Source of the DNA: Micromonospora inositola
GTDB lineage: Bacteria > Actinomycetota > Actinomycetes > Mycobacteriales > Micromonosporaceae
Reading direction: 5' to 3'
Length of the DNA stretch: 64,000 nt
Assembly (NCBI RefSeq): GCF_900090285.1
Contig: NZ_LT607754.1
Coordinates: forward strand, 3,560,001-3,624,000
Below, piece after piece: positions 1-64,000 of this stretch. Numbering within the stretch: position 1 is the stretch's first letter; the number at the start of each line of letters is the position of its first letter. A model generated the notes under the pieces. It worked only from the letters and a program-made list of their open reading frames with translations, ran no database searches and was not told the DNA's origin. The translations under genes and the position numbers were made by a program.

Positions 1-134
1 CTGCTGCTGGCGCTGGGGGCCGGGGTGGCGTTGTCCTCGGCGAACGCCACCGTGGGGGCGGCGATCCCCACGCCGAGGACGCCGGCGGCGGCCAGGCCGG
101 CCAGCAGGTGCTTCTTCGACATCGTGCGGGACAT
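1..134 (-). CDS. Secreted protein, N-terminus only (cut by window edge)
   Basis: The reading frame runs off the left edge. It starts at ATG 134, preceded by GGAGG at 139-143, with a second in-frame ATG at 122 too far from that site. The N-terminus has a basic SKKH stretch, a hydrophobic core and an A-x-A-like VAFA site about 33 residues in, which is a typical Sec signal peptide. The mature part begins EDNATPAPSAS, an Ala/Pro/Ser-rich segment common in actinobacterial exported proteins. Nothing more can be said because the rest lies outside the window. Confidence 0.7.
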   Translation of the reverse strand, partial: MSRTMSKKHLLAGLAAAGVLGVGIAAPTVAFAEDNATPAPSASS

Positions 135-240
135 CAGTCCTCCGTTTGGTCGGTGGTGGTGCGATGACGTGACCGACAGTGACGGGCGGAGCTGGGGGGA
201 ACCCGTGGCGAACCTGTCAGCGCGCTGACAATCCGGCCCG

Positions 241-1170
241 TCAGCGGACGGCGGGGGAGACGGTCAGGGTCCCGGCGTCGCTGTCGAGGATGGCGGGGGT
301 GCCGACGGGGACGGTGAGCTGGCCCACGCCGTGGCCGATCGGGAGGCCGCCGAGGACCGGCACCCCGAGGTCGCCGAGGCGTTCGGTGAGCACGTCGGCC
401 GCCGTCGTCTCCCAGCCGTCCGCGCAGTCGGTGAACTGGCCCACCGCCACGCCGGCCACCCCCTCCAGCGCGCCGCAGCGGCGCAGCTGGGTGAGCATCC
501 GGTCGACCTTGTACGGCGGCTCCTGCACCTCCTCGACCAGCAGCACCGCGCCGGTCAGGTCCGGCATGTCCGGAGTGCCGATCGAGGCGGTGATCAGGCA
601 GAGGTTGCCGCCGAGCAGCCGGCCCTCGGCCCGCCCCGGCACGCGTACGCCGAAGGTCTCCTCGTCGGCCACCGCGGCGACCGTCACCGGTTCGGTGGTC
701 ATCAGCGCGGCGTGCAGCGACTCCGCGGAGCGGGGCGGGGTCCGGTCGTCCAGCCAGGCCGCGCCCGGGCCGTGCACGCTGGCCAGCCGGGCTCCCCGCC
801 AGAGCGCGAACTGCAGGGCGGTGATGTCCGAGAAGCCGGCCACCACCTTCGGGTCCCGGCGGACCGCCGCCATGTCGACCAGGTCCACCACCCGCTGCGC
901 GCCGTAGCCGCCCCGGGTGCAGAGCACGCCGCGCACCTCCGGGTCGGCGAACGCGGCGTTCAGGTCGGCCGCGCGCAGCTCGTCGCCGCCGGCCAGGTAG
1001 CCCTGCCGGGCGTACCCGTTCGGCGCCAGCACCGGGCGCAGCCCCCAGCCGGTGAGCAGCTCGATGCCCCGGGCCACCCGCTCCGGCCGGGTCGGGCCGG
1101 ACGGGGACACCAGCATCACCGTGTCGCCGGGACGCAGGACGGGTGGGCGCAGGCAGTCGTCGGTGAGCAC
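241..1170 (-). CDS. LD-carboxypeptidase, peptidase S66 family
   Basis: 309 residues, normal for the S66 LdcA/MccF family, which cleaves the L,D bond between meso-diaminopimelate and terminal D-Ala in murein tetrapeptides or detoxifies peptide-nucleotides. Family landmarks are RGGYG at 86-90, the nucleophile in GFSD (Ser114), the acidic motif EEVQEPPYKVDRM at about 213-225, and the catalytic His in GHGVGQLTVPVG (His280). The triad therefore looks intact. GTG start at 1170. It diverges from the amidotransferase gene across 71 bp. There is no signal peptide, so it should be cytoplasmic and act in wall recycling. MccF-like immunity is the alternative role. Confidence 0.88.
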   Translation of the reverse strand: MLTDDCLRPPVLRPGDTVMLVSPSGPTRPERVARGIELLTGWGLRPVLAPNGYARQGYLAGGDELRAADLNAAFADPEVRGVLCTRGGYGAQRVVDLVDMAAVRRDPKVVAGFSDITALQFALWRGARLASVHGPGAAWLDDRTPPRSAESLHAALMTTEPVTVAAVADEETFGVRVPGRAEGRLLGGNLCLITASIGTPDMPDLTGAVLLVEEVQEPPYKVDRMLTQLRRCGALEGVAGVAVGQFTDCADGWETTAADVLTERLGDLGVPVLGGLPIGHGVGQLTVPVGTPAILDSDAGTLTVSPAVR

Positions 1171-1241
1171 AGCGGGAGCCTAGTGCGCGCCGGGCTGAGC
1201 CGTTCCGGGCGTTCGGCGGCGTACCGGATAGCCTCGACACC

Positions 1242-2009
1242 GTGGCGACCGCGCTGGTGATCGAGAACGACCCGACCGACGACCTCCGCCGACTGGGGGA
1301 GTGGCTGACCGAGGGGGGCCTCCAGCTGCGGGTGCTCCGCCCGCACGCGGGCGAGGAACTCCCCGCCGACCTGGCGGGGTACGCCGCCCTGGTGGTGCTC
1401 GGCGGCGAGCAGCAGGCGTACCCGCTGCCCGACGGCACCCCCGGCGCACCCTGGTTCCCCGCGCTGGAGGGGCTGCTGCGCAAGGCGGTGCGGTACCGCG
1501 TCCCGACCCTCGGCGTCTGCCTCGGCGCCCAACTGCTGGCCACCGCGCACGCCGGCCTGGTGGAGCGGAGCCCGTCCGGCCCGGAGGTCGGCCCGGGCGT
1601 GGTCGGCAAGCGGGACGCCGCCGACGCCGACCCGCTCTTCCGGTACGTGCCGCTGATCCCGGACGTGCTCCAGTGGCACTCCGACGAGATCACCGAGCTG
1701 CCCCGGGGCGCGACGCTGCTGGCCGCCTCCACCCGCTACCCGCACCAGGCGTTCCGCCTCGGCGACCGGGCCTGGGGGCTGCAGTTCCACATCGAGTGCG
1801 ACACCGCGATGATCGCCGACTGGGCCCGCGACTCGGACCTGCTGGCCGAGCTGGGGTACGACGAGGAGCTGGTGGTGGCCGCCTGTGACCGGGTGATGGC
1901 CGACGTCGAGGAGGTCTGGCAGCCGTTCGCCATCCGGTTCGCCGCCCTCGCCCTCGGCGAGCTGGACGACGACGCCCCCCGCCGCAGCCTGCCGCTGCTC
2001 GGGCACTGA
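1242..2009 (+). CDS. Class I glutamine amidotransferase domain protein
   Basis: 255 residues forming a free-standing GATase1 domain. The nucleophile is Cys93 in GVCLGAQ, and the His-Glu pair lies in LQFHIE (His183, Glu185), so the amidase triad is complete. GTG start at 1242 follows a short divergent intergenic region. The stop (2007-2009) lies one base before the glnE ATG, so the two are co-transcribed. The acceptor substrate is unknown. GMP-synthase-like or gamma-glutamyl hydrolase-like activity is typical for such stand-alone proteins. The glnE linkage suggests a nitrogen-related role but does not prove one. Confidence 0.85.
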   Translation: MATALVIENDPTDDLRRLGEWLTEGGLQLRVLRPHAGEELPADLAGYAALVVLGGEQQAYPLPDGTPGAPWFPALEGLLRKAVRYRVPTLGVCLGAQLLATAHAGLVERSPSGPEVGPGVVGKRDAADADPLFRYVPLIPDVLQWHSDEITELPRGATLLAASTRYPHQAFRLGDRAWGLQFHIECDTAMIADWARDSDLLAELGYDEELVVAACDRVMADVEEVWQPFAIRFAALALGELDDDAPRRSLPLLGH

Positions 2010-2010
2010 G

Positions 2011-5000
2011 ATGACCCGACCGGCCAGGGGCCGCCTCGCCCGGTACGGCTTCGCCGAGGGCGACGGTAGGGCGCGCGCCGCCGACCTGCTCGGCCCGGAC
2101 GGGCTCGGGCTGTGGCGGCCGGACGCCCAGGAGCCCGCCGGCGAGCGGGCCGTCGAGCTGCTGGCCGCCCTCTCCCGGGCCGCCGACCCGGACCTGGCGC
2201 TGCGCCAGCTGCACCGCCTCGTGGAGGCGGAACGCCGCGCCGCGGGGGCCGGGCGGGCGGTCGCGGCCAACGGCGGCGCCGGGGAGCCGACCAGGTCGGC
2301 GCTGCTCGACGCGCTGCACGACGACCCGGGGCTGCGCCGTCGGCTGGTCGCCGTGCTCGGGGCGTCCTCGGCGCTCGGCGACCACCTGGTGGCCAACCCC
2401 CACCAGTGGCCGGTGCTGGCCACCGCCCCGGACGGGCTCGCGCCGACCGCCGACGGCCGGCTCGACCTGGCCGCCGCGGCCCGGCTCACCCCGTCCACCC
2501 AGCCGGTCGCGGCGCTGCGGCAGGCGTACCGGCTGGCGTTGCTGCGGATCGCGGCGGCCGACCTGACCGGCGGGCGCGGCCTGGAGCAGACCATGGCGGC
2601 GCTCTCCGCGCTGGCCGACGCCACCCTCGCGGCCGCGTACGAGATCGCCGTCGGTGAGCTGCCGGAGGGGACGCCACGCCCGCGGCTGGCCGTGGTGGCG
2701 ATGGGCAAGTGCGGTGGGGACGAGCTGAACTACGTCTCCGACGTGGACGTCATCTTCGTCGCCGCCGCCGAGGACGACGTCGCCGCCGCGACCCTGGTCG
2801 CCACCCGACTGATCCACGTCTGCGGGCTGGTCGCCTGGCCGGTGGACGCCGCGCTGCGGCCGGAGGGCAACCGGGGGCCGCTGGTGCGTACCCTCGCCAG
2901 CCACCTGGCCTACTACCGGCGCTGGGCCCGCACCTGGGAGTTCCAGGCGCTGCTCAAGGCCCGGCCGGCGGCCGGCGACCTGGACCTCGCGCGGGAGTGG
3001 GTCGACCAGCTCGCGCCGCTGGTCTGGTCGGCCGCGGAACGCCCGGAGGCGGTCGAGGACGTCCGGTCGATGCGTCGGAAGATCATCGACAACGTCCCGC
3101 CGAAGGAGCTGGAGCGGGAGATCAAGCGCGGCCCGGGCGGGCTGCGGGACATCGAGTTCGCCGTCCAGCTGCTTCAGCTGGTGCACGGCCGGGGCGACGA
3201 GTCACTGCGGGCGCGGGGGACCATCCCGGCGCTGCGCGCCCTGGTCGCCGGCGGCTACGTCGGCCGAGCCGACGGCGAGGCGCTGCTGCGTGGCTACCGT
3301 TTCCTGCGCGGCGTCGAGCACCGCCTCCAGCTCCAGGGCCTGCGCCGCACCCACACTGTGCCGACCGAGCCGGCCGCGCTGCGCTGGCTGGCCGCCGCGC
3401 TGGACTACGCGGCCACCCCGGGCCGCAGCGCCGTCGAGGAGTTCCGGGCCGAGTGGGTCACCCACGCCACCGAGGTACGCCGGCTGCACGCCAAGCTGCT
3501 CTACCGGCCGCTGCTGGAGTCGGTGGCCCGGGTCCCCGCCGACGGGCTGCGGCTGACCCCGGAGGCGGCCCGGCACCGGCTGGAGATCCTCGGCTTCGCC
3601 GACCCGGCCGGGGCGCTGCGGCACCTCCAGGCCCTCACCGGCGGGGTCAGCCGGACCGCCGCGATCCAGCGCACCCTGCTGCCGGTGCTGCTCAGCGAGT
3701 TCGCCGACGCGCCGGAGCCGGACCGGGGGTTGCTCAACTACCGGCAGGTCTCCGACAAACTCGGCAGCACCCCCTGGTACCTGCGGCTGCTCCGCGACGA
3801 GGGGCCGGTGGCCCGCCGGCTGGCCCGGGTGCTGTCCTCCTCCCGGTACGCGGCCGACCTGCTGGCCCGGGAGCCGGAGGCGCTGCGGCTGCTGGCCGAG
3901 GACACCGAACTGACCCCCCGGCCCCGCGAGGTGCTCTGCGAGGGCTTCGCCGCCGCGGCGGCCCGGCACGCCGACCCGGAGCAGGCCACCCGGGCGGTAC
4001 GCGCGCTGCGCCGCCGGGAACTGGTCCGGCTGGCCTGCGCCGACGTGCTGAGCCGGGCCGGCACGCTCGCCCCGCTCACGCCGCGTCCCGCCGACCCCGG
4101 CGCCCGCGCCGAGCGGGTGCCCACGCTCGGCGACATCAATGCGGTCGGCACCGCCCTGTCCGACGTCACCGACGCCACCCTGGCCGCCGCGTTGCGGACC
4201 GCGCGGGCCGCCCAGCCGGAGCTGCCGGGGCTGCGCTTCGCGGTGATCGGGATGGGACGGCTCGGCGGCTACGAGTCCAACTACCTCTCCGACGCCGATG
4301 TGCTCTTCCTCTACGACCCGCCGGCCGGGGCGAACGAGAGCGCTGCCAGCGCCGCCGCGCACGCGATCGCCGAGGAGCTGCGCCGGCTGCTCGGCGTGCC
4401 CGCCCCAGATCCGCCCCTCGGCGTGGACGCCGACCTGCGCCCGGAGGGGCGGCAGGGCCCGCTGGTCCGCAGCCTCGCCGCGTACGCGCAGTACTACGCG
4501 CGCTGGTCGAAGGTGTGGGAGGCGCAGGCGCTGCTGCGCGCCCGGTTCGTCTGCGGGGACGCCGACCTCGGCGCCGAGTTCGAGGCGATGGTCGACCCGG
4601 TGCGCTACCCGGCCCACGGGTTGACCCGCGAGCAGGTGGTGGAGATCCGCCGGATCAAGGCCCGGGTGGAGACCGAGCGGCTGCCCCGGGGGGCCGACCC
4701 GGCCACCCACACCAAGCTCGGCCGGGGCGGTCTCGCCGATGTGGAATGGGCGGTGCAGCTGCTCCAGCTCCGACACGCGGGCGAGGTGCCGGCGCTGCGC
4801 GGCACGCGTACCCTCGACGCGCTCGCGGCGGCCCGGGACGCCGGCCTGGTCGACGCGGACGACGCGGCGGCGATGGCCGCCGGCTGGACGCTCGCGGCGC
4901 AGGTCCGTAACGCGCTGATGCTGGTCCGCGGCCGAGCCGGGGACCAGCTGCCCCGGCACGGGGTGGAGCTGGCCGGGGTGGTGCGCCTGCTCGGCCGGGA

Positions 5001-5082
5001 CGACCCCGGCGAGTTCCTGGATGAATACCTGCGCACCGGCCGCCGGTCCCGGGCCGCGATGGAGCGGGTCTTCGGTGCCTGA
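2011..5082 (+). CDS. glnE: Glutamine synthetase adenylyltransferase / deadenylylase
   Basis: 1023 residues, a usual actinobacterial GlnE length. The enzyme covalently adenylylates, and removes AMP from, the regulatory tyrosine of type I glutamine synthetase. Two nucleotidyltransferase domains are visible. The N-terminal one carries GKCGGDELNYVSDVD at about 232-246 and the C-terminal one GMGRLGGYESNYLSDAD at about 747-763. Both keep the G-G-x(4)-N-x(2)-S-D-x-D signature that binds metal. Helical regions follow each domain. The likely substrate GlnA is encoded at 39911-41335, now about 35 kb away because of the intervening island. Starts one base after the amidotransferase stop and overlaps the next gene by 8 bp. 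Confidence 0.97.
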   Translation: MTRPARGRLARYGFAEGDGRARAADLLGPDGLGLWRPDAQEPAGERAVELLAALSRAADPDLALRQLHRLVEAERRAAGAGRAVAANGGAGEPTRSALLDALHDDPGLRRRLVAVLGASSALGDHLVANPHQWPVLATAPDGLAPTADGRLDLAAAARLTPSTQPVAALRQAYRLALLRIAAADLTGGRGLEQTMAALSALADATLAAAYEIAVGELPEGTPRPRLAVVAMGKCGGDELNYVSDVDVIFVAAAEDDVAAATLVATRLIHVCGLVAWPVDAALRPEGNRGPLVRTLASHLAYYRRWARTWEFQALLKARPAAGDLDLAREWVDQLAPLVWSAAERPEAVEDVRSMRRKIIDNVPPKELEREIKRGPGGLRDIEFAVQLLQLVHGRGDESLRARGTIPALRALVAGGYVGRADGEALLRGYRFLRGVEHRLQLQGLRRTHTVPTEPAALRWLAAALDYAATPGRSAVEEFRAEWVTHATEVRRLHAKLLYRPLLESVARVPADGLRLTPEAARHRLEILGFADPAGALRHLQALTGGVSRTAAIQRTLLPVLLSEFADAPEPDRGLLNYRQVSDKLGSTPWYLRLLRDEGPVARRLARVLSSSRYAADLLAREPEALRLLAEDTELTPRPREVLCEGFAAAAARHADPEQATRAVRALRRRELVRLACADVLSRAGTLAPLTPRPADPGARAERVPTLGDINAVGTALSDVTDATLAAALRTARAAQPELPGLRFAVIGMGRLGGYESNYLSDADVLFLYDPPAGANESAASAAAHAIAEELRRLLGVPAPDPPLGVDADLRPEGRQGPLVRSLAAYAQYYARWSKVWEAQALLRARFVCGDADLGAEFEAMVDPVRYPAHGLTREQVVEIRRIKARVETERLPRGADPATHTKLGRGGLADVEWAVQLLQLRHAGEVPALRGTRTLDALAAARDAGLVDADDAAAMAAGWTLAAQVRNALMLVRGRAGDQLPRHGVELAGVVRLLGRDDPGEFLDEYLRTGRRSRAAMERVFGA

Positions 5083-6712
5083 GGCGTCCACCCGCCGCGG
5101 CCGGTCCGGGGCCGACCGTCGGGCTCCGGCCGGTCGGCTGGCGGCCCCGGCGGTGGCGCTGCTGCTCGGCGTGGCCTTCCTGCTCGCCCCGCCGATGGGC
5201 ACCGACCTGGCCGCGCAGGTCGCCCGGGCCGGCTTCGTCGCCCGCCACGGCGGCACGCCGATCGACCTCGGCTGGTACGGCGGGGTGAACCAGTACGGCT
5301 ACAGCCTGTTCACCGCCCGGCTGGGCGCGTGGCTCGGGGTGCGGCCGCTGGGCGTCCTCGCCGCCGTGCTGGGCGCCGCGGCCCTGGGCTGGCTCTTCGT
5401 CCGGCACCGGGCCCGCCGGCCGGTGCTGGCCGGCGTGCTCGGCGCGGTGGTGCTGGTCGGCAACCTGGCCAGCGGCCGGATCACCTTCGCTGTCGGCCTG
5501 GCGTTCGGGCTGCTCGCGCTCTGCGCCGTCGGCGCCGGATGGCCGGTGCGGCCGGCGCGGCTGATCCTGGCCGCCGTGCTCGCCGCGGCCGCCACCTGGG
5601 CCAGCCCGGTCGCCGGGCTGTTCACCGGCCTGGCCGGCGCGGCGCTGCTGCTGGCCGGGCTGCGCCGGGGCGACGGCCCGGGCCGCCCGCTGCCGGGCGG
5701 CTGGCGAATGGACCGCCCGCTGGGCGAGAGTCTGGTCCTCTGCCTCGCGCCGGCGCTCGCGCTCGCGCCGATGGCGGTGCTGTTCGGCAACGGCGGCACC
5801 CAGCCGTACTCGGCCGAGTCGATGCGGATCAACGTGGCGCTGGCCGTGCTGGTGTTCGCCGTCGTGCCCCGGCGCCGCCGGGTGCTGCGGATCGGCGCGG
5901 TGCTCACCGTGCTGCTCCTGGTCGCCGCCTTCTATCTGCCCAGCCCGGTCGGCTCCAACGCGCTGCGGCTGCCGATGCTGTTCGCGCTGCCGGTGCTCGC
6001 CGGGTACGCCCCGCTGCCCGGCGCGTGGCTGGCCGGGCTGCTCGCCGCCACCGTCTGGTGGCAGAACCCGGTGATGGTCAGCGACGTGACCCGGGCCGGC
6101 TCGGCGGAGAGCGCCGCCGCGTTCCACCGTCCGCTCGCCGACGAACTGGCCCGGCGGCAGCCCGTCGGCCGGGTCGAGGTGGTGCCGCTGCGCGACCACT
6201 GGGAGTCGGCGTACCTGCCGCCGACGGTGCCGCTGGCCCGGGGTTGGGAACGCCAGGTCGACACCGACCGCAACGCCCTCTTCTACGCCGACGGGCTGAC
6301 CGCCGACGCGTACGCCGACTGGCTGCGCCGGGAGGCGGTCCAGTACGTCGCGGTCGCGCCCGACGCCCCGCCGGACCGGTGGGGACGCGCCGAGGCCGAC
6401 CTGATCGCGGCCGGCCAGCCCTACCTGCGCGAGGTGTGGCGCAACGCCGACTGGCGGCTGTACGCGGTGGCCGACCCGACGCCGCTGGTCGGCGCGCCGG
6501 GCCGGCTGGTCGCCGCCGACCAGGCCCGGGTGCGGTTCACCGCGGACCGGGCCGGCGACGTGCCGGTCCGCGTCCGGTGGTCGCGCTGGCTCTCCCTCGC
6601 CGGGCCGGGCGGCTGCCTGCGGCCGGGGCCCGACGGGTGGACCGAGGTACGCGTGCGTATCCCGGGTGAATTCTCGGTCTCCAGCAGCATGGCGCCGGCG
6701 AACCACTGCTGA
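5075..6712 (+). CDS. Polytopic membrane protein with extracytoplasmic C-terminal domain
   Basis: 545 residues from GTG 5075, which has a GGAGCGGG-like Shine-Dalgarno about 8 bp upstream and overlaps the glnE stop. The first 330 residues contain about nine to ten hydrophobic segments, including LLLGVAFLLAP and VLTVLLLVAAFYL. The last 190 residues are hydrophilic and Trp/Tyr-rich, ending in a Cys-containing tail. The layout resembles GT-C-type glycosyltransferases and related actinobacterial envelope proteins, but no catalytic motif is recognised. The two following genes are MptB-like, so a role in lipoglycan or envelope polysaccharide assembly is plausible by context only. Confidence 0.75.
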   Translation: MPEASTRRGRSGADRRAPAGRLAAPAVALLLGVAFLLAPPMGTDLAAQVARAGFVARHGGTPIDLGWYGGVNQYGYSLFTARLGAWLGVRPLGVLAAVLGAAALGWLFVRHRARRPVLAGVLGAVVLVGNLASGRITFAVGLAFGLLALCAVGAGWPVRPARLILAAVLAAAATWASPVAGLFTGLAGAALLLAGLRRGDGPGRPLPGGWRMDRPLGESLVLCLAPALALAPMAVLFGNGGTQPYSAESMRINVALAVLVFAVVPRRRRVLRIGAVLTVLLLVAAFYLPSPVGSNALRLPMLFALPVLAGYAPLPGAWLAGLLAATVWWQNPVMVSDVTRAGSAESAAAFHRPLADELARRQPVGRVEVVPLRDHWESAYLPPTVPLARGWERQVDTDRNALFYADGLTADAYADWLRREAVQYVAVAPDAPPDRWGRAEADLIAAGQPYLREVWRNADWRLYAVADPTPLVGAPGRLVAADQARVRFTADRAGDVPVRVRWSRWLSLAGPGGCLRPGPDGWTEVRVRIPGEFSVSSSMAPANHC

Positions 6713-6774
6713 ACACGCGCCCTGGTCCGGTGCCCACCGTCGGTCCCGGCCGAGCGGGCTGGCAGCATGGCGGG

Positions 6775-8190
6775 GTGTCTCACCACCTCTCGCGCTGGAC
6801 CGGCCTGGCGGGCTCGGTGCTGCTCGCCGTGGCCGTCTTCCTCGGCGGCGCGTTTCCGCACGGGAACCTGCGCCCCACCCCGGTCGGCATCTGGCAGGGC
6901 CCGCACGGGCCGCTGATCCTCGGTGCCTGGCTGGTCGGCACCGCGCTGCTGGTCTGGGCCTGGTGGTCGCTGCGCGACCGGGTGCCGTCGGTCCGCTGGG
7001 CGCTGGTCACGGCCGGGCTCTGGCTGCTGCCGATGCTGGTCGCGCCGCCGTTCGGCAGCCGGGACGTCTACGCGTACGCCTGCCAGGGCGCCAGCTACGC
7101 CGGCGGGATCAGCCCGTACGAGCACGGCGTCTCGGCGCTGCCCTGCCCGTGGCTGGACACCGTCTCGTACATCTGGCGGGACAGCCCGGCCCCGTACGGG
7201 CCGCTCTTCGTGGTGCTGGCCGGCGCGGTGGTCAAGGCGACCGGCTCGCTGACCGCCAGCATCGTGGTGTTCCGGCTGCTCAGCCTGGCCGGCGTGGCGC
7301 TCACGGCGTACGCCGTGCCGGTGCTGGCCCGGCGGTGCGGGGTGCCGGCCGGGCGGGCGGTGTGGCTGGCGCTGGCCTGCCCGCTGGTCGCCATGCACCT
7401 GATCGGCGGCCCGCACAACGACGCCCTGATGGTCGGGGCGCTGGTCGCCGGGCTGGCCGTGGTGGCGTCCCGGCCGGGCCGGCCCGGCCCGCTGCTGGCC
7501 GGCGGCGCGCTGCTCGGCGTGGCGGTGGCGATCAAGGTGACCGCCCTCGTCGTGGTGCCGTTCGCCGCGCTGGCCGCGATGGTCGGGCCGTACCGGATCC
7601 GGACGCTGGTGCGCGACGGCGGGTGGGTGGTCGGCGGCGCCGTCGCGGTCGTGGTCGGGGTGACCTTCGGCGGTGGCCTGGACTTCGGCTGGGTCGGCGG
7701 CCTGTCGCAGGGTGGGGTGGCGATCGCCTGGACCTCCCCGCCGACCGCGGTCGGCCAGACCGTCGGCTATGTCGCGGCGTTGTTCGGCGCGCACGTCGAT
7801 GCGCTCCCGGTGACCCGGGGGATCGCCGTGGTGCTGCTGGCCGTGCTGCTGGTGTGGCTCTGGTGGCGGGCCCGGGACCGGAACCCGCTCTACCATGCGG
7901 GGCTGGCGCTGGCCCTGACCGTGTCGCTCTCCCCGGTGGTGCATCCCTGGTACTGGATCTGGCCGCTGAGCGTCCTCGCCGCGACCGCCGCCCTGCGGGA
8001 GAAGTGGTACCTCGTGGTGGCCGTCGTCGGGTCGTTCCTGATCCTGCCGGACGGCACCGGCCTGCCCCGGTGGTCCAAGATGCCCGGCGCACCCCTGATG
8101 ACGCTGTTGGTGATCGTGGTCACGGTCCGGTTGGTACGGTCGGCTCGGGCGGCTCGGAAGCCGGTCCCCGCCGACGCGGCAGCCGACTGA
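6775..8190 (+). CDS. MptB-like alpha-1,6-mannopyranosyltransferase (GT-C), copy 1
   Basis: 471 residues from GTG 6775. An alternative GTG at 6730 would add 15 polar residues, and neither start has a strong ribosome site. About twelve hydrophobic helices. Conserved polar motifs of the polyprenol-phosphomannose-dependent mannosyltransferase (MptA/MptB) family are SRDVYAYACQG at 95-105 in the first large loop, WRDSPAPYGPLF, PHNDA at 213-217 and WTSPPTAVG. The reaction would use polyprenyl-phosphomannose on the outer face of the membrane to build an alpha-1,6 mannan core. Tandem with a paralogue 12 bp downstream. Confidence 0.82.
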   Translation: MSHHLSRWTGLAGSVLLAVAVFLGGAFPHGNLRPTPVGIWQGPHGPLILGAWLVGTALLVWAWWSLRDRVPSVRWALVTAGLWLLPMLVAPPFGSRDVYAYACQGASYAGGISPYEHGVSALPCPWLDTVSYIWRDSPAPYGPLFVVLAGAVVKATGSLTASIVVFRLLSLAGVALTAYAVPVLARRCGVPAGRAVWLALACPLVAMHLIGGPHNDALMVGALVAGLAVVASRPGRPGPLLAGGALLGVAVAIKVTALVVVPFAALAAMVGPYRIRTLVRDGGWVVGGAVAVVVGVTFGGGLDFGWVGGLSQGGVAIAWTSPPTAVGQTVGYVAALFGAHVDALPVTRGIAVVLLAVLLVWLWWRARDRNPLYHAGLALALTVSLSPVVHPWYWIWPLSVLAATAALREKWYLVVAVVGSFLILPDGTGLPRWSKMPGAPLMTLLVIVVTVRLVRSARAARKPVPADAAAD

Positions 8191-8202
8191 GGAGAGGTGC
8201 CG

Positions 8203-9702
8203 GTGACCGAGCCGGACGCGGTTCCCGACGGGCCGGTCCGGCCCGTGGCCGCCGCGTTCGCCCGGTACGCCGGGCTGCTCGGCGCGGTGCTGCTGACCGT
8301 CGCCGGCTGGCTGGGCGGCGCGCTGCCCGACGCCCCGCCGGCCGACCGCCTCGGCGACGTCTGGCGCGCCCCGCACGGGCCCGCGGTCCTCGGCTGCTGG
8401 CTGGTCGGCACGCTGCTGCTGGTGGGCGCCTGGTGGTCGCTGCGCTGGGGTGCCCCGTCGGCCCGGTGGGCGTACCTGACCGCCGGGCTGTGGCTGCTGC
8501 CGCTGCTGTTCGCGCCCCCGCTCTGCAGCCGGGACGTCTACTCGTACGTCTGCCAGGGCTGGTCGTGGACGCACGGCGCCGACCCGTACCGGGTGGGGGT
8601 GGCGGCGGCCGGCTGCCCGTGGACGGACGCGGTGCCGCCGATCTGGCGGGATACCCCGGCCCCGTACGGGCCGTTCTTCGTTCTGCTGGCCGGCCTGGCA
8701 GTGCTGGCCGGGGGCGGCCTGGTCGGCGGGCTCGTGCTGCTGCGGGTGGTCGCCGTGGCGGGGCTGCTGCTCGTCGCGCTCTGTCTGCCCGGGCTGGCCC
8801 GGGCCGTGGGCGTGCCGACCCGGCGGGCGGCCTGGCTGGCATTGGCCTGCCCACTGGTCGGGGTGCACCTGGCGGCCGGCGCGCACAACGACGCCGTCGG
8901 GCTCGGTCTGGTGCTGTTCGGGCTGCTGTTGCTGGTCCGCAAGCCGGGCAAGCCGCGGGCGCTGGTGGTGGCCGGGGTGCTGCTGGGTCTGGCGGTCGCG
9001 GTGAAGGCGGTCGCCGTGGTGGTGCTCCCGTTCGCCGCGCTCGCCGCGGTGCTGGGCCGCTACACCGGGCGGGTGCTGCTGCGGGACGCGGGTTGGCTGG
9101 CCGGGGGAGTGCTGGCCGCGGTGCTGGCCTGCTCCCTGGTCACCGGCCTGGGGCTGGGCTGGGTGGATGGGCTGGCGCGCAGCGGCGACTCCGAGCAGTG
9201 GACGTCCCCGCCGACCGCGGTGGGCTTCGTGGTCGACTACGCGGGCGCCCTGTTCGGTCGGGAGCCGCACGCCGTGCCGGTCGCCCGGCTGGTCGCCCTG
9301 GTGCTGCTCGCGGCGCTGGTGGTGGTGCTCTGGTGGTGGGCCTGGACGTCGCTGCGCCGGCTGGACGACGTCCGGCAGTGGGTGGTCCGGCTGGCGGCGG
9401 CCCGGCCCCGGGTGGCGCTGACCGGCGCGGGCCTGGCGTTGGCCGGCACGGTGCTGCTGGCCCCGGTCTTCCACCCCTGGTACGCGGTCTGGCCCCTCGC
9501 GCTGCTGGCGGTGGCGACGCGGTCGCCGGCCCGGACGGTGTGGTTCGTGGCGCCGTGTGCGGTGGCGTCGGTGCTGGTCCTGCCGGACGGCACGAACCTG
9601 GTCCGGTTCACCAAGGCGCCGGGGGCGATCCTGATGACAGCGCTGGTCGTGCTGGTGGCCGTCGGGGCGGTCCGTGCCCTGCTGGCCCGACGCGCCCGCT
9701 GA
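8203..9702 (+). CDS. MptB-like alpha-1,6-mannopyranosyltransferase (GT-C), copy 2
   Basis: 499 residues. GTG 8203 is chosen over GTG 8197 because GGAGAG at 8191-8196 is properly spaced only for 8203. It shares with its upstream neighbour SRDVYSYVCQG (109-119), WRDTPAPYGPFF, AHNDA (227-231) and WTSPPTAVG, so the pair is a tandem duplication that has diverged. Again about twelve membrane helices with a short cytoplasmic C-terminus. The two enzymes could initiate and extend the same mannan chain, as MptB and MptA do in corynebacteria and mycobacteria. That split of labour is inference. Confidence 0.84.
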   Translation: MTEPDAVPDGPVRPVAAAFARYAGLLGAVLLTVAGWLGGALPDAPPADRLGDVWRAPHGPAVLGCWLVGTLLLVGAWWSLRWGAPSARWAYLTAGLWLLPLLFAPPLCSRDVYSYVCQGWSWTHGADPYRVGVAAAGCPWTDAVPPIWRDTPAPYGPFFVLLAGLAVLAGGGLVGGLVLLRVVAVAGLLLVALCLPGLARAVGVPTRRAAWLALACPLVGVHLAAGAHNDAVGLGLVLFGLLLLVRKPGKPRALVVAGVLLGLAVAVKAVAVVVLPFAALAAVLGRYTGRVLLRDAGWLAGGVLAAVLACSLVTGLGLGWVDGLARSGDSEQWTSPPTAVGFVVDYAGALFGREPHAVPVARLVALVLLAALVVVLWWWAWTSLRRLDDVRQWVVRLAAARPRVALTGAGLALAGTVLLAPVFHPWYAVWPLALLAVATRSPARTVWFVAPCAVASVLVLPDGTNLVRFTKAPGAILMTALVVLVAVGAVRALLARRAR

Positions 9703-9716
9703 TCCTCGCGAAGTCC

Positions 9717-9745
9717 TTGACCCGACCTGCGTCGTCCTCTACATT
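9717..9745 (+). promoter_or_regulatory. Sigma70-type promoter of the ArsR/SRPBCC operon
   Basis: TTGACC (9717-9722) and TACATT (9740-9745) are separated by 17 bp, close to the vegetative consensus. The downstream leader contains two TTAACG direct repeats (9745-9750 and 9761-9766), start to start 16 bp, in an AT-rich island unlike the surrounding DNA. These overlap the start of transcription and are a reasonable binding place for the ArsR repressor encoded next. Confidence 0.65.
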
Positions 9746-9776
9746 TAACGTGTTTGCTAATTAACGAGGTGGCTAT

Positions 9777-10133
9777 GTGGTGGCGACCGACCGACTCAGC
9801 GTCATCTTCGCGGCGCTGGCCGACCCGACCCGGCGGGCGATCCTCGCCCGGCTGGCCGAGGGGGACGCCACCGTCGGCGAGCTGGCCGAGCCGTTCGCGA
9901 TCAGCCTCCCGGCGATCTCCCGCCATCTGAAGGTGCTGGAGCAGGCCGGGCTGATCACCCGCTCGCGGACCGCCCAGTGGCGCTCCAGCAGCCTCAACCC
10001 GGAGCCGCTGCGCGAGGCCACCACCTGGATGGAGCGCTACCGGCAGTTCTGGGACACCAACTTCGACCGGCTCGACGCGCACCTCAAGCGGATGCGGGCC
10101 GAACAGGAAACACGAGAGAGGGAAGCACCATGA
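9777..10133 (+). CDS. ArsR-family winged-helix regulator
   Basis: 118 residues. GTG 9777 follows GAGGTGG at 9765-9771. The first 85 residues are an ArsR-type winged helix beginning IFAALADPTRRAIL, with recognition helix SLPAISRHLKVLEQAGLI. No metal-binding Cys pair is present, so this belongs to the non-metal branch that pairs with SRPBCC proteins. The stop overlaps the SRPBCC start by 4 bp (ATGA 10130-10133), giving tight translational coupling. Probably autoregulatory through the AT-rich repeats just upstream. Confidence 0.9.
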   Translation: MVATDRLSVIFAALADPTRRAILARLAEGDATVGELAEPFAISLPAISRHLKVLEQAGLITRSRTAQWRSSSLNPEPLREATTWMERYRQFWDTNFDRLDAHLKRMRAEQETREREAP

Positions 10134-10591
10134 CCGAGGCCATGTTGCAGGAACTCGTCATCACCCGCGTCTTCGACGCACCGCGCGAGCTGGTGTGGCG
10201 GGCGTTCACCGACCCGGACCAGTTCGCCCAGTGGTTCGGCCCGGTCGGCTGGGCGGTGCCGCGCGACACCGTCGACATGGACGTCCGGGTCGGTGGCCAC
10301 CAGCGGTTCACCATGGTCAACGACGAGGACCCCGGCATGACCTCGCCGGCCGACGGCACCTTCAGCGAGGTCGTCGAGCATGAGCTGCTGGTCGGCTACG
10401 AGGAGGCCCAGGGCGTCCCCGGCCTGCCCGACGGCACCCGGATCACCCTGCGGCTGGAGTTCCACGAGGAGCCCGGCGACCGGACCCGGCTGGTGCTGCG
10501 CCAGGGCCCGTTCGCGCCGACCATCCTGTCCGGCGCCGAGGAGGGCTGGGGCAGCTCCTTCACCAAGCTGGACGCCCTGCTCGCCCGCTGA
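10130..10591 (+). CDS. SRPBCC / AHSA1-like ligand-binding domain protein
   Basis: 153 residues. The ATG is shared with the upstream stop and has GAGAGAGGGAAG just before it. The N-terminus ITRVFDAPRELVWRAFTDPDQFAQWFGP is the classic activator-of-Hsp90-ATPase-1-like start, followed by alternating strands and a C-terminal helix. Such proteins hold hydrophobic ligands in a cavity, and their ligand is usually unknown. The ArsR-SRPBCC pair is a widespread two-gene module, with the SRPBCC protein as effector. It is the last chromosomal gene before the inserted island. Confidence 0.9.
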   Translation: MTEAMLQELVITRVFDAPRELVWRAFTDPDQFAQWFGPVGWAVPRDTVDMDVRVGGHQRFTMVNDEDPGMTSPADGTFSEVVEHELLVGYEEAQGVPGLPDGTRITLRLEFHEEPGDRTRLVLRQGPFAPTILSGAEEGWGSSFTKLDALLAR

Positions 10592-10606
10592 GCGGCGCCC
10601 GGAAAC

Positions 10607-10644
10607 GGCCGGGCCGGCCCCGCTGTCGCGGAGCCGGCCCGGCC
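10607..10644. terminator. GC-rich bidirectional hairpin, ancestral glnA/SRPBCC terminator
   Basis: Perfect 11-bp arms GGCCGGGCCGG (10607-10617) and its complement (10634-10644) enclose a 16-nt loop. It lies between the SRPBCC stop and the left copy of the glnA 3' end. Before the island arrived it would have sat between two convergent genes. The intact glnA no longer reads into it. Confidence 0.7.
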
Positions 10645-10664
10645 GGGTGCTGGTGGAGCCGGTC

Positions 10665-10688
10665 AGCAGTCGAAGTACATGGCGAACT
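10665..10688 (-). repeat. attL: 24-bp copy of the glnA 3' end
   Basis: Identical for 24 bp to 39913-39936. Read on the minus strand it encodes FAMYFDC followed by a TGA stop, that is the last seven residues of GlnA with the presumed native stop. This is the chromosomal remnant displaced by insertion of the island. Identity ends abruptly on both sides. Confidence 0.85.
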
Positions 10689-10895
10689 AACCGCGCATGG
10701 CGGCTGACCTGGGGGAGAGGCGTCGATCAAGCCGCTGAGCAGGTCGTGCGTCGTATATCAACTTCCATCGTCGTCCAGTGTTTCCAGGCGGCATCTGTAC
10801 CCCTCGTGTACCTAATGATCATGGGGTGGTGGTGTGCGAGTGGTTCCGAGGGGGACCGGTGCGGCATCCCGTCGCGCAGGCTCCGCCCTGCCGGG

Positions 10896-10959
10896 CCGCG
10901 CCGACCTGGTCCAGGTGGAGCGCCCCACCGGACGAACGACCTGGACCAGGTCGGCGCGG
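10896..10959. repeat. Long perfect hairpin, member 1
   Basis: A 21-bp perfect inverted repeat (10896-10916 with 10939-10959) with a 22-nt loop. The inner arm GGTCCAGGT and the loop recur in inverse orientation at 35347-35420, where the outer arms differ but remain perfectly paired. The rest of 10,689-11,082 holds no convincing gene. Confidence 0.7.
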
Positions 10960-11082
10960 TCTGGTGGCCTCCGGTGTGCGACGGGTACCCGGTCGCGGCC
11001 CGGGCATCCCAGAGTCGCCGAGGGTCCGGGGCGAGTAGCCCCGGCCGCCGGAGGCCATCCCCGGGTCGTAGGGCCGGAGGCC

Positions 11083-11331
11083 CTACCCGCCGGAGGCATC
11101 GCCCCGGCTGGCCTCCTTGAAACGTGGCAGCAGCGGCCAAACGGGGGTGAACGCATCGTCTTGCCAGCCCGGTCCCAGCGCTCGGCTGACATTGATGTAC
11201 ACCGGTCCGTAGGACGTGTCCAATCGCCAGTTGTCCCACTGGTCCAGATCGTGCTCAGCAAACCGCGCCAACAAGCGGAACATGGCTGCCACTTCGGAGT
11301 CGGTGAGCGGGCCTCCTGGATGTTCTCCCAT
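11083..11331 (-). CDS. Small hypothetical protein
   Basis: 82 residues if started at ATG 11331. The frame is open further upstream, but the composition there looks non-coding. The body, including LTDSEVAAMFRLLARFAEHD and LDTSYGPVYINVSRAL, has the alternating acidic/aromatic pattern of a small folded cytoplasmic protein, similar in style to orphan immunity proteins. No family is recognised with certainty. The start region coincides with a reverse-oriented half-site of the island repeat. Confidence 0.5.
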   Translation of the reverse strand: MGEHPGGPLTDSEVAAMFRLLARFAEHDLDQWDNWRLDTSYGPVYINVSRALGPGWQDDAFTPVWPLLPRFKEASRGDASGG

Positions 11332-11352
11332 CTCGGCAGAGTGCCATCGGTG
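11325..11352 (-). repeat. Possible reverse half-site of the island repeat (A0)
   Basis: On the minus strand CACTCTGCCGAGATGGG resembles the second half-site at 15769-15800 (TTGCCGAGATGAGG). Its partner half-site is weak, so this copy is tentative. Confidence 0.35.
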
Positions 11353-11599
11353 GGCTGATAGCACCAAGCCGAAGCCCGCGTCCGCTGTACCTCGGCGGAC
11401 GCCGGGCTTCGTCGTGCCCGCCGGAGTTCGCGTGCCGCCGGGGTCGCCGCGCCGGTAGCGAAGCGGCAAGGCGCGGCGTGCCCCGAGCGGCGCGCAGCGG
11501 CCCGCAGGGCCGCCTTGAAGACGTATGGAAAGTTCTCAGCGAACCGGCGGCAATGTCGTACTCCGGTTGATGCGTTACACCTTGACTCCGCTTGATGGT

Positions 11600-11695
11600 T
11601 TACGCGGTCCCCGATCCGCTGGCTACCGACTGTGAACCTCTGGCCGAAGACGCGGATGTGGCAACATCCGCTTCTGCCGATGAGCGGTAGACGAG
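11600..11695 (+). repeat. Island bipartite repeat, copy A
   Basis: The second half-site is clear (CATCCGCTTCTGCCGATGAG, TGCCG at 11675). The first is degenerate (CCCGATCCGCTGGCTAC, about 11608). An 8-bp hairpin, GCGGATGT (11652-11659) with ACATCCGC (11664-11671), immediately precedes it. First copy before the DinB gene. Confidence 0.6.
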
Positions 11696-11716
11696 CGGCT
11701 GGCTATGCTGCCGGCC

Positions 11717-12274
11717 ATGAGCGAAGCGTCTCCGCAGCCTTCCCCGTCGGCGGCCTCCACCGAGGCCGAGCCCCTGTTGTCAGTTCTCGAGCGCAACCGG
11801 CGGACCTTCGCCTGGAAGACGTCGGGGCTCGACGAGAAGAGTCTGCGCGCGACCACGGCGGCCAGTGCGATGACGCTCGGTGGTCTCGTCAAGCATGTGG
11901 CCCTTGTCGAGGCAGACTGGCTGGCGGTCAAGCTCGCCGGACAGGAGTACGGAACCCCGTGGGACACCGTAGATTTCGACGCCGACCCTGACTGGGAATG
12001 GCGCACGGGGGCGCTGGACTCTCCGGAAGATGTCTACGCAGTGTGGCGAGACGCTGTGGAGCGTTCGCGCGAACTCGTGGCTGAGGTCATCAAGGAGCGC
12101 GGGCTCGACGGGCCGGCGTCCTTCACCTGGCCGGACGGCCGCACGCCTACGGTCCGCGCCATGCTCCTAGACATGGTTGAGGAGTACGCACGACACACGG
12201 GCCACGCGGACATCCTCCGAGAGGCAGTGGATGGTCGCGTGGGTGAAGGCGCGCCTGAAGACTTCACCGTCTGA
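11717..12274 (+). CDS. DinB/DUF664-family protein
   Basis: 185 residues from ATG 11717 (ATG 11705 is possible). The DinB-like four-helix fold is indicated by HVALVEADWL and EYARHTGHADILREAVDG, which supply the three His that bind a divalent metal. The family includes mycothiol- or bacillithiol-dependent S-transferases and many proteins of unknown activity. A second, distinct member lies at 57118-57624 in the backbone, so this island copy is probably acquired rather than duplicated in place. No good ribosome site is visible, and the repeat A ends about 20 bp upstream. Confidence 0.85.
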   Translation: MSEASPQPSPSAASTEAEPLLSVLERNRRTFAWKTSGLDEKSLRATTAASAMTLGGLVKHVALVEADWLAVKLAGQEYGTPWDTVDFDADPDWEWRTGALDSPEDVYAVWRDAVERSRELVAEVIKERGLDGPASFTWPDGRTPTVRAMLLDMVEEYARHTGHADILREAVDGRVGEGAPEDFTV

Positions 12275-12326
12275 ACGTCCTCAACTGCCGCGAACGGTGC
12301 TGGAACGGGCTGGCTCCAAGTGTCGG

Positions 12327-13571
12327 TCAGCCGGCGAGCTGGTCGCGGCGGCGGGTGAGGTAGGCCCGCTCCGCGGGGTTGCCGGCAAGACCGATGGCCC
12401 GGTCGTACGCCGCCCGCGACTCGCCGCCGCGCCCGAGTCGCCGCAGCAGGTCGGCGCGCGCGGCGTGGAAGGCATGGTAGCCGTCAAGGACCTCGCCAAG
12501 CCGGTCGATCTCGGCGAGCCCGACCCCGGGGCCGTCGACCTCGGCGACCGCGACCGCCCGGTTGAGCCGCACGATCGGCGAGGGGTCGAGCAGCACCATG
12601 CGGCCGTAGAGGGCGACGATGGTGGACCAGTCGGTGTCTCGGGCGGATGGGGCACCCGTGTGGACCGCGTTGATCGCGGCCTGCAGCTGGTAGCGCCCGG
12701 GTGGGTCACCGCCGGCCGCCACCGCCTCGAGCCGCTCGCGAACCAAGGCGTTGCCCTCGGCGATGAGGGTGCGGTCCCATGCGCCGCGGTCCTGCTCGTC
12801 GAGGGTCACCAGCTCCCCGGTGCGGGACACGCGCGCCGGCCGCCGGGCGTCAGTGAGGAGCATCAGGGCAAGCAGGCCGGCTACCTCGCCGTCGTCCGGG
12901 AGGAGAGTTCGGAGCAGGCGGCCGAGGCGGATCGCCTCGTCGGTGAGGTCGACGCGCACCGGGTCGTCCCCCTCGCTGGCGAGATAGCCCTCGTTGAAGA
13001 CGAGGTAGACGACCGCGAGCACGCCGGCGAGCCGGTCGCGGATGTCGTCGGCCCAGGGCACCCGGTAGGGAATGTGTGCCGCCTTGATCTTTGCCTTGGC
13101 GCGGGTGATCCGTCGCGCCATCGTGGTCTCCTGCACCAGAAAGGCGCGGGCGATCTCGGGGACGGTGAGGCCGCCGAGCAGGCGCAGGGTGAGCGCCACC
13201 CGGGCCTCCAACGCGAGCGCAGGGTGGCAGCAGGTGAAGACCAGTCTGAGCCGGTCATCCTCAACCGGGCCGGTCGGCTCAGGAGGGGTGTCGTCGTACA
13301 CGATCCGGGCCGCCTGGTGCTTGGCGTCGCGCTGCGACTCGCGACGGAGCCGATCGATCGCCTTGCGGGTCGCGGTGGTGGCGAGCCAACCGCCGGGATT
13401 GGACGGTACGCCCTCGCGCGGCCACCGCTCTGCAGCCGCTACGAACGCCTCGGCCGTCGCTTCCTCGGCGACGTCGAGATCGCCGAAACGGCGCGCGAGG
13501 CCGGCGACCACCCGCGCCCACTCCTCGTGGTGGACACGGGTGATCGCCTGCTCGACGGTGGGACCAGTCAC
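12327..13571 (-). CDS. ECF42-type RNA polymerase sigma factor with C-terminal extension
   Basis: 414 residues from GTG 13571. Region 2 lies at about 8-75, including EEATAEAFVAAAERWP and WLATTATRKAIDRLRR. Region 4 is at about 125-170 with LTVPEIARAFLVQETTMARR. A helical extension of about 230 residues follows, with TPR-like pairs near the end. This architecture and the linked DGPF proteins define ECF42, where the extension, not an anti-sigma factor, controls activity. The start overlaps the upstream DGPF stop by 4 bp. Target promoters usually include the operon itself, but none was identified here. Confidence 0.92.
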   Translation of the reverse strand: MTGPTVEQAITRVHHEEWARVVAGLARRFGDLDVAEEATAEAFVAAAERWPREGVPSNPGGWLATTATRKAIDRLRRESQRDAKHQAARIVYDDTPPEPTGPVEDDRLRLVFTCCHPALALEARVALTLRLLGGLTVPEIARAFLVQETTMARRITRAKAKIKAAHIPYRVPWADDIRDRLAGVLAVVYLVFNEGYLASEGDDPVRVDLTDEAIRLGRLLRTLLPDDGEVAGLLALMLLTDARRPARVSRTGELVTLDEQDRGAWDRTLIAEGNALVRERLEAVAAGGDPPGRYQLQAAINAVHTGAPSARDTDWSTIVALYGRMVLLDPSPIVRLNRAVAVAEVDGPGVGLAEIDRLGEVLDGYHAFHAARADLLRRLGRGGESRAAYDRAIGLAGNPAERAYLTRRRDQLAG

Positions 13572-13963
13572 GGCTCCAGCAGCGCTCGGACGGATTCCTC
13601 GGTTCGGAAGGGACGCACCTCGACCGTGCCGCGGCACGCTTTCGACCCCTCGGCGGCAAGCGCCAGGGCCACGTCGAGGTCGGCCGCCTCGATGACCCAG
13701 AAGCCGCCGAGGTACTCCTTCGTCTCCAGGTAGGGCCCGTCCGTGAAGGCCGGCCTCTCGCCCTGCCCGTCGACGGTGGTGGCGGTCGTCGCGGGCTCCA
13801 GGCCGTCGGCGAAGACGAAGTGACCGTCCCTCTGGAGCCTCTCGGTGAAGGCGCCGGTGTCGGCGAACGCCTGCAGCATGGCCTCCTGGGAGGGGTAGGT
13901 GCCGAACTCGGTGCGCTCGGCCGGTCCGTAGACGGACAGCAGGTACCTGGGCACCGCGCTCAC
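13568..13963 (-). CDS. DGPF/YCII-domain protein 1
   Basis: 131 residues. The YCII-like ferredoxin fold carries the DGPF-family signature FTDGPYLETKEYLGGFWVIEA. These proteins accompany ECF42 sigma factors almost without exception and are thought to be their targets or sensors. Sandwiched in a translationally coupled operon, with its ATG overlapping the stop of the gene upstream and its stop overlapping the sigma factor start, by 4 bp each. Confidence 0.9.
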   Translation of the reverse strand: MSAVPRYLLSVYGPAERTEFGTYPSQEAMLQAFADTGAFTERLQRDGHFVFADGLEPATTATTVDGQGERPAFTDGPYLETKEYLGGFWVIEAADLDVALALAAEGSKACRGTVEVRPFRTEESVRALLEP

Positions 13964-14340
13964 TTCTCCCCAGAGCCGTTACGCCGGGCCTGCCCGGGAC
14001 CTCGGAACCGGTGCACCTCCTGCGGCCAGTCGAGCACGGTCGCGAGCCTGCCGGCCCAGTATCGCGCCGCCGCGTCGTCGGGCACGTCCACGACGGCGAA
14101 GCCGCCGAGGTGCTCCTTGGTCTCGACGTACGGGCCGTCGGTGAAGACGGGCTTGCCGTCAACCGGCTCGACACTGCACACCGCGGTGGACCGGTCGAGC
14201 CCGCCGTTGGTGAAGATCAGGACACCGTCGGCCTGCATCTCCTCGATCACGGCCCGGGCGGCCGTGCCCTTCTCGCGCAGCTCCTCCGCCGTGTGGTCGG
14301 GCACCCACTCATCGTTGAAGGTGATCAGGTACTCCGTCAT
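13960..14340 (-). CDS. DGPF/YCII-domain protein 2, first gene of ECF42 operon
   Basis: 126 residues. ATG 14340 is preceded by GAGGAG with 7-bp spacing. Contains FTDGPYVETKEHLGGFAVVD, the same signature as the next gene, so the two are paralogues. It leads a three-gene operon (DGPF, DGPF, ECF42) with 4-bp overlaps throughout. The roughly 290 bp upstream, up to repeat B, should hold the promoter, but I see no consensus sigma70 boxes, consistent with ECF-dependent expression. Confidence 0.9.
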   Translation of the reverse strand: MTEYLITFNDEWVPDHTAEELREKGTAARAVIEEMQADGVLIFTNGGLDRSTAVCSVEPVDGKPVFTDGPYVETKEHLGGFAVVDVPDDAAARYWAGRLATVLDWPQEVHRFRGPGQARRNGSGEK

Positions 14341-14631
14341 GGTCGTCTCCTCTCAGTCCCCGGACGAGGGCCTTTCCCGACTCCTCGTGTCCGGCGGCCC
14401 GGCCGGCCGCCGCACACTAGTTCCACGAACGGCTACGCCTTGATACGACACCATCCCGGAAACTCCGTTTCAAGGCAGCCCCGGCGTAGTGGCTGAGGAA
14501 AGGATCGACCTCCGTCCTTCGAAACGCACACTCGCCCGCTTGACTCCCCGGCAAACCGCGAGCAGTTGGGGAGGTCGAGCAGGTTTGAGTGTCGCGGATG
14601 TTCGCCCCTCGTCTGCAGATACGGAACACCG

Positions 14632-14724
14632 TGACCGCTCACTCATGCCGCGATCCGCGTGCTACGCGGCGTCACGAAGTGCTGACTCGGCCGGCATACG
14701 CACATGCCGATGACAGTGCGTCGA
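14632..14724 (+). repeat. Island bipartite repeat, copy B
   Basis: Half-site 1 CTCATGCCGCGATCCGCG (TGCCG at 14646). Half-site 2 CACATGCCGATGACAGTGCG (TGCCG at 14705). Offset 59 bp. ACGCAC and GTGCGT flank the second core as a perfect 6-bp stem. Confidence 0.85.
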
Positions 14725-14743
14725 GGATGGCCGCCGCCGACGC

Positions 14744-15679
14744 TCAACGTGCAGTGGCGTCAGCGAGGATCGCCTGAAGTCGTGCTCGGCATTCGGCGAC
14801 GAAGGCGGGATAAGTGTGCCAGTAGTAGGAGATTCCGCTGACGCCCACCGCGATGGCCCAGGCCCTGGCGCGAGCCCAGGTCAGATCGTCGAGGTCCAAG
14901 GCGTTCCAGTAAACCTGTCGTGCTTGGGGCGGCAGATCCCAGACGGTTGAGTGCTCGGCGTCGGGAAAGCCGACCGACAGGCCTCCGAAATCGATGACCG
15001 CGTGAAGCTTGCCCTCCTGCACCAAGAGGTTGGTGGGCTTGAGGTCGCCGTGGAGCCACACGTGTGGTCCGGAAGGCTCAGGCAGGGCGAGCGCGGCGGT
15101 CCACAACCGTTCCAGAGTCTCGACGTCGAGTTCCGCATCAACCGTGGTCCGACAGTCTTCGAAGCACGTGCTAATCCATTGGTCGCAGGGCTGCAGGCAG
15201 CCTCCGCGGTACCAGCTGAGGTCACCCGTGCGAGTCGTTCCCATCAGGTCGATGTTGTGGAGCTCCCGCACGAACGCCGCCAGGTCGGTTCCGAAGGCGG
15301 CCCAGTCCTGGACGGTGTCCGGCTGGGCTTCGTTCCCATCGAGCCAGCGGTAGACCGACCAAGAAAGCGGGAACGTTGTGGTGGGCGTGCCGACATGGAC
15401 CGGCTCCGGGACCGGACACGCGAGCAGCGGCGCCAGACGGGGAAGCCATTCCTGCTCCTTCCGCACGGACCGCGCCTTGTCAGCCGTTCGCGGAAGTCGC
15501 ACGAGCAGGTCGTCACCCAGCCGGTACATGGTGTTGTCCGTGCCCGCGCCCGCCGGCGACAACGACAGGCCAGCCCACTCCGGGCACTGCGCCTCCAGCA
15601 GCGACCTGACAACCGCCTCGTCGATCGGAACCTCGTTCTCGTGCAGCGTCACGCCGGGGATCTTTCCGCCGGATGACAT
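14744..15679 (-). CDS. Aminoglycoside-phosphotransferase-like kinase
   Basis: 311 residues with the APH/choline-kinase fold. GTDNTMYRLGDDLLVRLPR gives the nucleotide-binding loop and lysine-region strand, WLHGDLKPTNLL holds the catalytic Asp (HGDLKPTN 210-217), and VIDFGGLSVG supplies the metal-binding DFG (230-232). The domain is complete. Substrates of such proteins include aminoglycosides, macrolides and small metabolites, and none can be assigned. Flanked on both sides by island repeats (B and C), making this the cleanest single-gene cassette in the array. Confidence 0.9.
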   Translation of the reverse strand: MSSGGKIPGVTLHENEVPIDEAVVRSLLEAQCPEWAGLSLSPAGAGTDNTMYRLGDDLLVRLPRTADKARSVRKEQEWLPRLAPLLACPVPEPVHVGTPTTTFPLSWSVYRWLDGNEAQPDTVQDWAAFGTDLAAFVRELHNIDLMGTTRTGDLSWYRGGCLQPCDQWISTCFEDCRTTVDAELDVETLERLWTAALALPEPSGPHVWLHGDLKPTNLLVQEGKLHAVIDFGGLSVGFPDAEHSTVWDLPPQARQVYWNALDLDDLTWARARAWAIAVGVSGISYYWHTYPAFVAECRARLQAILADATAR

Positions 15680-15708
15680 GGCAAGCCAGTGATTTCTCGG
15701 TCGACCGG

Positions 15709-15800
15709 AGTAAGACGCACTCTGCCGCGATCCGCGCGTTACGGAGCGTCATGTCAAGCGAATGGAGCCGACGTCCGGACTTGCCGAGATGAGGATGCTT
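15709..15800 (+). repeat. Island bipartite repeat, copy C
   Basis: Half-site 1 GCACTCTGCCGCGATCCGCG (TGCCG at 15723). Half-site 2 GTCCGGACTTGCCGAGATGA (TGCCG at 15782). Offset 59 bp, as in copy B. Confidence 0.85.
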
Positions 15801-15869
15801 TCCCTTCGGTGCCGGAAGGAACCGCGGCAATGCTGGATCTTGGTATGGTCGGCGCCCTTTTCGGAGGAG

Positions 15870-16613
15870 ATGGGCGTGACCGACGTTGCTGTTGAGGGAT
15901 CCCGTCGTACCCATGCCGCGGTGGTCGCAACTGCCGCTGTTGCGCTTGGCCTGCTCGCGTTCGCGGCCGACTCCGTCCAGGGCGTTGTGGGGCAGGTCCT
16001 GATCGCGCTGACCAGCAGCGGCTTCGCTTGGGGCTTGGCGGCGTTCCTGGCCGGCCGTTCGGCTGCCACGGCGAAACGAGCGGTTGGCGGTGCCACCGCG
16101 CTGTTGGTGCTGGCCACGCTGCTCTATTACCTGCTTGTGCTGATGGTCAGTCGCCGCTGGAGTGGGGGCACCCTGGAGGACGGCACGTCGGCCGACCTGC
16201 TGGGGCTGCGCTCGGTTGCCATCATGACGGCGCTGTGGCTGACCGGGTGCCTCGTCGCGGGACCGATGCTCGGGCTGCTCGGCCATATCGTGCGAGTCGG
16301 CAAAGCGTCGACCTCGACGCTGGCCGCGGGTGCGATATGCGGCCTTCTGTCGGGCGAGGGCTGGCAGGCCGTGATGCTGGCACCGCCCTGGCAGCTGTTG
16401 ACCGTGGCCGACCCGTACCAAGCAGAGTTCTTCCGAGGCGTTGTGGTCGGGGAACTCGTCAAGATCGTGCTTCCGATCGTCGTCCTGGCCTGGCTGGCCA
16501 CGGCGCACCGCCTCTGGCGCGCATGGCCGATGCTGCTTACCGCAGCCATCTCAAGCGGTGCCCTGAGTGCGGCGCTGTGGTACGTGCTCTACGCCGCAGC
16601 AAACAGCATCTGA
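15870..16613 (+). CDS. Integral membrane protein of unknown function
   Basis: 247 residues from ATG 15870. GTG 15876 is equally possible and better spaced from GGAGG (15863-15867). Seven or so hydrophobic segments are visible, including AAVALGLLAFAAD, GGATALLVLATLLYYLLVLMV and IVLPIVVLAWLA, with short loops and a Trp-rich C-terminal half. Resembles small actinobacterial multi-pass proteins of the DUF6518 type, though I am not certain of the family. Single gene between repeats C and D. Confidence 0.72.
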   Translation: MGVTDVAVEGSRRTHAAVVATAAVALGLLAFAADSVQGVVGQVLIALTSSGFAWGLAAFLAGRSAATAKRAVGGATALLVLATLLYYLLVLMVSRRWSGGTLEDGTSADLLGLRSVAIMTALWLTGCLVAGPMLGLLGHIVRVGKASTSTLAAGAICGLLSGEGWQAVMLAPPWQLLTVADPYQAEFFRGVVVGELVKIVLPIVVLAWLATAHRLWRAWPMLLTAAISSGALSAALWYVLYAAANSI

Positions 16614-16653
16614 ACGCGCCGACCAGACCGCAGGCGCGGGTGGTCAGGTGCGT

Positions 16654-16736
16654 CAGGCATCCTGATCTGCCGCTGGTCGGGCGTTGGCGGCTCAGCGTGT
16701 GGCGCACACGTCCGATAGTCGATGGGGAATGCGTTG
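16654..16736 (+). repeat. Island bipartite repeat, copy D
   Basis: Half-site 1 CCTGATCTGCCGCTGGTCGG (TGCCG at 16668) is strong. Half-site 2 (GTCCGATAGTCGATGG, core about 16717) is degenerate. Offset about 49 bp. Confidence 0.7.
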
Positions 16737-16853
16737 GTCGGGATTGATTGCACGGAATCCTCGACGTCGTGGTGGGCGCATCCAATAACCGCTCCTGCGC
16801 AGGTAACGGAATCTGGCTGCAATCCACCGCGGACACGGCGAAGGAGGGCCGGC

Positions 16854-17282
16854 TCAGCTGCCATGCGCCCAATAGTCGCGGACCGGCAATTGAAGCCAGA
16901 GGTCCGGCGGGCCGGTGAACGGGCGGGCGTCCGTCGGCTTCAGGCCGGCATAGGCGCAGCAGTAGGCAACGGCCTTGTGCCGGTACAGGTATGTGCGCAG
17001 AATGTCCTCGGCCGAATCGTCGGCGGCGGACCACCCACCGCCGGGGTGTAGGTCCCAGCCTGCGATGACGCCGTCGCGGATGATGCTGCCCTGGTTGCCG
17101 CTCTTCGGGTTGGCGTACATCGCGTAGCACGCGGTGGAGGTAGACAGCCGCCTGGCGACCCCCGGGGTCGACGCCCCGTACGCCCACGGCTGGCTGACGA
17201 CGCAGCCGCCCGGCACGTCCGTGACACCGACGGTCAACAGGGCATTCTCACTCAACGGGTCGTACTCGAAGGCCTCAGCCAT
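16854..17282 (-). CDS. Hypothetical protein (immunity-like style)
   Basis: 142 residues, no signal peptide. Notable stretches are DVPGGCVVSQPWAYGAS, STACYAMYANPKSGNQGSI and a Cys pair in YCCAYAG. The aromatic/acidic pattern and size match orphan immunity-type proteins such as the DUF6461 group, but I cannot assign it. Overlaps the 3' end of the ankyrin gene by 31 bp, so the pair forms one transcriptional unit and one cassette. Confidence 0.65.
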   Translation of the reverse strand: MAEAFEYDPLSENALLTVGVTDVPGGCVVSQPWAYGASTPGVARRLSTSTACYAMYANPKSGNQGSIIRDGVIAGWDLHPGGGWSAADDSAEDILRTYLYRHKAVAYCCAYAGLKPTDARPFTGPPDLWLQLPVRDYWAHGS

Positions 17283-17848
17283 CGACTCCGGACGTCGTAC
17301 TCGACGACGATGCCTTCCAGCCGCCGCACAGCTTCAGCCGCGTCGATACCGCCCACGCAGGACAAGCTGAAACCCTCGTAGTGGAAGTCGCCCAGCACAC
17401 CGATGAGGCGATGTGCCTCCGCAACGGCGGCAGACTCGGACTGCGACAGGCCTTGAGTGCCGGGTGGAGCGGCGAACAGGCCGGGGGTACGGCTGGCCAG
17501 GCTCAGGCGCCCTGGCGACCAGCCCGCCATCATCGACCGCCACGGGTTCGCGCCGGCTGCAGCGAGTGCGCGGGCGCTATCGGATTTGTCGGCCTGCACG
17601 GCGACCCACAACGCGGTGCGACCGTCGTGCTCCACGTCGACGTCATCGACGAGGCCCGCCAGCTCGGCGACCACGTCGGCGGAGCCCCATTCAGCCGCCA
17701 GATGCAACGGCCGCCGCCGTTGGTGTGCGTTTGGGTCGGCGCCAGCGGCGAGCCGCGCACGCACCTCGGCGAGGTCCGACCAAGACCGCAAACCCATCCG
17801 GGACCATCCGCCTTCGTCTGCCACGCCCTGACCCTCCCCAAGTCGCAT
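17252..17848 (-). CDS. Ankyrin-repeat protein
   Basis: 198 residues from ATG 17848; ATG 17797 is an alternative. Three ankyrin-type units are visible near the N-terminus: VRARLAAGADPNA, RPLHLAAEWGSADVVAELAG, and HDGRTALWVAVQADKSDSARALAAAGANP. A helical C-terminal third follows. Ankyrin proteins of this size mediate protein-protein contacts and often act as immunity or toxin-neutralising partners. Coupled to the downstream hypothetical gene by overlap, with repeat E just upstream. Confidence 0.82.
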   Translation of the reverse strand: MRLGEGQGVADEGGWSRMGLRSWSDLAEVRARLAAGADPNAHQRRRPLHLAAEWGSADVVAELAGLVDDVDVEHDGRTALWVAVQADKSDSARALAAAGANPWRSMMAGWSPGRLSLASRTPGLFAAPPGTQGLSQSESAAVAEAHRLIGVLGDFHYEGFSLSCVGGIDAAEAVRRLEGIVVEYDVRSRWLRPSSTTR

Positions 17849-17919
17849 CGTTGACGGGCCGAGGATAGAGGCATCGACCGATCCATACGAGCCCGACTGA
17901 CTGCACCACTCTCCGAGCA

Positions 17920-17996
17920 GCATCGTCCTCATTTGCCGCTGTCCGCACGTTGGCCCCGCCCGGCGCAGTGCGCTGTCGTGCCGATGAGCGGAAGTT
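17920..17996 (+). repeat. Island bipartite repeat, copy E
   Basis: Half-site 1 CTCATTTGCCGCTGTCCGC (TGCCG about 17934). Half-site 2 TGTCGTGCCGATGAGCGG (TGCCG at 17979). Offset about 45 bp, the shortest clear spacing. CTCAT beside the first core is complementary to ATGAG beside the second. Confidence 0.75.
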
Positions 17997-18114
17997 GTCA
18001 GCTGACATCGAACCGCTCGCCGCGATCGATACAGGCCTGTGCCACGACAAGTAGGACAGGGCCCTAGCATTGCCTGCGTGATCGGGGACTTCGCGGACCG
18101 GCTCCTGCGCGAAC

Positions 18115-19692
18115 GTGGCCAGTCTCGACCCCTGCGTAGCGGTCGTCGAGGCCGGCGAGCAGGATGTCGACGGGCTGACCGACTACAGCCCGGACGGCCA
18201 CCAGGCCCGCGCCGACCTCGCGGCCCACGCCCTGCGCGAGCTCGGGACCTTGCGCGAGGCGCTGCCCGCCGCGACCCCGCTGCACGCTCACCTCGCCGAA
18301 CGGCTGCATGCCCGCATCGCCTTCCACGATGCCGGGGAGGACCTGCGCGAACTGCACGCTGCGGCCACCGGCCCGCTCCAGCTCATCCGCCAGGCCGTCG
18401 AGGCCGCGGTACCGGGCCGCGGCGCCGAGGGCGCGGCCTTCGAGGAGGGCTGGGCTCGTGTCGGCGCGCGCCTGGCCGCGATCCCCGCGGCCCTGGATGG
18501 GTACGCCCGCAGCCTCCTACTCGCCGCCGAGCGCGGCCATTTGCCGGCGCGGCGTCAGGTGGAGCTCGTGATGCAGCGCTGCCGCAACTGGATCGACGAC
18601 GATGTCGCCCTGGTGGATCGCTACGGCGAGGGGCGTCAGCGGGCGTCGTTGCAGGCCGCAGCGACGGGCTCGCGAGAGGCGTACCGGAAACTGGCCGGGA
18701 TGCTGACCGCGGACCTGGCACCGCGGGCCGTTGAGGAGGAAGCGTTCGGCCAGCAGCGGTACGCACTCTGGGTGCGCACCTTCCTCGCGGCCCAGCCCGA
18801 CCTGCGTGAGCTGTACGACTGGGGCTGGGACGAGTTCCGAGCGATAGAGGCAGAGCTGATCGCGGAAGCGAAGGCCCTGGGCGGGAGCGTGCCAGAGGTG
18901 CTCGCCTGGCTCGCCAGCCCCGACGCGCCCGGCACGCTGCACAGCAGGGAGGCGTTCGCCGCGTGGCTGCAGGAGCTGCTGGAGGCCGCCACCGAGCGAC
19001 TGGACGGCATGCACTTCGACATCCCCGCCCCGCTGCGGCGCATCGAGTCGCGGGTGACCACGTCGTCCGGCATTGCCTACACCGGGCCGTCGCGGGACCT
19101 GACGCGGCCGGGCCGGGTCTGGTGGTCCCTCCCCGAGGACGCAGCGAGTTTCCCCACCTGGTACGCCTACAGCACCGCCTATCACGAGGGCGTTCCCGGC
19201 CACCACCTCCACCTCGGCTCCGAGGTCTGCCGGGGCGGCCTCGGGCAGCGGCTGAACCTGCTCGGCGGCCTCTCCGGCAGCCAGGAGGGCTGGGCACTGT
19301 ACGCCGAGCGGTTCATGGACGAGCTCGGGCTCTATGAACAGCCGGGTGCGCGACTGGGGTATCTATATATGCAGCTCCTGCGGGCGGCACGGGTTGTGGT
19401 CGACATCGGCCTGCACCTGCGACTGCCGATGCCGTCCGATGACGGCGCATTGTGGACGCCGGATGCTGCGTTGGAGCTGCTGCGGGACCGCTGTCATCAG
19501 GGGCCGTACGCGTCCGCCGAGCTCGCGCGCTACTTGGGCCGGCCAGGGCAGGCGCTGGCCTACAAGGTGGGTGAGCGCCTGTGGCTGGCAGGCCGCTCGT
19601 CCTTCCCCGGCGACCGGCGAGCGTTCCACCGTCGGGCGCTGGAACTGGGCTCGCTGGGGTTGGACCAGTTGACGGCCGCCCTGACCGCATGA
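18115..19692 (+). CDS. DUF885-family putative metallopeptidase
   Basis: 525 residues. DUF885 proteins are predicted zinc peptidases, and the diagnostic motif is present as YSTAYHEGVPGHHLH (HEGxPGHH). The C-terminal helical half, including LGGLSGSQEGWALYAERFMDEL and a later LARYLGRPGQALAYKVGE, also fits the family. The listed GTG start gives a short N-terminus. A typical leader VIGDFADRLLRERG is encoded from GTG 18078 in another frame and would join here after a single-base shift near 18114, so a frameshift or sequencing slip is possible. Sole gene between repeats E and F1. Confidence 0.85.
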   Translation: MASLDPCVAVVEAGEQDVDGLTDYSPDGHQARADLAAHALRELGTLREALPAATPLHAHLAERLHARIAFHDAGEDLRELHAAATGPLQLIRQAVEAAVPGRGAEGAAFEEGWARVGARLAAIPAALDGYARSLLLAAERGHLPARRQVELVMQRCRNWIDDDVALVDRYGEGRQRASLQAAATGSREAYRKLAGMLTADLAPRAVEEEAFGQQRYALWVRTFLAAQPDLRELYDWGWDEFRAIEAELIAEAKALGGSVPEVLAWLASPDAPGTLHSREAFAAWLQELLEAATERLDGMHFDIPAPLRRIESRVTTSSGIAYTGPSRDLTRPGRVWWSLPEDAASFPTWYAYSTAYHEGVPGHHLHLGSEVCRGGLGQRLNLLGGLSGSQEGWALYAERFMDELGLYEQPGARLGYLYMQLLRAARVVVDIGLHLRLPMPSDDGALWTPDAALELLRDRCHQGPYASAELARYLGRPGQALAYKVGERLWLAGRSSFPGDRRAFHRRALELGSLGLDQLTAALTA

Positions 19693-19811
19693 CCGAGCGT
19701 CACTCGTGCATGGCAGTGAAACAGGTCGGACACCACGCTCGTAACTCCTTACGCTTCCCCCCGATCCAGCGAGAGCAGGGCCGTGGTGTCCGCGGCCGCC
19801 TCCTGACCTCC

Positions 19812-19893
19812 TGGACGTCCGGATCTGCCGCTGACATCGTGCTCGGACGCCGCCTGGAAAACCCAGCTGCTCGGGTTGCGGGATGGCACCATA
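19812..19893 (+). repeat. Island bipartite repeat, copy F1
   Basis: Half-site 1 CGTCCGGATCTGCCGCTGAC (TGCCG at 19826) is near consensus. Half-site 2 (GGTTGCGGGATGGCACC, core about 19877) is weak. Offset 51 bp. Confidence 0.65.
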
Positions 19894-19901
19894 CTGCGTC
19901 T

Positions 19902-20026
19902 GGACCGGTGGCAGAGCCGGGTTATTGCAGCACTCAGAACACGCCGGGCACGCACGGGCGATTCGACGGTGCGTGGGGCCGCTGGCAAGCCATGCCCCAC
20001 CGGGGGTCCAAATCCCCTCCGGTCCG
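19902..20026 (+). tRNA. tRNA-like RNA with expanded anticodon region
   Basis: GGACCGG (19902-19908) pairs perfectly with CCGGTCC (20019-20025), followed by discriminator G. T8-G9 and a D arm GCAG/TTGC (19911-19914 with 19925-19928) hold a loop with A14, R15, G18, G19 and A21. The T arm GGGGG/CCCCT encloses TCCAAAT, which departs from TTCRANY at position 55. A 7-bp extra arm lies at 19973-19979 with 19994-20000. The anticodon stem GCACT/GGTGC (19930-19934 with 19968-19972) encloses 33 nt instead of 7, so about 26 nt are extra. No CCA is encoded and the anticodon cannot be assigned. It is the only content of its cassette. Could be a tRNA relic or a specialised tRNA mimic. Confidence 0.6.
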
Positions 20027-20110
20027 CCGGCATCCTGATCTGCCGCCGACCGCGCGTCACGGCCAGCGGATGGAGCCGACGTCCGGTCGTAGCCGATGTG
20101 AGGGCGCCGA
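20027..20110 (+). repeat. Island bipartite repeat, copy F2
   Basis: Half-site 1 CTGATCTGCCGCCGACCGCG (TGCCG at 20041). Half-site 2 CGTCCGGTCGTAGCCGATG (core 20091). Offset 50 bp. Follows the tRNA-like gene by a few bases. Confidence 0.8.
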
Positions 20111-20213
20111 CGACGCCAACATCAAGGCCGCAACTGCCACTACCGACGACGCGGCTACCCCTGGCCAGCTGCCGTCTAGATCCACGTAGCCGCCGGTCTG
20201 ACATGATCACGAC

Positions 20214-20369
20214 GTGCCCGACCCCGAGTCGACCGACGGCAGTCCGCCGCCGGAGCCGCCCGCGGCGAACGCACGCAGCGAACTGCTCACGCTGCTCGTG
20301 CTGCTGCTCGCCTCGGCCATGCTGCTCGCGCTGTGTTTCGGCGGTGCCGCCATCTGGCTGTACAACTAA
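20214..20369 (+). CDS. Small single-pass membrane protein
   Basis: 51 residues from GTG 20214. A Pro/Glu-rich cytoplasmic start is followed by one hydrophobic helix of about 28 residues (LLTLLVLLLASAMLLALCF onwards) ending AIWLYN. Too short for standard gene calling, but the composition switch is typical of a real one-span protein. The next gene overlaps or follows directly, suggesting a joint function. Confidence 0.6.
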   Translation: MPDPESTDGSPPPEPPAANARSELLTLLVLLLASAMLLALCFGGAAIWLYN

Positions 20370-21151
20370 TCGGGGTCCGGCAGGAGCAGGCCGCCTGGGT
20401 CACCGCTCTGACTGCCGTTGCGGTATTTGGCTTCGCGGTCATGACCGGGGCAGCTGCCATGTCGATGTTCGCCGCACTGCTGGACCGCTCGGTGGCCCGC
20501 ATCGGGGAGCTGGCGGCCGATGGCCGCCATTTCGACCGGCAGGCTATCGCCGAGATCGCGGACGTCTGGGACAACAACACCTTCCCGCTGTTCAGTACAG
20601 CGCTCAGTCGCCCTGCGTGGTTGCGTGAGCGGCGCGCGAGGGCTGCGCTGGTATGGATGGCAGAGCTGGGACCGTCCCGCCGGGCGTGGATGATCGAGCA
20701 GGCCGCAGTCGCCGGACACCGGCTGGAGCCCCTGCTGCCCCCGCTCGTCCACCCTGTCGTGCACTACCGCGACTACCGGGGGGAGATTCAGCCCGGCATC
20801 GGGCCGCTGACCGCGACGGCTGTCCCAAGCGTCGCGAAGGACTACGACCTGGCCCGCGCCGAGGTCCGCGCCGTGCGGGTGGAACGCGCTGGGCATGAGC
20901 TCTGCGGCTACGTCGCCCTGGCGGCTCCGCGCCGCTACGCCACGCCGGGCGACCACGGAGACGCGGTCGTGCAATTGTTCCTCAGCGACGTCCGGGACGT
21001 GCGGTTCGACAGCGGTGACGGAGCCGGCGCTACCGTGGCCGCCGATACCGCCGGAGTCGAGGTCCGTGTCGGCACCCAGGGCCGCCTCCGCGCCGCCTCG
21101 GCCACCGTCTGGTTCGACGACCCGTCGTGGCAGTTGTCGCCAGACACATAG
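20333..21151 (+). CDS. Membrane-anchored hypothetical protein
   Basis: Up to 272 residues. The best candidate start is GTG 20333 overlapping the preceding small gene, or an internal ATG near 20441 if the membrane segment belongs to another start. One N-terminal helix (VTALTAVAVFGFAVMTGAAAM) is followed by a soluble domain with SVARIGELAADGRHFD and a C-terminal beta-rich part (VVQLFLSDVRDVRFDSGD). No family is recognised. Single-gene cassette together with the small membrane protein, ending about 60 bp before repeat G. Confidence 0.6.
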   Translation: MFRRCRHLAVQLIGVRQEQAAWVTALTAVAVFGFAVMTGAAAMSMFAALLDRSVARIGELAADGRHFDRQAIAEIADVWDNNTFPLFSTALSRPAWLRERRARAALVWMAELGPSRRAWMIEQAAVAGHRLEPLLPPLVHPVVHYRDYRGEIQPGIGPLTATAVPSVAKDYDLARAEVRAVRVERAGHELCGYVALAAPRRYATPGDHGDAVVQLFLSDVRDVRFDSGDGAGATVAADTAGVEVRVGTQGRLRAASATVWFDDPSWQLSPDT

Positions 21152-21213
21152 CCCGGCGGGTCAGGCCGGAAACACCCTTAAATCCACAGGCCCTTTGAGC
21201 CCGCGCTTATGGG

Positions 21214-21306
21214 CGGGTGCACGCTTCTGCCGCTGACCGCGCGTCACGGAGCGCAGCTGCTGTCCACGGGTGACGGCGCGCGGTCGTGCCGAATCGAGTG
21301 TGGTCA
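21214..21306 (+). repeat. Island bipartite repeat, copy G
   Basis: Half-site 1 CGCTTCTGCCGCTGACCGCG (TGCCG at 21228). Half-site 2 GGTCGTGCCGAATCGAGTG (TGCCG at 21287). Offset 59 bp. GACCGCGCGTCAC near the first core pairs with GTGACGGCGCGCGGTC (one bulge) before the second, giving a strong hairpin. Confidence 0.85.
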
Positions 21307-21978
21307 GTGTGTTTGGGTCTTCCAGACCGGCAGTTGGGGCTCGTCGTTGTGCACGATAATGTTGGCGTGATCGGTCGGGTGGACCGTAGCGAAGTAGAAC
21401 CGTTGGGAGGGGATGTAACGCTCGCGCCAGCGCCGTTCGACTTCGGCCCGAGACGACACCCGGCGCTCTCGGATCACGGCACGATCCACCGTTTTCTCGA
21501 GTGCCGTCGACACAAAGATGCGCAGGTCCCACCGACCAATCAGTTCCGGGCGCATGAGGAAGACGCCGTCGAAGACCAGTACGGCGTCGGCTGGGGCAGT
21601 CGTGAACGGCGGGGACAGCGCAGTATCTCCGGTGCGTTCGTAGACCGCGTGTTGGAAGCGTCGGTCTCCGCCCGGGCCGAGCGGATCGAGCAGAACCCGG
21701 TTCAGCGCGTCGTAGTCGTGGGTGTCGAAGTAGCAGCCTTCGGCCGAGTACTCGCCGCGCGGATAGCGCTGTGCCCGGGGGAAGAGGAAATCGTCGATCG
21801 TCGCGCGGATGACGTCGCGGCCCTGTTCGCGCAGGACGACGGCCAGCTCGTCGGCGAGGGTGGTCTTGCCTGCGGCGGGCGGTCCGTCGATGGCAACCCG
21901 CGTCGGGTGTGCGACGGTGACGGACCCGACTGCCTCAGCCAGGAGGCCGAGCATCTCGTCGCGGTTGCCTTGGTCCAT
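21304..21978 (-). CDS. Uridine-kinase-like P-loop kinase
   Basis: 224 residues from ATG 21978. Walker A GPPAAGKTT at 32-40, then IRATIDDFLFPRAQRYPRG, the lid-type region typical of uridine/pantothenate-kinase-like NTPases, and VLVFDGVFLMRP as Walker B. A basic C-terminal segment (RERRVSSRAEVERRWRERYIP) is the likely phosphate-binding lid. Substrate unknown. The family is frequent in actinobacteria as an orphan nucleoside-kinase-like enzyme. The stop codon lies inside repeat G. Confidence 0.87.
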   Translation of the reverse strand: MDQGNRDEMLGLLAEAVGSVTVAHPTRVAIDGPPAAGKTTLADELAVVLREQGRDVIRATIDDFLFPRAQRYPRGEYSAEGCYFDTHDYDALNRVLLDPLGPGGDRRFQHAVYERTGDTALSPPFTTAPADAVLVFDGVFLMRPELIGRWDLRIFVSTALEKTVDRAVIRERRVSSRAEVERRWRERYIPSQRFYFATVHPTDHANIIVHNDEPQLPVWKTQTH

Positions 21979-22095
21979 GGTCTGCCCCGTCCCAGTCTCG
22001 CGAAAGTCGCCGTGTCGGGCCGACCTTATGCGCGCCAGCCTTTTCGCGCCTGCCAATGCCCGAGTGAGCCAGATTGCCGCATGCGGAATTGGCTG

Positions 22096-22135
22096 CGGTC
22101 GTGGCGCAAACGCACTGTCATGCCGGCGCTGGTCG
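22096..22135 (-). repeat. Reverse-oriented island half-site H
   Basis: Minus strand reads GCCGGCATGACAGTGCGTTT, sharing ATGACAGTGCGT with second half-sites of copies B and I. Its partner half-site is unclear. Confidence 0.45.
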
Positions 22136-22265
22136 CGCGGTATTGCGTGAACGTCCTACCGCCAGTTGCGCGTCTTGGCTGACCAGCCGGGCGTCTGGTC
22201 ACCGGGCGACGAGGCGCAACGGAGCTGAGTCGACGAGCTGCGTCGTGGCTCGCTACCGTCGCGCG

Positions 22266-22903
22266 ATGAAGCGTCTGCGGCGGTACCGCTATGTCGGTCG
22301 GGCAGAACTCCACGACGAAATTCCGGCAGCGGAGGCGGTCATCGTCGTTTCTGGCGCCGCTCTTGACCGCTGGCTCGCCGGGCGTGCACGAGCCGAGCTG
22401 GACGGGCCGTTCACCTTCGTCGTGGCGCTCGACGGTCGCCTCAGGCTCGCCCCGCGCCGCAGCGAACACGTCGCCTCAGGCTCGCCCCGCGCCGCAGCGA
22501 ACAGGTCGCCTTGGCCGCCGGCCGAGACGTGCTCGCCGCGGGCGAGATGACGTTGACGCACGATGCCGATGTTCGCCGCGTGCTTGACAAGACCAACCAG
22601 TCGACCGGCTACTGCCCCGATCCCGACTGCTGGACGGCAGTAGGCGAAGCGCTCGACGGCCTCGGCCTGAACCCCGGCGACTTCAGCGTCAAGATCGTCT
22701 TCCGCCGGTGCCTTTCCTGCGGCGAACGCAACATCGTTCGCGACGGCGACTTCACCTGCGCCCTGTGCGACAGCGCTCTGCCGACGCTATGGAACTTCGC
22801 ACCCGCTCGATCGGCATTCCAGCCGACATCCGCTTCTGCCGCCGACCGGGCGTCACGCTGGGTAAGTGGCCACAGTGTCGAGGCCGTCCGGTCGTGCCGA
22901 TGA
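22266..22903 (+). pseudogene. Zinc-ribbon protein split by a 35-bp tandem duplication
   Basis: ATG 22266 opens a protein beginning MKRLRRYRYVGRAELHDEIP. Its frame is broken near 22,470, and the rest continues in another frame with AAGRDVLAAGEMTLTHDAD, then CPDPDCW, CLSCGERN and CALCDSALP, that is three Cys pairs of zinc-ribbon type. Removing one 35-bp repeat unit would fuse the halves into one frame (LDGRLRLAPRRSEQVALAAGRD). The C-terminus now reads through repeat I. No family is recognised. Function is probably lost at present but trivially restorable by slippage. Confidence 0.75.
22435..22511 (+). repeat. 35-bp direct tandem duplication
   Basis: GTCGCCTCAGGCTCGCCCC and the following 15 bases occur at 22435-22468 and again at 22470-22503 with no internal mismatch, followed by a partial third start GGTCGCCT. 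The 35-bp period shifts the reading frame of the host gene. Confidence 0.92.
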
Positions 22904-22916
22904 CAGTGCATCGCGG
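22823..22916 (+). repeat. Island bipartite repeat, copy I
   Basis: Half-site 1 CCGCTTCTGCCGCCGACCGG (TGCCG at 22837). Half-site 2 CCGGTCGTGCCGATGACAGT (TGCCG at 22895). Offset 58 bp. CGACCGG and CCGGTCG are complementary across the site. Confidence 0.87.
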
Positions 22917-22956
22917 ATAGGCGGCCGACATCGGATCGTGTGCGACCATCGGGTCT

Positions 22957-22992
22957 TGCGTGAGACGTCATGCCGATGAGGATGTCGCGGTT
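22957..22992 (+). repeat. Solo second half-site S
   Basis: GACGTCATGCCGATGAGGATGTC (core 22971) is flanked by near-complementary GACGTC and GATGTC. It sits 76 bp after copy I with no clear first half-site, possibly the remnant of a deleted cassette. Confidence 0.55.
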
Positions 22993-23300
22993 CCAGAGCT
23001 GGTTATGGATCGATGGGAAGGATCGAAGCCACCTGGCAGCTCCGTCGACGAAGCCCCCGGTGAGCACGAGCAGCGCCGCCGCGAGGTTGAACGGCGCCAG
23101 CCGCACCGCCGGCACCGACGCCGGACTGCGTGAACAGGATCAGATGGGCGGAGATCACCACGAGGTAGCCCAGGCCGAAGACCACTCCCGTTTGGTCGAA
23201 GGCGTGCGGCACCCCACCGCCGCCAGGAGAAACCCGGCCATCCCCGCGAAAAGCAGCAGCTTCTGCGAATGCGGCACGCCCGGGGTGCTGCAACCCCGAT
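22990..23300 (-). pseudogene. ltrA (low temperature requirement A) C-terminal fragment
   Basis: Three minus-strand frames in succession read LLLFAGMAGFLLAAVG, then VPHAFDQTGVVFGLGYLVV and LILFTQSGVG, then VRLAPFNLAAALLVLTGGFVDG. Together they reproduce the C-terminal membrane helices of LtrA-family proteins, interrupted by two frameshifts and lacking the N-terminal 250 or so residues. A decayed cargo gene adjoining the MFS gene. Confidence 0.75.
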
Positions 23301-23354
23301 CGCTGAGCCTGGCAGCCGGTAGCCGGCGGCGGCCGTTACATCCGTGGATCGCGC

Positions 23355-24557
23355 CTACGCCGCGGCTTTCGGCGCGGGATCGGACGCGGCGGCCAGCGCC
23401 GGCTCGTGCCTCGGCGTTGCGACCCGACCGGAACGCCAGGCGAGCACGCCGGCCCCGATGGCCGCGACCGCGCACAACGGCCAGAGCGCTGCGGGGGCGA
23501 CGCTGTAGACGAAGGCGCCGACGGGTGGGGCGAGCATGCTGCCACTGGTTGCAGCGCCGGTGTAGAGCCCCTGGTACCGGCCGACCAGGTGCGGCGGGGC
23601 GGCGTCCAGCACATGCGCGGTGGCGGTCGTCTTGTAGAGGATCTCCCCCATCGTGAGCACGACCATCGCGGCGACGGCCAGCCAGCTGGCGGTGCCGAGG
23701 CCGAACAGCCCGAAGCCGAGTCCGACCAAGGCGTACCCGGCACCGATGATGCCCAGCGCCGGCAGCCTGCGCAGCGCCATCGTCGCCGGGATCTCCAGGA
23801 TGAGGATCATGCCGGACCCTAGGGCGATGAGCGCCGCGTAGAGGCCGATGGGCTGACCGTGGTCGCGCAGGTAGACCGGCAGCGTCGAGTAGAGCTGCCG
23901 GTAGACGATGTCCACGACCACGATCGCCGGCAGCAGCAACAGCAGGGCGCGATCCGTGCGTACGCTGCGCCACAGGCCGTGGGCCCGGACTCCACGCGGG
24001 GCCGGCGGCGGCTCGGTGGGCAGCAGCCGCGCGGTCGCCGCCCGCACCAGCAGGGTGACGGCGCCGTCGATGACGAAGAGCCAGGTGAAGTCGTACGCCG
24101 AGAGCAGCGCGCCGAGCGGTGGCCCGATCACGCAGCCGGCGTTGAAGGCGGCCCGGGTGACCGCCACCGAGCGCCGGCGGTCGCCGGCGGGCACCGCGAG
24201 GGCAACCAGCGCGCCCTGCGACACTCCCGAGGTCGCGCCGGCGTAGCCCAGCAGCGGCATGCCCACCGCGAGGACTGCCGTCGGCAGCCACGGGATGGCC
24301 AGGGTGCCCAGCCCGACGAAGGCCGACGAGACCAACAGGATCCGGCGGTGACCGAAGTGGTCGCCGAACCAGCCGCCGGTGAAGTTGCCGACCAGCATGC
24401 CCGCACCCAACCCACCGCTGATCAGCCCCGCAAAGCCGATCGGCAGGTCACGGGGGCCCGTGAGGTACAGAAACAGGTAGAAGTACATGAACGTGCCGGC
24501 GGCGTTGACGAAACGACCGGCGGCGAGGGTCCAGACGATGCGGGGGATGTCACGCAC
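23355..24557 (-). CDS. MFS transporter, probable drug efflux
   Basis: 400 residues with twelve hydrophobic segments. GTG 24557 has AAGGAG six bases upstream. The MFS signature after helix 2 is seen as GNFTGGWFGDHFGHRRILL, and RRRSVAVTRAAFNAGCVIGPPLGALL fits the helix 4-5 region of DHA1-type exporters. The acidic/basic loop pattern puts both ends in the cytoplasm. Its substrate is unknown. In this island of resistance-like genes an antibiotic efflux role is reasonable but inferred. Confidence 0.88.
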   Translation of the reverse strand: MRDIPRIVWTLAAGRFVNAAGTFMYFYLFLYLTGPRDLPIGFAGLISGGLGAGMLVGNFTGGWFGDHFGHRRILLVSSAFVGLGTLAIPWLPTAVLAVGMPLLGYAGATSGVSQGALVALAVPAGDRRRSVAVTRAAFNAGCVIGPPLGALLSAYDFTWLFVIDGAVTLLVRAATARLLPTEPPPAPRGVRAHGLWRSVRTDRALLLLLPAIVVVDIVYRQLYSTLPVYLRDHGQPIGLYAALIALGSGMILILEIPATMALRRLPALGIIGAGYALVGLGFGLFGLGTASWLAVAAMVVLTMGEILYKTTATAHVLDAAPPHLVGRYQGLYTGAATSGSMLAPPVGAFVYSVAPAALWPLCAVAAIGAGVLAWRSGRVATPRHEPALAAASDPAPKAAA

Positions 24558-24794
24558 GCGTACTCCTTCTCAGCCTCTGCAAGAGACACACCGTAGGCGG
24601 ACCGGATCACGAAGCCCAGGGAGCCGGCTGGTTGCCGGGAGATAGCGGATCGAGGGCGACCTGACTGGGGCACCTGTAGGCCGAGGAGGGCTTGCTCACT
24701 GGCATGCCCGGCAAAAAGTCGTGACCTACAGGCGACAACGGCATGAGTCGGCAGGCTGCAGCGACGCGGGCTCGCCCCTGCGCAGCCAAGACCA

Positions 24795-24872
24795 AGCACA
24801 CTGTCATGGCGCGAGTCGCACGCCGCTGCTGGGGCATCCGTCACCCGTAGTTCGGCCAAGTGAGCGCGACCA
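24795..24872 (-). repeat. Reverse-oriented island bipartite repeat T
   Basis: On the minus strand half-site 1 TTGGCCGAACTACGGGTGACG (core about 24858) precedes half-site 2 GCGCCATGACAGTGTGC (core about 24812), offset about 46 bp. It is the only full site in this orientation and bounds the ltrA-MFS segment on the right. Confidence 0.5.
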
Positions 24873-24900
24873 GCACGGCGACGCCGCCAAAAAATGGGGC

Positions 24901-24933
24901 TTGACCTTGCCCCCGGGGCAGGGTTCGAGGATC
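24901..24933 (+). promoter_or_regulatory. MerR-type promoter of the hydrolase/regulator operon
   Basis: TTGACC (24901-24906) is followed by the dyad CCTTGCCCC-C-GGGGCAGGG (24905-24923) and then TTCGAGGAT. An operator lying in an over-long spacer is the hallmark of MerR-family control. A MerR regulator is the second gene of the operon. The first ATG at 24940 leaves almost no leader. Confidence 0.7.
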
Positions 24934-24939
24934 GATGAC

Positions 24940-26322
24940 ATGAACGAGATCGCACACATCAGCAAGCGGGCCGCCGACTTCTGCGAAGCCACCCAGGTTC
25001 CCGGATTCCTCGCCGGCATCTACCACGCCGGAGAGCAGGCCGTCGTCGCTCACGGTGTGGCGAACGTCGCCACCGGAGCCCCTATGAGCGAGGACACCAA
25101 GTTCCTGTTCGGGTCCATCACCAAGATCATGACGACGACTCTGGTGCTCCAGCAGGTCGAGCGGGGCACTCTCGACCTCGACGCGCCGGTCGTCGACTAC
25201 CTGCCGGAGTTCCGGCTGGCCACGCCCGGCGCGGCCGAGAAGATCCGCGTCCGCCACCTCGTCACCCACACCAGCGGCATCGACGCCGACCTGTTCTTCC
25301 CGGACGCGGTCGGCCGCGAGGCCCTCAAGATCTACCTGGAGCGGCTCGGCCGCGAGTGCGGCGTTCTCTTCGAGCCGGGCGAGTACGTCAGCTACTCCAA
25401 CGGTGGCATGATCGTCGCCGGCCGGCTGTTGGAGGTGGTGACCGGCCGGCCATACCACGAGCTGCTCGAGCGTGACGTCTTCGCGGCCGCCGGGATGGCC
25501 AGCGCCTGCACCTCCGCCGAGCAGGCCATCCTGCGCTCCACCGCGATCGGGCACTTCCCCGATCCGACCACCGGTGGCATCCGGCCGACCGGCATGTTCA
25601 TGCTGCCGCAGACGTGGGGGCCGGCCGGCAGCACGCCGATTGGCACCATCGAGGACCTGCTCGCCTTCGGGCGGGTCCATCTCGGCGACGGCTTGGCGCC
25701 GTCGGGCACGCGGGTGCTGTCGGCGAGATCGGTCGCGCGTATGCAGTCGGTCACGTACGACCTGAGTACGCCGAACACGTCGCCCGTCGGCCTCGGCTGG
25801 CTGGTGCGGTCACTCGGCGGCACGACGGTGCTGACCATGTCCGGGGCCTCGCCGGGCGGAGTGGCGGTGCTGGTCGTCGTGCCGGAGCACGACCTGGTGT
25901 TCGCCGCGTACGGCAACGATTCGCGGGCGCTTGCGCTGCACGACGAGCTGCTGCTCTGGCTCGCCGGGCTGTTCGGCACGGTGGAGACGCCGGCCTACGC
26001 GCCGGAGGCAGTCGATCTTCAGCCGTACGCGGGGACGTACCGCTCGAACCAGCTCCGGGTCGACGTACGCGTCGTGGACGGCGGACTGGAGGAGCAGGTG
26101 ACCTACGAGCCGGCGGACGAGGTGCAGGAGCGGATCTTCACCGGCTTCGTTGGTGGCTCGTTCACGGCGCCGCCGCTGCGCTACGTGCCGGTCGGGAAGG
26201 ATCTCTTCGCCCCGGCTGGGATCCCGTTGCAGGGGCTGCCGTCGCACTATCTGGTGTCCTACCACGGCGGGGCGGCGTACCGGTGCGCCGGCGGTCGGAT
26301 GACCCGGCGCTCGTCCGTCTGA
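24940..26322 (+). CDS. Serine beta-lactamase-fold hydrolase (class C-like)
   Basis: 460 residues. The active-site SxxK is SITK at 59-62 and the YxN motif is YSN at 152-154; a candidate third motif lies in the SGASPGG region. An extra C-terminal domain (about 370-460), rich in beta strands, is seen in esterase- and D-aminopeptidase-type relatives. There is no signal peptide, so it is likely cytoplasmic and more probably an esterase or peptidase than a true beta-lactamase. Controlled from a MerR-type promoter 7-40 bp upstream and followed 13 bp later by the regulator gene. Confidence 0.87.
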   Translation: MNEIAHISKRAADFCEATQVPGFLAGIYHAGEQAVVAHGVANVATGAPMSEDTKFLFGSITKIMTTTLVLQQVERGTLDLDAPVVDYLPEFRLATPGAAEKIRVRHLVTHTSGIDADLFFPDAVGREALKIYLERLGRECGVLFEPGEYVSYSNGGMIVAGRLLEVVTGRPYHELLERDVFAAAGMASACTSAEQAILRSTAIGHFPDPTTGGIRPTGMFMLPQTWGPAGSTPIGTIEDLLAFGRVHLGDGLAPSGTRVLSARSVARMQSVTYDLSTPNTSPVGLGWLVRSLGGTTVLTMSGASPGGVAVLVVVPEHDLVFAAYGNDSRALALHDELLLWLAGLFGTVETPAYAPEAVDLQPYAGTYRSNQLRVDVRVVDGGLEEQVTYEPADEVQERIFTGFVGGSFTAPPLRYVPVGKDLFAPAGIPLQGLPSHYLVSYHGGAAYRCAGGRMTRRSSV

Positions 26323-26335
26323 CACGATGCGGTGC

Positions 26336-27088
26336 ATGAGCGACGAGCTGGCCGGCGGGCGGCACCTGTTGACCATCGGCCAGCTCGCCGACTACGCCGG
26401 CGTCACGATCAAGGCGGTGCGGGTCTATCACGACCGGGGCCTGCTGCCCGAGCCGCCACGCGACTCGTCCGGTTACCGACGGTACGGCGCCGAGCACGCG
26501 ATCCAGCTCGTCAAGATCAGGACACTGGTCGAGGCCGGCGTGCCGCTGGCCCGGATCAAGGAGCTGCTCGGGGCCGGCCCGGAGCGGTTCACCGCGGCGC
26601 TCGACGAGATCGACCGCAACCTACGGAAGCGAGCCGAGGAGATCCGCCGGACCCGGCAGCGGATCGCTCAGCTCCACAGTGGGGACCGGCTGTTCGTCTC
26701 GGCAGAGGTCGCCGACTATCTGGAGCGGCTGCGCCAGATAGGGGTCAGCGAGCGCAGCGTACTACTCGAGCGCGACCTGTGGATCCTGCTGCAGTCGGTG
26801 GCGCCAGAGCAGGCGGCGGCATGGATCGCCGACAAACTGGCGGCCATCGCCGATCCCGAGTTCCGCGCGCTGAATCTCGACTACGACGCCGCCTTCGACT
26901 GGTCACCGGACGATCCGCGCCTGCCCGCGCTGGCCGAACGGACCCGGCGATGGTACGCCGGACAGGACGGCAGCGCCGACGCCGGGCCGCCGCCTGACCC
27001 GACAATCACCCGGCTGGCCGGCGTGGCGTCCGGCGCTTCCTCACCGGCCTGGGCACGGATCGCCGAACTGGCGAAGGAAGTCCCTTGA
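26336..27088 (+). CDS. MerR-family regulator
   Basis: 250 residues from ATG 26336 (ATG 26327 possible). The N-terminal MerR helix-turn-helix reads HLLTIGQLADYAGVTIKAVR with wing YHDRGLLPEPPRDSSGYRRYG. A long helix (about 85-120) for dimerisation follows, and a C-terminal effector domain of about 120 residues has no Cys cluster, so it senses an organic ligand rather than a metal or redox signal. Co-transcribed with the hydrolase and the obvious candidate to b bind the dyad at 24905-24923. Confidence 0.9.
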   Translation: MSDELAGGRHLLTIGQLADYAGVTIKAVRVYHDRGLLPEPPRDSSGYRRYGAEHAIQLVKIRTLVEAGVPLARIKELLGAGPERFTAALDEIDRNLRKRAEEIRRTRQRIAQLHSGDRLFVSAEVADYLERLRQIGVSERSVLLERDLWILLQSVAPEQAAAWIADKLAAIADPEFRALNLDYDAAFDWSPDDPRLPALAERTRRWYAGQDGSADAGPPPDPTITRLAGVASGASSPAWARIAELAKEVP

Positions 27089-27210
27089 ATCCGGCACCAG
27101 AGCATCCGTGACGATAGCCCCCGGAATGCCTCCCAATCAGTCGGCGAGGCCGCCGAGGTCCGGGTGAGGAGGGTCGGTGGGAGTTTGAGCGGCTCAGTGA
27201 GAATGCCGGT

Positions 27211-27726
27211 ATGCCGCTGACGAACCCTTGGCTTGCCGGTCCAACTCCTGATCGAGACCTGCCGCGTGAGCAGCTCGAAGAACGCATCCTGAATCTGCTG
27301 TCGACTCACAACCTCGCTGTGATCGCCACCGTCAACAAGGACGGCAGCCCTTCCGCGACCCCGGTGCGCTACTGCAGCCTGGGCTTCGAGATCTTCTACA
27401 CCAGTTGGAATGCCTCGGTGAAGTCCCGGAACCTCAAGCGCGACCCGCGGATCTCCGCAGGGATCGTCGCGCCCCTTGTCGGACAGTCGAGCAGCCGCGG
27501 GGCGCAGCTGTTCGGCAGGGCACGGACTCTTGAGCGTGACGACCCCGAGGTTGAGCAGTACTGGGAGGCGTTCCGGTGGCAGTCGGACCACGTTGAGCAA
27601 GGACGCTCCCTGAGGGAGCCGCCCACCGACCCTCTGACGATCATCACCCCCAACCGCATCCTTTACACAGAGCACTGGCTGCGACGTGCTGGATACCGAC
27701 CCCGGCAGACCTGGCGCCCTGCATAG
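27211..27726 (+). CDS. Pyridoxamine-5'-phosphate-oxidase-family (F420/FMN) protein
   Basis: 171 residues. The split-barrel start LSTHNLAVIATVNKDGSPSATPVRY is typical of PPOX-class enzymes, followed by KSRNLKRDPRISAGIV. In actinobacteria this subgroup usually binds F420 or FMN and reduces or detoxifies small molecules. ATG 27211. The 120 bp upstream contain no clear repeat, so this gene may share its cassette with the hydrolase-MerR pair. Repeat J follows 4 bp after the stop region. Confidence 0.83.
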   Translation: MPLTNPWLAGPTPDRDLPREQLEERILNLLSTHNLAVIATVNKDGSPSATPVRYCSLGFEIFYTSWNASVKSRNLKRDPRISAGIVAPLVGQSSSRGAQLFGRARTLERDDPEVEQYWEAFRWQSDHVEQGRSLREPPTDPLTIITPNRILYTEHWLRRAGYRPRQTWRPA

Positions 27727-27729
27727 GCT

Positions 27730-27812
27730 CTGATACCCGCTTCTGCCGCGATGCGAGCGCCGCCGTGACGACGACGGATGTCGGGGCTCGGGCTTTCGAG
27801 GCGGATGCTCCT
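27730..27812 (+). repeat. Island bipartite repeat, copy J
   Basis: Half-site 1 CCGCTTCTGCCGCGATGCGA (TGCCG at 27744). Half-site 2 degenerate (CTTTCGAGGCGGATGCTCC, about 27793), best matched to copy L. Offset about 49 bp. Confidence 0.65.
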
Positions 27813-28017
27813 ATCCTCTCTGTTCACCAATCCGCCGCGGCAGGTAGGCGGCGGTCGTCCCCGCGAGGCTGCCGAAGGACAGGGCGAAGGCCAGCGGGAG
27901 GAACAAGTCCCACGGGGGGGGCGGCGGTATATGGCAGAAAGGGGCCGCGGGGGTGATCGGCGCATGGTCGACGCCCAGCTCGCCGACCCCGCCCCTCAAT
28001 GCTCCGCACCAGGACAA
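27811..28017 (-). CDS. Possible small membrane protein or fragment
   Basis: 68 residues with a Pro run followed by one clear hydrophobic helix (WDLFLPLAFALSFGSLAGTT) and a basic end. An 8-G run interrupts the region, so this could be a decayed gene. The remaining DNA up to 28,241 shows no other convincing frame. Confidence 0.3.
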   Translation of the reverse strand: MSWCGALRGGVGELGVDHAPITPAAPFCHIPPPPPWDLFLPLAFALSFGSLAGTTAAYLPRRIGEQRG

Positions 28018-28241
28018 AAATGGGTGGCCTCGCCAGCCCGTCCCGCCCTACCTTGTAACTGCTTCTTCTCCGACTCAATCACGAGAGGACTTCACCCCGC
28101 GTGACGCCGCCTGCTCTTTCGACCACACACGGCCGGCCCGCCCCGGCGCTGATCTTTACCGGCTCGTGCTGTTGACCATCGATCAGTGGTCAAGTTGGCG
28201 ACGGCCGTACCGCAGCGTCACCGGGCCGCTGACACCATGGG

Positions 28242-28835
28242 TCATCGGCCTCCGGCTCGTTGGAGCGCGCGCAGCCGTTCGCCACGCAGGCCGACGCAGT
28301 CGTGGGCCCAGAAGACGTCGGAGTAGACAAGGGTGCCGTGCATCCAGTCCTCGTACGCCGACAGCCGGGCGACCTGGTACGCGCCCGGCGGGTACCGCAG
28401 CGTCGGCGGCCGGAAGCCCAGCCGCTCGGCGTCGTTGAAGCCACGCGCACCGTAGTAGCCGGGCGCGCCCTCCAAGAACACCAGCGGTATGCCCTGGGCG
28501 TCGGCGGCGGACAAGGCGTGGCCGATCAACGCGGTGCCGATCCCGGATCGCTGGAACTCCGGCAGGACGCCCAGCGGCGACAGCGCGTACACGGCCACCA
28601 ACCGCTCCGGCGCGTCCAACCGGCAACCGCTGAGCATCACGTGCCCGACGACCCGATCGCCTTCCGAGTCGTCGACGGTGGCCACCAGTGACAGTGGAGG
28701 CAATGGCGCTCGGGCGGTCCGCAGGTCGTCAACCAGGCCCGGCACCCGGTCTGGATGGCCGAACGCGCGGGCGTGAACTTCCCGCACCGCCGCGTGATCG
28801 TGTTCCTGCTCCAGTCGCACGTCATGTCCCGTCAC
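28242..28835 (-). CDS. GNAT-family N-acetyltransferase
   Basis: 197 residues. The acetyl-CoA pyrophosphate-binding motif is QRSGIG at 95-100 within LGVLPEFQRSGIGTALIGHAL, followed by the strand-helix pattern and YYGARGFNDAERLGF, typical of YhbS-like single-domain GNATs. Acceptor unknown; small-molecule or protein amines are possible. Its start codon lies about 120 bp before repeat K. Island cargo of the resistance/detoxification type. Confidence 0.9.
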   Translation of the reverse strand: MTGHDVRLEQEHDHAAVREVHARAFGHPDRVPGLVDDLRTARAPLPPLSLVATVDDSEGDRVVGHVMLSGCRLDAPERLVAVYALSPLGVLPEFQRSGIGTALIGHALSAADAQGIPLVFLEGAPGYYGARGFNDAERLGFRPPTLRYPPGAYQVARLSAYEDWMHGTLVYSDVFWAHDCVGLRGERLRALQRAGGR

Positions 28836-28956
28836 GGCGCAAGGTTAGCCGTAACGCCGCCGCGTAGTCGGAGATTTCTGTCCGACCTCAAGGGTCACGG
28901 TGGTGCATCAATGCCACACAGAGACGATGATCGGCAGGTGACCGTGCTCGGCGTAA

Positions 28957-29048
28957 TCGACATCCGGATCTGCCGCGATCCGCTCGTCACGATGCGTCAC
29001 CGGTCCGCTGGTGCTGAACATCCGGACATGCCGAGAACAGTGCGTCGA
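28957..29048 (+). repeat. Island bipartite repeat, copy K
   Basis: Half-site 1 ATCCGGATCTGCCGCGATCC (TGCCG at 28971), with CGGATC and GATCCG as perfect arms round TGCCGC. Half-site 2 ATCCGGACATGCCGAGAACA (TGCCG at 29029). Offset 58 bp. Closest copy to the consensus. Confidence 0.9.
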
Positions 29049-29147
29049 GCGGGAGTGGCACTACGGGTAGTCCGGCGGCCCGACATGGGGACGCTACGGT
29101 GGGTGGGTCTGCCCGGCGTCCGTCTGCCGGTGCCTTCGGCGCGCTCG

Positions 29148-29807
29148 TCATTCCGACGATGTGTGCGCGGCGTTCAGCCATGCGCCGAGGAGTGGCAGCA
29201 CGGCGCGCAGATCGGTTCCGTCGACTGATACGTGGGCGGCTGCGCGAGCCGCCGGGGTTGCGTTGAAGGCGATGGCCAGCCCGACCGCGGCGAAGAGCGG
29301 CACGTCCGAGCGGCCGTCGCCGACGGCCGCGCAACGCTTCGGGTCCACGCCCAGCTCGGCGGCCACGCTCACCGCGAAGTCGCGCTTGCTCAGCTCGTCG
29401 AGCTGCTCGGCGACCTCCCCGCTGTAGCGGCCGTCAACCAGCTCCAGGCGCGGTCCGCAGGCGCGATCGAAGCCGAAGCGGTCGCAGAGATGGGCGCCTA
29501 CGACGTCCCACGCCAGTGTGGCCAGCACGGGCGCCAGCCCGCGCTGACGGCACCACCGGACCGTCTCGGCAATGCCGTCCACCAGCGGCAGCGATTCCAG
29601 GAACCCACGGACCTCTATGGGCGTCCGTGTTGCCCAGCCACGAGCTTCGAGGACGGCAGCCTCCTGGCTGCTCAGGGTGTCGGCGCCGTAGCCGGCCTGC
29701 ACCTCTTGAATGACCTTGGTATGGCCGAGGAACTCCGCGAGGTGCTGCCCGCTGCTGGTCGGCGTCAGCGTCCCGTCGACATCGAAGAACACCGCTCCAC
29801 GGATCAC
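29148..29807 (-). CDS. HAD-IB family phosphatase (SerB-like)
   Basis: 219 residues. Motif I FFDVDGT has the nucleophile Asp9 and acid Asp11. A helical cap follows. Motif III and IV appear as KRDFAVSVAAEL and GDGRSDVPLF. Size and cap type fit phosphoserine-phosphatase-like HAD-IB hydrolases. Motif II is expected around LATLAWD, with Thr instead of the usual Ser. Substrate unknown. Single-gene cassette between repeats K and L. Confidence 0.88.
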   Translation of the reverse strand: MIRGAVFFDVDGTLTPTSSGQHLAEFLGHTKVIQEVQAGYGADTLSSQEAAVLEARGWATRTPIEVRGFLESLPLVDGIAETVRWCRQRGLAPVLATLAWDVVGAHLCDRFGFDRACGPRLELVDGRYSGEVAEQLDELSKRDFAVSVAAELGVDPKRCAAVGDGRSDVPLFAAVGLAIAFNATPAARAAAHVSVDGTDLRAVLPLLGAWLNAAHTSSE

Positions 29808-29851
29808 GGTCGAAGGCTACCGGCCGCCAGGGGAGCGCGAACTCCAGCGCA

Positions 29852-29945
29852 GCAACGCGCGCTCATGCCGCGATGCGATCGCTACGCTTGGTGACCACTT
29901 CGCCCGGCTGCTCGGCGTGCTGACATGCCGACGAGCGGATGCTTC
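29852..29945 (+). repeat. Island bipartite repeat, copy L
   Basis: Half-site 1 GCTCATGCCGCGATGCGA (TGCCG at 29866). Half-site 2 TGACATGCCGACGAGCGGAT (TGCCG at 29926). Offset 60 bp. GCTC and GAGC beside the two cores are complementary. Confidence 0.8.
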
Positions 29946-30046
29946 GGGTTCATCCGGACCATCGAGTACGAGACCATCGGGCGGTGCCTGGCAGCCACAA
30001 CGGGGCTGTCGATCACTTGGAATCTTGTCGTACTAGTCTTCGCCGC

Positions 30047-30670
30047 ATGGCCTTGCGACCGGACGAGTTCTATGACCACGCAGTCGCCGTCGCGGACAGC
30101 GAGCGCCGGCTCCCGTTGGCACGCATGACGGGATGGGAGATCAGCCCGTTCGAGCCGGACGGACTGCGCGTAGCGCCGTTGCGCCCGCCGGTGCTCCCGG
30201 AGCCCGCGCGGCACGGCGAGGATCCGTCGGACTGCAACGCCTGCCGCGACCGGGACGAAGGGATCTGGATCAACGATCACTGGCGCCTGGTCCGGATTCC
30301 GGGAGTGGGCGTCCCGCTGGTGCTCATGCTGTATCCGCGCGATCACTACGACATGGCGGATCTACCTGACGAACTGGCCGCCGAACTGGGGCTGTTGAGC
30401 ACTCGCATCGTCCGCCACATGCAGGCACTGCCGCACATCTCGCGGGCCCACGTCTACCGCATCGGAGATGGTGGCGCCCACCTGCACGTTTGGTTCTTCG
30501 CTCGGCCCGAGGGGCAGGCCCAATTGTACGGGTCGTGGCTGGTCGTCTGGGACGACCTGCTACCGGAGTACCCGGCGGACGTCGCAGAAGCTGACGCTGA
30601 AATCGTGGCAGACGCGTTGGTCGCGTGCCACGGAGGCCACCGGTCGCCCACCAGCGAACCGGCCGCCTGA
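30047..30670 (+). CDS. HIT-superfamily-like protein
   Basis: 207 residues from ATG 30047. The C-terminal part has GAHLHVWFFARP, a HIT-like HxHx motif lacking the third His, and IVRHMQALPHISRAHVYRI before it matches the preceding strand and helix. A Cys pair (DCNACRD) near residue 63 may bind zinc, as in several HIT branches. Nucleotide hydrolase or transferase activity is expected for the superfamily, but the incomplete histidine triad leaves it open. Sole gene between repeats L and M. Confidence 0.75.
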   Translation: MALRPDEFYDHAVAVADSERRLPLARMTGWEISPFEPDGLRVAPLRPPVLPEPARHGEDPSDCNACRDRDEGIWINDHWRLVRIPGVGVPLVLMLYPRDHYDMADLPDELAAELGLLSTRIVRHMQALPHISRAHVYRIGDGGAHLHVWFFARPEGQAQLYGSWLVVWDDLLPEYPADVAEADAEIVADALVACHGGHRSPTSEPAA

Positions 30671-30738
30671 CCGGCCTGGTCCACGACCCGAGGGTCACCG
30701 TCACGGCTGTTACCACCGCCGCGCGGATTTGCCAAGGT

Positions 30739-30831
30739 CACGTATCCGGATCTGCCGCGAAGCGCTCGTCACCGAAGGTGAGGTTGTGCCCGGCGGCTGA
30801 CGTCCGGGCGTGCCGATGAGCACGTCCGTCG
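30739..30831 (+). repeat. Island bipartite repeat, copy M
   Basis: Half-site 1 ATCCGGATCTGCCGCGAAGC (TGCCG at 30753). Half-site 2 GTCCGGGCGTGCCGATGAGC (TGCCG at 30811), with CGTGC and GCACG pairing round CGATGA. Offset 58 bp. Confidence 0.88.
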
Positions 30832-30853
30832 CCCGTGGAACCATCCGGGAGTG

Positions 30854-31111
30854 ATGTACGAGACCGGAGGAGCGACCCATGCTGAGAGCGCCGGTGTCTC
30901 CAGCCGCGACGAGTTCGCGGCCTTCATGGAGGCCGTGCTTCGGGACTACCGCCAAGGGGGCGATGCGGAATGGGAAAACGGAACGCTCGATCGCTTCCTC
31001 GACGCTCTCGCTGCGTTCGCGGGCGCCCGCGTCAACGGACATGACGACCAAGAGACACCTACATGGCGACTGTTCGCAGAGATGATCGTGGCGGCAACGG
31101 GATACGAGTGA
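30854..31111 (+). CDS. Small DUF7660-like protein
   Basis: 85 residues from ATG 30854 (GTG 30851 also fits). The pattern SRDEFAAFMEAVLRDYRQ, WENGTLDRFLDALAAF, then TPTWRLFAEMIVAATGYE matches the short DUF7660 family, acidic all-helical proteins usually found as stand-alone genes and often near polymorphic toxin loci. Function unknown. Lies 25 bp after repeat M and forms one of the shortest cassettes. Confidence 0.75.
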   Translation: MYETGGATHAESAGVSSRDEFAAFMEAVLRDYRQGGDAEWENGTLDRFLDALAAFAGARVNGHDDQETPTWRLFAEMIVAATGYE

Positions 31112-31275
31112 ACGCTGTGCCGTTGGTCCGCTCGGGAAAGGGCTTGGGGACGCAGGGCCGACAGCGAGCCGTTCCCCGGACTCGGTCCGGCGCGAACGGC
31201 TGCCACCCCCTTTCGGGAACGGTCATCCGGAGCCGCCGCCCCTGGCGCGAGGACGGAAGAGGTTTCAGGACGGCG

Positions 31276-31342
31276 GCAACACACGCTTATGCCGCGATCC
31301 GTGCGGACCGGGTCGCGATCGCCCATGTCGACATCCTCTGAC
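31276..31342 (+). repeat. Island bipartite repeat, copy N
   Basis: Half-site 1 CACGCTTATGCCGCGATCCG (TGCCG at 31290) is clear. Half-site 2 (CCATGTCGACATCC, about 31326) is degenerate. Offset 36 bp. Confidence 0.6.
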
Positions 31343-31370
31343 GCAGCGAGGCGTACGGGATACTGCCTCG

Positions 31371-32180
31371 ATGATCAGGTTCCGCTTCGAGCTGTATCCG
31401 CTGGACGAGGTGTCGTCGTGGGGCGGTGACGAACCAACGCTGCACTGGTTCGGGCTCACCGAGGGCTGGTACTGGCTCGAGGTCGGCGGGCACCAGTTGC
31501 TGCGGCGGACCCGCCTCGATCATCCGCATCCCTACGTCGACTACTACCTGGCCCGGCTCTGGGAAGACGTCAATGTCCTCACACCGGACGTCCTCGAGCC
31601 GGTGCCCGCCGATCTGCAGCTGTTCATCGCCTCCGACCCCGCGCAGTGGGCATGCGATCCGCTCGCATTCGTCACCGCCGGTGACGAGGACAGATTCGGG
31701 GACATCGACCCGAATGTGCCCGACCACCCGGTGGTCACGGCCGCGAACTGGCACGGCGAGCACTACCTGGACCTCGGTTACCTGCGGAATGCTCCGAGTC
31801 TCCGGTTCTGGCGAACCGTCCGCGGCGATCGCGACGGGATCACCGTGGACTGGCGGCACGAGGACAACGGGGAGATCGGTTTCACTGCCGGCCAGGCCGT
31901 CCGGTTCTGCGTCCCGACCGCCGCGTACCTCGAGGCTGTACACACGCTCGACCGAGGGCTGATGACGGCGATGCTGCAGCGGGTCGAGGAGTTGGAACGC
32001 CGTGGCGGCCTGCCCGGCGTGGACCTTGACCTCGCCGGGCTGCGGCGGGAACACGAGGACCGCGGGCATTGGCTCGCTAAGAACCTCAACCGCACACCCA
32101 AGACCGACTGGGACGCCGTCCGCCAGGGCGCCCACCGGCTGCTCGGTGACCCACATCAGGCCAGCGCCCCTACGGCCTAG
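31371..32180 (+). CDS. DUF5984-like protein
   Basis: 269 residues. The N-terminus MIRFRFELYPLDEVSSWGG and the LHWFGLTEGWYWLEVGGHQL segment are characteristic of actinobacterial DUF5984 proteins, cytoplasmic and Trp-rich with unknown function, often encoded alone in accessory regions. No catalytic motif is visible. The C-terminal 70 residues are helical and charged. ATG 31371 begins about 30 bp after repeat N. By style and context it could be an immunity or surveillance protein, but that is conjecture. Confidence 0.75.
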   Translation: MIRFRFELYPLDEVSSWGGDEPTLHWFGLTEGWYWLEVGGHQLLRRTRLDHPHPYVDYYLARLWEDVNVLTPDVLEPVPADLQLFIASDPAQWACDPLAFVTAGDEDRFGDIDPNVPDHPVVTAANWHGEHYLDLGYLRNAPSLRFWRTVRGDRDGITVDWRHEDNGEIGFTAGQAVRFCVPTAAYLEAVHTLDRGLMTAMLQRVEELERRGGLPGVDLDLAGLRREHEDRGHWLAKNLNRTPKTDWDAVRQGAHRLLGDPHQASAPTA

Positions 32181-32212
32181 CGACCCCGGAGCCGACCGTA
32201 CCCTGCCAAGAC

Positions 32213-32250
32213 CAGATGCGCGGATCTGCCGCTGACCGGGCGGTCGCCTT
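32213..32250 (+). repeat. Island repeat, first half-site only (copy O)
   Basis: GCGCGGATCTGCCGCTGACC (TGCCG at 32227). No second half-site is found before the next gene starts at 32264; the ATGCCCGACG start region may be what remains of it. Confidence 0.6.
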
Positions 32251-32263
32251 GTAAGCTCCGCGG

Positions 32264-33115
32264 ATGCCCGACGCGCCCGACCGCGAGTGTCATTGCCTCC
32301 TCTGCGAGGGCGACGGCACACCGCGGGTTCGGTGGCGGCGGGCAGAGAAATCCTGGCCGGAGCGCGAGCGCCGCAATGCCCGGCTGGTTCGTGAGTACGG
32401 TTGGGGCGTCACCGGCGTTCTAGGCATGACCACGCCCGACTGGGCCTACTCGATCGGTCTGTGGCACAGCTACGGCAGCGTCGAGTTGTGCCTGCTCGGC
32501 ATCCCGCAGCAGCGGGCCATGGAGATCGTCAACACGGTCAGCCGCCTGATCCGTGACGGGCAGCCGCTGACCCCCGGCCGCAGGCTGGCAGGCGTCATCG
32601 ACGGGTACGAGCTCGCGCTCGCTCCGGTGCACGGCAGTTGGTACGGGCAACTGTTCGGCGCGGCCATCGATTACTATCAGCGTCCGCCGTTTCCGGTCGT
32701 GCAACTGCTGTGGCCGGACAAGGCCGGCCGCTACCCGGGTGACCCCGAGCTCGAAGACGGCGCGCATGAGACCCAGCCGTCGCTGTGGCTGCCGATGGAC
32801 GAGCATCCACGCAGTATGTGGACCGAGCCGACGCCGCCATGGATGTACCCGAACCTTGATCCTTGCCAGGTCGTGTTCACGCTCAAGCGCATCATGGACG
32901 GCGGCCGCCCGGTCAACGGTGTGATCCACGATCACGACGGGAGCTGGCAGTTCCTCGACGGCGACGCGATGGAGCAGCCGGACGTGACCACCGCGCATCT
33001 GGTCCACCTCGTCGCCCACCACGACGTCGGCCAGTTGCTGGACCTGCCGGCGGGTTGGCGCGCTTGGCGGCAGCCCGACGGCAGCTGGCTACGCTCGACC
33101 GTCGAGCCGCAGTAA
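32264..33115 (+). CDS. DUF4262-domain protein
   Basis: 283 residues. After a Cys-rich start (HCLLCEGDG) the DUF4262 domain occupies about 30-150, with YGWGVTGVLGMTTPDWAYSIGL as its signature strand pair and FPVVQLLWPDKAGRYP near its end. The C-terminal part repeats a similar strand-helix pattern (CQVVFTLKRIMDGGRPVNGV). DUF4262 proteins occur as lone accessory genes and in toxin-immunity neighbourhoods; no activity is known. Single-gene cassette between O and P. Confidence 0.82.
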   Translation: MPDAPDRECHCLLCEGDGTPRVRWRRAEKSWPERERRNARLVREYGWGVTGVLGMTTPDWAYSIGLWHSYGSVELCLLGIPQQRAMEIVNTVSRLIRDGQPLTPGRRLAGVIDGYELALAPVHGSWYGQLFGAAIDYYQRPPFPVVQLLWPDKAGRYPGDPELEDGAHETQPSLWLPMDEHPRSMWTEPTPPWMYPNLDPCQVVFTLKRIMDGGRPVNGVIHDHDGSWQFLDGDAMEQPDVTTAHLVHLVAHHDVGQLLDLPAGWRAWRQPDGSWLRSTVEPQ

Positions 33116-33285
33116 GCCTGCCAGTCCCACTGCGGGCCCGGGCCCAGCAGCGAGGACCTGACCAATGGACGCCTGGCTCCAGGTCGAGCTGCCCGCAACC
33201 GACGGAGTCGGAGCAACTGCTCGCCGGTCTGCAAGGAGCGGATGCGGCAGACGATCTGATGCTGCCACGCTGCCCGGAACGCTCA

Positions 33286-33368
33286 CCGCTGCACTCTTCT
33301 GCCGCTGGCCGGGCGTTGACAGCGCAGAGGCTGCGGAACATCCGACTCTGCCGATGACAGCGCAGGTG
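33286..33368 (+). repeat. Island bipartite repeat, copy P
   Basis: Half-site 1 CACTCTTCTGCCGCTGGCCG (TGCCG at 33300). Half-site 2 ATCCGACTCTGCCGATGACA (TGCCG at 33349). Offset 49 bp. Confidence 0.83.
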
Positions 33369-33469
33369 ATCAAGAGGGCTGTGGCGTCGCAGTCGTACGC
33401 GCACTGGCCCTGCGATGCCGGCCGCGTCCGGGCAGAAGCCGGTTGTCGCCGCGGTGCGGGTGGCTTACC

Positions 33470-34312
33470 GTGCGCGGCGTGCCGTCGACGCTGTGGGAGT
33501 TCCGAGACTTGTTCGTCGAGCTGCGGGATGGGCCGGCTGCGGGTTGGGGTGGCGAGGTGTTGCAGCCGTGGCTTGATAGGCGTCCTCACCTCGTGGCGGA
33601 GTTGCACGAGCTGGGCCGTCCGGATAGCCGCCGGGTGCGTGTACCGCGCGAGGGCAACTACTACACGGCCCTGGAGGGGCTGTACGCGTTCAGTCGCATC
33701 GTCGACGTGTTGGTGTCGGCGTTTCAGCCGGACCCCGGTCCGCAGTTGATGGACTGGACCGACGGCAAGCCATGGTGGCGGGGCACCATCCCGGGCACGT
33801 CGGCATGGCCGGCGTTTCGCGCGGCGATCAGGGCGGCACCGCTGGCCGAATCGTCATTCCACCCGTTCTTCCACGAGATCGTCTCGGTGCAGGTCAGCAA
33901 CGACGCCGACGAGCCGCCGGGCATCATCGGCGAGTTCTGGCCGGGCGCGATCGTCGGCAGCCTGCTGGTGGCCCGAGCAGGCGTGGCGATCCGGGCCGGC
34001 GCCCAGCACCTCGACCCCGACGTGGCGGCACGCTCGGCACTGTACTGGGCCTGGTGGCGGCGCAACCGCAGAGTCGTGGATCTATCCCACGGATGGGGTC
34101 ACAACTCCCAGTGGAGCACGGACTTTCGTCGCGACTACATCGCCGAGGGCCACCTGCACTACAACGTCGACGCCGATCCGTCGAGACAGCCGGACCGGGA
34201 CCTGAACGACGCGGACCGGATCGACCTGCTCAGGTACCGGTGCAGCATCCGAACCGATCTCGGCGCCGATCAATGGCCGTTCGACGACACGTTTGTGGAG
34301 CAGGCACCATAG
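33470..34312 (+). CDS. Hypothetical protein
   Basis: 280 residues from GTG 33470; GTG 33479 is an alternative. Soluble, Trp- and His-rich, with LWEFRDLFVELRDGPAAGWG, a central FWPGAIVGSLLVARAGVAI and SHGWGHNSQWSTDFRRDY. The pattern resembles uncharacterised actinobacterial accessory proteins (DUF7711-like), but I cannot name a family firmly. No signal peptide or membrane helix. Alone between repeats P and Q. Confidence 0.68.
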   Translation: MRGVPSTLWEFRDLFVELRDGPAAGWGGEVLQPWLDRRPHLVAELHELGRPDSRRVRVPREGNYYTALEGLYAFSRIVDVLVSAFQPDPGPQLMDWTDGKPWWRGTIPGTSAWPAFRAAIRAAPLAESSFHPFFHEIVSVQVSNDADEPPGIIGEFWPGAIVGSLLVARAGVAIRAGAQHLDPDVAARSALYWAWWRRNRRVVDLSHGWGHNSQWSTDFRRDYIAEGHLHYNVDADPSRQPDRDLNDADRIDLLRYRCSIRTDLGADQWPFDDTFVEQAP

Positions 34313-34320
34313 AGCCGCCC

Positions 34321-34436
34321 GAGGTGCACGCACATGCCGCCGAGCGAGCGGACGTGCTGCAAGTCGTACCTGGGCCGTCTTTGGCTGCCCCCGACTGGAG
34401 TAGGCATGCCCGGCTGTGCCGCTGACGAGGCGGTGC
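34321..34436 (+). repeat. Island repeat half-sites, copy Q
   Basis: Two first-type half-sites: GCACATGCCGCCGAGCGAG (TGCCG at 34335) and CGGCTGTGCCGCTGACGAGG (TGCCG at 34417), 82 bp apart. The second overlaps the next start codon. The site may be a fusion of two. Confidence 0.55.
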
Positions 34437-35101
34437 GCGACGATCAGCCGGTGCAGCGTTTCGACAGCGTTGGCTGTGACCTGGTGGTGGGCACCGCCGT
34501 CCGGGCGACGGTCATGAGCCATGAGCCTTGGGGGGTCATGGCCGAGGTCCTCGGACATGAAACGGTGGGCGCGTCGGTTGACGCCGGCGTCATCGACAGC
34601 CCGTCGGGCGCACCTCGGGCACTGCCCGAGGAGTACCCGCCAGTCGGCGAGCAGGTCGACGCGGTCGTCCAGGAGATCAGCCGGTACCACCCGCCCGTCT
34701 GGATACGCCTCACGATGCGTGCCGCGGACCTGCATAAGTTCAGCTGGCCGTGCGGATGCTGCGGCCAGCTCACGATCCTCAGCCCTGGCGGCGACGGCGT
34801 CACCGTCGATGTGCGCAGCAGTGAGGACCGGGATGTGCGTCGTTCGCCGCGCACCGGTCCTGTCTGGCCGACCGCCTCAACCCGGACTTCAACGGCGACC
34901 GGGCACGGGTTAACGCCGTGGGACGCGACTAACCGCCGCCCCCAGCGATCGGAACCAATCACCCTGATAGCGGCACCCACCGCCGGATGCACCCTCACAG
35001 ACGCACGAGTCACGCGCACGCACATGCCGCGATCCGCGCGCATGTCGCAGGTCAGTTGGCAGACGCGTGTCGCACATCAGTCGACGGAGGACAACCGCTG
35101 A
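34433..35101 (+). CDS. S1-like / zinc-knuckle hypothetical protein
   Basis: Up to 222 residues from GTG 34433. The N-terminal part (GTAVRATVMSHEPWGVMAEV through PVGEQVDAVVQEISRY) looks like an S1-type OB fold, then FSWPCGCCGQL gives a Cys pair plus Cys. After about residue 145 the frame becomes low quality and runs into repeat R. A parallel frame reading SCLADRLNPDFNGDRARVNA to a TAA at about 34,930 looks more protein-like, so a frameshift near 34,850 may have altered the true C-terminus. Confidence 0.5.
   Translation: MRDDQPVQRFDSVGCDLVVGTAVRATVMSHEPWGVMAEVLGHETVGASVDAGVIDSPSGAPRALPEEYPPVGEQVDAVVQEISRYHPPVWIRLTMRAADLHKFSWPCGCCGQLTILSPGGDGVTVDVRSSEDRDVRRSPRTGPVWPTASTRTSTATGHGLTPWDATNRRPQRSEPITLIAAPTAGCTLTDARVTRTHMPRSARMSQVSWQTRVAHQSTEDNR
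35011..35096 (+). repeat. Island bipartite repeat, copy R
   Basis: Half-site 1 GCACATGCCGCGATCCGCG (TGCCG at 35025). Half-site 2 weak (CATCAGTCGACGG, about 35079), similar to the degenerate second half of copy D. Offset about 54 bp. Last recognisable copy before the scaffold-type modules. Confidence 0.65.
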
Positions 35102-35139
35102 GGCCCGCGCACTGCCGAATTCCCCTCTTTAGGATCAAG

Positions 35140-35160
35140 GCGGCCCGCAAAGCGGGCCGC
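35140..35160. terminator. GC hairpin
   Basis: GCGGCCCGC (35140-35148) and GCGGGCCGC (35152-35160) form a perfect 9-bp stem with loop AAA. No T tract follows. Lies in a 445-bp gene-free stretch with a GGCCGGCATCGGCCGGGCC-type tandem repeat at 35191-35237 and a GGGGCTCCGCCCC hairpin near 35270. Confidence 0.5.
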
Positions 35161-35346
35161 GCCGGCCCGGCCCCGGCCTGCTGGCGACCTCCGGCCGGCA
35201 TCGGCCGGGCCGGCCGGCATCGGCCGGGCCGGCCGGCCACGCTGACGGACGGAAGATCCTGAAGACCTCGGGGCTCCGCCCCGAACCCCGGCCCTCCTCA
35301 GAGATCAGCCGGGAGCGGATCTCCTAGCCGGGCACCACAAGGGCTA

Positions 35347-35420
35347 CCAGTCTCCCCGGACGGGGTCCAGGTCGTACGTCTGGTAGGGCGCTCCACCTGG
35401 ACCCCGTCCGGGGAGACTGG
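35347..35420. repeat. Long perfect hairpin, member 2
   Basis: A 26-bp perfect inverted repeat (35347-35372 with 35395-35420) around a 22-nt loop. The loop, reverse complemented, matches that of 10917-10938 at 19 of 22 positions, and both share inner arms GGTCCAGGT/ACCTGGACC, while the outer arms are unrelated in sequence yet still fully paired. Confidence 0.75.
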
Positions 35421-35451
35421 ACGGTCTGGCGACTGCCCGACGAGGAGATCC
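35409..35451 (+). repeat. Scaffold gamma, copy 1
   Basis: GGGGAGACTGGACGGTCT and CGACTGCCCGACG, then GGAGATCC. Recurs at 37301-37342 with few changes. Overlaps the right arm of the preceding hairpin. Confidence 0.7.
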
Positions 35452-35547
35452 TCACCCTTCACCGAGCCTAGGCGCCGCTTTCCTGCTGCAACTGCTTTGC
35501 CGTCTCTTGGTGCGAGTGGCCCATGACGACGTTGGTCGGCAGCGCTG

Positions 35548-36048
35548 CTACTCCGCAAGCTCCGGATGGTGCCCGCGGTCGAAGGCTCTTTGCTCGGCTT
35601 CGAGGAGGAGTCCGTCTACCTCTGCTTGGTTCCGCTCCACGAAGTCGGCATAGGTCCCCAGGGTCAAGATCATGGCGGAAGTCTTGGTCCGAACCGAGAG
35701 GTCACCGATCGCAACGTCCTCACCCATCTCGAAGCGGATGAGGGCCTCGGTCTCCAGCGAAGGCAGTTCCGGGCCGAACGCGCGCCGCATGTCAGAGACG
35801 AGGAGGCTGACGTCTTTGAGACCGGTATTGGGCTCGAAGAGTCGGGCCACCGCGATTTGGAAGGCGGCGATCATGACATGGACGGAGCCGAGCGAGCTGA
35901 ACTCTGGGAACCTTGCCGTGAGTGGTTCGCGCTCCGATGACTGGCGCAGCATGCTCGCGCGTAGGAACCTGCCCATGAGCGTGCGGGGCATCGGGGGCGG
36001 GATTGGTGGCTCCACCGGCCGGGACTTGCGGTACTTACGCCTAGCCAC
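35548..36048 (-). CDS. Hypothetical protein (module 1, left gene)
   Basis: 166 residues from GTG 36048. Basic, Pro-rich start (ARRKYRKSRPVEPPIPPP) then a helical, acidic C-terminal domain (SVHVMIAAFQIAVARLF, ETEALIRFEMGEDVAIGDL, FVERNQAEVDGLLLEAEQRAF). No family is recognised. Occupies the gamma-alpha interval of the first scaffold module, the position held by a CdiI-like immunity gene in the second module. Confidence 0.62.
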   Translation of the reverse strand: MARRKYRKSRPVEPPIPPPMPRTLMGRFLRASMLRQSSEREPLTARFPEFSSLGSVHVMIAAFQIAVARLFEPNTGLKDVSLLVSDMRRAFGPELPSLETEALIRFEMGEDVAIGDLSVRTKTSAMILTLGTYADFVERNQAEVDGLLLEAEQRAFDRGHHPELAE

Positions 36049-36135
36049 GGCCAGGTGTCTCCCCTCCTCATTCCGTCGATCAAGTCTGGCAGTCGAGAGC
36101 AAGCCTGGCGTGAGCCATCATCCCGAGGCCGTCAT

Positions 36136-36270
36136 GGGCCATCCACGGGCCAGTAACTGTGGCGCGCAGCGGTCATGTGCGGGCACGAGACGCACTCCGG
36201 CTGGCAGCCGGCTGCAGGCGTTTCGGGCATCACGGGCGGCGGATCACGCTCTTCCAAACTGAAGGTGCGG
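36136..36270 (+). repeat. Scaffold alpha, copy 1
   Basis: 135 bp starting GGGCCATCCACGGGC, with CGGGCACGAGACG and CGGGCATCACGG inside and CTCTTCCAAACTGA near the end. Second copy at 37810-37944 in the same orientation and of the same length. Confidence 0.85.
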
Positions 36271-36290
36271 ACCGGCGGTAGGGTCCCGGA

Positions 36291-36656
36291 ATGCATACCG
36301 GCAACGAGGTGGGAACCGCCCCGCCCAGGGGTAGGCCTCGGGTCGACCCTCGTGATATGGAGGAGTCCCTGTCGCGGGCGGTTGGCGAGAAGGTCACCTT
36401 GCCCGAGGGTGTTGTCGTGACTGGCGGGCCGGACAGCTGTCCTGCGTGTGGTTTCAGCCGGGTCGCGTGGGCAGTGCTCGCTGCGGAGGAGCGCCAACCG
36501 GGATGCGGACGTGAAGATATCCACCCAGTTGCATGGCATGAGACCGCTTGGCTAGCGGACAGCTTCGTCTGCCTCGACTGTGACGCGGGATGGTTCGAGC
36601 CCGACGACGCGGCGCCCATTTCTTGGGTGCGCCCATACTGGAAGGTGCGAACCTGA
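36291..36656 (+). CDS. Small Cys-rich protein (module 1, middle gene)
   Basis: 121 residues. Two Cys pairs (CPACG and CLDCD) and a further CG suggest a zinc ribbon, with TGGPDSCPACGFSRVAW and HETAWLADSFVCLDC as the main stretches. No known family. Sits between scaffolds alpha and beta; the equivalent place in module 2 is filled by another, unrelated zinc-ribbon protein on the opposite strand. Confidence 0.62.
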   Translation: MHTGNEVGTAPPRGRPRVDPRDMEESLSRAVGEKVTLPEGVVVTGGPDSCPACGFSRVAWAVLAAEERQPGCGREDIHPVAWHETAWLADSFVCLDCDAGWFEPDDAAPISWVRPYWKVRT

Positions 36657-36663
36657 CGCCGGC

Positions 36664-36790
36664 TGTACAGCCATCGGTACGCCAAGCCGGCCGACAGGCG
36701 TGGGTGACGAGCGACGGCAACCGACAAGCCGAGCAGGTCAGCTACGGTCACCGACTCGGACCGACAGCAGTCTTGATCTTTGCAAGACAG
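36664..36790 (+). repeat. Scaffold beta, copy 1
   Basis: About 127 bp starting GTACAGCCATCGGTAC and ending CTTGATCTTTGCAAGACA. Matches 38478-38603 in order and orientation. Begins just after the middle gene's stop. Confidence 0.8.
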
Positions 36791-36837
36791 TGGCAGGCGC
36801 TTTCCAGCCATCGTGCGATCCTGGGAAGCTGCTGCTC

Positions 36838-37149
36838 GTGAAGAACAACGCGGACAGGCTGCACAACCTTCTCCTGGAGGTCGCCTACGTGCTGCGGATC
36901 GACGAACCCAGGTGGAGCAGCAGCGTGGCCGGACTCGGTCGACGGTTGGATGAAGCGGGCACGGATCGCCACGTCCGGCAGCGAGTGGTCCGGGACATCC
37001 TCGGCCTCTACCGACATGGGATGGGCGGCTTCCAGGACGTTGTACTGCAGCGAGACGGTGCAGTCTTGCCTGAGCAGCAGCAGCTCGACCGTCTGCGTTC
37101 CGCGCTCTTCGAGGAGTCGAGACGGCAGTTGGCCGGCGAGCCGCTGTAG
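36838..37149 (+). CDS. DUF6966-like protein (module 1, right gene)
   Basis: 103 residues from GTG 36838 with GGGAAG about 10 bp upstream. RLHNLLLEVAYVLRI then ILGLYRHGMGGFQDVVLQRD and a helical C-terminus fit DUF6966, a small domain of unknown function found mostly as orphan genes and in toxin/immunity loci. Follows scaffold beta by about 50 bp. The module 2 equivalent is the frameshifted gene at 38664-38979. Confidence 0.7.
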   Translation: MKNNADRLHNLLLEVAYVLRIDEPRWSSSVAGLGRRLDEAGTDRHVRQRVVRDILGLYRHGMGGFQDVVLQRDGAVLPEQQQLDRLRSALFEESRRQLAGEPL

Positions 37150-37300
37150 CGGGGCAGCTGGGGCATCAGTCCTCATTTAGTCCTTAGAAGGCCGGACCGT
37201 GACCACCGAGGCTGAGAGATGTCGAGAGGCGTTTGCGCAGTTCAGGCGCAGTTTGGTCAGGTCAGCCCAGGTCGCCAACTTGATCTCGTAATGCGTAGGT

Positions 37301-37342
37301 CGGGGAGGCTGGACGGTCTACGACTGCCCGACGGGGAGATCC
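37301..37342 (+). repeat. Scaffold gamma, copy 2
   Basis: CGGGGAGGCTGGACGGTCT then ACGACTGCCCGACGGGG and AGATCC. Corresponds to 35409-35451. Abuts the stop of the next gene. Confidence 0.7.
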
Positions 37343-37346
37343 GCTC

Positions 37347-37760
37347 TCATCGATTAAGAAACCGCACGATGGCGTCGCGAAGCAGTCGGGCCGGGTCGCG
37401 AGGCCTAAGGTCAGGGTCGGAGAAGGGGGGACCGGCAACGAGCTCAGCCAGAACTGATGCCAGTCGCTTCCGTTCCGCTCGTCGGCTCGACCACGCCGAG
37501 TCGGGTAGCCGCAACACGTTGGAGAGCAGGTCGCCCGGGTAGTAGTCGCCCTCGGCCAAGGGGTCGCAGAGCAGCACTTGTACCGCGAGAGGCAGCAGAG
37601 CCGGCACGCCAATCTGTTGACCGAACATGATGCGCAGGTCTTCAACCGTGAACTCAGCCAACGGCTTGCGTCGCAGCTCGGTGCAACGTCTCACGAGAAA
37701 GCTGTCGTCCGGGCCCGGATCCGGCCAAACGTCCCGCTCAAGCTGCTCGATGGTCGTCAC
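37347..37760 (-). CDS. CdiI-type contact-dependent inhibition immunity protein (orphan)
   Basis: 137 residues from GTG 37760. The sequence LRRKPLAEFTVEDLRIMFGQ, then PLAVQVLLCDPLAEGDYYPGDLLSNVL, is the core of the CdiI_3-like immunity family that neutralises CDI toxin domains. No toxin or CdiB/CdiA gene is in the window, so it is an orphan, a pattern known for acquired immunity reservoirs. Fills the gamma-alpha interval of module 2. Confidence 0.8.
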   Translation of the reverse strand: MTTIEQLERDVWPDPGPDDSFLVRRCTELRRKPLAEFTVEDLRIMFGQQIGVPALLPLAVQVLLCDPLAEGDYYPGDLLSNVLRLPDSAWSSRRAERKRLASVLAELVAGPPFSDPDLRPRDPARLLRDAIVRFLNR

Positions 37761-37809
37761 GGCGGTCAGGGTAGTCCGCGCGGCAACCCTGGGCCGCCAT
37801 GAGGTTGGC

Positions 37810-37944
37810 GGGCCATCCACGGGCAAGTAGCCACGCGGCCCAGCGGGCACGAGCGGGCACGAGACGTAATCGGATCGGCCGCCAGCAGCAGGCGTTCCGG
37901 GCATCACGGTCGGTTGAGCGCGCTCTTCCAAACTGAGGGTGCCG
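37810..37944 (+). repeat. Scaffold alpha, copy 2
   Basis: 135 bp, same landmarks as copy 1 at 36136. Contains CGGATCGGCCGCC and GGCGTT, faintly like the first half-site of the main island repeat, so alpha may be a distant relative. Confidence 0.85.
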
Positions 37945-37955
37945 TTCGTCGACGG

Positions 37956-38468
37956 TCAGGCCAGCAGCGCCCGAAGTCGCCTTATCCCGTCCAGCACGTC
38001 GGCGCGGTTCTTGCCATCCTTGATCCACGCGGGCAAGCGCTCGACAAGGGTTTGGCTCCCCATGTCCCGGCCGCGTTCCCGCAACCGAGCGGACACGTAC
38101 GCCTCCAGCAGGTCCAGGTGCTCGGCGTTGTATGCCCAGAGCAGCCGGCCGCGGCAGTCAACCGAAAGCCAGAGGGGCAGGCCAAAGTACGGGTCATTCG
38201 GGCCCGAGAACTCAGGCAATATTCGGGCGTTGTCGCCTGCGCGGCGAGGAGCATCCCAGTCGGCCGTATACGTACAACCGAGACAACTGAGCCTACGGCG
38301 CAGCCAGACATGATTCCGGGTGCCATCGGCTGACTCAGGATCAGGAAGGACCGAGGCCCGTCCGGCACAGCGCGGGCAACGGACGAAGATCTCGCCAGCA
38401 GCCAAGCCACGAAGCCAATACTTCGGGTCGCGGAAGCGTCCCGCGTACCCTTTCTCGGCCGCTGTCAT
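37956..38468 (-). CDS. TFIIB-type zinc-ribbon protein (module 2, middle gene)
   Basis: 170 residues. Two Cys pairs (CPRCAGRA and CLGCTY) form a zinc ribbon, followed by the conserved block FGLPLWLSVDCRGRLLWAYN, AEHLDLLEAYVSARLRER and RLPAWIKDGKNRADVLDGI. This domain pair is widespread in bacteria as a stand-alone protein of unknown function, sometimes next to toxin genes. ATG 38468. Lies between scaffolds alpha and beta in opposite orientation to its module 1 counterpart. Confidence 0.8.
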   Translation of the reverse strand: MTAAEKGYAGRFRDPKYWLRGLAAGEIFVRCPRCAGRASVLPDPESADGTRNHVWLRRRLSCLGCTYTADWDAPRRAGDNARILPEFSGPNDPYFGLPLWLSVDCRGRLLWAYNAEHLDLLEAYVSARLRERGRDMGSQTLVERLPAWIKDGKNRADVLDGIRRLRALLA

Positions 38469-38477
38469 AGATCAACG

Positions 38478-38603
38478 GTACAGCCATCGGTACAGCCAAG
38501 CCGACCAACATCGGTCGGGGGTGGGCGACGGTGGCTGACAGCTCGCGCAGGTCAACGACGAGGAGCGACGCCAGCCGACAGAGAGCTTGATCTTTGCAAG
38601 GCA
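38478..38603 (+). repeat. Scaffold beta, copy 2
   Basis: Begins GTACAGCCATCGGTAC and ends CTTGATCTTTGCAAGGCA, matching 36664-36790 over about 126 bp with scattered substitutions. Confidence 0.8.
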
Positions 38604-38663
38604 AAGGTAGTCGGCCAGGCCGTCAAGGCGAGCTTGACGTAGGCCAGTAATAGGGTGCTCGCC

Positions 38664-38979
38664 ATGACAGCGCGTGTCGAGGATCGTGTGCGGTGGCAGG
38701 TCTATCACGATGGGGAACTCGTCGGAGAGATCGAGGAGCAGGATCCGCGACCAGTTCCACCCTCTCGCGGGGTTCGAGCAGCTGCGCCCGCTGTTCGACG
38801 CATGGAACCGAGCCGTCGACTCCGAGGATCCCGAGCTGATCGATAGCGCGTACGGCGCGATCCGAGCGGCGGTCACGATGACCTACCCGGACGGTCGCCA
38901 GGTCCCTGAGTTCATGCTCGGTATTGAGGGGGACTACGCCGGTTTTCGCTGGCATGACGAGCCCTTCACCGACGAGTGA
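38664..38979 (+). pseudogene. Frameshifted small hypothetical gene (module 2, right gene)
   Basis: ATG 38664 gives MTARVEDRVRWQVYHDGELVG, then the coherent frame changes near 38,745 and continues FHPLAGFEQLRPLFDAWNRA through DPELIDSAYGAIRAAV to WHDEPFTDE. Both halves look protein-like, so a one- or two-base indel has split a gene of about 105 residues. Family unknown. Alternatively only the downstream part is translated from an internal start. Confidence 0.6.
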
Positions 38980-39030
38980 CGGTGCTGGCCTGGGAGCCAC
39001 GCGTGGGAGCCACGGAGACGAACGCGACCG

Positions 39031-39829
39031 GACAGCGGCGAACCGGGCTGGCCGACGACCATGCGTTGGCCAGCGCAACACGGACCGTTGCGGACAGCTG
39101 ATCTCGGCCAGCCCGTGCGACAAGGGCATCCGGCTTCCGCCGATCAGCCGTGGGACCCGAGTCCTTCCCACGGCGCAGCAGGTGCACGACCTGGCGCGTC
39201 TGCTACCGGCTCGGCTGGCCGCAACGGTCTATCTCGCGGCCGGTTGCGGCCTGCGCATGGGCGAGATCCTCGGCCTGGAAATGGACGACATCGATTTCGA
39301 CGCGCGAGAGGTGCACGTCCGCCGCCAACTCAAGGTGCTCAAGGGTCGTCAGCCGTTTCTCGGCCCGGTCAAGACGAACACCAGCGCCCGCACCGTCGAG
39401 CTACCTGAGGTCGTAGCGGTGGCGTTGCGTCAACACCTGGCCGACGGGTGCGACGCGGTCGAAGTCGACGACGACACGGACCGCCGCCGGCCGGTCCGCC
39501 GGGCCGCACGCCTGCTGTTCCGCGGTGTCGGTGGCGAGCCTGTCAACGCAGCGACCTTCTCCCGGACGTGGGCGACTGCTCGGGAAGCGGTCGGCCTGCC
39601 AGCGCGGTGGGGGATACACGGACTGCGGCACTACTACGCGACGGTGCTGATCCACGCGGGCGCATCGGTAAAGACGGTCCAACTCTCGCTTGGGCACAGC
39701 ACGCCCACCGTCACGCTCAACATCTACGTCCACGAGTGGCCGGACGTGCTCGACCGGACCCGGCTGCTCATTGACGGCGCGCTCGGTCAACACGGAACGG
39801 CGGCCACGCCGGCTGTGAGCCGGGCATGA
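39031..39829 (+). pseudogene. Tyrosine recombinase (phage-type integrase), N-terminally degraded
   Basis: The catalytic domain is complete: GCGLRMGEILGLEMDDID with catalytic Arg, the Lys beta-hairpin region TNTSARTVELP, HGLRHYYATVLIHAGA, LGHST and the nucleophile Tyr in LNIYVH. The core-binding domain is missing except its last helix, and that is split: HALASATRTVADS is in one frame, and LISASPCDKGIRLPP in another. No arm-binding domain is present. Lies 84 bp inside attR, the normal place for the integrase of an element inserted here. Confidence 0.85.
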
Positions 39830-39910
39830 CCGCCGTCCGTGAGGTTGTACCCAAACTGTACCCAAGATCAGTGGCAATCCTGTTGGTCCAGGTCAGCGCC
39901 TTGATTGGGC

Positions 39911-41335
39911 TTAGCAGTCGAAGTACATGGCGAACTCGTGCGGGGTCGGGCGCAGGCGCACCGGGTCGACCTCGTTGGCCCGCTTCCAGCCCACCCAGGT
40001 GGAGATGAGGTCCGGGGTGAACACCCCGCCGTCGAGCAGGTAGTCGTGGTCGGCCTCGAGCGCGTCGAGCACCTCGGGCAGCGAGCCCGGCACCTGCTTG
40101 ACGTCGCCCCACTCCTCCGGCGGCAGGTCGTACAGGTCCTTGTCGATCGGCGCCGGCGGCTCGATCTTGCTCTTGATGCCGTCCAGGCCGGCCATCATCA
40201 TCGCCGAGAAGGCGAGGTACGGGTTGCTGGACGGGTCCGGCACCCGGAACTCGACCCGCTTGGCCTTCGGGTTGCTGCCGGTGACCGGGATGCGGGTGCA
40301 GGCGGACCGGTTGCGCTGCGAGTAGACCAGGTTGACCGGCGCCTCGAAGCCCGGCACCAGGCGGCGGTACGAGTTGACCGTCGGGTTGGTGAAGGCCAGC
40401 AGCGACGGCGCGTGGTGCAGCAGGCCGCCGATGTACCAGCGGGCGGTGTCCGACAGGCCGGCGTAGCCGGTCTCGTCGTAGAACAGCGGCTCGCCGTTCA
40501 GCCAGAGGCTCTGGTGGGTGTGCATGCCGGAGCCGTTGTCGCCGAAGAGCGGCTTCGGCATGAAGGTGGCGGTCTTGCCGTTCGCCCAGGCCTCGTTCTT
40601 CACGATGTACTTGAAGAGCTGAAGCTGGTCACCGGCGTGCAGCAGGGTGGAGAACTTGTAGTTGATCTCCGACTGGCCGGCGGTGCCCACCTCGTGGTGC
40701 GAGCGCTCCACGGTGAAACCGCTGTCGACCAGGCGACGCACGATCGAGTCACGCAGGTCGGCGTAGTGGTCCACCGGGGGCACCGGGAAGTAGCCGCCCT
40801 TGTACGCGGTCTTGTAGCCGCGGTTGCCGCCCTCCTCCTCGCGGCCGGAGTTCCAGGCGCCCTCGATCGAGTCGATGTAGTAGAACGACTGGTGCGCGGA
40901 GGTCTCGTGGCGGATCGAGTCGAAGATGTAGAACTCCGCCTCGGCGCCGAAGTACGCGGTGTCGGCGATGCCGCTCGCCGCGAGGAAGGCCTCGGCCTTC
41001 TTCGCCACGTTCCGCGGGTCCCGGGAGTACGCCTCGCGGGTGAACGGGTCGTGGATGAAGAAGTTCAGCGCGAGGGTCTTCTGCGCGCGGAACGGGTCGA
41101 TGAAGGCGCTCGCGACGTCCGGGAGCAGGAGCATGTCCGACTCGTGGATCGCCTGGAAGCCGCGGATCGACGAGCCGTCGAACGCGAGGCCGTCGGTGAA
41201 GAGTGCGTCGTCGACGGACTCGACCGGCAGGTTGAAGTGCTGCATCACGCCGGGCAGGTCACAGAAACGTACGTCGACGAACTTCACGTCCTCGTTCTTG
41301 AGGTATCGCAGGAGTTCCTCGGGATTGGCGAACAC
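39911..41335 (-). CDS. glnA: Glutamine synthetase type I
   Basis: 474 residues from GTG 41335, exactly the usual GSI-beta length; the frame is open to 41356, but AGGAGG just before 41335 and homology favour the shorter form. Landmarks are [22 protein letters not shown] (metal site), [27 protein letters not shown] (ammonia/glutamate site) and NRSACTRIP (ATP site). The adenylylation tyrosine is Tyr402 in KDLYDLPP, so the enzyme should be regulated by GlnE. The final FAMYFDC-TAA is provided by the inserted island. A GlnR box lies upstream. Confidence 0.97.
39913..39936 (-). repeat. attR: 24-bp glnA 3'-end copy within intact glnA
   Basis: Identical to 10665-10688. It supplies the last seven codons of the functional gene. 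The base before it gives TAA rather than the TGA of the left copy, showing the strand crossing lies within the 24 bp. Confidence 0.85.
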
Positions 41336-41393
41336 ACGTCCTCCTGGCACGTCCACGGGGTGGCTGGGCTCCTGGCGACGCTATGACCGTGCG

Positions 41394-41431
41394 GTTGCCC
41401 GGCGGTGTCTCCTCTGTTTCCGCCGTGTTAC
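41394..41431 (-). promoter_or_regulatory. GlnR operator of glnA
   Basis: Read on the minus strand: GTAAC-N6-GAAAC-N6-GACAC-N6-GCAAC, the full four-part actinobacterial GlnR consensus (gTnAc-n6-GaAAc twice) with exact 6-bp spacers. Located 59-96 bp upstream of the glnA start, the expected place for activation under nitrogen limitation. Confidence 0.85.
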
Positions 41432-41589
41432 GTCCCTGGCGGAGCGTCATCCCGGCCGCTCAGTCTCCTCTGGTTCTCCGTTCGGACCATACCGGCTGTA
41501 GCGATGTCGCGCCAATTGACACCCTTGGTCCGATTTGACGGGGAGAGTGCATCCGGGCCGGTCCACTCCGCTGGCTACCCTTGACCGCT

Positions 41590-41988
41590 GTGACCAACCC
41601 GCAGCACCCCGCGCCGCCCGCCACGGACCCCGCCTTCGCCCCGCCGAGCCTCGGTCGCCGCTTCGGCGCGCTGGTCGTCGACTGGGTGCTCTGCCTGCTG
41701 GTGTCCAACTTCTTCGCCAACCCGGTCCGCGACGGCTGGGCTCCGGTGCTGGTCCTGATCCTGGAGTACGGCTTCTTCCTCGGCCTGTTCGCCCAGACCC
41801 CCGGCATGTACGTCACCCGGATCCGCTGCGTCGCCTGGTCCGACGGCGGCCGGATCGGCGTGCTCCGCGCCCTGCTCCGCGGCCTCCTGCTCGCCCTGGT
41901 CGTCCCCGCCCTGATCATGGACGAACACCGCCGCGGCCTCCACGACCGCCTCACCGGCTCCGTCATCACCCCCGCCCCCCGCCCCTGA
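41590..41988 (+). CDS. RDD-family membrane protein
   Basis: 132 residues from GTG 41590; a TTG at 41581 is less likely. The RDD domain begins SLGRRFGALVVDWVLCLLVS, with two further hydrophobic segments (APVLVLILEYGFFLGLF and LRGLLLALVVPAL) and RRGLHDRLTGSVI at the end. RDD proteins are small polytopic membrane proteins, some transporting ions. Position beside glnA and DUF4191 is conserved in actinobacteria. TACCCT 11 bp upstream suggests leaderless transcription. Confidence 0.88.
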   Translation: MTNPQHPAPPATDPAFAPPSLGRRFGALVVDWVLCLLVSNFFANPVRDGWAPVLVLILEYGFFLGLFAQTPGMYVTRIRCVAWSDGGRIGVLRALLRGLLLALVVPALIMDEHRRGLHDRLTGSVITPAPRP

Positions 41989-42024
41989 CCCCGCCCTCTT
42001 CACCTCCGCGATCACGGGGAACGG

Positions 42025-42056
42025 AAAGAGCCGGACCCTGACGGGCCCGGCTCTTT
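42025..42056. terminator. Bidirectional terminator, RDD / DUF4191
   Basis: AAAGAGCCGG (42025-42034) pairs with CCGGCTCTTT (42047-42056), a 10-bp stem whose A/T ends act as U tracts in both directions. It separates two convergent genes. Confidence 0.88.
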
Positions 42057-42074
42057 CGTGCGTAAGGCCGTGGG

Positions 42075-42764
42075 TCAGCGGCCGCGGGTCTGGCGGAAGG
42101 CGCCACCCGGGGGGCGCATGTTCTTGGGGATCGCTCCCTTGGGCATCTGCGGGCGGGCGGTGAGCGCCTTGAGCCGCTTGTCCAGGGCGTTGACGTCCTT
42201 GGGGGCGAGGCTGCGCGGCAGCCGCATCAGGGTCGTCCGCAGCTTGCGGATCGGCAGCTCGCCCTCGCCCTGACCGATGACGTAGTCGTGCAGCGGTGCG
42301 GAGCCGATCACCTTGGCCAGCCGCCGCTTCTCCTGCCCGAGCAGGCCGCGGACCCGCTGCGGGTTCCCCTCCGCCAGCAGGATCACGCCCGGCCGGCCGA
42401 TCACCAGGTGCACCATGTCCATCTGGGTGGTGGAGCTGACCGCCGGCGTGACCCGCCAGTCGCCGCGCATGCTCTCCATGATCTGCGCCGCCGCGCCGGG
42501 CTGGCCCTCGGCGGCGTTCATCATCGCCTTGTTGGACCGCAGGTTCAGCACGATCAGCACGGCGAGCAGGGTGAGCAGGATGCCGATCGGCAGCCAGATC
42601 CAGCCCCAGAGGATCACCGCGACCACGGTGAGCGCGAGCGGGATCAGCACCGCCGCCGCGGTCAGCGGCGCGAACCACCTGTCCTGCTTCGCGGTGAACT
42701 GGAACACCATCCCGATCTGCTTCAGCCGCTGGCCGAACGAGACCTTCTCCTGGGGCTTTGCCAT
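42075..42764 (-). CDS. DUF4191-domain membrane protein
   Basis: 229 residues. After a cytoplasmic start (AKPQEKVSFGQRLKQIGMVF) there are two adjacent transmembrane helices (FAPLTAAAVLIPLALTVVAV and WLPIGILLTLLAVLIVLNL), then a soluble domain with VIGRPGVILLAEGNPQRVRG and a basic Pro-rich tail. Matches the actinobacterial DUF4191 family, commonly encoded between lipA and glnA. Function unknown. Confidence 0.9.
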   Translation of the reverse strand: MAKPQEKVSFGQRLKQIGMVFQFTAKQDRWFAPLTAAAVLIPLALTVVAVILWGWIWLPIGILLTLLAVLIVLNLRSNKAMMNAAEGQPGAAAQIMESMRGDWRVTPAVSSTTQMDMVHLVIGRPGVILLAEGNPQRVRGLLGQEKRRLAKVIGSAPLHDYVIGQGEGELPIRKLRTTLMRLPRSLAPKDVNALDKRLKALTARPQMPKGAIPKNMRPPGGAFRQTRGR

Positions 42765-42981
42765 GCCGGAGAGTCTAGTGGTCGGCGCACGCCCCGTTGA
42801 TCCGCGGCCGCCCCTTCGCCGGGCGAGCTGAGTACCTTACGTCGCCACCCGGCCGCTGAGGCCCCCCGGTAAGGAGGGGGAGGGGCTGAAGATCGGGCGG
42901 CGTACCCATGCCCCGGGGCCACCTTCGCGCGGAAAGTGAATCTCGACAGCGAAACGACACCGCACGACAGGGGAAACCGAG

Positions 42982-43152
42982 ATGTTCGGCAACGACGCAG
43001 ACTTTCTGCTCACCATCCACCGTACGCACGCCTCCGAGCTGCAGGCCGACGCGGCCGCGGACCGGCTCGCCCGGGCGCTGCCCCGCCGCCACCCGCGCGG
43101 CTGGCTCAGCCGGCGGACCCACACCGGCCGCGCCGTCGACACCCGCCGGTGA
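42982..43152 (+). CDS. Small basic hypothetical protein
   Basis: 56 residues from ATG 42982, preceded by AGGGGAAACCGAG. The sequence FGNDADFLLTIHRTHASELQ then Ala/Asp- and Arg-rich is similar to small proteins often found upstream of LuxR-type regulators or in sugar-transport loci of Micromonosporaceae. No domain. May be a leader or partner of the LAL regulator that starts about 130 bp downstream. Short for gene finders but coherent in codon use. Confidence 0.55.
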   Translation: MFGNDADFLLTIHRTHASELQADAAADRLARALPRRHPRGWLSRRTHTGRAVDTRR

Positions 43153-43280
43153 CCGCCCCCGCCGTCGGGCCGGCCGCCACGGGGGCGGCCGGCCCGGGTC
43201 CGGCGGGCGCCCACGGAGGGCCGGGAGATCGACCGGTCGGCCGGGACGGCGTCGCCACCCGTCATGGCATGCTCGATGGC

Positions 43281-46190
43281 GTGACCGCACGCGCCGCCAG
43301 CACCGTCCTCGTCGGCCGCCAGCAGGAGGTGACGGCCCTGCGCGACGCGCTCGTCCGGGCCCGCGCCGGCGAACCCACCACCGTCCTGGTCGGCGGTGAG
43401 GCCGGGGTCGGCAAGACCCGGCTGCTGGAGGAGTTCGGCGGCCTCGCCACCGCCGCCGGGGCGCGCGTCCTGGTCGGCCAGTGCCTGGAGCTGGGTGAGG
43501 CCGGCCTGCCCTTCGCGCCGTTCGCCGCGGCGCTGCGGGAGGTGTTGCGCCACGACGGCCCGGGCGTCTTCTCCGGGTACGAGGCGGAGTTCGCCCGCCT
43601 GCTGCCGGAGCTGGCCCGGGTGCCGGCCGGGGTCGCCGCGCCGACCGGCCTGCCCGCCTCGGACACCCCGCGCGGCTACCTCTTCGACCTGGTGGCCGAA
43701 CTCTTCCAGCGGCTCGCCGCCGGGCAGCCCCTGGTCCTGGTGATCGAGGACCTGCACTGGGCCGACCGGTCCACCCGGGACCTGATCGGCTTCCTGGTCC
43801 GGGCCGCCCGGACCGCGCGGTTGCTGCTGGTCTGCACCTACCGCACCGACGAGCTGCACCGCGGCCACCCGCTGCGGCCCTTCCTCGCCGAACTGGACCG
43901 CGCCCGCGGCGTCGAACGCGTCGAGCTGGGCCGGCTGGACCGGGACGGCACCGGCGCCATCCTGGCCGACCTGCTCGGCGTCGAACCCGCTCCCCGGGCC
44001 GTTGACGACGTGCACGACCGGACCCAGGGCAACCCCTTCTTCATCGAGGAACTGGCCGCCGCGGGTGACCCGGTGGGCTGCGCCGCGCTGTCGGAGACCC
44101 TGCGTGACCTGCTGCTCGCCCGGGTCGACCGGCTGCCGGAGCCGGCCCAGCGGGTGCTGCGGATCGCCGCCGCCGGTGGCACCCGCTTCGCCCATCAGCT
44201 CCTCGCCGAGGTCGCCGGCCTGCCCGAGCCCGAGCTGGAGGACGCGCTGCGCGCGGCGGTGGCCGCCCAGCTCGTGGTGGCCGACCCCGACGGCGACTAC
44301 GAGTTCCGCCACGCGCTGGTCCGCGAGGCCGTCCACGACGAGCTGCTCCCCGGCGAGCACGCCCGGCTGCACGCCCGCTACGCCGCCGCGATCGAGGCGC
44401 AGCCGCACCTGGTGGCCGCGGGCCGCGCCCCGGCCGAGGTCGCCCATCACTGGTACGCCGCGCACGACCACCCCCGCGCCCTGGTCGCCGCCCGCGCCGC
44501 GGCCTGCGCCGCCGCCGACCGGTACGCGTACGCGGAGCAGAGCCGGCTGCTGGAACGGGTGCTGGAACTGTGGGAGCTGGTGCCCGACGCCGCCGACCGG
44601 CTCGGCATGGACCACCTTCGCGTGCTCGAGGACACCGTCGCCGCCGCGACCACGGCCGGCGACTACAACCGGGCGGCCACCCTGACCCGGGCCGCGCTGG
44701 CCGAGGTGGACACCGTCGCCGAGCCGCTGCGCGCCGCCTGTCTGCTCGACCAGCGGGGCCGGCTGCTGGCGCTGCTCGGCAAGAGCGACGGCGCCGCCGA
44801 GCTGCGCGAGGCGTACCGGCTGGCCAGCGGGGTGCCGGACGGCCCGGAGCGGGTCCGGGTGCTCGCCGACATCGCCGCCCACCTGGTGAAGATCGACCCG
44901 GAGCAGGCCGCCGCGGTGGCCGCCGAGGCGATGGCCGCCGCCGAGGCGATCGGCGTGGACGTGGCGCTGCTGCCCACCCGGATCGCCCTGCTCTGCCGCA
45001 CCGACAAGGCGCCCGACCTGGGGCTGGCCGAGCTGCGCCGGGCGGAGGCCCTGGCCCGGGCCACCGGCAACGCTCCCGCCCTGGTCAGCGCCCTGGTCCA
45101 CCTCTCCGACGTGCTGTTCGAGCTGGGCCGCTACGAAGAGTCCGAGCAGGCCGCCGCCGCCGGGGTGAGCGAGGCGCGCCGGGTCGGGATCAGCCGTTCC
45201 ACCGGGGCGTACCTGCTGTCGAACCGGGCCGAGGCGCTGATCGCCCTGGGCCGCTGGGACGAGGCCGACGCGGCCTGCGCCGAGGCGGCCCGGATCGACC
45301 CGCCCGGCGTTTCCGGCCTGCACTGGCTTCAGCTCCGGGCCGGGCTGCGGCTGGCCCGGGCGCATCCGGCCGCGGACGAGCTGGTCGGCCGCGCGCTGGC
45401 CTTCCTCGCCCGGCCGTACCTCTGGCCCAACCACCGGCTGCCGCTGCACGAGCTGCGCGTCGAGGCCGCGCTCGCCGCGGACGACAAGGTGGAGGCGGTA
45501 CGGGCGGCCCGTAGCGCGCTGGCCGACGAGCGCCTGTCCGACCTGCCCCGGGAGGCCTGGCCGGTGCTCAGCGCCGTCGCCCGCGCCGCCGCGCTGGGCG
45601 GGGACGCGGGCCTCGCCGCCGAGGTCTCCACGGTAGCCGCCGCCCTGCCCGCCCGGTATCCGGCGGAACGGGCGAACGCCGCCCTGGTCACCGCGATCCT
45701 GGCCACCGGTGGCGCGGCGCTGCCGGCCTGGCGGGCGGCGGTCGACGCGTGGCGGGCGGCCGGGCAGCCGTACCCGCTGGGTCGGGCGCTGCTCGGGCTG
45801 GCCGAGGCAGCCGCCGCGGCCGGGGAGCGGGACGCCGTGGCGACGGCGGTACGGGAGGCCGCGGACCTCGCCGCCGGGCTCGGCGCGGCGCCGCTGGCCG
45901 AGCAGGCAGCCGTCCTGGCCCGCCGGGTCGGGCTGCGCGGCGGTGGCCGTCCCGGCCCGGACCTGCTCACCAGCCGGGAGCAGGAGGTGCTGCGGCTGGT
46001 CGCCGAGGGGCAAAGCAACAGCCGGATCGCCGAGCGGCTCTTCATCTCGCCGAAGACGGCCAGCGTGCACGTCTCCCGAATCATCGCCAAGCTGGACGTC
46101 AGCAACCGGGTCGAGGCCGCCGCGCTGGCCCACCGCCTCGGCCTGCTGGACCATCCCGCCGCGGCCGTCCCGCCGCCCCGCGCCCGTTAG
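43281..46190 (+). CDS. LAL-type LuxR family ATPase regulator
   Basis: 969 residues from GTG 43281; ATG 43269 is an alternative. Walker A GGEAGVGKT at 38-46 and Walker B VLVIEDLHWAD at about 155 form the AAA/NB-ARC module. A long TPR-like helical middle follows. A C-terminal LuxR helix-turn-helix at about 893-955 contains LLTSREQEVLRLVAEGQSNS and RIAERLFISPKTASVHVSRI. Such large ATP-binding regulators (MalT/LAL type) activate catabolic or antibiotic genes. Target unknown. The many long antisense frames here are GC-driven shadows. Confidence 0.93.
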   Translation: MTARAASTVLVGRQQEVTALRDALVRARAGEPTTVLVGGEAGVGKTRLLEEFGGLATAAGARVLVGQCLELGEAGLPFAPFAAALREVLRHDGPGVFSGYEAEFARLLPELARVPAGVAAPTGLPASDTPRGYLFDLVAELFQRLAAGQPLVLVIEDLHWADRSTRDLIGFLVRAARTARLLLVCTYRTDELHRGHPLRPFLAELDRARGVERVELGRLDRDGTGAILADLLGVEPAPRAVDDVHDRTQGNPFFIEELAAAGDPVGCAALSETLRDLLLARVDRLPEPAQRVLRIAAAGGTRFAHQLLAEVAGLPEPELEDALRAAVAAQLVVADPDGDYEFRHALVREAVHDELLPGEHARLHARYAAAIEAQPHLVAAGRAPAEVAHHWYAAHDHPRALVAARAAACAAADRYAYAEQSRLLERVLELWELVPDAADRLGMDHLRVLEDTVAAATTAGDYNRAATLTRAALAEVDTVAEPLRAACLLDQRGRLLALLGKSDGAAELREAYRLASGVPDGPERVRVLADIAAHLVKIDPEQAAAVAAEAMAAAEAIGVDVALLPTRIALLCRTDKAPDLGLAELRRAEALARATGNAPALVSALVHLSDVLFELGRYEESEQAAAAGVSEARRVGISRSTGAYLLSNRAEALIALGRWDEADAACAEAARIDPPGVSGLHWLQLRAGLRLARAHPAADELVGRALAFLARPYLWPNHRLPLHELRVEAALAADDKVEAVRAARSALADERLSDLPREAWPVLSAVARAAALGGDAGLAAEVSTVAAALPARYPAERANAALVTAILATGGAALPAWRAAVDAWRAAGQPYPLGRALLGLAEAAAAAGERDAVATAVREAADLAAGLGAAPLAEQAAVLARRVGLRGGGRPGPDLLTSREQEVLRLVAEGQSNSRIAERLFISPKTASVHVSRIIAKLDVSNRVEAAALAHRLGLLDHPAAAVPPPRAR

Positions 46191-46193
46191 CCC

Positions 46194-46232
46194 ACCCGCG
46201 TCGGGGCCCTGCCCGGGGGCGGGCCGACGGGT
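46194..46232. terminator. Imperfect GC hairpin between convergent genes
   Basis: ACCCGCGTCGG (46194-46204) and CCGACGGGT (46224-46232) pair with one bulge, extended by GGCCC/GGGGC-type inner pairing. Lies between the LAL regulator stop and the next gene's stop. Confidence 0.5.
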
Positions 46233-47923
46233 CAGCGGCGGGGGAGGTAGATCCGCCAGCCCTCGACCGCGACCACGGCCAGTTCGCCCGGGTCGGGGCC
46301 GAGCCGCTGGTCGAGCCGGGCGGCCAGCGGCGAGCCGACCGGCGCCACCCAGGCCGCGCGGTCGTCGGCGTCCACCGCCCGCCGGTACGCGGGGTACCGG
46401 TCGAAGCCGGGGCGCAGCTCGTCGTCGACCACCGCGCAGACCACGTCCTCCCCGCTGGCGAAGGTGAGCCGGTTGCAGGTCCAGTAGCCGGCGCGGGTGT
46501 GCCGTACCCCCAGCTCGTCGAGGGTGTCGACCAGCGCCCGGTGCCGGTCGGCCTCGGCGTGGGTGGCCGGCACGGCGCCGACGGCGCCGGCGGTGGCGAC
46601 GGCCGCCGTGCCGAGCAGGGCCACCAGCACGGCGATCGCCGTGATCCGGGCGGCCCGGCGGCCGTCCCGCGTCGCGGCCCGGAGCGGCCAGAGCAGGGCC
46701 GGGGCGGCGATCGCCAGCCCGGAGAGGTAGCGGGCGCTCTCCATCGGGGTCCGCCCGGCGGCGCTGCTCAGCACGTACGCCCCGAACACCGTCACCGCCC
46801 CGACGACCAGCGCCAGGCGCACCCCCGCCGTGGCCCGCCGCGCGTCCGGGCCCCCCGCCGACCCCACCGCGCCTGCCGCCGGTGACGCCGGCGCGGACGG
46901 CGACCAGGCCACGGCCGACGGCGCCTGGGGCGGTGCCGAGGTGGCGGCCGGTGCGGACGTGCGCAGGGCGCGCCACGCGGAGAGCCCGGCGAGCAGCAGC
47001 AGGACGGGGAACGCGAGGGCCCACCAAAGCTGCCAGGTGGCGCAGTGGCCCGGGGAACAGAAGCCCATCCCGAGCGGCGGCCCCAGCAGCAGCCCGCCGT
47101 GCTGCCGCTCGCCCCAGCCGGCGGCCGCGTCCCCGCCGCCGGCAGCGAGGACGGCCGCGATGGGGTTACGCCCGTGCCGGAGACTGTCGAGCCACATCGG
47201 CGCCGCGCCGAGCAGGGCCGCGGCCACCGCCACGAGGCCGGCCCGTCCGGCCAGCTCCCGCCGCCGCCAGGCCAGGAGCACCGCGCCGGTGCCGCCGATG
47301 TACGGCAGCAGCAGCGGGTCGACCCAGAGCATCAGCCCCGAGATCAGCCCCCACGCCGCCCAGCGGGGCAGCCGCGCGCCCGGCCGGCCGGCGCAGAGGT
47401 CCAGGGTGAGCAGGGCCAGCCCGACGCCGGCCGGGTTCAGCTCGGGGTACCCGCCGCCGGCGATCAACTGGTTCTTGACGATCCGGTCGGAGCCGAGCGC
47501 GAGGAAGCCGACGACCAGCAGGGCGAACCAGCGGTCCCCGCCGAGTCGCCGGGTCAGCCGCCAGGCCAGCAGGAGGAAGAGCGCGTAGAGGGCGAGGGTG
47601 GGCAGCCGCAGCGCGAGCACCGACGGGCCGGTCAGCGCGACCAGCGGCGCGGCCAGGTACGCCTCCAGCGTGCCCATGTAGGCCTGCCCGTAGAACCAGA
47701 CCGGGAACTCGTGGCCGCGGGCGATGTGCAGGGCGGCCAGCCCCATGGTCGCCTCGTCGCTGTTGGTCGGCGGCGCGTCGGCGACCAGCAGGGCCAGCCG
47801 GTAGCCGATCGCGGCGCGGACCATGAGCAGGGTGAGCAGCACCGGCAGCCGGCCGCGCCGGGCACGCCGGGGCGCCTGCGGGCGCGCGGCTTCCCGCCAC
47901 TCCAGGCGTACCCCGGTGGACAT
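46232..47923 (-). CDS. GT-C-like integral membrane glycosyltransferase
   Basis: 563 residues from ATG 47923. About ten membrane helices. The first extracytoplasmic loop has PPTNSDEATMGLAALHIARG and WFYGQAYMGTLEAYLAAP, the acidic pair and aromatic pattern of GT39/GT83-type sugar transferases using polyprenyl-phosphate donors. The C-terminal 110 residues form a soluble domain with a Cys pair (CNRL and VVCAVV). Substrate unknown; envelope glycan or protein glycosylation are options. Convergent with the LAL gene and immediately downstream of lipA in direction. Confidence 0.78.
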   Translation of the reverse strand: MSTGVRLEWREAARPQAPRRARRGRLPVLLTLLMVRAAIGYRLALLVADAPPTNSDEATMGLAALHIARGHEFPVWFYGQAYMGTLEAYLAAPLVALTGPSVLALRLPTLALYALFLLLAWRLTRRLGGDRWFALLVVGFLALGSDRIVKNQLIAGGGYPELNPAGVGLALLTLDLCAGRPGARLPRWAAWGLISGLMLWVDPLLLPYIGGTGAVLLAWRRRELAGRAGLVAVAAALLGAAPMWLDSLRHGRNPIAAVLAAGGGDAAAGWGERQHGGLLLGPPLGMGFCSPGHCATWQLWWALAFPVLLLLAGLSAWRALRTSAPAATSAPPQAPSAVAWSPSAPASPAAGAVGSAGGPDARRATAGVRLALVVGAVTVFGAYVLSSAAGRTPMESARYLSGLAIAAPALLWPLRAATRDGRRAARITAIAVLVALLGTAAVATAGAVGAVPATHAEADRHRALVDTLDELGVRHTRAGYWTCNRLTFASGEDVVCAVVDDELRPGFDRYPAYRRAVDADDRAAWVAPVGSPLAARLDQRLGPDPGELAVVAVEGWRIYLPRR

Positions 47924-47982
47924 GCCTGTGATCGTGGCATCGGGGCACCGGATTATAACCGGAAATGCCGGATTTACCCGGC

Positions 47983-48972
47983 TCAGCCGGCGGCGGTGAC
48001 CCCCTCGCGGGCGGCGAGGGCCTGCTGGTAGAGCCGGCCGGCCCGGTACGACGAGCGGACCAGCGGGCCGCTCATCACGCCGGCGAAGCCGATCTCCTCG
48101 GCCTCCTCGCGCAGCTCGACGAACTCCTCCGGCTTGACCCAGCGGGTCACCGGGTGGTGCCGGGGGGAGGGGCGCAGGTACTGCGTGATGGTGATCAGCT
48201 CGCAGCCGGCGTCGTGCAGGTCGCGCAGGGCCTGCGACACCTCTTCCCGCTCCTCGCCCATGCCGAGGATCAGGTTGCTCTTGGTGACCAGGCCGTCGGC
48301 GCGGGCCTGCCGGATCACGTCGAGGGACCGCTCGTAGCGGAACGCCGGCCGGATCCGCTTGAAGATCCGCGGCACGGTCTCGACGTTGTGCGCCAGCACC
48401 TCGGGACGGGAGCTGAACACCTCGGCGAGCTGCTCGGGGACCGCGTTGAAGTCGGGGATCAGCAGCTCGACGCCGCAGCCGGACTGCAGGGCGTGGATCT
48501 GCCGGACGGTCTCGGCGTAGAGCCAGGCGCCGCCGTCGGGCAGGTCGTCCCGGGCGACGCCGGTGATGGTGGCGTAGCGCAGCCCCATCGCGGCCACGGA
48601 CTCGGCGACCCGGCGGGGCTCGTCGGCGTCGAACTCGGCCGGCTTGCCGGTGTCGATCTGGCAGAAGTCGCAGCGCCGGGTGCACTGGTCGCCACCGATG
48701 AGGAAGGTGGCCTCCCGGTCCTCCCAGCATTCGTAGATGTTGGGGCAGCCGGCCTCCTGGCAGACGGTGTGCAGCCCTTCGCGCGAGACCAGCCCGCGCA
48801 GTTGGGTGTACTCCGGGCCCATCTTGGCCTTCACCTTGATCCATGGCGGCTTGCGCTCGATCGGCGTCTCGGCGTTGCGCGCCTCGATCCGCAGCATGCG
48901 CCGCCCCTCGGGGGCGACCGTCGCGGTGCGCGCAGCCTGCTCAGTCGTCGGCGCGGAGTGCTCGATCGTCAC
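47983..48972 (-). CDS. lipA: Lipoyl synthase
   Basis: 329 residues from GTG 48972; the frame extends upstream but lipA proteins start near here. Auxiliary cluster ligands Cys71, Cys76 and Cys82 lie in [12 protein letters not shown]. The radical-SAM CxxxCxxC is Cys97, Cys101 and Cys104 in CTRRCDFC. The C-terminal serine loop RSSY is present. It inserts two sulfurs into octanoyl groups made available by LipB, encoded 2.1 kb upstream on the same strand. Unusually, an aspS gene and a VOC gene separate the two lip genes. Confidence 0.97.
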
Positions 48973-49104
48973 AAAACCGAGCCTACGCCCGACGGTGGCC
49001 GTCGATGAACGTCGGGCGACCGGCGTCACGCCGCAGATGTTGTGACACCGGACACCGGAGGCCGAGAAATTGCCGTCACACCCGTCCGGGGCGGCGTGCT
49101 AGCG

Positions 49105-49381
49105 TGCCCGGCAAAGCTGTGACGGAGCCGAGTAGCGCACCGACCCGCCAGCGCAGAGAGCCGCCGGTTGCTGGAAGGCGGTCTGGCGCCGGCGCGCGAA
49201 GACCCTCCCGAGCTGCGGGAAGAACGGCGCGCCCGCGCGCCCAGTAGAGCCCGCCGACTGGCCCACGTCACGGGCGACGAACGAGGCCCCCGCCGCGGCG
49301 GGGGCGAAGGTGTGGTGGCACCGCGAGGTTCCCGCTCGCCCACACCTCCCTGGGGATCGCGTTGCGATTGATCAAGGAGGT
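49105..49381 (+). promoter_or_regulatory. Translational T-box riboswitch, Asp specifier
   Basis: Stem I shows GAGTA (49130-49134) opposite GAAGACC (49198-49204), placing specifier GAC (Asp) at 49201-49203. The distal loop has GCGCAGAGAGC and CGGTTGCTGGAAGG. The T-box core TGGCACCGCG is at 49316-49325. ACCTCC (49344-49349) is complementary to the Shine-Dalgarno GGAGGT (49376-49381), so uncharged tRNA-Asp should release the ribosome site. TAGCGT at 49100-49105 (with TGC before it) may be the -10 box. Actinobacterial T-boxes mostly control ileS, so this one is notable. Confidence 0.8.
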
Positions 49382-49388
49382 AACCGCC

Positions 49389-50675
49389 GTGCAACGCATC
49401 CTTTCCACCCAACTCTCCACCCATGTCGGCAGCACCGTCCGGATCGCCGGCTGGGTGCACCGCCGCCGACTGCTCAAGTCGGTGGCCTTCCTGATCGTGC
49501 GGGACGCCGCCGGCCAGGCTCAGGTGGTGGTCACCGACCCCGCCGTGCGCGCGGTCGTCGAGTCGCTGCCGGAGGAGACCGTCGTCGAGGTCACCGGCAC
49601 GGTGGCGGCGAACGCCACCGCGCCCGCCGGGGTGGAGCTGACCGACCCGGCGGTACGTCCGCTCGGCCCGCCCGCCGTGCCGCCGCCGTTCGACCTGTAC
49701 CGGCCGGCGCTCACCGCCACCCTGCCCACCCAGCTCGACAACGCCCCGACCGCGCTGCGCCACCCGTCCAGGTCGGCGGCGCTGCGGATCTCCGCGGCGG
49801 CGGTGGCCGGCTTCCGGGCCGCGCTGGACGCCCGCGACTTCGTCGAGATCCACACGCCGAAGGTGGTGGCCTCGTCCACCGAGAGCGGGGCGAACGTCTT
49901 CGCGCTGGACTGGTTCGGCCGGCCCGCGTACCTGGCCCAGTCGCCGCAGTTCTACAAGCAGCTCATGGTGGGCGTCTTCGAGCGGGTCTACGAGGTCGGG
50001 CCGGTGTTCCGGGCCGAGCCGCACGACACCGTCCGGCACCTGGCCCAGTACACCTCGCTCGACGTCGAGCTGGGCTTCGTCGCCGACCACCGGGACGTCA
50101 TGCGGGTGCTGCGGGACACCCTGGCCGGGATGCTCGGCGCGGTGACCGAGCGGGCGGGCGGCGCGCTGGCCACGCTGGGGATCGAGGCGCCGGAGGTGCC
50201 GGCCGAGATCCCCGCCGTGCACTTCACCGAGGCGCTGAAGATCGCCGGGGCGCCGGCCGACGAGCCGGACCTCGCCCCGGCCCACGAGCGGGCGCTGGGG
50301 GAGTGGGCCCGGGCCGAGCACGGGTCCGAGTTCCTCTTCGTCACCGGGTACCCGATGGCGAAGCGGCCCTTCTACACCCACCCCGACCCGGAGCGGCCCG
50401 CCTACTCCAACGGGTTCGACCTGCTCTTCCGCGGGCTGGAGCTGGTCACCGGCGGGCAGCGGCTGCACCGGTACGACGACTACCTGGCCGCCCTGGCCGC
50501 GCGCGGCGAGCCGGTCGAGCCGTACGCCGGCTACGTGGACGCGTTCCGGCACGGCATGCCGCCGCACGGCGGCTTCGCCATCGGGCTGGAACGCTTCGTC
50601 GCCCGCCTCACCGGCGCGGCCAACGTCCGCGAGGTCACCGCCTTCCCCCGCGACCTGCACCGCCTGACGCCGTGA
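49389..50675 (+). CDS. aspS: Archaeal-type (non-GAD) aspartyl-tRNA synthetase
   Basis: 428 residues from GTG 49389, with AAGGAGG 8 bp upstream. An N-terminal OB fold (VRIAGWVHRRRLLKSVAFLI) precedes a class II core. Motif 2 area LAQSPQFYKQLMVGVFERVYE with FRAEPHDTVRHL, and motif 3 GFAIGLERFVARLTG, ending FPRDLHRLTP. The roughly 100-residue GAD insertion of bacterial AspRS is missing, so it belongs to the archaeal-type, often non-discriminating, group charging tRNA-Asp and possibly tRNA-Asn. Controlled by the T-box just upstream. May be the main enzyme or an inhibitor-resistant second copy. Confidence 0.9.
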   Translation: MQRILSTQLSTHVGSTVRIAGWVHRRRLLKSVAFLIVRDAAGQAQVVVTDPAVRAVVESLPEETVVEVTGTVAANATAPAGVELTDPAVRPLGPPAVPPPFDLYRPALTATLPTQLDNAPTALRHPSRSAALRISAAAVAGFRAALDARDFVEIHTPKVVASSTESGANVFALDWFGRPAYLAQSPQFYKQLMVGVFERVYEVGPVFRAEPHDTVRHLAQYTSLDVELGFVADHRDVMRVLRDTLAGMLGAVTERAGGALATLGIEAPEVPAEIPAVHFTEALKIAGAPADEPDLAPAHERALGEWARAEHGSEFLFVTGYPMAKRPFYTHPDPERPAYSNGFDLLFRGLELVTGGQRLHRYDDYLAALAARGEPVEPYAGYVDAFRHGMPPHGGFAIGLERFVARLTGAANVREVTAFPRDLHRLTP

Positions 50676-50682
50676 CCCGGCC

Positions 50683-50712
50683 GGCGGCCCGCCCTCGTCG
50701 GGGCGGGCCGCC
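50683..50712. terminator. Bidirectional terminator, aspS / VOC gene
   Basis: GGCGGCCCGCC (50683-50693) pairs perfectly with GGCGGGCCGCC (50702-50712) across an 8-nt loop, between two convergent stops. Confidence 0.75.
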
Positions 50713-50718
50713 GCGCGG

Positions 50719-51111
50719 TCAGGCCGGGCCGAGCAGGTCCCAGGGGTTGCCGGCGAGGTCGCGGAAGACGGCCACCCGGCCGTACGGCTCGGTGCGCGGG
50801 GGCCTCACGAACTCGACGTTCGCCTCCCGCATCCGGCGGTAGGTGGCCTCGAAGTCGTCGACCTGGAGGAAGAAGCCGACCCGGCCGGCGGTCTGGTCGC
50901 CGACCGCCGCCTCCTGCCGTTCGCCGTCGGCGCGGGCCAGCAGCAGCCCGGTCCCGCCACCCGGCGGGCGGACCACCACCCAGCGCTTCGGCCGCCCGTC
51001 GTTGGTGAGCGAGGGCTTGTCCTCGGCCAGCTCGAAGCCGAGCACCTCGGTGAAGAAGGCGATGGCCGGGTCGTAGTCGGCGACGACGAGGGTGACCAGA
51101 TCGATGCGCAC
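50719..51111 (-). CDS. VOC-family (glyoxalase-like) protein
   Basis: 130 residues from GTG 51111. Two beta-alpha-beta-beta-beta modules: IDLVTLVVADYDPAIAFFTEVLGF and VGFFLQVDDFEATYRRM, with FRDLAGNPWDLLGP at the end supplying the usual C-terminal acidic ligand region. Substrate unknown. Starts 4 bp after the lipB stop on the same strand, so it is co-transcribed with lipB. Confidence 0.9.
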   Translation of the reverse strand: MRIDLVTLVVADYDPAIAFFTEVLGFELAEDKPSLTNDGRPKRWVVVRPPGGGTGLLLARADGERQEAAVGDQTAGRVGFFLQVDDFEATYRRMREANVEFVRPPRTEPYGRVAVFRDLAGNPWDLLGPA

Positions 51112-51115
51112 CCGG

Positions 51116-51763
51116 TCAGCCTTCGAGCGTGACCAGGGTCGGCAGGTGGCGCTCGACGACCGGGAGCACGTCGGCGACGGTGATCGGGCGGCCCAGCTCG
51201 GCGGTGAGCGAGGTGGTGCCGGCGTCCCGGATGCCGCACGGGACGATCCGGTCGTAGTACGACAGGTCGCAGTCGCAGTTGATCGAGAAGCCGTGCTGGG
51301 TGACCCCGCGGGCCACCCGGATGCCGATGGCGGCGACCTTGCGGGCCGGGCCGCGATCGTCCTCGGGCACCCAGACGCCGCTGCGCCCCTCGACCCGGCC
51401 GGCGGTCAGCCCGAACTCGGCGCAGACGTCGATCAGCAGCTGCTCGGTGCGGCGCACGTAGGCGACCACGTCCACCGGGTCGGGCAGCTTGACGATCGGG
51501 TAGCCGACGAGCTGCCCCGGCCCGTGCCAGGTGATCTTGCCGCCGCGGTCCACGTCGACCACGGGGGTGCCGTCCATCGGGCGGTCCCACGGCTCGGTGC
51601 GCTTGCCGGCCGTGTAGACGCTGGGGTGCTCCAGCAGCAGCACGGTGTCGCCCTGCTCGCCGGCCACCACGGCCTCGTGCAGCCGGCGCTGCTCGTCCCA
51701 GGCGGCCTGGTAGTCGAGGAGCCCAGCCCGAACGGCCGTCAAACCGGAAGTCGTCACGCTCAC
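51116..51763 (-). CDS. lipB: Octanoyl-[acyl carrier protein]:protein N-octanoyltransferase
   Basis: 215 residues from GTG 51763; GTG 51757 also possible. LipB motifs are [17 protein letters not shown] at about 74-90, [20 protein letters not shown] with catalytic Lys142, and DRIVPCGI with nucleophile Cys176. It transfers octanoate from ACP to lipoyl domains, the step before LipA. Downstream VOC gene is only 4 bp away. Confidence 0.96.
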
Positions 51764-51815
51764 TCGCCCACCCTAGCCCCGCTGACCGCCGGCGGGCTGC
51801 GTGAGCCTCGTCGCG

Positions 51816-53639
51816 TCAGGCCGGCGGGACCTTCCAGAGCCAGACGTCGTCGACGCGTTGCGGGGAGCCGAGGAGGGCGGTGGCGGTGCGGCGGAGGGCC
51901 TCTTCGTCGATGTCGTACTTCGCGCCGTGCACCCGGTCGGGCAGGACCACCGCCTCGACGTGCCAGTAGCGCAGGTCGGCCCGGGACTGCCGGATGCTGC
52001 CGTCGGTGATGATCGGGACGAGGCCGGTCCGTCCGGCCTGGTCCATCAGCGAGTCGAAGGTGCGCGGCACCGGCCCGATCCGGCCCCGGCCGGCCGGGCC
52101 GCCGGGGCCGAGGAAGAAGCCGGCCGGGATGCGGAACTCGCCCTGCCGGTGGGCCAGCGCGTACGCCTGCCAGCGCTGGCCGTCCGGCGTGACGTCGACG
52201 GTCAGTGGCAGCGGGGTCAGCACCCCGCCGGGGGAGACGTGCTGCTTCCAGGTGCCGGCGGTGATGAACGCCGGAATCGGCTCGCGCACGCTTGTCAGCA
52301 GCGGGGTGGGCAGCAGCGGCAGCAGCGCGGCGGCGAAGCCGAGCGCCCAGGCCAGCTCGGTGGAGCGGTGCTGGGGCGGCCGGGCCCGGAGCTGGTCGAT
52401 CGTGTACGCCAGCAGCAGCCCGATCACCGGCGCCACGACCAGCGCCAGCCGGGAGGGCAGCGCCGCGTTGACCACCGGCAGGTTGTCCAGCACCTGGAAC
52501 GGCAGCAGTTGGCCGGTGCGCCGGCCGTTCCACTTGGCTGTCGGCCCCCAGGAGAGCACCGCGAAGACGATCGCGGTGACCGCGAGGGCCCAGAGGGTGG
52601 CCCGGAACGCCCGGTCGGCGCGCCGCCACAGCAGGACGAAGCAGGCGACGGCGAGCAGCAGCAGCGGGATGCCGAAGAAGGAGTTCTCCTCGGTCGGGTT
52701 GGGCGCCAGCGAGGTGCCGAGCCCGGCCCACCCGGCGAGGGACCGGCGCGGGTACGACCCGTACGCGGCGATGTCCTCGGAGTGGATGAGCGGGTCGAAG
52801 CCGGTGCCGTGGAAGCGCTGCGGCCCGGCGAAGTGCAGCCAGAGCGGGTACGCCAGCAGCACCCCGGCGACCAGCGCGGTGACCCCGAGCCCGCGCAGGA
52901 AGTGCGGCAGCGCGGCGCGGACCTCGGCCCGGCGGGACGGCTGCACCGCCCAGAGGGCGAGGAAGAGGGCGAGCGCGATGGCGGTGAAGAAGAGCCCTTC
53001 GGCGGCGATCGAGAAGGCGACCGCCACCAGCACGCCGAGCAGCACCCCGCCGCGTACCGCGTTGCCGGGGCGGCGCAGCGCGAACACGCCCTGGATCAGC
53101 AGGGGCACCAGCCAGCCGGCGGTCCAGTTCAGGTGGGCGTTGGCGTGCGCCACCATGGCCGGGCAGTAGCCGATGAAGAGCCCGCCGACCGCGCCGGCCA
53201 GCCGGCTGCGCACCAGGTGCCGGCTGAGCAGCCAGTACCAGGCCAACGCGGTGGCGGCCAGGTTGAGGGTGAGGATCACCAGGAACGTCGCGGGCGGCCC
53301 GATCAGGTAGGTCAGCGGCGCGAAGACCCAGGCGTACACGGTGATCGAGGTGTTGACCGCGAGGTTCACCCCGTCCGGGACGTTGATCAGGTGGGTGAAG
53401 AGGGGGTTCTCCCCGTGGGTGAGGGAGTGTCCGCCGAAGGCCAGCAGCCATTCGAAGAGGGCCTGGTCGCTGGAGTTGACGGTGATCGCCCGGGTGCTCG
53501 GGTCGCGCCACATCCCGCTGGTCACCCAGAACGCCAGGCCCAGCGCGGCCAGCACCATGATCAGGTCGGCGCGGCGGTCCCGGGTGACGGGCGCGGACCC
53601 GGGCGACGGCTCCGTGGCCAGGGACGGGGAGGTCGGCAC
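51816..53639 (-). CDS. Large integral membrane protein, GT-C-like
   Basis: 607 residues from GTG 53639. About twelve membrane helices in the first 430 residues, with an early extracytoplasmic acidic motif (VNSSDQALFEWLLAFGG) and THLINVPDGVNLAVNTSI, then a soluble C-terminal domain of about 170 residues. This resembles actinobacterial GT-C family proteins without a named function. Related in type, not closely in sequence, to the protein at 46232-47923. Separated from lipB by about 50 bp, so probably the same transcript. Confidence 0.75.
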   Translation of the reverse strand: MPTSPSLATEPSPGSAPVTRDRRADLIMVLAALGLAFWVTSGMWRDPSTRAITVNSSDQALFEWLLAFGGHSLTHGENPLFTHLINVPDGVNLAVNTSITVYAWVFAPLTYLIGPPATFLVILTLNLAATALAWYWLLSRHLVRSRLAGAVGGLFIGYCPAMVAHANAHLNWTAGWLVPLLIQGVFALRRPGNAVRGGVLLGVLVAVAFSIAAEGLFFTAIALALFLALWAVQPSRRAEVRAALPHFLRGLGVTALVAGVLLAYPLWLHFAGPQRFHGTGFDPLIHSEDIAAYGSYPRRSLAGWAGLGTSLAPNPTEENSFFGIPLLLLAVACFVLLWRRADRAFRATLWALAVTAIVFAVLSWGPTAKWNGRRTGQLLPFQVLDNLPVVNAALPSRLALVVAPVIGLLLAYTIDQLRARPPQHRSTELAWALGFAAALLPLLPTPLLTSVREPIPAFITAGTWKQHVSPGGVLTPLPLTVDVTPDGQRWQAYALAHRQGEFRIPAGFFLGPGGPAGRGRIGPVPRTFDSLMDQAGRTGLVPIITDGSIRQSRADLRYWHVEAVVLPDRVHGAKYDIDEEALRRTATALLGSPQRVDDVWLWKVPPA

Positions 53640-53832
53640 GCAGCGGACGTTACCAACCTGATCCGGACCCGCCGGTCAGACACGAAACCTCACTTCGCCG
53701 CGTCCGCTCCGGCCATACCCCGGCATCGACAAATGTGGTTGCCCCGGCCATGTCGGCGGAATGAAACACGGACGTAACGTCTCGGCAAATCGGGAGTGAC
53801 CCAGTTCACATTTCCGCAACCGGGAGGTCGTC

Positions 53833-55056
53833 GTGCGCCGCTCCTCATCCCTCCGCATCCGGCTCGCCGGGGCGGCCACCGCGGTCGTGCTGGCGGCGGC
53901 CGCCGCGCTCGCCGCCGCCGTGCCCGCCCAGGCCGCCACCCTCACCCAGGTGACCGGCTTCGGCTCCAACCCCGGCAACCTGAGCATGTACGCCTACCGC
54001 CCGGACGGCCTGCCGGCCAACGCGCCCGCCGTGGTGTTGCTGCACGGCTGCACTCAGAACGCCGCCGGCTACTTCGCCAACTCGGGTTGGCAGAAGTACG
54101 CCGACCTGTGGAAGTTCGCCCTGATCGTGCCCCAGCAGTCGTCGGCCAACCAGTCGCTGAGCTGCTTCAACTGGTTCACCGAGGGGGACATCACCCGGGG
54201 CCAGGGCGAGGCGCTGTCGATCAGGCAGATGGTCGACTACGCGAGGTCAAACTACGGGCTGGACGGGAACCGGATCTACATCAGCGGACTCTCGGCCGGG
54301 GGCGCGATGACCTCGGTCATGCTCGCCACCTATCCCGACGTCTTCGCCGCCGGCTCGGTCATCGCCGGCCTGCCGTACCGCTGCTCGCCGCCGGCGTCGA
54401 CCAGCACCTGCCAGTACAGCGGGGTGGACAAGACCCCGGCGGCCTGGGGCGACCTGGTCCGCGCCGCCTACTCCGGCTACTCGGGCCGGCGCCCCCGGGT
54501 GTCCATCTGGCACGGCACCTCCGACACCACCGTGGTGCCGATGAACGCCACCGAGTCCCGCGACCAGTGGACCAACGTGCTCGGCGTCTCGCAGACCCCG
54601 ACCAGCACGGCGTCGCTGCCCGGCGGCACCAGCCTGGAGGTGTACGGCAACGACACGGTCCGCCTCTACCGGGTCGCCGGGATGGGGCACGGCACCCCGG
54701 TCGACCCGGGCTCGGCGACCGACCAGTGCGGCACCGCCACGTCGTACTTCCTGGACACCATCTGCTCGACGTACCGGGACGCGCTCTTCTTCGGCCTCGA
54801 CGGCGGGGTCACGCCCAGCCCGACGGCCACCGCCACCCCCACCGCGAGCCCGAGCCCCACGGCGTCCCCGTCGCCGACGGCCTCCCCGGTCTGCGTCACC
54901 GCCAGCAACTACGCGCACGTGACCGCCGGCCGCGCCTACCAGTCCGGCGGCTACGCCTACGCCCTCGGCAGCAACCAGCAGATGGGGTTGTACAACACCT
55001 TCTACACCAGCACCCTCAAGCAGACCGCCCCGAACTACTGGGTCATCGGCTGCTGA
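53833..55056 (+). CDS. Secreted PHB-depolymerase-type esterase with C-terminal accessory domain
   Basis: 407 residues from GTG 53833, after GGGAGG. A Sec signal peptide ends near AQA (34). The catalytic alpha/beta-hydrolase has oxyanion site LLHGCTQNA, lipase box GLSAG with Ser154, Asp in HGTSDTTVVP and His in GMGHGTPVD. A Thr/Ser/Pro linker (about 325-350) made of repeated TASPSP units leads to a domain of about 55 residues starting CVTASNYAHVTAGRAYQSGG, which often accompanies esterases and chitin-active enzymes. Likely degrades polyhydroxyalkanoate or acetylxylan/feruloyl esters outside the cell. Confidence 0.9.
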   Translation: MRRSSSLRIRLAGAATAVVLAAAAALAAAVPAQAATLTQVTGFGSNPGNLSMYAYRPDGLPANAPAVVLLHGCTQNAAGYFANSGWQKYADLWKFALIVPQQSSANQSLSCFNWFTEGDITRGQGEALSIRQMVDYARSNYGLDGNRIYISGLSAGGAMTSVMLATYPDVFAAGSVIAGLPYRCSPPASTSTCQYSGVDKTPAAWGDLVRAAYSGYSGRRPRVSIWHGTSDTTVVPMNATESRDQWTNVLGVSQTPTSTASLPGGTSLEVYGNDTVRLYRVAGMGHGTPVDPGSATDQCGTATSYFLDTICSTYRDALFFGLDGGVTPSPTATATPTASPSPTASPSPTASPVCVTASNYAHVTAGRAYQSGGYAYALGSNQQMGLYNTFYTSTLKQTAPNYWVIGC

Positions 55057-55067
55057 TACCGCCGCGC

Positions 55068-55967
55068 TCACTCGGTCAGCGCGGCGTGCAGGGCGGAGGG
55101 GAGGTCGGGGTGGGTGTAGTCGAAGCCGGCCTTGGTGAGGACGCCGGGCAGGACGCGGGTGCTGGTGAGGATGTCCTGGGCGAAGCCACCGAGGGCCACC
55201 TTCAGGGCCAGCGCGGGGATCGGGATGATCGCCGGGCGGTGCAGCTGGCGGGCCAGCTCCCTGGTGAACTCCGCGTTGGTGGCCGGGGCCGGGCCGACCC
55301 CGTTGACCGGGCCGGCGAGGTCGTCCCGGTCCAGCAGGAACGCTGTCGCGTCCAGCCAGTCGCGCAGCGAGATCCAGGACCACCACTGCCGACCGCTGCC
55401 CAGCCGCCCGCCGAGGCCCAGCTTGATCGGGCGCAGTTGCGGCTCGAGCATCCCGCCGTCCCGGTGCAGCGGCAGCCCGGTGCGCAGCCGCACCACGCGT
55501 ACGCCGGCGTCCTCGGCCGGCCTTGTCGCGGCCTCCCAGACCCGGCAGACGTCCGCGAGGAAGCCCTCGCCCGCCGGGGCGTCCTCCTCGACCACCCGGT
55601 CGCCGGTGTCGCCGTACCAGCCGACGGCGGAGGAGTTGAGCAGCACCGAGGGCCGGTCGGGGGCGGCCAGGCCGGCGATGGTGATGGCCAGCGTGGTCGT
55701 GCTGTCCACCCGGCTGGTCCGGATCAGCTTCTTGTAGTCGTCGCTCCAGCGCTTGTCGCCGACCCCGGCGCCGGCCAGGTTGACCACCGCGTCGGCCTCG
55801 GCGACCACCGCCGGGTCGAGCTGCGCGGCCGACGGGTTCCACTGCCGCTCGTCCGGGGTGCGTGCCGGTCGCCGGACCAGTCGGGTGACCTGGTGGCCGT
55901 CCGAGGTGAGCCGGTCGACCAGCCGGGTGCCGAGGAAGCCGGACGAGCCGGCCATGAGGATCCGCAT
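55068..55967 (-). CDS. TIGR01777-family SDR epimerase
   Basis: 299 residues from ATG 55967 (55973 possible). NAD(P)-binding GSSGFLG at 8-14. Family blocks VVNLAGAGVGDKRWSDDYKK, LNSSAVGWYGDTGDRVVEED, the C-terminal WISLRDWLDATAFLL and a final helix are all present. YfcH-like proteins of this family have no proven substrate. Convergent with the esterase gene with only 11 bp between stops. Confidence 0.92.
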   Translation of the reverse strand: MRILMAGSSGFLGTRLVDRLTSDGHQVTRLVRRPARTPDERQWNPSAAQLDPAVVAEADAVVNLAGAGVGDKRWSDDYKKLIRTSRVDSTTTLAITIAGLAAPDRPSVLLNSSAVGWYGDTGDRVVEEDAPAGEGFLADVCRVWEAATRPAEDAGVRVVRLRTGLPLHRDGGMLEPQLRPIKLGLGGRLGSGRQWWSWISLRDWLDATAFLLDRDDLAGPVNGVGPAPATNAEFTRELARQLHRPAIIPIPALALKVALGGFAQDILTSTRVLPGVLTKAGFDYTHPDLPSALHAALTE

Positions 55968-56020
55968 GCCCATATCTTCGGACATGGAGCACGGCTTGGA
56001 TGCGTTCGGCGGATCTCCGC

Positions 56021-57019
56021 TCAGGTTGCTGGTACCGGTCGCAGGTCGGCGAGAAGGCGCTCCACCTCGGCGAACGCGTCCGCCGGCAGCGGGCCGAGCG
56101 CGAGGGTGGCGAAGTTCTCGTCGGCCTGGGCCATGGTGCGGCAACCCGGGATCGGCAGGGTCCGGGGGCTGCGGGCCAGCAGCCAGCCCAGCGCGCCCTG
56201 GGCGAGGGTGCGTCCGTCGGCGGTGAGCGCGTCCCGGATCTCGGCCACCCGGGCGGACCACTGCGGCGTCGGGCGGCCGTCGGTGAACCAGACCAGCCAG
56301 TCCGGGGCCGATCCGCGTACGTCGTCCGACCCGACCTTCCGCGTCGCCCCGGTGAGCAGCCCCATCGCGAGCGGACCGCGGTTGAGGCTGGCCAGGTCGA
56401 GCGCGTCGCACACCGCGAACATCTCCGGGTTGTCCTTCAGCACCGACTCGTCGTGCTGGATCGCGGCGCAGTGCGGCCCGGCCTCGGCGAACGCCCGGGC
56501 CGAGGCCGGGTTGTCGGTGCTCCAGCCGTACGCCCGGATCTTGCCCTGGGCGACCAGGCCCTCCAGGGTGTCGACCAGGTCGAGCGCGGCGGACGCCGGC
56601 AGTTCGTTGAGGTGCAGCTGGTAGAGGTCGACGTGGTCGGTGCCGAGCCGGCGCAGCGACTCCTCGAGGCTGGTCACCGCGAAGGCCGGGCTGGCGTCGG
56701 TGCCGGTCCACCGCCGGCTGGCCTCGTCGCTGCGGTTGCCGAACTTGGTGGCGATCACCGCGCGGTCGCGGCGGCCGGCGAGGGCCCGGCCGAGGACCCG
56801 CTCGCTGTGCCCGGCCCCGTAGTTGCTGGCGGTGTCGAAGAGGGTCACGCCCAGGTCGAGGGCGCGGTGGATGCTGCGGATCGACTCGTCGTCGTCCACC
56901 TCGCCCCAGCCGAACGGCTGCCCGCCGTCGCCCCAGAGCGGCCCACCGATCGCCCAGCACCCCATGCCGAGCGCGCTGACCTCGATGCCGCTGCGGCCCA
57001 GTGTCCGTGTCATCGTCAT
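56021..57019 (-). CDS. Aldo/keto reductase
   Basis: 332 residues. TIM-barrel AKR: GMGCWAIGGPL, LFDTASNYGAGHSERVLGRAL with catalytic Asp and Tyr, VIATKFGN with Lys, and the His in VDLYQLHLNELP. NADPH-binding end is IPGCRTMAQADENF. Reduces aldehydes or ketones with NADPH. Start ATG 57019 (57013 also). The promoter just upstream has the layout of MerR-family control, and the transcript would be nearly leaderless. Confidence 0.92.
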   Translation of the reverse strand: MTMTRTLGRSGIEVSALGMGCWAIGGPLWGDGGQPFGWGEVDDDESIRSIHRALDLGVTLFDTASNYGAGHSERVLGRALAGRRDRAVIATKFGNRSDEASRRWTGTDASPAFAVTSLEESLRRLGTDHVDLYQLHLNELPASAALDLVDTLEGLVAQGKIRAYGWSTDNPASARAFAEAGPHCAAIQHDESVLKDNPEMFAVCDALDLASLNRGPLAMGLLTGATRKVGSDDVRGSAPDWLVWFTDGRPTPQWSARVAEIRDALTADGRTLAQGALGWLLARSPRTLPIPGCRTMAQADENFATLALGPLPADAFAEVERLLADLRPVPAT

Positions 57020-57026
57020 GCCGCCC

Positions 57027-57057
57027 AGCTTTCAACCTGGAGTGCACTCCAGGTCAA
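57027..57057 (-). promoter_or_regulatory. MerR-type promoter of the aldo/keto reductase
   Basis: On the minus strand TTGACC (57057-57052), a 19-bp spacer filled by the perfect 20-bp palindrome ACCTGGAGTGCACTCCAGGT (57035-57054), then AAAGCT (57032-57027). No MerR gene lies next to it, so the regulator must be elsewhere. Confidence 0.72.
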
Positions 57058-57117
57058 GCACTCGCATCCAGGGACATGAGCCCGCTGTTCCGCTGCCGGC
57101 GCGGCTCACCTGACCGG

Positions 57118-57624
57118 TCACTCGCCGGTCTGGCCGTCGATCGCCTCCCGGATGAGGTCGGCGTGGCCGAGGTGCCGGGCGTACTCGTCGATCATGTGGG
57201 TGAGCACCCAGCGCAGCGAGTGCTCCCAGCCGGTGTCGGGGGACCGGCCGACCGCCTCCAGCGGACGGTCGGCGGCGATCCGCCGGGACGTCTCGACCTC
57301 CGTCCGCCAGATCGCGAAGGTCTCCGCGCCGGTGGCGTGCTCGACGTCGTTGAAGTCCTCGTCCCGGTCGTCCGTGCGGGTGAAGAGGCTGCCCGGGAAG
57401 TTCCCGTCGAGCACTGCTTGGAAGTACCACCGCTCGACCGTGGCCAGGTGCCGGACCAGGCCGAGCAGGGAGAGGCTGGACGACGGCACCGCCCGCCGGC
57501 GCAGCTGCTCGTCGGTCAGCGCGGCGCACTTGCGTAGCAGCGCCTGGCGTTGGTAGTCGAGGAAGGCGTCCAGCAGCGTCCGCTCGTCCACCGTGGGCGA
57601 CAGCTCGAAACGTTCATCGATCAT
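57118..57624 (-). CDS. DinB/DUF664-family protein
   Basis: 168 residues. RHLATVERWYFQAVLDG and EYARHLGHADLIREAIDG carry the metal-binding His residues of the DinB fold. Full-length DUF664 member with a Trp-rich helix (WYFQ) in the first half. Possible thiol-S-transferase, unproven. It differs clearly from the island DinB at 11717-12274, so they are not recent copies. Confidence 0.9.
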   Translation of the reverse strand: MIDERFELSPTVDERTLLDAFLDYQRQALLRKCAALTDEQLRRRAVPSSSLSLLGLVRHLATVERWYFQAVLDGNFPGSLFTRTDDRDEDFNDVEHATGAETFAIWRTEVETSRRIAADRPLEAVGRSPDTGWEHSLRWVLTHMIDEYARHLGHADLIREAIDGQTGE

Positions 57625-57633
57625 TGGCGGATG

Positions 57634-57921
57634 CTAGGCGAGTTTGCCGCCGCCGGCCGACCCGCGCGTCGGCCGGCGGGGGATCGCCCAGCCGAGGAAG
57701 CGGGCGAAGAGCTGTCCCGGCTCGGGCCCGTCGTGTGGGTGCAGGGTGTGCAGCTGGCCGGCCGCGTCGTGCAGCAGCCCACCCAGGTAGATCAGCAGCG
57801 CGACGCGGTCGTCGGCGTACTCGCGGAGCAGGGTGAGGCGGGCGGTCGCGCACGGCCAGGGGGCGGCGCAGGCCCGGCAGAGCCAGAGCGGGCGCAACGC
57901 CACGTGCGGCGGGGCGCTCAC
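57634..57921 (-). CDS. Small conserved Cys-containing hypothetical protein
   Basis: 95 residues from GTG 57921, overlapping the stop of the next upstream gene by 4 bp. LWLCRACAAPWPCATARLTL gives a C-x2-C-x5-C cluster, then LLREYADDRVALLIYLGGLL. A recurrent actinobacterial small protein, sometimes mislabelled flavin reductase. It probably binds a metal through the Cys cluster. Function unknown. Confidence 0.7.
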   Translation of the reverse strand: MSAPPHVALRPLWLCRACAAPWPCATARLTLLREYADDRVALLIYLGGLLHDAAGQLHTLHPHDGPEPGQLFARFLGWAIPRRPTRGSAGGGKLA

Positions 57922-58172
57922 CACCGGCCGCCGTTGGCCCGCCAGGTCTGCGCCGGGGTGAGCCCGCCGACCCGCCCGACCTGCGGGTTCGCCCGGGTCG
58001 CCTCGTCCCACCACCGGCTGTTTGGCGGCGGGCCGGGCGGCTCGGTCGGCACCGGCGCGTGCCGGTCCGGACAGGCGGTCCAGCGCAGGCCGCACGAGCA
58101 CCAGCGCCGCGCGCGCCGCCAGGTCCGCCGGTGGCGGGGTCCGAGCGGGACCGGCTTCGCATTCCGGCGCAC
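57918..58172 (-). CDS. Small conserved hypothetical protein
   Basis: 84 residues from GTG 58172. Arg-rich start, then CSCGLRWTACPDRH (three Cys) and a conserved end WWDEATRANPQVGR and LTPAQTWRANGGRW. Together with the following gene it forms a coupled pair typical of Micromonosporaceae genomes. May bind zinc or RNA. No function known. Confidence 0.68.
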   Translation of the reverse strand: MRRNAKPVPLGPRHRRTWRRARRWCSCGLRWTACPDRHAPVPTEPPGPPPNSRWWDEATRANPQVGRVGGLTPAQTWRANGGRW

Positions 58173-58173
58173 G

Positions 58174-58236
58174 TCAGTGCCGCCGATCGGGTACGCGGAC
58201 CTGCTGGTCGCCGCGCGCCACCAGCTCGTCGACCAT
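58174..58236 (-). CDS. Possible 20-residue leader peptide
   Basis: ATG 58236 with GAGAGGCGGAG upstream gives MVDELVARGDQQVRVPDRRH and stops 2 bp before the next start. Could be a short coupled leader or chance. The sequence from 58,240 to 58,450 shows no gene. Confidence 0.3.
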   Translation of the reverse strand: MVDELVARGDQQVRVPDRRH

Positions 58237-58458
58237 TGACCGCACGCTGCTCCGCCTCTCTCGTTCGTGCGGCGCCGAGGCGGGCGGGGTCGGCCGTACG
58301 TGGCCGGAGCCCGACACCCGCCCCGGGCCTGCTCACGGGCCCGCCGATGGGTCGCGGGCAGGGGGTGGCACCCGGCCGACTACCGGGGGAGTGGCCGGCC
58401 GGGTGGTCCTACGGGACGACCAGCTCCGGTTTCCAGACCTGGGAACCAGTCACAGAGA

Positions 58459-58519
58459 GCTTTGCACGACATGTTGTGCAAAGCAAGCCTCCAGCTTGTC
58501 CTTACTTGTACTGACAAGT
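58459..58519. promoter_or_regulatory. Two palindromes upstream of the GntR gene
   Basis: GCTTTGCAC-N8-GTGCAAAGC (58459-58484) is symmetric over 24 of 26 bases. ACTTGT-ACTG-ACAAGT (58504-58519) is a perfect 6-bp dyad. Both lie 40-100 bp before the small GntR gene and are likely operators; the second resembles sites bound by KorSA/TraR-type GntR proteins. Confidence 0.65.
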
Positions 58520-58558
58520 TGTTCATGGTCGAATGGCGGTGCAGACCTGGGAGTGTGA

Positions 58559-58786
58559 ATGCCCGCCAAGCCGAAGTGGGCGCAGCTCGCCGACCACATC
58601 CGCAGCCGGATCGAGTCAGGCGAGTGGGCGCCCGGAGACAAATTGCCGTCCACCGCCGAACTCAAGCAGGAGCACGGGGTCTCTCAGACCGTCGTTCGTC
58701 AGGCGATCCTCGTGCTTCAGATGCAGGGTTTGGTCGAGGGCGTCCACGGCGTCGGCGTGTTCGTCGCCGAGCGGGCCGACAGCTGA
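58559..58786 (+). CDS. Minimal GntR-type regulator
   Basis: 75 residues, only the winged helix: QLADHIRSRIESGEWAPGDKLPS then HGVSQTVVRQAILVLQMQGL and VHGVGVFVAER. There is no effector domain, as in small GntR repressors related to plasmid KorSA/TraR and some YtrA-like proteins. ATG 58559. Probably binds the palindromes just upstream and so represses itself. May also control the convergent metzincin operon. Confidence 0.9.
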   Translation: MPAKPKWAQLADHIRSRIESGEWAPGDKLPSTAELKQEHGVSQTVVRQAILVLQMQGLVEGVHGVGVFVAERADS

Positions 58787-58814
58787 GGCGGCGGCAGCTC
58801 GTGCTGCCGCCGCC
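58787..58814. terminator. Bidirectional terminator, GntR / metzincin
   Basis: Perfect 12-bp arms GGCGGCGGCAGC (58787-58798) and GCTGCCGCCGCC (58803-58814) with loop TCGT, directly after the GntR stop and before the convergent stop. Confidence 0.82.
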
Positions 58815-58827
58815 CGTTGCGTACCGG

Positions 58828-60318
58828 CTACCGCTGGTGCCCCACGGCGCCGCCCCGGACCACCGGGCCCACCCCGATGACGACCGGTCGGGCGCCCAGG
58901 CACTGGGGTGCGAAGTGCGCCACGATGTAGTCCCACGCCGCCTTCGCCTCGTCGAAGGTGAACGTCGGCTCGCCGTCGAGGTAGATGCTCCCGATCGTGC
59001 GGGGGATCAGGTACCACTTCCGCCACCAGGTGTTGGTCTTCGGCGAGAACATGATCCGGTCCACGCCGTCGGTGTGGCACAGGCCGAAGGTGTGGCCCAG
59101 CTCGTGGATCGGCACGTACTTCCAGATCTGGTCCGGCGTGTTGTCGATGAAGGTGGCGCCGGAGGTCTTCTTGCCGTCCAGCCCGCAGGCGCTCTCGTGC
59201 AGGTTGTTGGCCAACCCGCGCAGGGTGTCGGTGTAGCGGAAGACCCCGACGGCCACCGGGTGACAGAGGTCGGCCGTCGCCGCGTCCGGTTCGCTGGACT
59301 TGTCGTGCCGGCCGATCACCTGCGTCAGGAACCCGGTCAGCGCGTCGTGCGTGCCGAACTGGTCGTACCCCTTGTGGACGATGTGGCCGGGGTCGGTGAC
59401 CTCGCGGGTCTCCCGGTCGAAGTCCAGCATCAGCGCGAGCTCGCGCCCCTTCTCGCGGGCCGTGGAGACCTTGGTGTCCAGCACGCCGTCCCGCATCGGC
59501 AGCACGATGAACGCGGGCCCCTGCGCGCCGCGTGAGCTGAGGTAGGTGTCCAGTTCGTCGGCGGAGATCGGGTTGTCGAACTCGCCGCCACCACCGCCAC
59601 CCAGGACGGTCCCCTTCTTCAGGGTCTTGTACCGCTTGCGGTTCCAGAACCCCTCGTGGAACTCGAAGCCGCAGAGCTCCCGCAGGTTGATCGCGCCCTG
59701 CTCGTGCAGCACGACCAGGTTGGGCACGGTCGGTTCGCGCAGCGACGGGGTCTCCGAGTCCAGCGTCGTCCGGTACGCGGTGCCGTGCAGCCGCAGACCG
59801 AACGCGCCGTGGTCGAGGCGGATCGCCGCCTTGATCTCGGTCAGCGTGTCACCGGAGTACTTCGCCTCGAGCAGTCCGCGCACGTAGCGGCGCAACCGCT
59901 CCCGGTTGATCTCCTCGATGATGTAGTCGATCGTGTCGCCCAGGAACACGATGCGAGCCAGCCGGATGATCCCCAGCACCAGGCCGATCACCGCCCGCAG
60001 CAGCCCGTCGAGGATCCGCCGCCAGTCGAGCGTGACGATGCCGACGACCACGTCCCAGAGCCCGGCCGCGATGTCGATCACCGCCTCGACGACCACCCCG
60101 ACGAGCTTGCACACCGTACGGACCACCCACTTGCCGACCTTGACGATCACCCAGCGGACGACCTTCACGAAGTACGTGACGAACCAGCAGACCCAGCCCC
60201 GCGGGTCGTACCACGGGTAGTCCTTGCATTTCTTCTCCTGCCGTTCCTCCCACTCCTCGACGGGCTTGGAGACCTCCTCCTCGACCCATTCGGTGATTTC
60301 GGTGCAGACGAGTGGCAT
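58828..60318 (-). CDS. Metzincin-type zinc metalloprotease with hydrophobic N-terminal module
   Basis: 496 residues. HELGHTFGLCH at 405-415 is the full HExxHxxGxxH metzincin motif, followed by DRIMF as the Met-turn. Nothing like a Sec signal is present. Residues about 38-135 form an extended run of hydrophobic and amphipathic segments (VCWFVTYFVKVVRWVIVKVG, VVVEAVIDIAAGLWDVVVGI, AVIGLVLGIIRLARIVFLG) after a charged acidic start. The middle part (140-380) is unassigned and has a GGGGGGEF stretch. May be inserted in, or delivered across, membranes. Co-transcribed with the 119-residue gene upstream. Confidence 0.83.
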   Translation of the reverse strand: MPLVCTEITEWVEEEVSKPVEEWEERQEKKCKDYPWYDPRGWVCWFVTYFVKVVRWVIVKVGKWVVRTVCKLVGVVVEAVIDIAAGLWDVVVGIVTLDWRRILDGLLRAVIGLVLGIIRLARIVFLGDTIDYIIEEINRERLRRYVRGLLEAKYSGDTLTEIKAAIRLDHGAFGLRLHGTAYRTTLDSETPSLREPTVPNLVVLHEQGAINLRELCGFEFHEGFWNRKRYKTLKKGTVLGGGGGGEFDNPISADELDTYLSSRGAQGPAFIVLPMRDGVLDTKVSTAREKGRELALMLDFDRETREVTDPGHIVHKGYDQFGTHDALTGFLTQVIGRHDKSSEPDAATADLCHPVAVGVFRYTDTLRGLANNLHESACGLDGKKTSGATFIDNTPDQIWKYVPIHELGHTFGLCHTDGVDRIMFSPKTNTWWRKWYLIPRTIGSIYLDGEPTFTFDEAKAAWDYIVAHFAPQCLGARPVVIGVGPVVRGGAVGHQR

Positions 60319-60337
60319 GGGAGATCCCCCCTCCGAG

Positions 60338-60697
60338 TCAGGAGACCGCGCGCAGCGCGCGCAGTCGATGCAGCAGGCGCCGACGGCTCCAGGACAGCCC
60401 GAGGAGTTTGCCGGCGACCGCCGCCGCGAGGCAGCCGAGCCCGGCTGCGGCGACGGCCCGGCCGCCGCTCGGTCCGATCATGAGGACGCCGGCCACGGCG
60501 GTGACGAGGGCCAACGCTCCCCAGTCGCAGCCGCAGTCGTTGAACAGGCGGCGGATGGTCGCTGCCGTACGCTCGCGCTCCGTCGCGTCGAGCCCGGGCA
60601 GCGTGACGGTGACCCGGTCGAGGTGGGGACGCCGGAGCAACGAGACCAGCGCCTCCGCCCGATCGAGACCCGCGCGATCAGCGATCTCGATGTGCAT
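60338..60697 (-). CDS. Small membrane-associated hypothetical protein
   Basis: 119 residues from ATG 60697 with GGAAGG 8 bp upstream. An N-terminal cytoplasmic domain (AEALVSLLRRPHLDRVTVTLP, RTAATIRRLFNDCGCDWG) precedes two short hydrophobic helices (ALVTAVAGVLMIG and AGLGCLAAAVAGKLLGL) and a basic tail. No family recognised. It lies 19 bp upstream of the metzincin gene on the same strand, so the two likely work together. Confidence 0.68.
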   Translation of the reverse strand: MHIEIADRAGLDRAEALVSLLRRPHLDRVTVTLPGLDATERERTAATIRRLFNDCGCDWGALALVTAVAGVLMIGPSGGRAVAAAGLGCLAAAVAGKLLGLSWSRRRLLHRLRALRAVS

Positions 60698-60800
60698 GAC
60701 GGTGTCACCTTCCAACTGACACCCTGACTGTGAGCGTGGTCGATCGCCAGGTCAACGATCTTTCAGCTACCCGACTGTCGCTGCCTCGCCAGCGGTGCGA

Positions 60801-61721
60801 TCAGAGCTGCGCCAGCCGGGGGAGCAGTGGTCCGAGCTGGTCGACGGCGTTCTCGCGTACGACGAAGCGGGTGATGCCCCAGCGGCGCCGGTGTTCCGCG
60901 ACCGCCGCGATGATCTCGTCCGCCGTGCCGATCAGGACGAACGGGGTGGCCAGCACCTCGGCGACGGTCAGCCCGGTGTCGGCGGCGGTCTCTGCGGCGG
61001 CCGCCTCGGCGTCGTCGGTCACCGTCACCTGCTGGACCAGGGCCTCCAACGCGGGCGGCTCGGCCCGGCCGGCGGCCCCGGTGGCCACGTGCGCGAGCTG
61101 CGCGTCGATCTGGTCGGCCCGCCAGCGCACGTCGTGGGCGTGGCCGTCGGCGAGGGTACGGCCGAAGCCGGTCAGGCCAACCACGTCGGCGTGCGCGCCG
61201 GCCCAGCGCAGCAGGGTCGAGTTCGCCGTACCCATGGTGAGGGGGACCCGGTCCTGGACGGGCCGCAGCTCGGTGAGCCGGGCCGCGCGGGCGACCAGCT
61301 CCGGGGTGTCCACGGTGACCTCCGCGCCGGCCAGCAGGTCCCGGACGGCCTCGGCGACGGCCACGCAGCGGCGTACCCGGGCGGCGACGTCGGGCCGCTC
61401 GCGGCCGACGGCCCGCCACTCGGCGGGGGTGTGGCCCGCGCCGAGGCCGAGCCGGGCCCGGCCGCCGGAGACCACGTCCAGGGTGGCCACGTCGGTGGCG
61501 AGCAGGATCGGCTCCCGGACGCCGGCGTTGGAGACGTACGAGCCGAGGCCGAGCGTCGAGGTCACCGCCGCCGCGGCCGCCAGCGAGACGAACGGCGACG
61601 CGCCGTGGCCGGGGTGGTCCGAGGCCAGCAGTGCGTCGAAGCCGGCGGCCTCGACCCGGCGGGCCAGGTCGAGCCAGCTCGCGGCGTCGGCGGGACGGGC
61701 CTGAACGGAGAAGATCACCAC
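60801..61721 (-). CDS. LLM-class F420-dependent oxidoreductase
   Basis: 306 residues from GTG 61721 or 61718. Luciferase-like TIM barrel: RVEAAGFDALLASDHPG, LGLGSYVSNAGVREPILLA, RLGLGAGHTPAEWRAVG, and the late VLIGTADEIIAAVAEHRRRWG. These fit the TIGR03621-like actinobacterial F420 branch. Electron donor F420H2 is presumed from family. Substrate unknown. Divergent from the next gene over 181 bp. Confidence 0.9.
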   Translation of the reverse strand: MVIFSVQARPADAASWLDLARRVEAAGFDALLASDHPGHGASPFVSLAAAAAVTSTLGLGSYVSNAGVREPILLATDVATLDVVSGGRARLGLGAGHTPAEWRAVGRERPDVAARVRRCVAVAEAVRDLLAGAEVTVDTPELVARAARLTELRPVQDRVPLTMGTANSTLLRWAGAHADVVGLTGFGRTLADGHAHDVRWRADQIDAQLAHVATGAAGRAEPPALEALVQQVTVTDDAEAAAAETAADTGLTVAEVLATPFVLIGTADEIIAAVAEHRRRWGITRFVVRENAVDQLGPLLPRLAQL

Positions 61722-61902
61722 GAGCCAAGCATGCAGTGCGGTGCCGGGGTCGACCAGCCGGGCGCGATCGATTCTGCCAGCGGCAGAGCGGCCGACCGGC
61801 GGCGTCGGCACCGCGGGTTGGCAGCTCGGGCGGACTGAGGACCGTTTGCGGGCAGGGTGGCCGGGTACCGCCCGCAGGGCCGGTGCGAGAGGACGGTACG
61901 CG

Positions 61903-62085
61903 ATGAAGCGGGATCGGATTGGTGACGTGGTCGTCGGCGCGATCGGCGACGTGGCGGGCGCGGTGGTCGATCCCCGGCGGGGGTTCAGCCAGGTGCGGTC
62001 GGCGGTCTCCGGCAAGACCGCCGCGATGGTGCTGGCCGGTCTGGCCGCCGGTTTCCTGATCGCCCGCGGACTCCGCCGCGGCTGA
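61903..62085 (+). CDS. Small membrane-anchored protein
   Basis: 60 residues from ATG 61903 with GAGAGGA about 9 bp upstream. The first half is amphipathic (IGDVVVGAIGDVAGAVVDPR), the second a hydrophobic helix (TAAMVLAGLAAGFLIARGL) with a basic end. Too small to assign. Sits 90 bp before the ThDP enzyme gene. Confidence 0.6.
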   Translation: MKRDRIGDVVVGAIGDVAGAVVDPRRGFSQVRSAVSGKTAAMVLAGLAAGFLIARGLRRG

Positions 62086-62175
62086 TCGGGTTTGCCGCCC
62101 CTGCGCGCGGGTAGCCGCGACGCGCCGCGGGCGCAGCCGTGGTGTCCGGCTGTGCCTGTTCTCGGGGGGCGTGAC

Positions 62176-63945
62176 GTGCAGGAGATCGTAGGCGAGAGCG
62201 TGGCCCGGCGACTGGTGGCGTGGGGGGTCGACACCGTCTTCGGCCTGCCCGGTGACGGCATCAACGGCCTGATGGAGGGCTTCCGGCGGCAGCGCGAGAA
62301 GCTCAGGTTCGTACTGGTGCACCATGAGGAGGCGGCCGCTTTCATGGCCACCGGCTACGCCAAGGCCACCGGGCGGCTCGGCGTGTGTGCCGCCACCTCC
62401 GGCCCGGGCGCCATCCACCTGCTCAACGGGCTGTACGACGCCAAGCTCGACCACGTCCCGGTGCTGGCCATCACCGGCATGCAGGAGACGTCGGTGCTCG
62501 GCTCGCACTACCAGCAGGAGGTGCACACCGACCTGCTCTACCAGGACGTCGCGGAGGCCTACAACCTGATGGTCACCAACCCGCAGCAGGTGCCCGGGGT
62601 GGTCGACATCGCCATCCGCCACGCCCTGGCCAAGCGGACGGTCGCGCACCTGACCCTCCCCAACGACGTGCAGGTCGCCGCCGCCGGGGAGGACCCGTAC
62701 CGGCATGTCAGCCCGGGCGAACCGCCGATGAGCAGCCCCATCGTGTCGCGGCCGCCGCTGCCGGCCGCCCAGGCCGAGCTGGCCCGCGCGGCGGAGGTGC
62801 TCAACGCCGGCAGGAAGGTCGCCATGCTGGTCGGCGTCGGCGCCCGCGGCGCGCGGGACGAGGTGCTCGCGCTGGCGGAGGCGCTGGCCAGCCCCATCGT
62901 CAAGACGCTGCCCGGCAAGCTGGTGGTGCCGGACGACCACCCGCTCACCACCGGCGGCATCGGCCTGCTCGGCACGAAGCCGAGCGAGGAGTTGATGGAG
63001 GAGTGCGACACCCTGCTGATGGTGGGCACCTCCTTCCCGTACGGGAAGTACCTGCCCTCGCCCGGGCAGGCGCGGGTGGTCCAGATCGACATCGATCCGA
63101 GTCTGATCGGGCTGCGGCTGCCCGTCGACGCGGCGGTCACCGCTGATGCCCGGCTGGCCTTGCAGCAGCTGCTGCCGATGCTCCAGGCCCGCACCGACCG
63201 GTCCTTCCTGACCAGGTACCAGCAGGCGCGGGACGTGTGGCGCGCGGACATGGCCGCGTTGGAGGACCCCGACCGCGACCCGATCGCCCCGCAGTACCTG
63301 ATGAGCTGCCTCGACCGGGCCGCCACCTCGGACGCCATCCTGACCTGCGACTCCGGCACCATCGCCACCTGGGCCGCCCGGCACTGGACCATCCGCGGCG
63401 GCCGGGAGTTCTACCTCTCGGGCAACCTCGCCACGATGGCGCCCGGCCTGCCGTACGCGGTCGCCATGCAGCACGCGTACCCGGGCCGGCAGGTCATCGC
63501 GTTCGTCGGTGACGGCGGGTTCGCCATGCTGATGGCCGAGTTCCTCACCGCCGTGCGGCACGAGCTGCCGATCAAGGTGATCGTCAACAACAACAACTCG
63601 TACGGCCAGATCCTCTGGGAGCAGATCGTTCTCGGCTACCCCGAGTACGCCGTGCGGCACCGGCAGCCGGAGGCGGACTTCGCCGCCTGGGCGCGGGCGT
63701 GCGGCGGGTACGGCGCGAAGGTCACCGACCCGAAGGCGCTGCCCGGGGCGATCCGGGAGGCCCTCGCGCACCCCGGCCCGGCGCTGGTCGACTGTGACGT
63801 CAACCCGAACGAGCCGCCGATGCCCGGCAAGGTCAAGTACGACCAGGCGAAGTACTTCACCGAGGCGTTCCTGCGCGGGCAGCCGCACAAGGCGGCCACC
63901 CTGGCGACCGTGGCCCGCGACAAGATCAACGAGCTGCGGTCATGA
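62176..63945 (+). CDS. Thiamine-diphosphate enzyme, pyruvate oxidase/acetolactate synthase-like
   Basis: 589 residues from GTG 62176, preceded by GGGGGGCG; GTG 62152 is an alternative. PYR domain: VFGLPGDGINGLMEGF and catalytic Glu in VHHEEAAAFMATGYAKATG. Central FAD/NAD-like domain at about 190-330. PP domain: GDGGFAMLMAEFLTAVRHEL with GDG at 445-447, and VIVNNNNSYGQI for metal binding. Closest in type to PoxB (pyruvate to acetate and CO2, or to a quinone) among actinobacterial homologues; other ThDP reactions are possible. Confidence 0.9.
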   Translation: MQEIVGESVARRLVAWGVDTVFGLPGDGINGLMEGFRRQREKLRFVLVHHEEAAAFMATGYAKATGRLGVCAATSGPGAIHLLNGLYDAKLDHVPVLAITGMQETSVLGSHYQQEVHTDLLYQDVAEAYNLMVTNPQQVPGVVDIAIRHALAKRTVAHLTLPNDVQVAAAGEDPYRHVSPGEPPMSSPIVSRPPLPAAQAELARAAEVLNAGRKVAMLVGVGARGARDEVLALAEALASPIVKTLPGKLVVPDDHPLTTGGIGLLGTKPSEELMEECDTLLMVGTSFPYGKYLPSPGQARVVQIDIDPSLIGLRLPVDAAVTADARLALQQLLPMLQARTDRSFLTRYQQARDVWRADMAALEDPDRDPIAPQYLMSCLDRAATSDAILTCDSGTIATWAARHWTIRGGREFYLSGNLATMAPGLPYAVAMQHAYPGRQVIAFVGDGGFAMLMAEFLTAVRHELPIKVIVNNNNSYGQILWEQIVLGYPEYAVRHRQPEADFAAWARACGGYGAKVTDPKALPGAIREALAHPGPALVDCDVNPNEPPMPGKVKYDQAKYFTEAFLRGQPHKAATLATVARDKINELRS

Positions 63946-64000
63946 GCCGGCGCCCCAGCGGCACGGCACGGACGGCGGCTCCGACCATCAGCCCGGTCGC
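63942..64000 (+). CDS. Start of an uncharacterised protein (cut by window edge)
   Basis: ATG 63942 overlaps the stop of the ThDP enzyme by 4 bp (ATGA), indicating translational coupling. Only MSRRPSGTARTAAPTISPV is visible. Confidence 0.5.
   Translation, partial: MSRRPSGTARTAAPTISPV

Follow-up and report, generated by a model that had tools for sequence, protein, structure and literature searches.

An apparent gene-exchange system of actinomycetes, similar to integrons in operation but distinct from them

In a stretch of 64,000 nucleotides from the chromosome of the soil actinobacterium Micromonospora inositola (here called the window), unrelated genes in small units follow one another, separated by copies of one repeat. 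The locus raises the question of whether such an array is an integron, another known type of mobile element, or a separate means of gene capture. The initial annotation had suggested a separate integron-like cassette system of actinobacteria, which fixed gene order or a repeat dispersed over the backbone would have spoken against. Since neither was observed, with compared cassettes recurring beside different neighbours, often joined at the sites, and with sites clustered in arrays, the suggestion of a separate system is supported.

Core sites and arrays

A sequence-only site model built from 11 full sites, which match by construction, gave 18 matches at E ≤ 0.02 in the window, all on the + strand between 11658 and 35041. 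The repeat had been described as one bipartite element of two half-sites. Instead, each half-site is a palindromic core, and hence the apparent repeat is a pair of sites, i.e., two tandem complete cores, mostly 45–62 bp apart. The core consists of a 10-bp arm, the 6-bp centre TGCCG[A/C] and a 10-bp inverted arm. In the 6-bp register, inverted-arm identity was 0.51 in 69 cassettes, 0.55 in 53 spacers and 0.47 in 44 further units, compared to 0.15–0.31 in the three alternative registers tried. The palindrome score of the core was 0.473 at the 6-bp centre versus 0.18–0.38 at other centres (at least 5 column pairs). The match of the two arms within a unit was weakly above the permuted value in the 69 cassettes (0.512 vs. 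0.469; 56 of 5000 permutations reached 0.512), and not above it in the 44 other units or the spacers. Two arms around a 6-bp centre, the criterion for dif and pdif sites, are found in the core, while the core matrix contains no GTTRRRY, as had been noted before. By its layout, the core is a predicted site of the tyrosine-recombinase type.

Core sites are grouped in arrays, with few isolated ones, and are not scattered through the backbone. With the core weight matrix, 219 cores were found in 14 regions of the host genome, 12 of which held at least 3 cores, and 212 cores were on the main strand of the respective region. The same core matrices gave no match of at least 10 bits on either strand of 31.5 kb of window backbone. 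In 18 genomes, 145 of 146 clustered sites were on the same strand as their own cluster, the strongest sites listed being used for the 17 genomes other than the host. The ORFs of cassettes occur in both directions (43 and 51 of 96). Between many cassettes lie spacers, which are gene-less short units (mostly 45–62 bp) with the same kind of ends, and spacer families have near-identical copies in several arrays. Overall, the M. inositola chromosome carries about 100 small gene cassettes in about a dozen arrays.

A divergent true integron, in which spacers would be attC-like single-strand folds recombined by an IntI-type enzyme, would account for the array architecture, the units of about 1 kb and the single site orientation per array. 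It would also lead one to expect a bias relative to replication if single strands matter, and, with the origin placed by dnaA and the terminus assumed opposite, 38 of 56 site clusters were co-directional with replication (p 0.010), a modest excess. Among clusters with at least 3 sites, however, only 12 of 17 were (p 0.14), so that this bias is a hint only. Folding an alignment of 11 sites gave 8 pairs, of which 3 showed changes in both partners, but the fold was weak (−1.76 kcal/mol). For the spacer arms, 69 of 73 model matches entered the test, 46 of them with both cores recognized and 44 long enough; mean duplex energy was −10.68 vs. −10.72 kcal/mol after permutation. Spacers as attC-like hairpins were rejected, as permutation of the arms across the 44 sites revealed no covariation.

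Within the window, the core weight matrix recognized 28 TGCCG cores at 11675–35025, all on the + strand, and one doubtful extra site (TGCCC at 35970). Eight of the nine TGCCG pairs listed in the initial annotation were recovered at both positions; in the pair 20041/20091 only the first was, the second reading TAGCCG at 20090–20095. An Rfam scan at the gathering threshold and a tRNA scan of the window yielded nothing.

The array begins at the core 11665..11690 (TGCCGA at 11675) with a cassette for a mycothiol-S-transferase-family gene (11675..12290; gene 11705–12274, +; PF04978). A weak core (12276..12301, TGCCGC at 12286) opens a unit with a sigma-factor gene (12327–13589, −; PF20239, PF04542, PF08281) and further ORFs (12286..14650). 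Next come the core 14636..14661 (TGCCGC at 14646), a spacer (14646..14704), the core 14695..14720 (TGCCGA at 14705) and a cassette for an APH-family phosphotransferase (14705..15727; gene 14744–15679, −; PF01636). The core 15713..15738 (TGCCGC at 15723), the spacer 15723..15781 and the core 15772..15797 (TGCCGA at 15782) precede a cassette (15782..16672) whose ORF, listed as 15762–16613 (+), has no Pfam match, and which also occurs in loci L187–L190 beside other neighbours. From the core 16658..16683 (TGCCGC at 16668) extends a cassette also found in L192, with ORF 16854–17282 (−) and an ankyrin-repeat ORF from 17252 (−; PF12796) (16668..17938).

Following the core 17924..17949 (TGCCGC at 17934), the spacer 17934..17978 has near-identical copies in the arrays at 4.40 and 5.22 Mb, where it precedes another cassette. 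The core 17969..17994 (TGCCGA at 17979) starts a unit with a DUF885 gene (17979..19830; gene 18115–19692; PF05960), which in several relatives has its left joint at the core and its right joint elsewhere. The core 19816..19841 (TGCCGC at 19826) leads into a short unit (19826..20045), and the core 20031..20056 (TGCCGC at 20041), with TAGCCG at 20090 as its partner, into a cassette with ORF 20333–21151 (+), without Pfam match (20041..21232). After the core 21218..21243 (TGCCGC at 21228), a spacer (21228..21286) and the core 21277..21302 (TGCCGA at 21287), the cassette 21287..22841 carries a weakly kinase-like ORF (21304–22056, −; PF13189 just below cut-off) and a further ORF. The core 22827..22852 (TGCCGC at 22837), the spacer 22837..22894 and the core 22885..22910 (TGCCGA at 22895) introduce a multi-gene unit (22895..27748) encoding an MFS transporter (−; PF07690), a beta-lactamase-fold protein (PF00144), a MerR regulator (PF13411) and a PNPOx protein (PF01243).

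A GNAT acetyltransferase cassette (27744..28975; gene 28242–28835, −; PF13527) starts at the core 27734..27759 (TGCCGC at 27744). The core 28961..28986 (TGCCGC at 28971), the spacer 28971..29028 and the core 29019..29044 (TGCCGA at 29029) separate it from a HAD hydrolase cassette (29029..29870; gene 29148–29807, −; PF12710), and this is set apart by the core 29856..29881 (TGCCGC at 29866), the spacer 29866..29925 and the core 29916..29941 (TGCCGA at 29926) from the cassette 29926..30757. The ORF of the latter (29939–30670) lacks a Pfam match, and we take it, by eye, to be HIT-like. The core 30743..30768 (TGCCGC at 30753), the spacer 30753..30810 and the core 30801..30826 (TGCCGA at 30811) lead to a short cassette (30811..31294). 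Behind the core 31280..31305 (TGCCGC at 31290) is a DUF5984 cassette (31290..32231; gene 31371–32180, +; PF19446), with its left joint at the core in L191, and behind the core 32217..32242 (TGCCGC at 32227) a DUF4262 cassette (32227..33304; gene 32264–33115, +; PF14081), also present in L185. The core 33290..33315 (TGCCGC at 33300), the spacer 33300..33348 and the core 33339..33364 (TGCCGA at 33349) are followed by a cassette shared with L186 (33349..34339; ORF 33443–34312, +, no Pfam match), and a weak core (34325..34350, TGCCGC at 34335) by the last unit (34335..35029; ORF 34521–34913, +, no Pfam match). The array ends at the core 35015..35040 (TGCCGC at 35025). As described earlier, cargo differs from unit to unit and is encoded on both strands.

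The array is carried by a genomic island in the glnA 3' end (10665..39936), bounded by an exact 24-bp direct repeat (left copy, 10665..10688; right copy, 39913..39936, i.e., the glnA 3' end). A match running from flank to flank is unbroken in genomes G255, G141 and G116, and split in G000. The sole tyrosine-recombinase ORF of the window (38924..39829, +) contains a Phage_integrase domain (PF00589, residues 94–271). NCBIfam models matched it from about residue 92 on, none near the cut-off; the best, the integron-integrase model, gave 61 bits (cut-off 265) over the catalytic end. This ORF is not of the array integrase family described below; it probably represents the integrase of the glnA island, truncated at the N terminus. 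It was set aside as cassette enzyme because it is recognized in the catalytic part only and abuts the glnA repeat.

Sharing of units between core sites

When 103 units were compared within the host genome, 12 pairs matched over at least 300 bp. Five cassettes are present twice over their full length from core to core, with 94.4, 97.9, 98.2, 99.5 and 99.9% identity, and have unrelated flanks (60-bp flank identity 0.27–0.42); one end core is mutated in the 97.9% pair. Another pair (98.7%, 873 bp) falls in the interior of two units without cores at its ends, and the other six are diverged (67–81% identity). The cassette 29926..30757 has further copies in the host genome, at 4.40 and 5.22 Mb. Thus, segments between cores behave as units, which are shared base-exactly from core to core.

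Window cassettes were also found in other genomes beside different neighbours, with joints often at cores, although the 20 regions compared cassette by cassette were chosen largely for matching single cassettes. Among the matches listed with at least 90% identity to the array, 31 of 58 had their start at a core, where 2000 random trials gave a mean of 1.2 and at most 6, and 10 of 58 had their end at one (random mean 1.3, maximum 6); these 58 are not independent and form 27 start/end classes. Right-hand ends fall at cores more rarely than left-hand ends; part of the reason is that some genes in cassettes are matched as ordinary genes, too. In G255, identity is 98–99% between 21194 and the core at 22837, while a match of 24862–27158 to G310 (94%) is not core-bounded. 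The shared and duplicated units show that cassettes are able to move without a spacer.

Without site-specific recombination, dispersed repeats might have served homologous recombination, by which cassettes would be exchanged between them. The spacer families, with near-identical copies in several arrays, are compatible with this reading, which is nevertheless the least probable of those weighed here: at most joints seen, no more than the 5-bp TGCCG and loosely conserved arms are held in common, the copies in all five duplicated pairs agree exactly as far as the cores, and throughout the phylum the sites go together with one integrase clade.

The array-linked Xer-like integrase

An Xer-like integrase gene is present in other arrays of the host genome, with no such gene in the window array. 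The earlier statement that there is no IntI-type integrase is to be complemented by this enzyme encoded elsewhere in the genome. Its gene, too, forms a unit bounded by two cores, with end types as in a spacer. The protein (307 aa) has core-binding and catalytic domains with R-K-H-R-H-Y and no arm-binding domain. K185, H249, R252, H275 and Y284 were invariant and R159 at least 90% conserved in 31 aligned proteins, two of which are resident-type Xer; L086 and L149, which have in-frame stops, and about half of the loci were left out.

XerD and XerC profiles matched most of the length of the array integrase, far below both cut-offs, with 107 bits for XerD over residues 42–285 (alignment 43–286, small gaps); XerD was also the best PDB sequence match. 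In comparison, the integron-integrase model integrase_gron matched only the last patch (residues 223–287; 44.9 bits, cut-off 265). Archaeal Xer proteins and the Brujita integrase tied best in a fold search, followed by XerH and Cre. Resident-type actinobacterial Xer-like genes showed 38–46% identity to the array integrase. A search of sequenced plasmids for this integrase at E 1e-40 returned none. Its phage relatives comprised 47 records, 46 of them Arthrobacter phages; identity was below 60% in 46 and 60–80% in one.

This integrase clade is linked with the cores across the phylum. In the best 79 of 188 integrase loci, 423 cores were on the integrase strand and 26 on the opposite one, compared to 10 on both strands together in shuffled loci. 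At least one core on the integrase strand was found in 77 of these 79 loci and at least three in 62, with 227 cores upstream and 196 downstream of the gene. Short integrase loci contained cores in 20 of 25 cases, all on the integrase strand, and six loci of related resident-type Xer genes (33 kb) contained none. By a strict matrix, a core lay within 220 bp upstream of the integrase in 31 of 71 loci and within 110 bp downstream in 37 of 77. In two other genomes, the cassette 29926..30757 is located directly 3' of the integrase gene. Among the matches listed, a close integrase was accompanied by site matches in each of the 30 family genomes that had one, while 64 of the 94 family genomes with sites had no close integrase, so many arrays may be inactive.

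The profile scores, the cores on both sides of the integrase, the cassette ORFs in both directions and the movement of cassettes without spacer all argue against a divergent integron, which is considered very unlikely. Slightly less so, yet still unlikely, is a dif-module system, in which resident XerC/XerD would move the cassettes and the array integrase would only be a passenger. The core does have the dif layout of two arms around 6 bp, but the probable host dif (5105651, reverse strand) is unlike it (best score 5.9 in the 3-kb locus, threshold 13), cores cluster around the array integrase and are absent at the resident-type Xer loci, and array sites nearly all face one way, whereas dif modules alternate.

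It is likely that the cassette arrays are built by site-specific recombination at double-stranded cores, with the dedicated Xer-like ("simple") tyrosine recombinase as the most likely enzyme to recombine two cores. A cassette would be the segment between two directly repeated cores; recombination at these would release it as a circle carrying one core, and the circle would insert at another core. We infer the action of the array integrase at the cores, the circular intermediate and the cut positions. The window array, being without such an integrase, would have to rely on copies encoded at other places of the genome; it is also located on the island that entered at the glnA 3' end.

A self-copying integrase element, using the same enzyme and sites and carrying passengers with or without genes, would differ from this explanation in its mode of movement alone, i.e., copying instead of cut-and-paste, and its probability is not additional. 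It is possible but doubtful. The integrase as a unit between two cores with spacer-like ends, the near-identical units present twice in one genome and the about even distribution of cores around the integrase would fit copying; duplicates could, however, also result from repeated uptake, and no description of a replicative intermediate was seen for the integrase clade. As a whole, an independent actinomycete cassette-capture system convergent with integrons is considered probable, in which the Xer-like integrase rides as a cassette and shuffles small gene units between dif-like double-stranded cores, in many arrays of a genome and across species.

Comparison with known systems

In searches of open-access literature, preprints excluded, no description of this cassette system was found, which is not proof of absence. 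The available text of a survey of Actinobacteria (PMC9024848) reports no complete integron, one lone integrase and few attC clusters. The system may be how the Actinobacteria, rich in antibiotic producers, store and trade accessory genes, and it makes testable the evolutionary question of whether ordinary double-stranded sites suffice to operate a cassette system. If true, it would be a natural case of cassettes moved by the double-strand reaction that is presumed to have preceded the evolution of attC folding in integron integrases. The short directional site and compact enzyme are a possible tool for actinomycete genetics, and the core is a marker for mobile genes that IntI/attC-based software would not look for.

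With the simple tyrosine recombinases (Xer, XerH, XerA, IntBrujita), the array integrase shares the restriction to core-binding and catalytic domains, but it forms a separate clade linked to cassette cores. Accretion islands (CIME, composite SCC) consist of stacked elements, each flanked by directly repeated copies of a single attachment site. Direct-repeat-bounded elements also stand side by side here; however, they are units of about 1 kb, about a hundred per genome, at many loci.

The pdif modules of Acinetobacter plasmids likewise have two-armed sites with a 6-bp centre and Xer-type recombination. According to the available text of PMC13141974, they are moved by host XerCD and have 6-bp spacers and alternating sites. 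In contrast, the arrays described here have their own integrase clade instead of host XerCD, a site unlike the host's probable dif, a nearly constant centre TGCCG[A/C] in direct orientation without alternation, and a large, chromosomal setting in actinobacteria.

There are several parallels with integrons: long chromosomal arrays with units of about 1 kb that differ in cargo, sites in direct repeat and a genome-encoded tyrosine recombinase, with some arrays lacking an integrase of their own. Units that are mobile and recombine at their sites are found as well, in the sense of working like an integron rather than being one. In integrons, the IntI integrase has a specific insertion in its catalytic domain, attC sites are imperfect palindromes with GTTRRRY/RYYYAAC ends that fold as single strands, and attI adjoins the gene for the integrase, the array being confined to one side. 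Here, by contrast, the sites are short palindromic cores instead of folded attC, they occur both up- and downstream of the integrase instead of an attI with a one-sided array, the recombinase resembles Xer and matches IntI only in part, genes of cassettes have either direction, and spacers can move apart from cassettes. In sum, this appears to be a means of gene exchange that operates in the manner of an integron without being one.

Palindromic cores and their orientation

The sequence on either side of the TGCCG motif was aligned, which gave a 6-bp centre, TGCCG[A/C], flanked by two arms of about 10 bp that are inverted relative to each other. In this 6-bp register, the inverted arm-to-arm identity was 0.51 in cassettes (n = 69), 0.55 in spacers, the short gene-less units (n = 53), and 0.47 in further units (n = 44), compared with 0.15–0.31 in three alternative registers. 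The matrix was also most symmetrical at the 6-bp centre (score 0.473 versus 0.18–0.38 elsewhere; centres with at least 5 column pairs). Judged by its sequence, the core is of the type used by tyrosine recombinases. The initial annotation had described a bipartite repeat of two half-sites. Since each half-site is a complete palindromic core, the repeat had to be redefined as two cores enclosing a spacer; the commonest distance between such paired cores was 58–59 bp. TGCCG was present at both positions in eight of the nine repeat pairs listed initially; in the remaining pair, the second core has TAGCCG instead (20090).

A sequence-only site model built from 11 full sites yielded 18 matches in the window (E ≤ 0.02; within 11658–35041). 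All were on the + strand. With core weight matrices, 28 TGCCG cores (11675–35025) and one doubtful site at 35970 were detected, and the window backbone (31.5 kb, both strands) gave zero matches of at least 10 bits. The one-contig 6.71-Mb genome contained 123 site-model matches at E ≤ 1, mostly clustered. In 14 fetched genome regions, 219 cores were found, 212 of them on the main strand of their own region, and 12 of these regions carried at least three cores. Site matches (E ≤ 0.001) occurred in 94 of 150 family genomes and 31 of 44 genera. Among the strongest sites of 18 genomes (those listed for the 17 other genomes), 145 of 146 clustered sites shared one orientation per cluster. Fork direction was taken from dnaA positions, with the terminus assumed opposite. 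Across the 18 genomes, co-directionality with the fork was seen for 38 of 56 site clusters (p 0.010; strongest sites, among those listed for 17 genomes) and for 12 of 17 clusters with at least three sites (p 0.14). This is a hint of a replication-direction bias, not a result.

Units with differing neighbours

Comparison of 103 units of the M. inositola genome with each other revealed 12 pairs matching over at least 300 bp. Five pairs had the same extent, core to core, and unrelated flanks (60-bp identity 0.27–0.42): 4.78 and 0.56 Mb (99.9%, 1,173 bp), 4.07 and 4.40 Mb (99.5%, 793 bp), window position 29926 and 5.22 Mb (98.2%), 4.42 and 4.78 Mb (97.9%, one end core mutated), and 4.76 and 5.24 Mb (94.4%). 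As a counter-case, one pair (98.7%, 873 bp) was internal to two units and lacked core boundaries; the remaining six showed 67–81% identity. Units may move by cut-and-paste or by copying: the duplicates are compatible with repeated uptake as well as with copying.

The window array was also searched against 354 family genomes. Among the matches listed, 58 had at least 90% identity; they are not independent and fall into 27 start/end classes. Starts coincided with a core in 31 cases and ends in 10, compared with means of 1.2 and 1.3, respectively, and a maximum of 6 for each in 2000 random placements. Base-level views showed one cassette recurring with differing left partners and differing right partners; thus, for the cassettes compared, gene order is not fixed among relatives, in line with the initial proposal of a cassette array. 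Cassette 29926–30757 lies directly 3' of the gene for the array integrase, an Xer-like tyrosine recombinase encoded in other arrays, in Micromonospora sp. ATA32 and in genome G266. In the arrays at 4.40 and 5.22 Mb, near-unchanged copies of spacer 17934–17978 precede copies of one other cassette, which argues that spacers can recombine alone. Spacer-less cassette joints were seen at loci L193 and L186. Spacer and cassette were retained together at loci L187–L189, as they were between the 4.40 and 5.22 Mb positions, where both arrays share the spacer and the cassette behind it. The gene pair at 24862–27158 (beta-lactamase fold, PF00144, and MerR) is 94% identical to a stretch of genome G310, with match ends not at cores, which suggests entry into the array by another route or loss of cores.

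Proposed recombination, integrase and island

The joints between units are base-exact, the cores run one way and the sites are linked to one recombinase clade. Conservative site-specific recombination, acting on directly oriented double-stranded cores, is the favoured interpretation. A pair of cores would free the intervening unit as a circle bearing one core, and the freed circle would then insert at another core; we infer enzyme action, circles and cut positions from the sequences. Among 96 units, cassette genes run one way in 43 and the other way in 51 (2 unclear), and a single promoter for the array is therefore unlikely. Cores were spread about evenly around the integrase (227 upstream, 196 downstream; best 79 of 188 integrase loci); thus, the integrase seems to be one of the units and not a fixed array head. 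At integrase loci L078 and L097, 7 cores also lie on the opposite strand; these may be inverted or facing arrays. The integrase was also present on the contigs of L099 and L091, labelled as Acidobacteria and Micrococcus MAGs, where mis-binning and wider host spread are both possible. Relatives are also encoded in 47 phage records, of which 46 are from Arthrobacter phages; the ten listed have about 47% identity, and they may represent a phage branch of the group.

The array lies inside a 29-kb island at the glnA 3' end, bounded by a 24-bp direct repeat (10665–10688 and 39913–39936). The joined-flank query gave a split match overlapping by exactly 24 bp in the M. inositola genome; among 61 genomes searched, G255, G141 and G116 matched at least 97% of it without interruption and others matched partially. 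Next to the right repeat lies a tyrosine recombinase ORF (38924–39829) that differs from the array integrase and is probably truncated; it is probably a remnant of the island's own integrase. Given the location of the array within the glnA island, such arrays may also be carried on islands and travel with them. Tandem stretches at 13668–13754 and 14066–14152 (75% identical), beside a sigma-factor gene (PF20239), suggest two duplicated small genes within one unit. A 142-nt repeat (36136–36277 and 37810–37951; 78% identical) lies within the island and outside the array, and a long inverted repeat with arms of about 22 bp was seen by eye at 35350–35420, just right of the last array core.

Comparison with known systems

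Among the open-access papers listed in literature searches, no description of such a system was found. The dif modules of Acinetobacter plasmids have a similar site layout (PMC13141974). In contrast to these, the present sites are linked with their own recombinase, share one orientation (145/146 clustered sites, strongest sites) and have a core unlike the host's probable dif. The probable chromosomal dif is located at L201 (5104151–5107162 of the genome), with an exact ACATTATGTCAA at 5105651–5105662 on the reverse strand. A tyrosine recombinase gene is nearby (match 5104404–5104910, reverse strand), which may reflect an element integrated at dif.

A tyrosine recombinase survey distinguishes 14 simple subgroups, with the integron-like ones characterised by their insertion (PMC8138268). 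For Actinobacteria, the paper of the IntegronFinder authors gives zero complete integrons, one lone integrase and a few attC clusters (PMC9024848). Tests for IntI (array integrase), for folded attC with GTTRRRY and for attI with a one-sided array found none of them here. The present system nevertheless works like an integron, with mobile cassettes in arrays. Since integron integrases are reported to retain an ancestral double-strand activity (PMC4792948), it offers a natural comparison.
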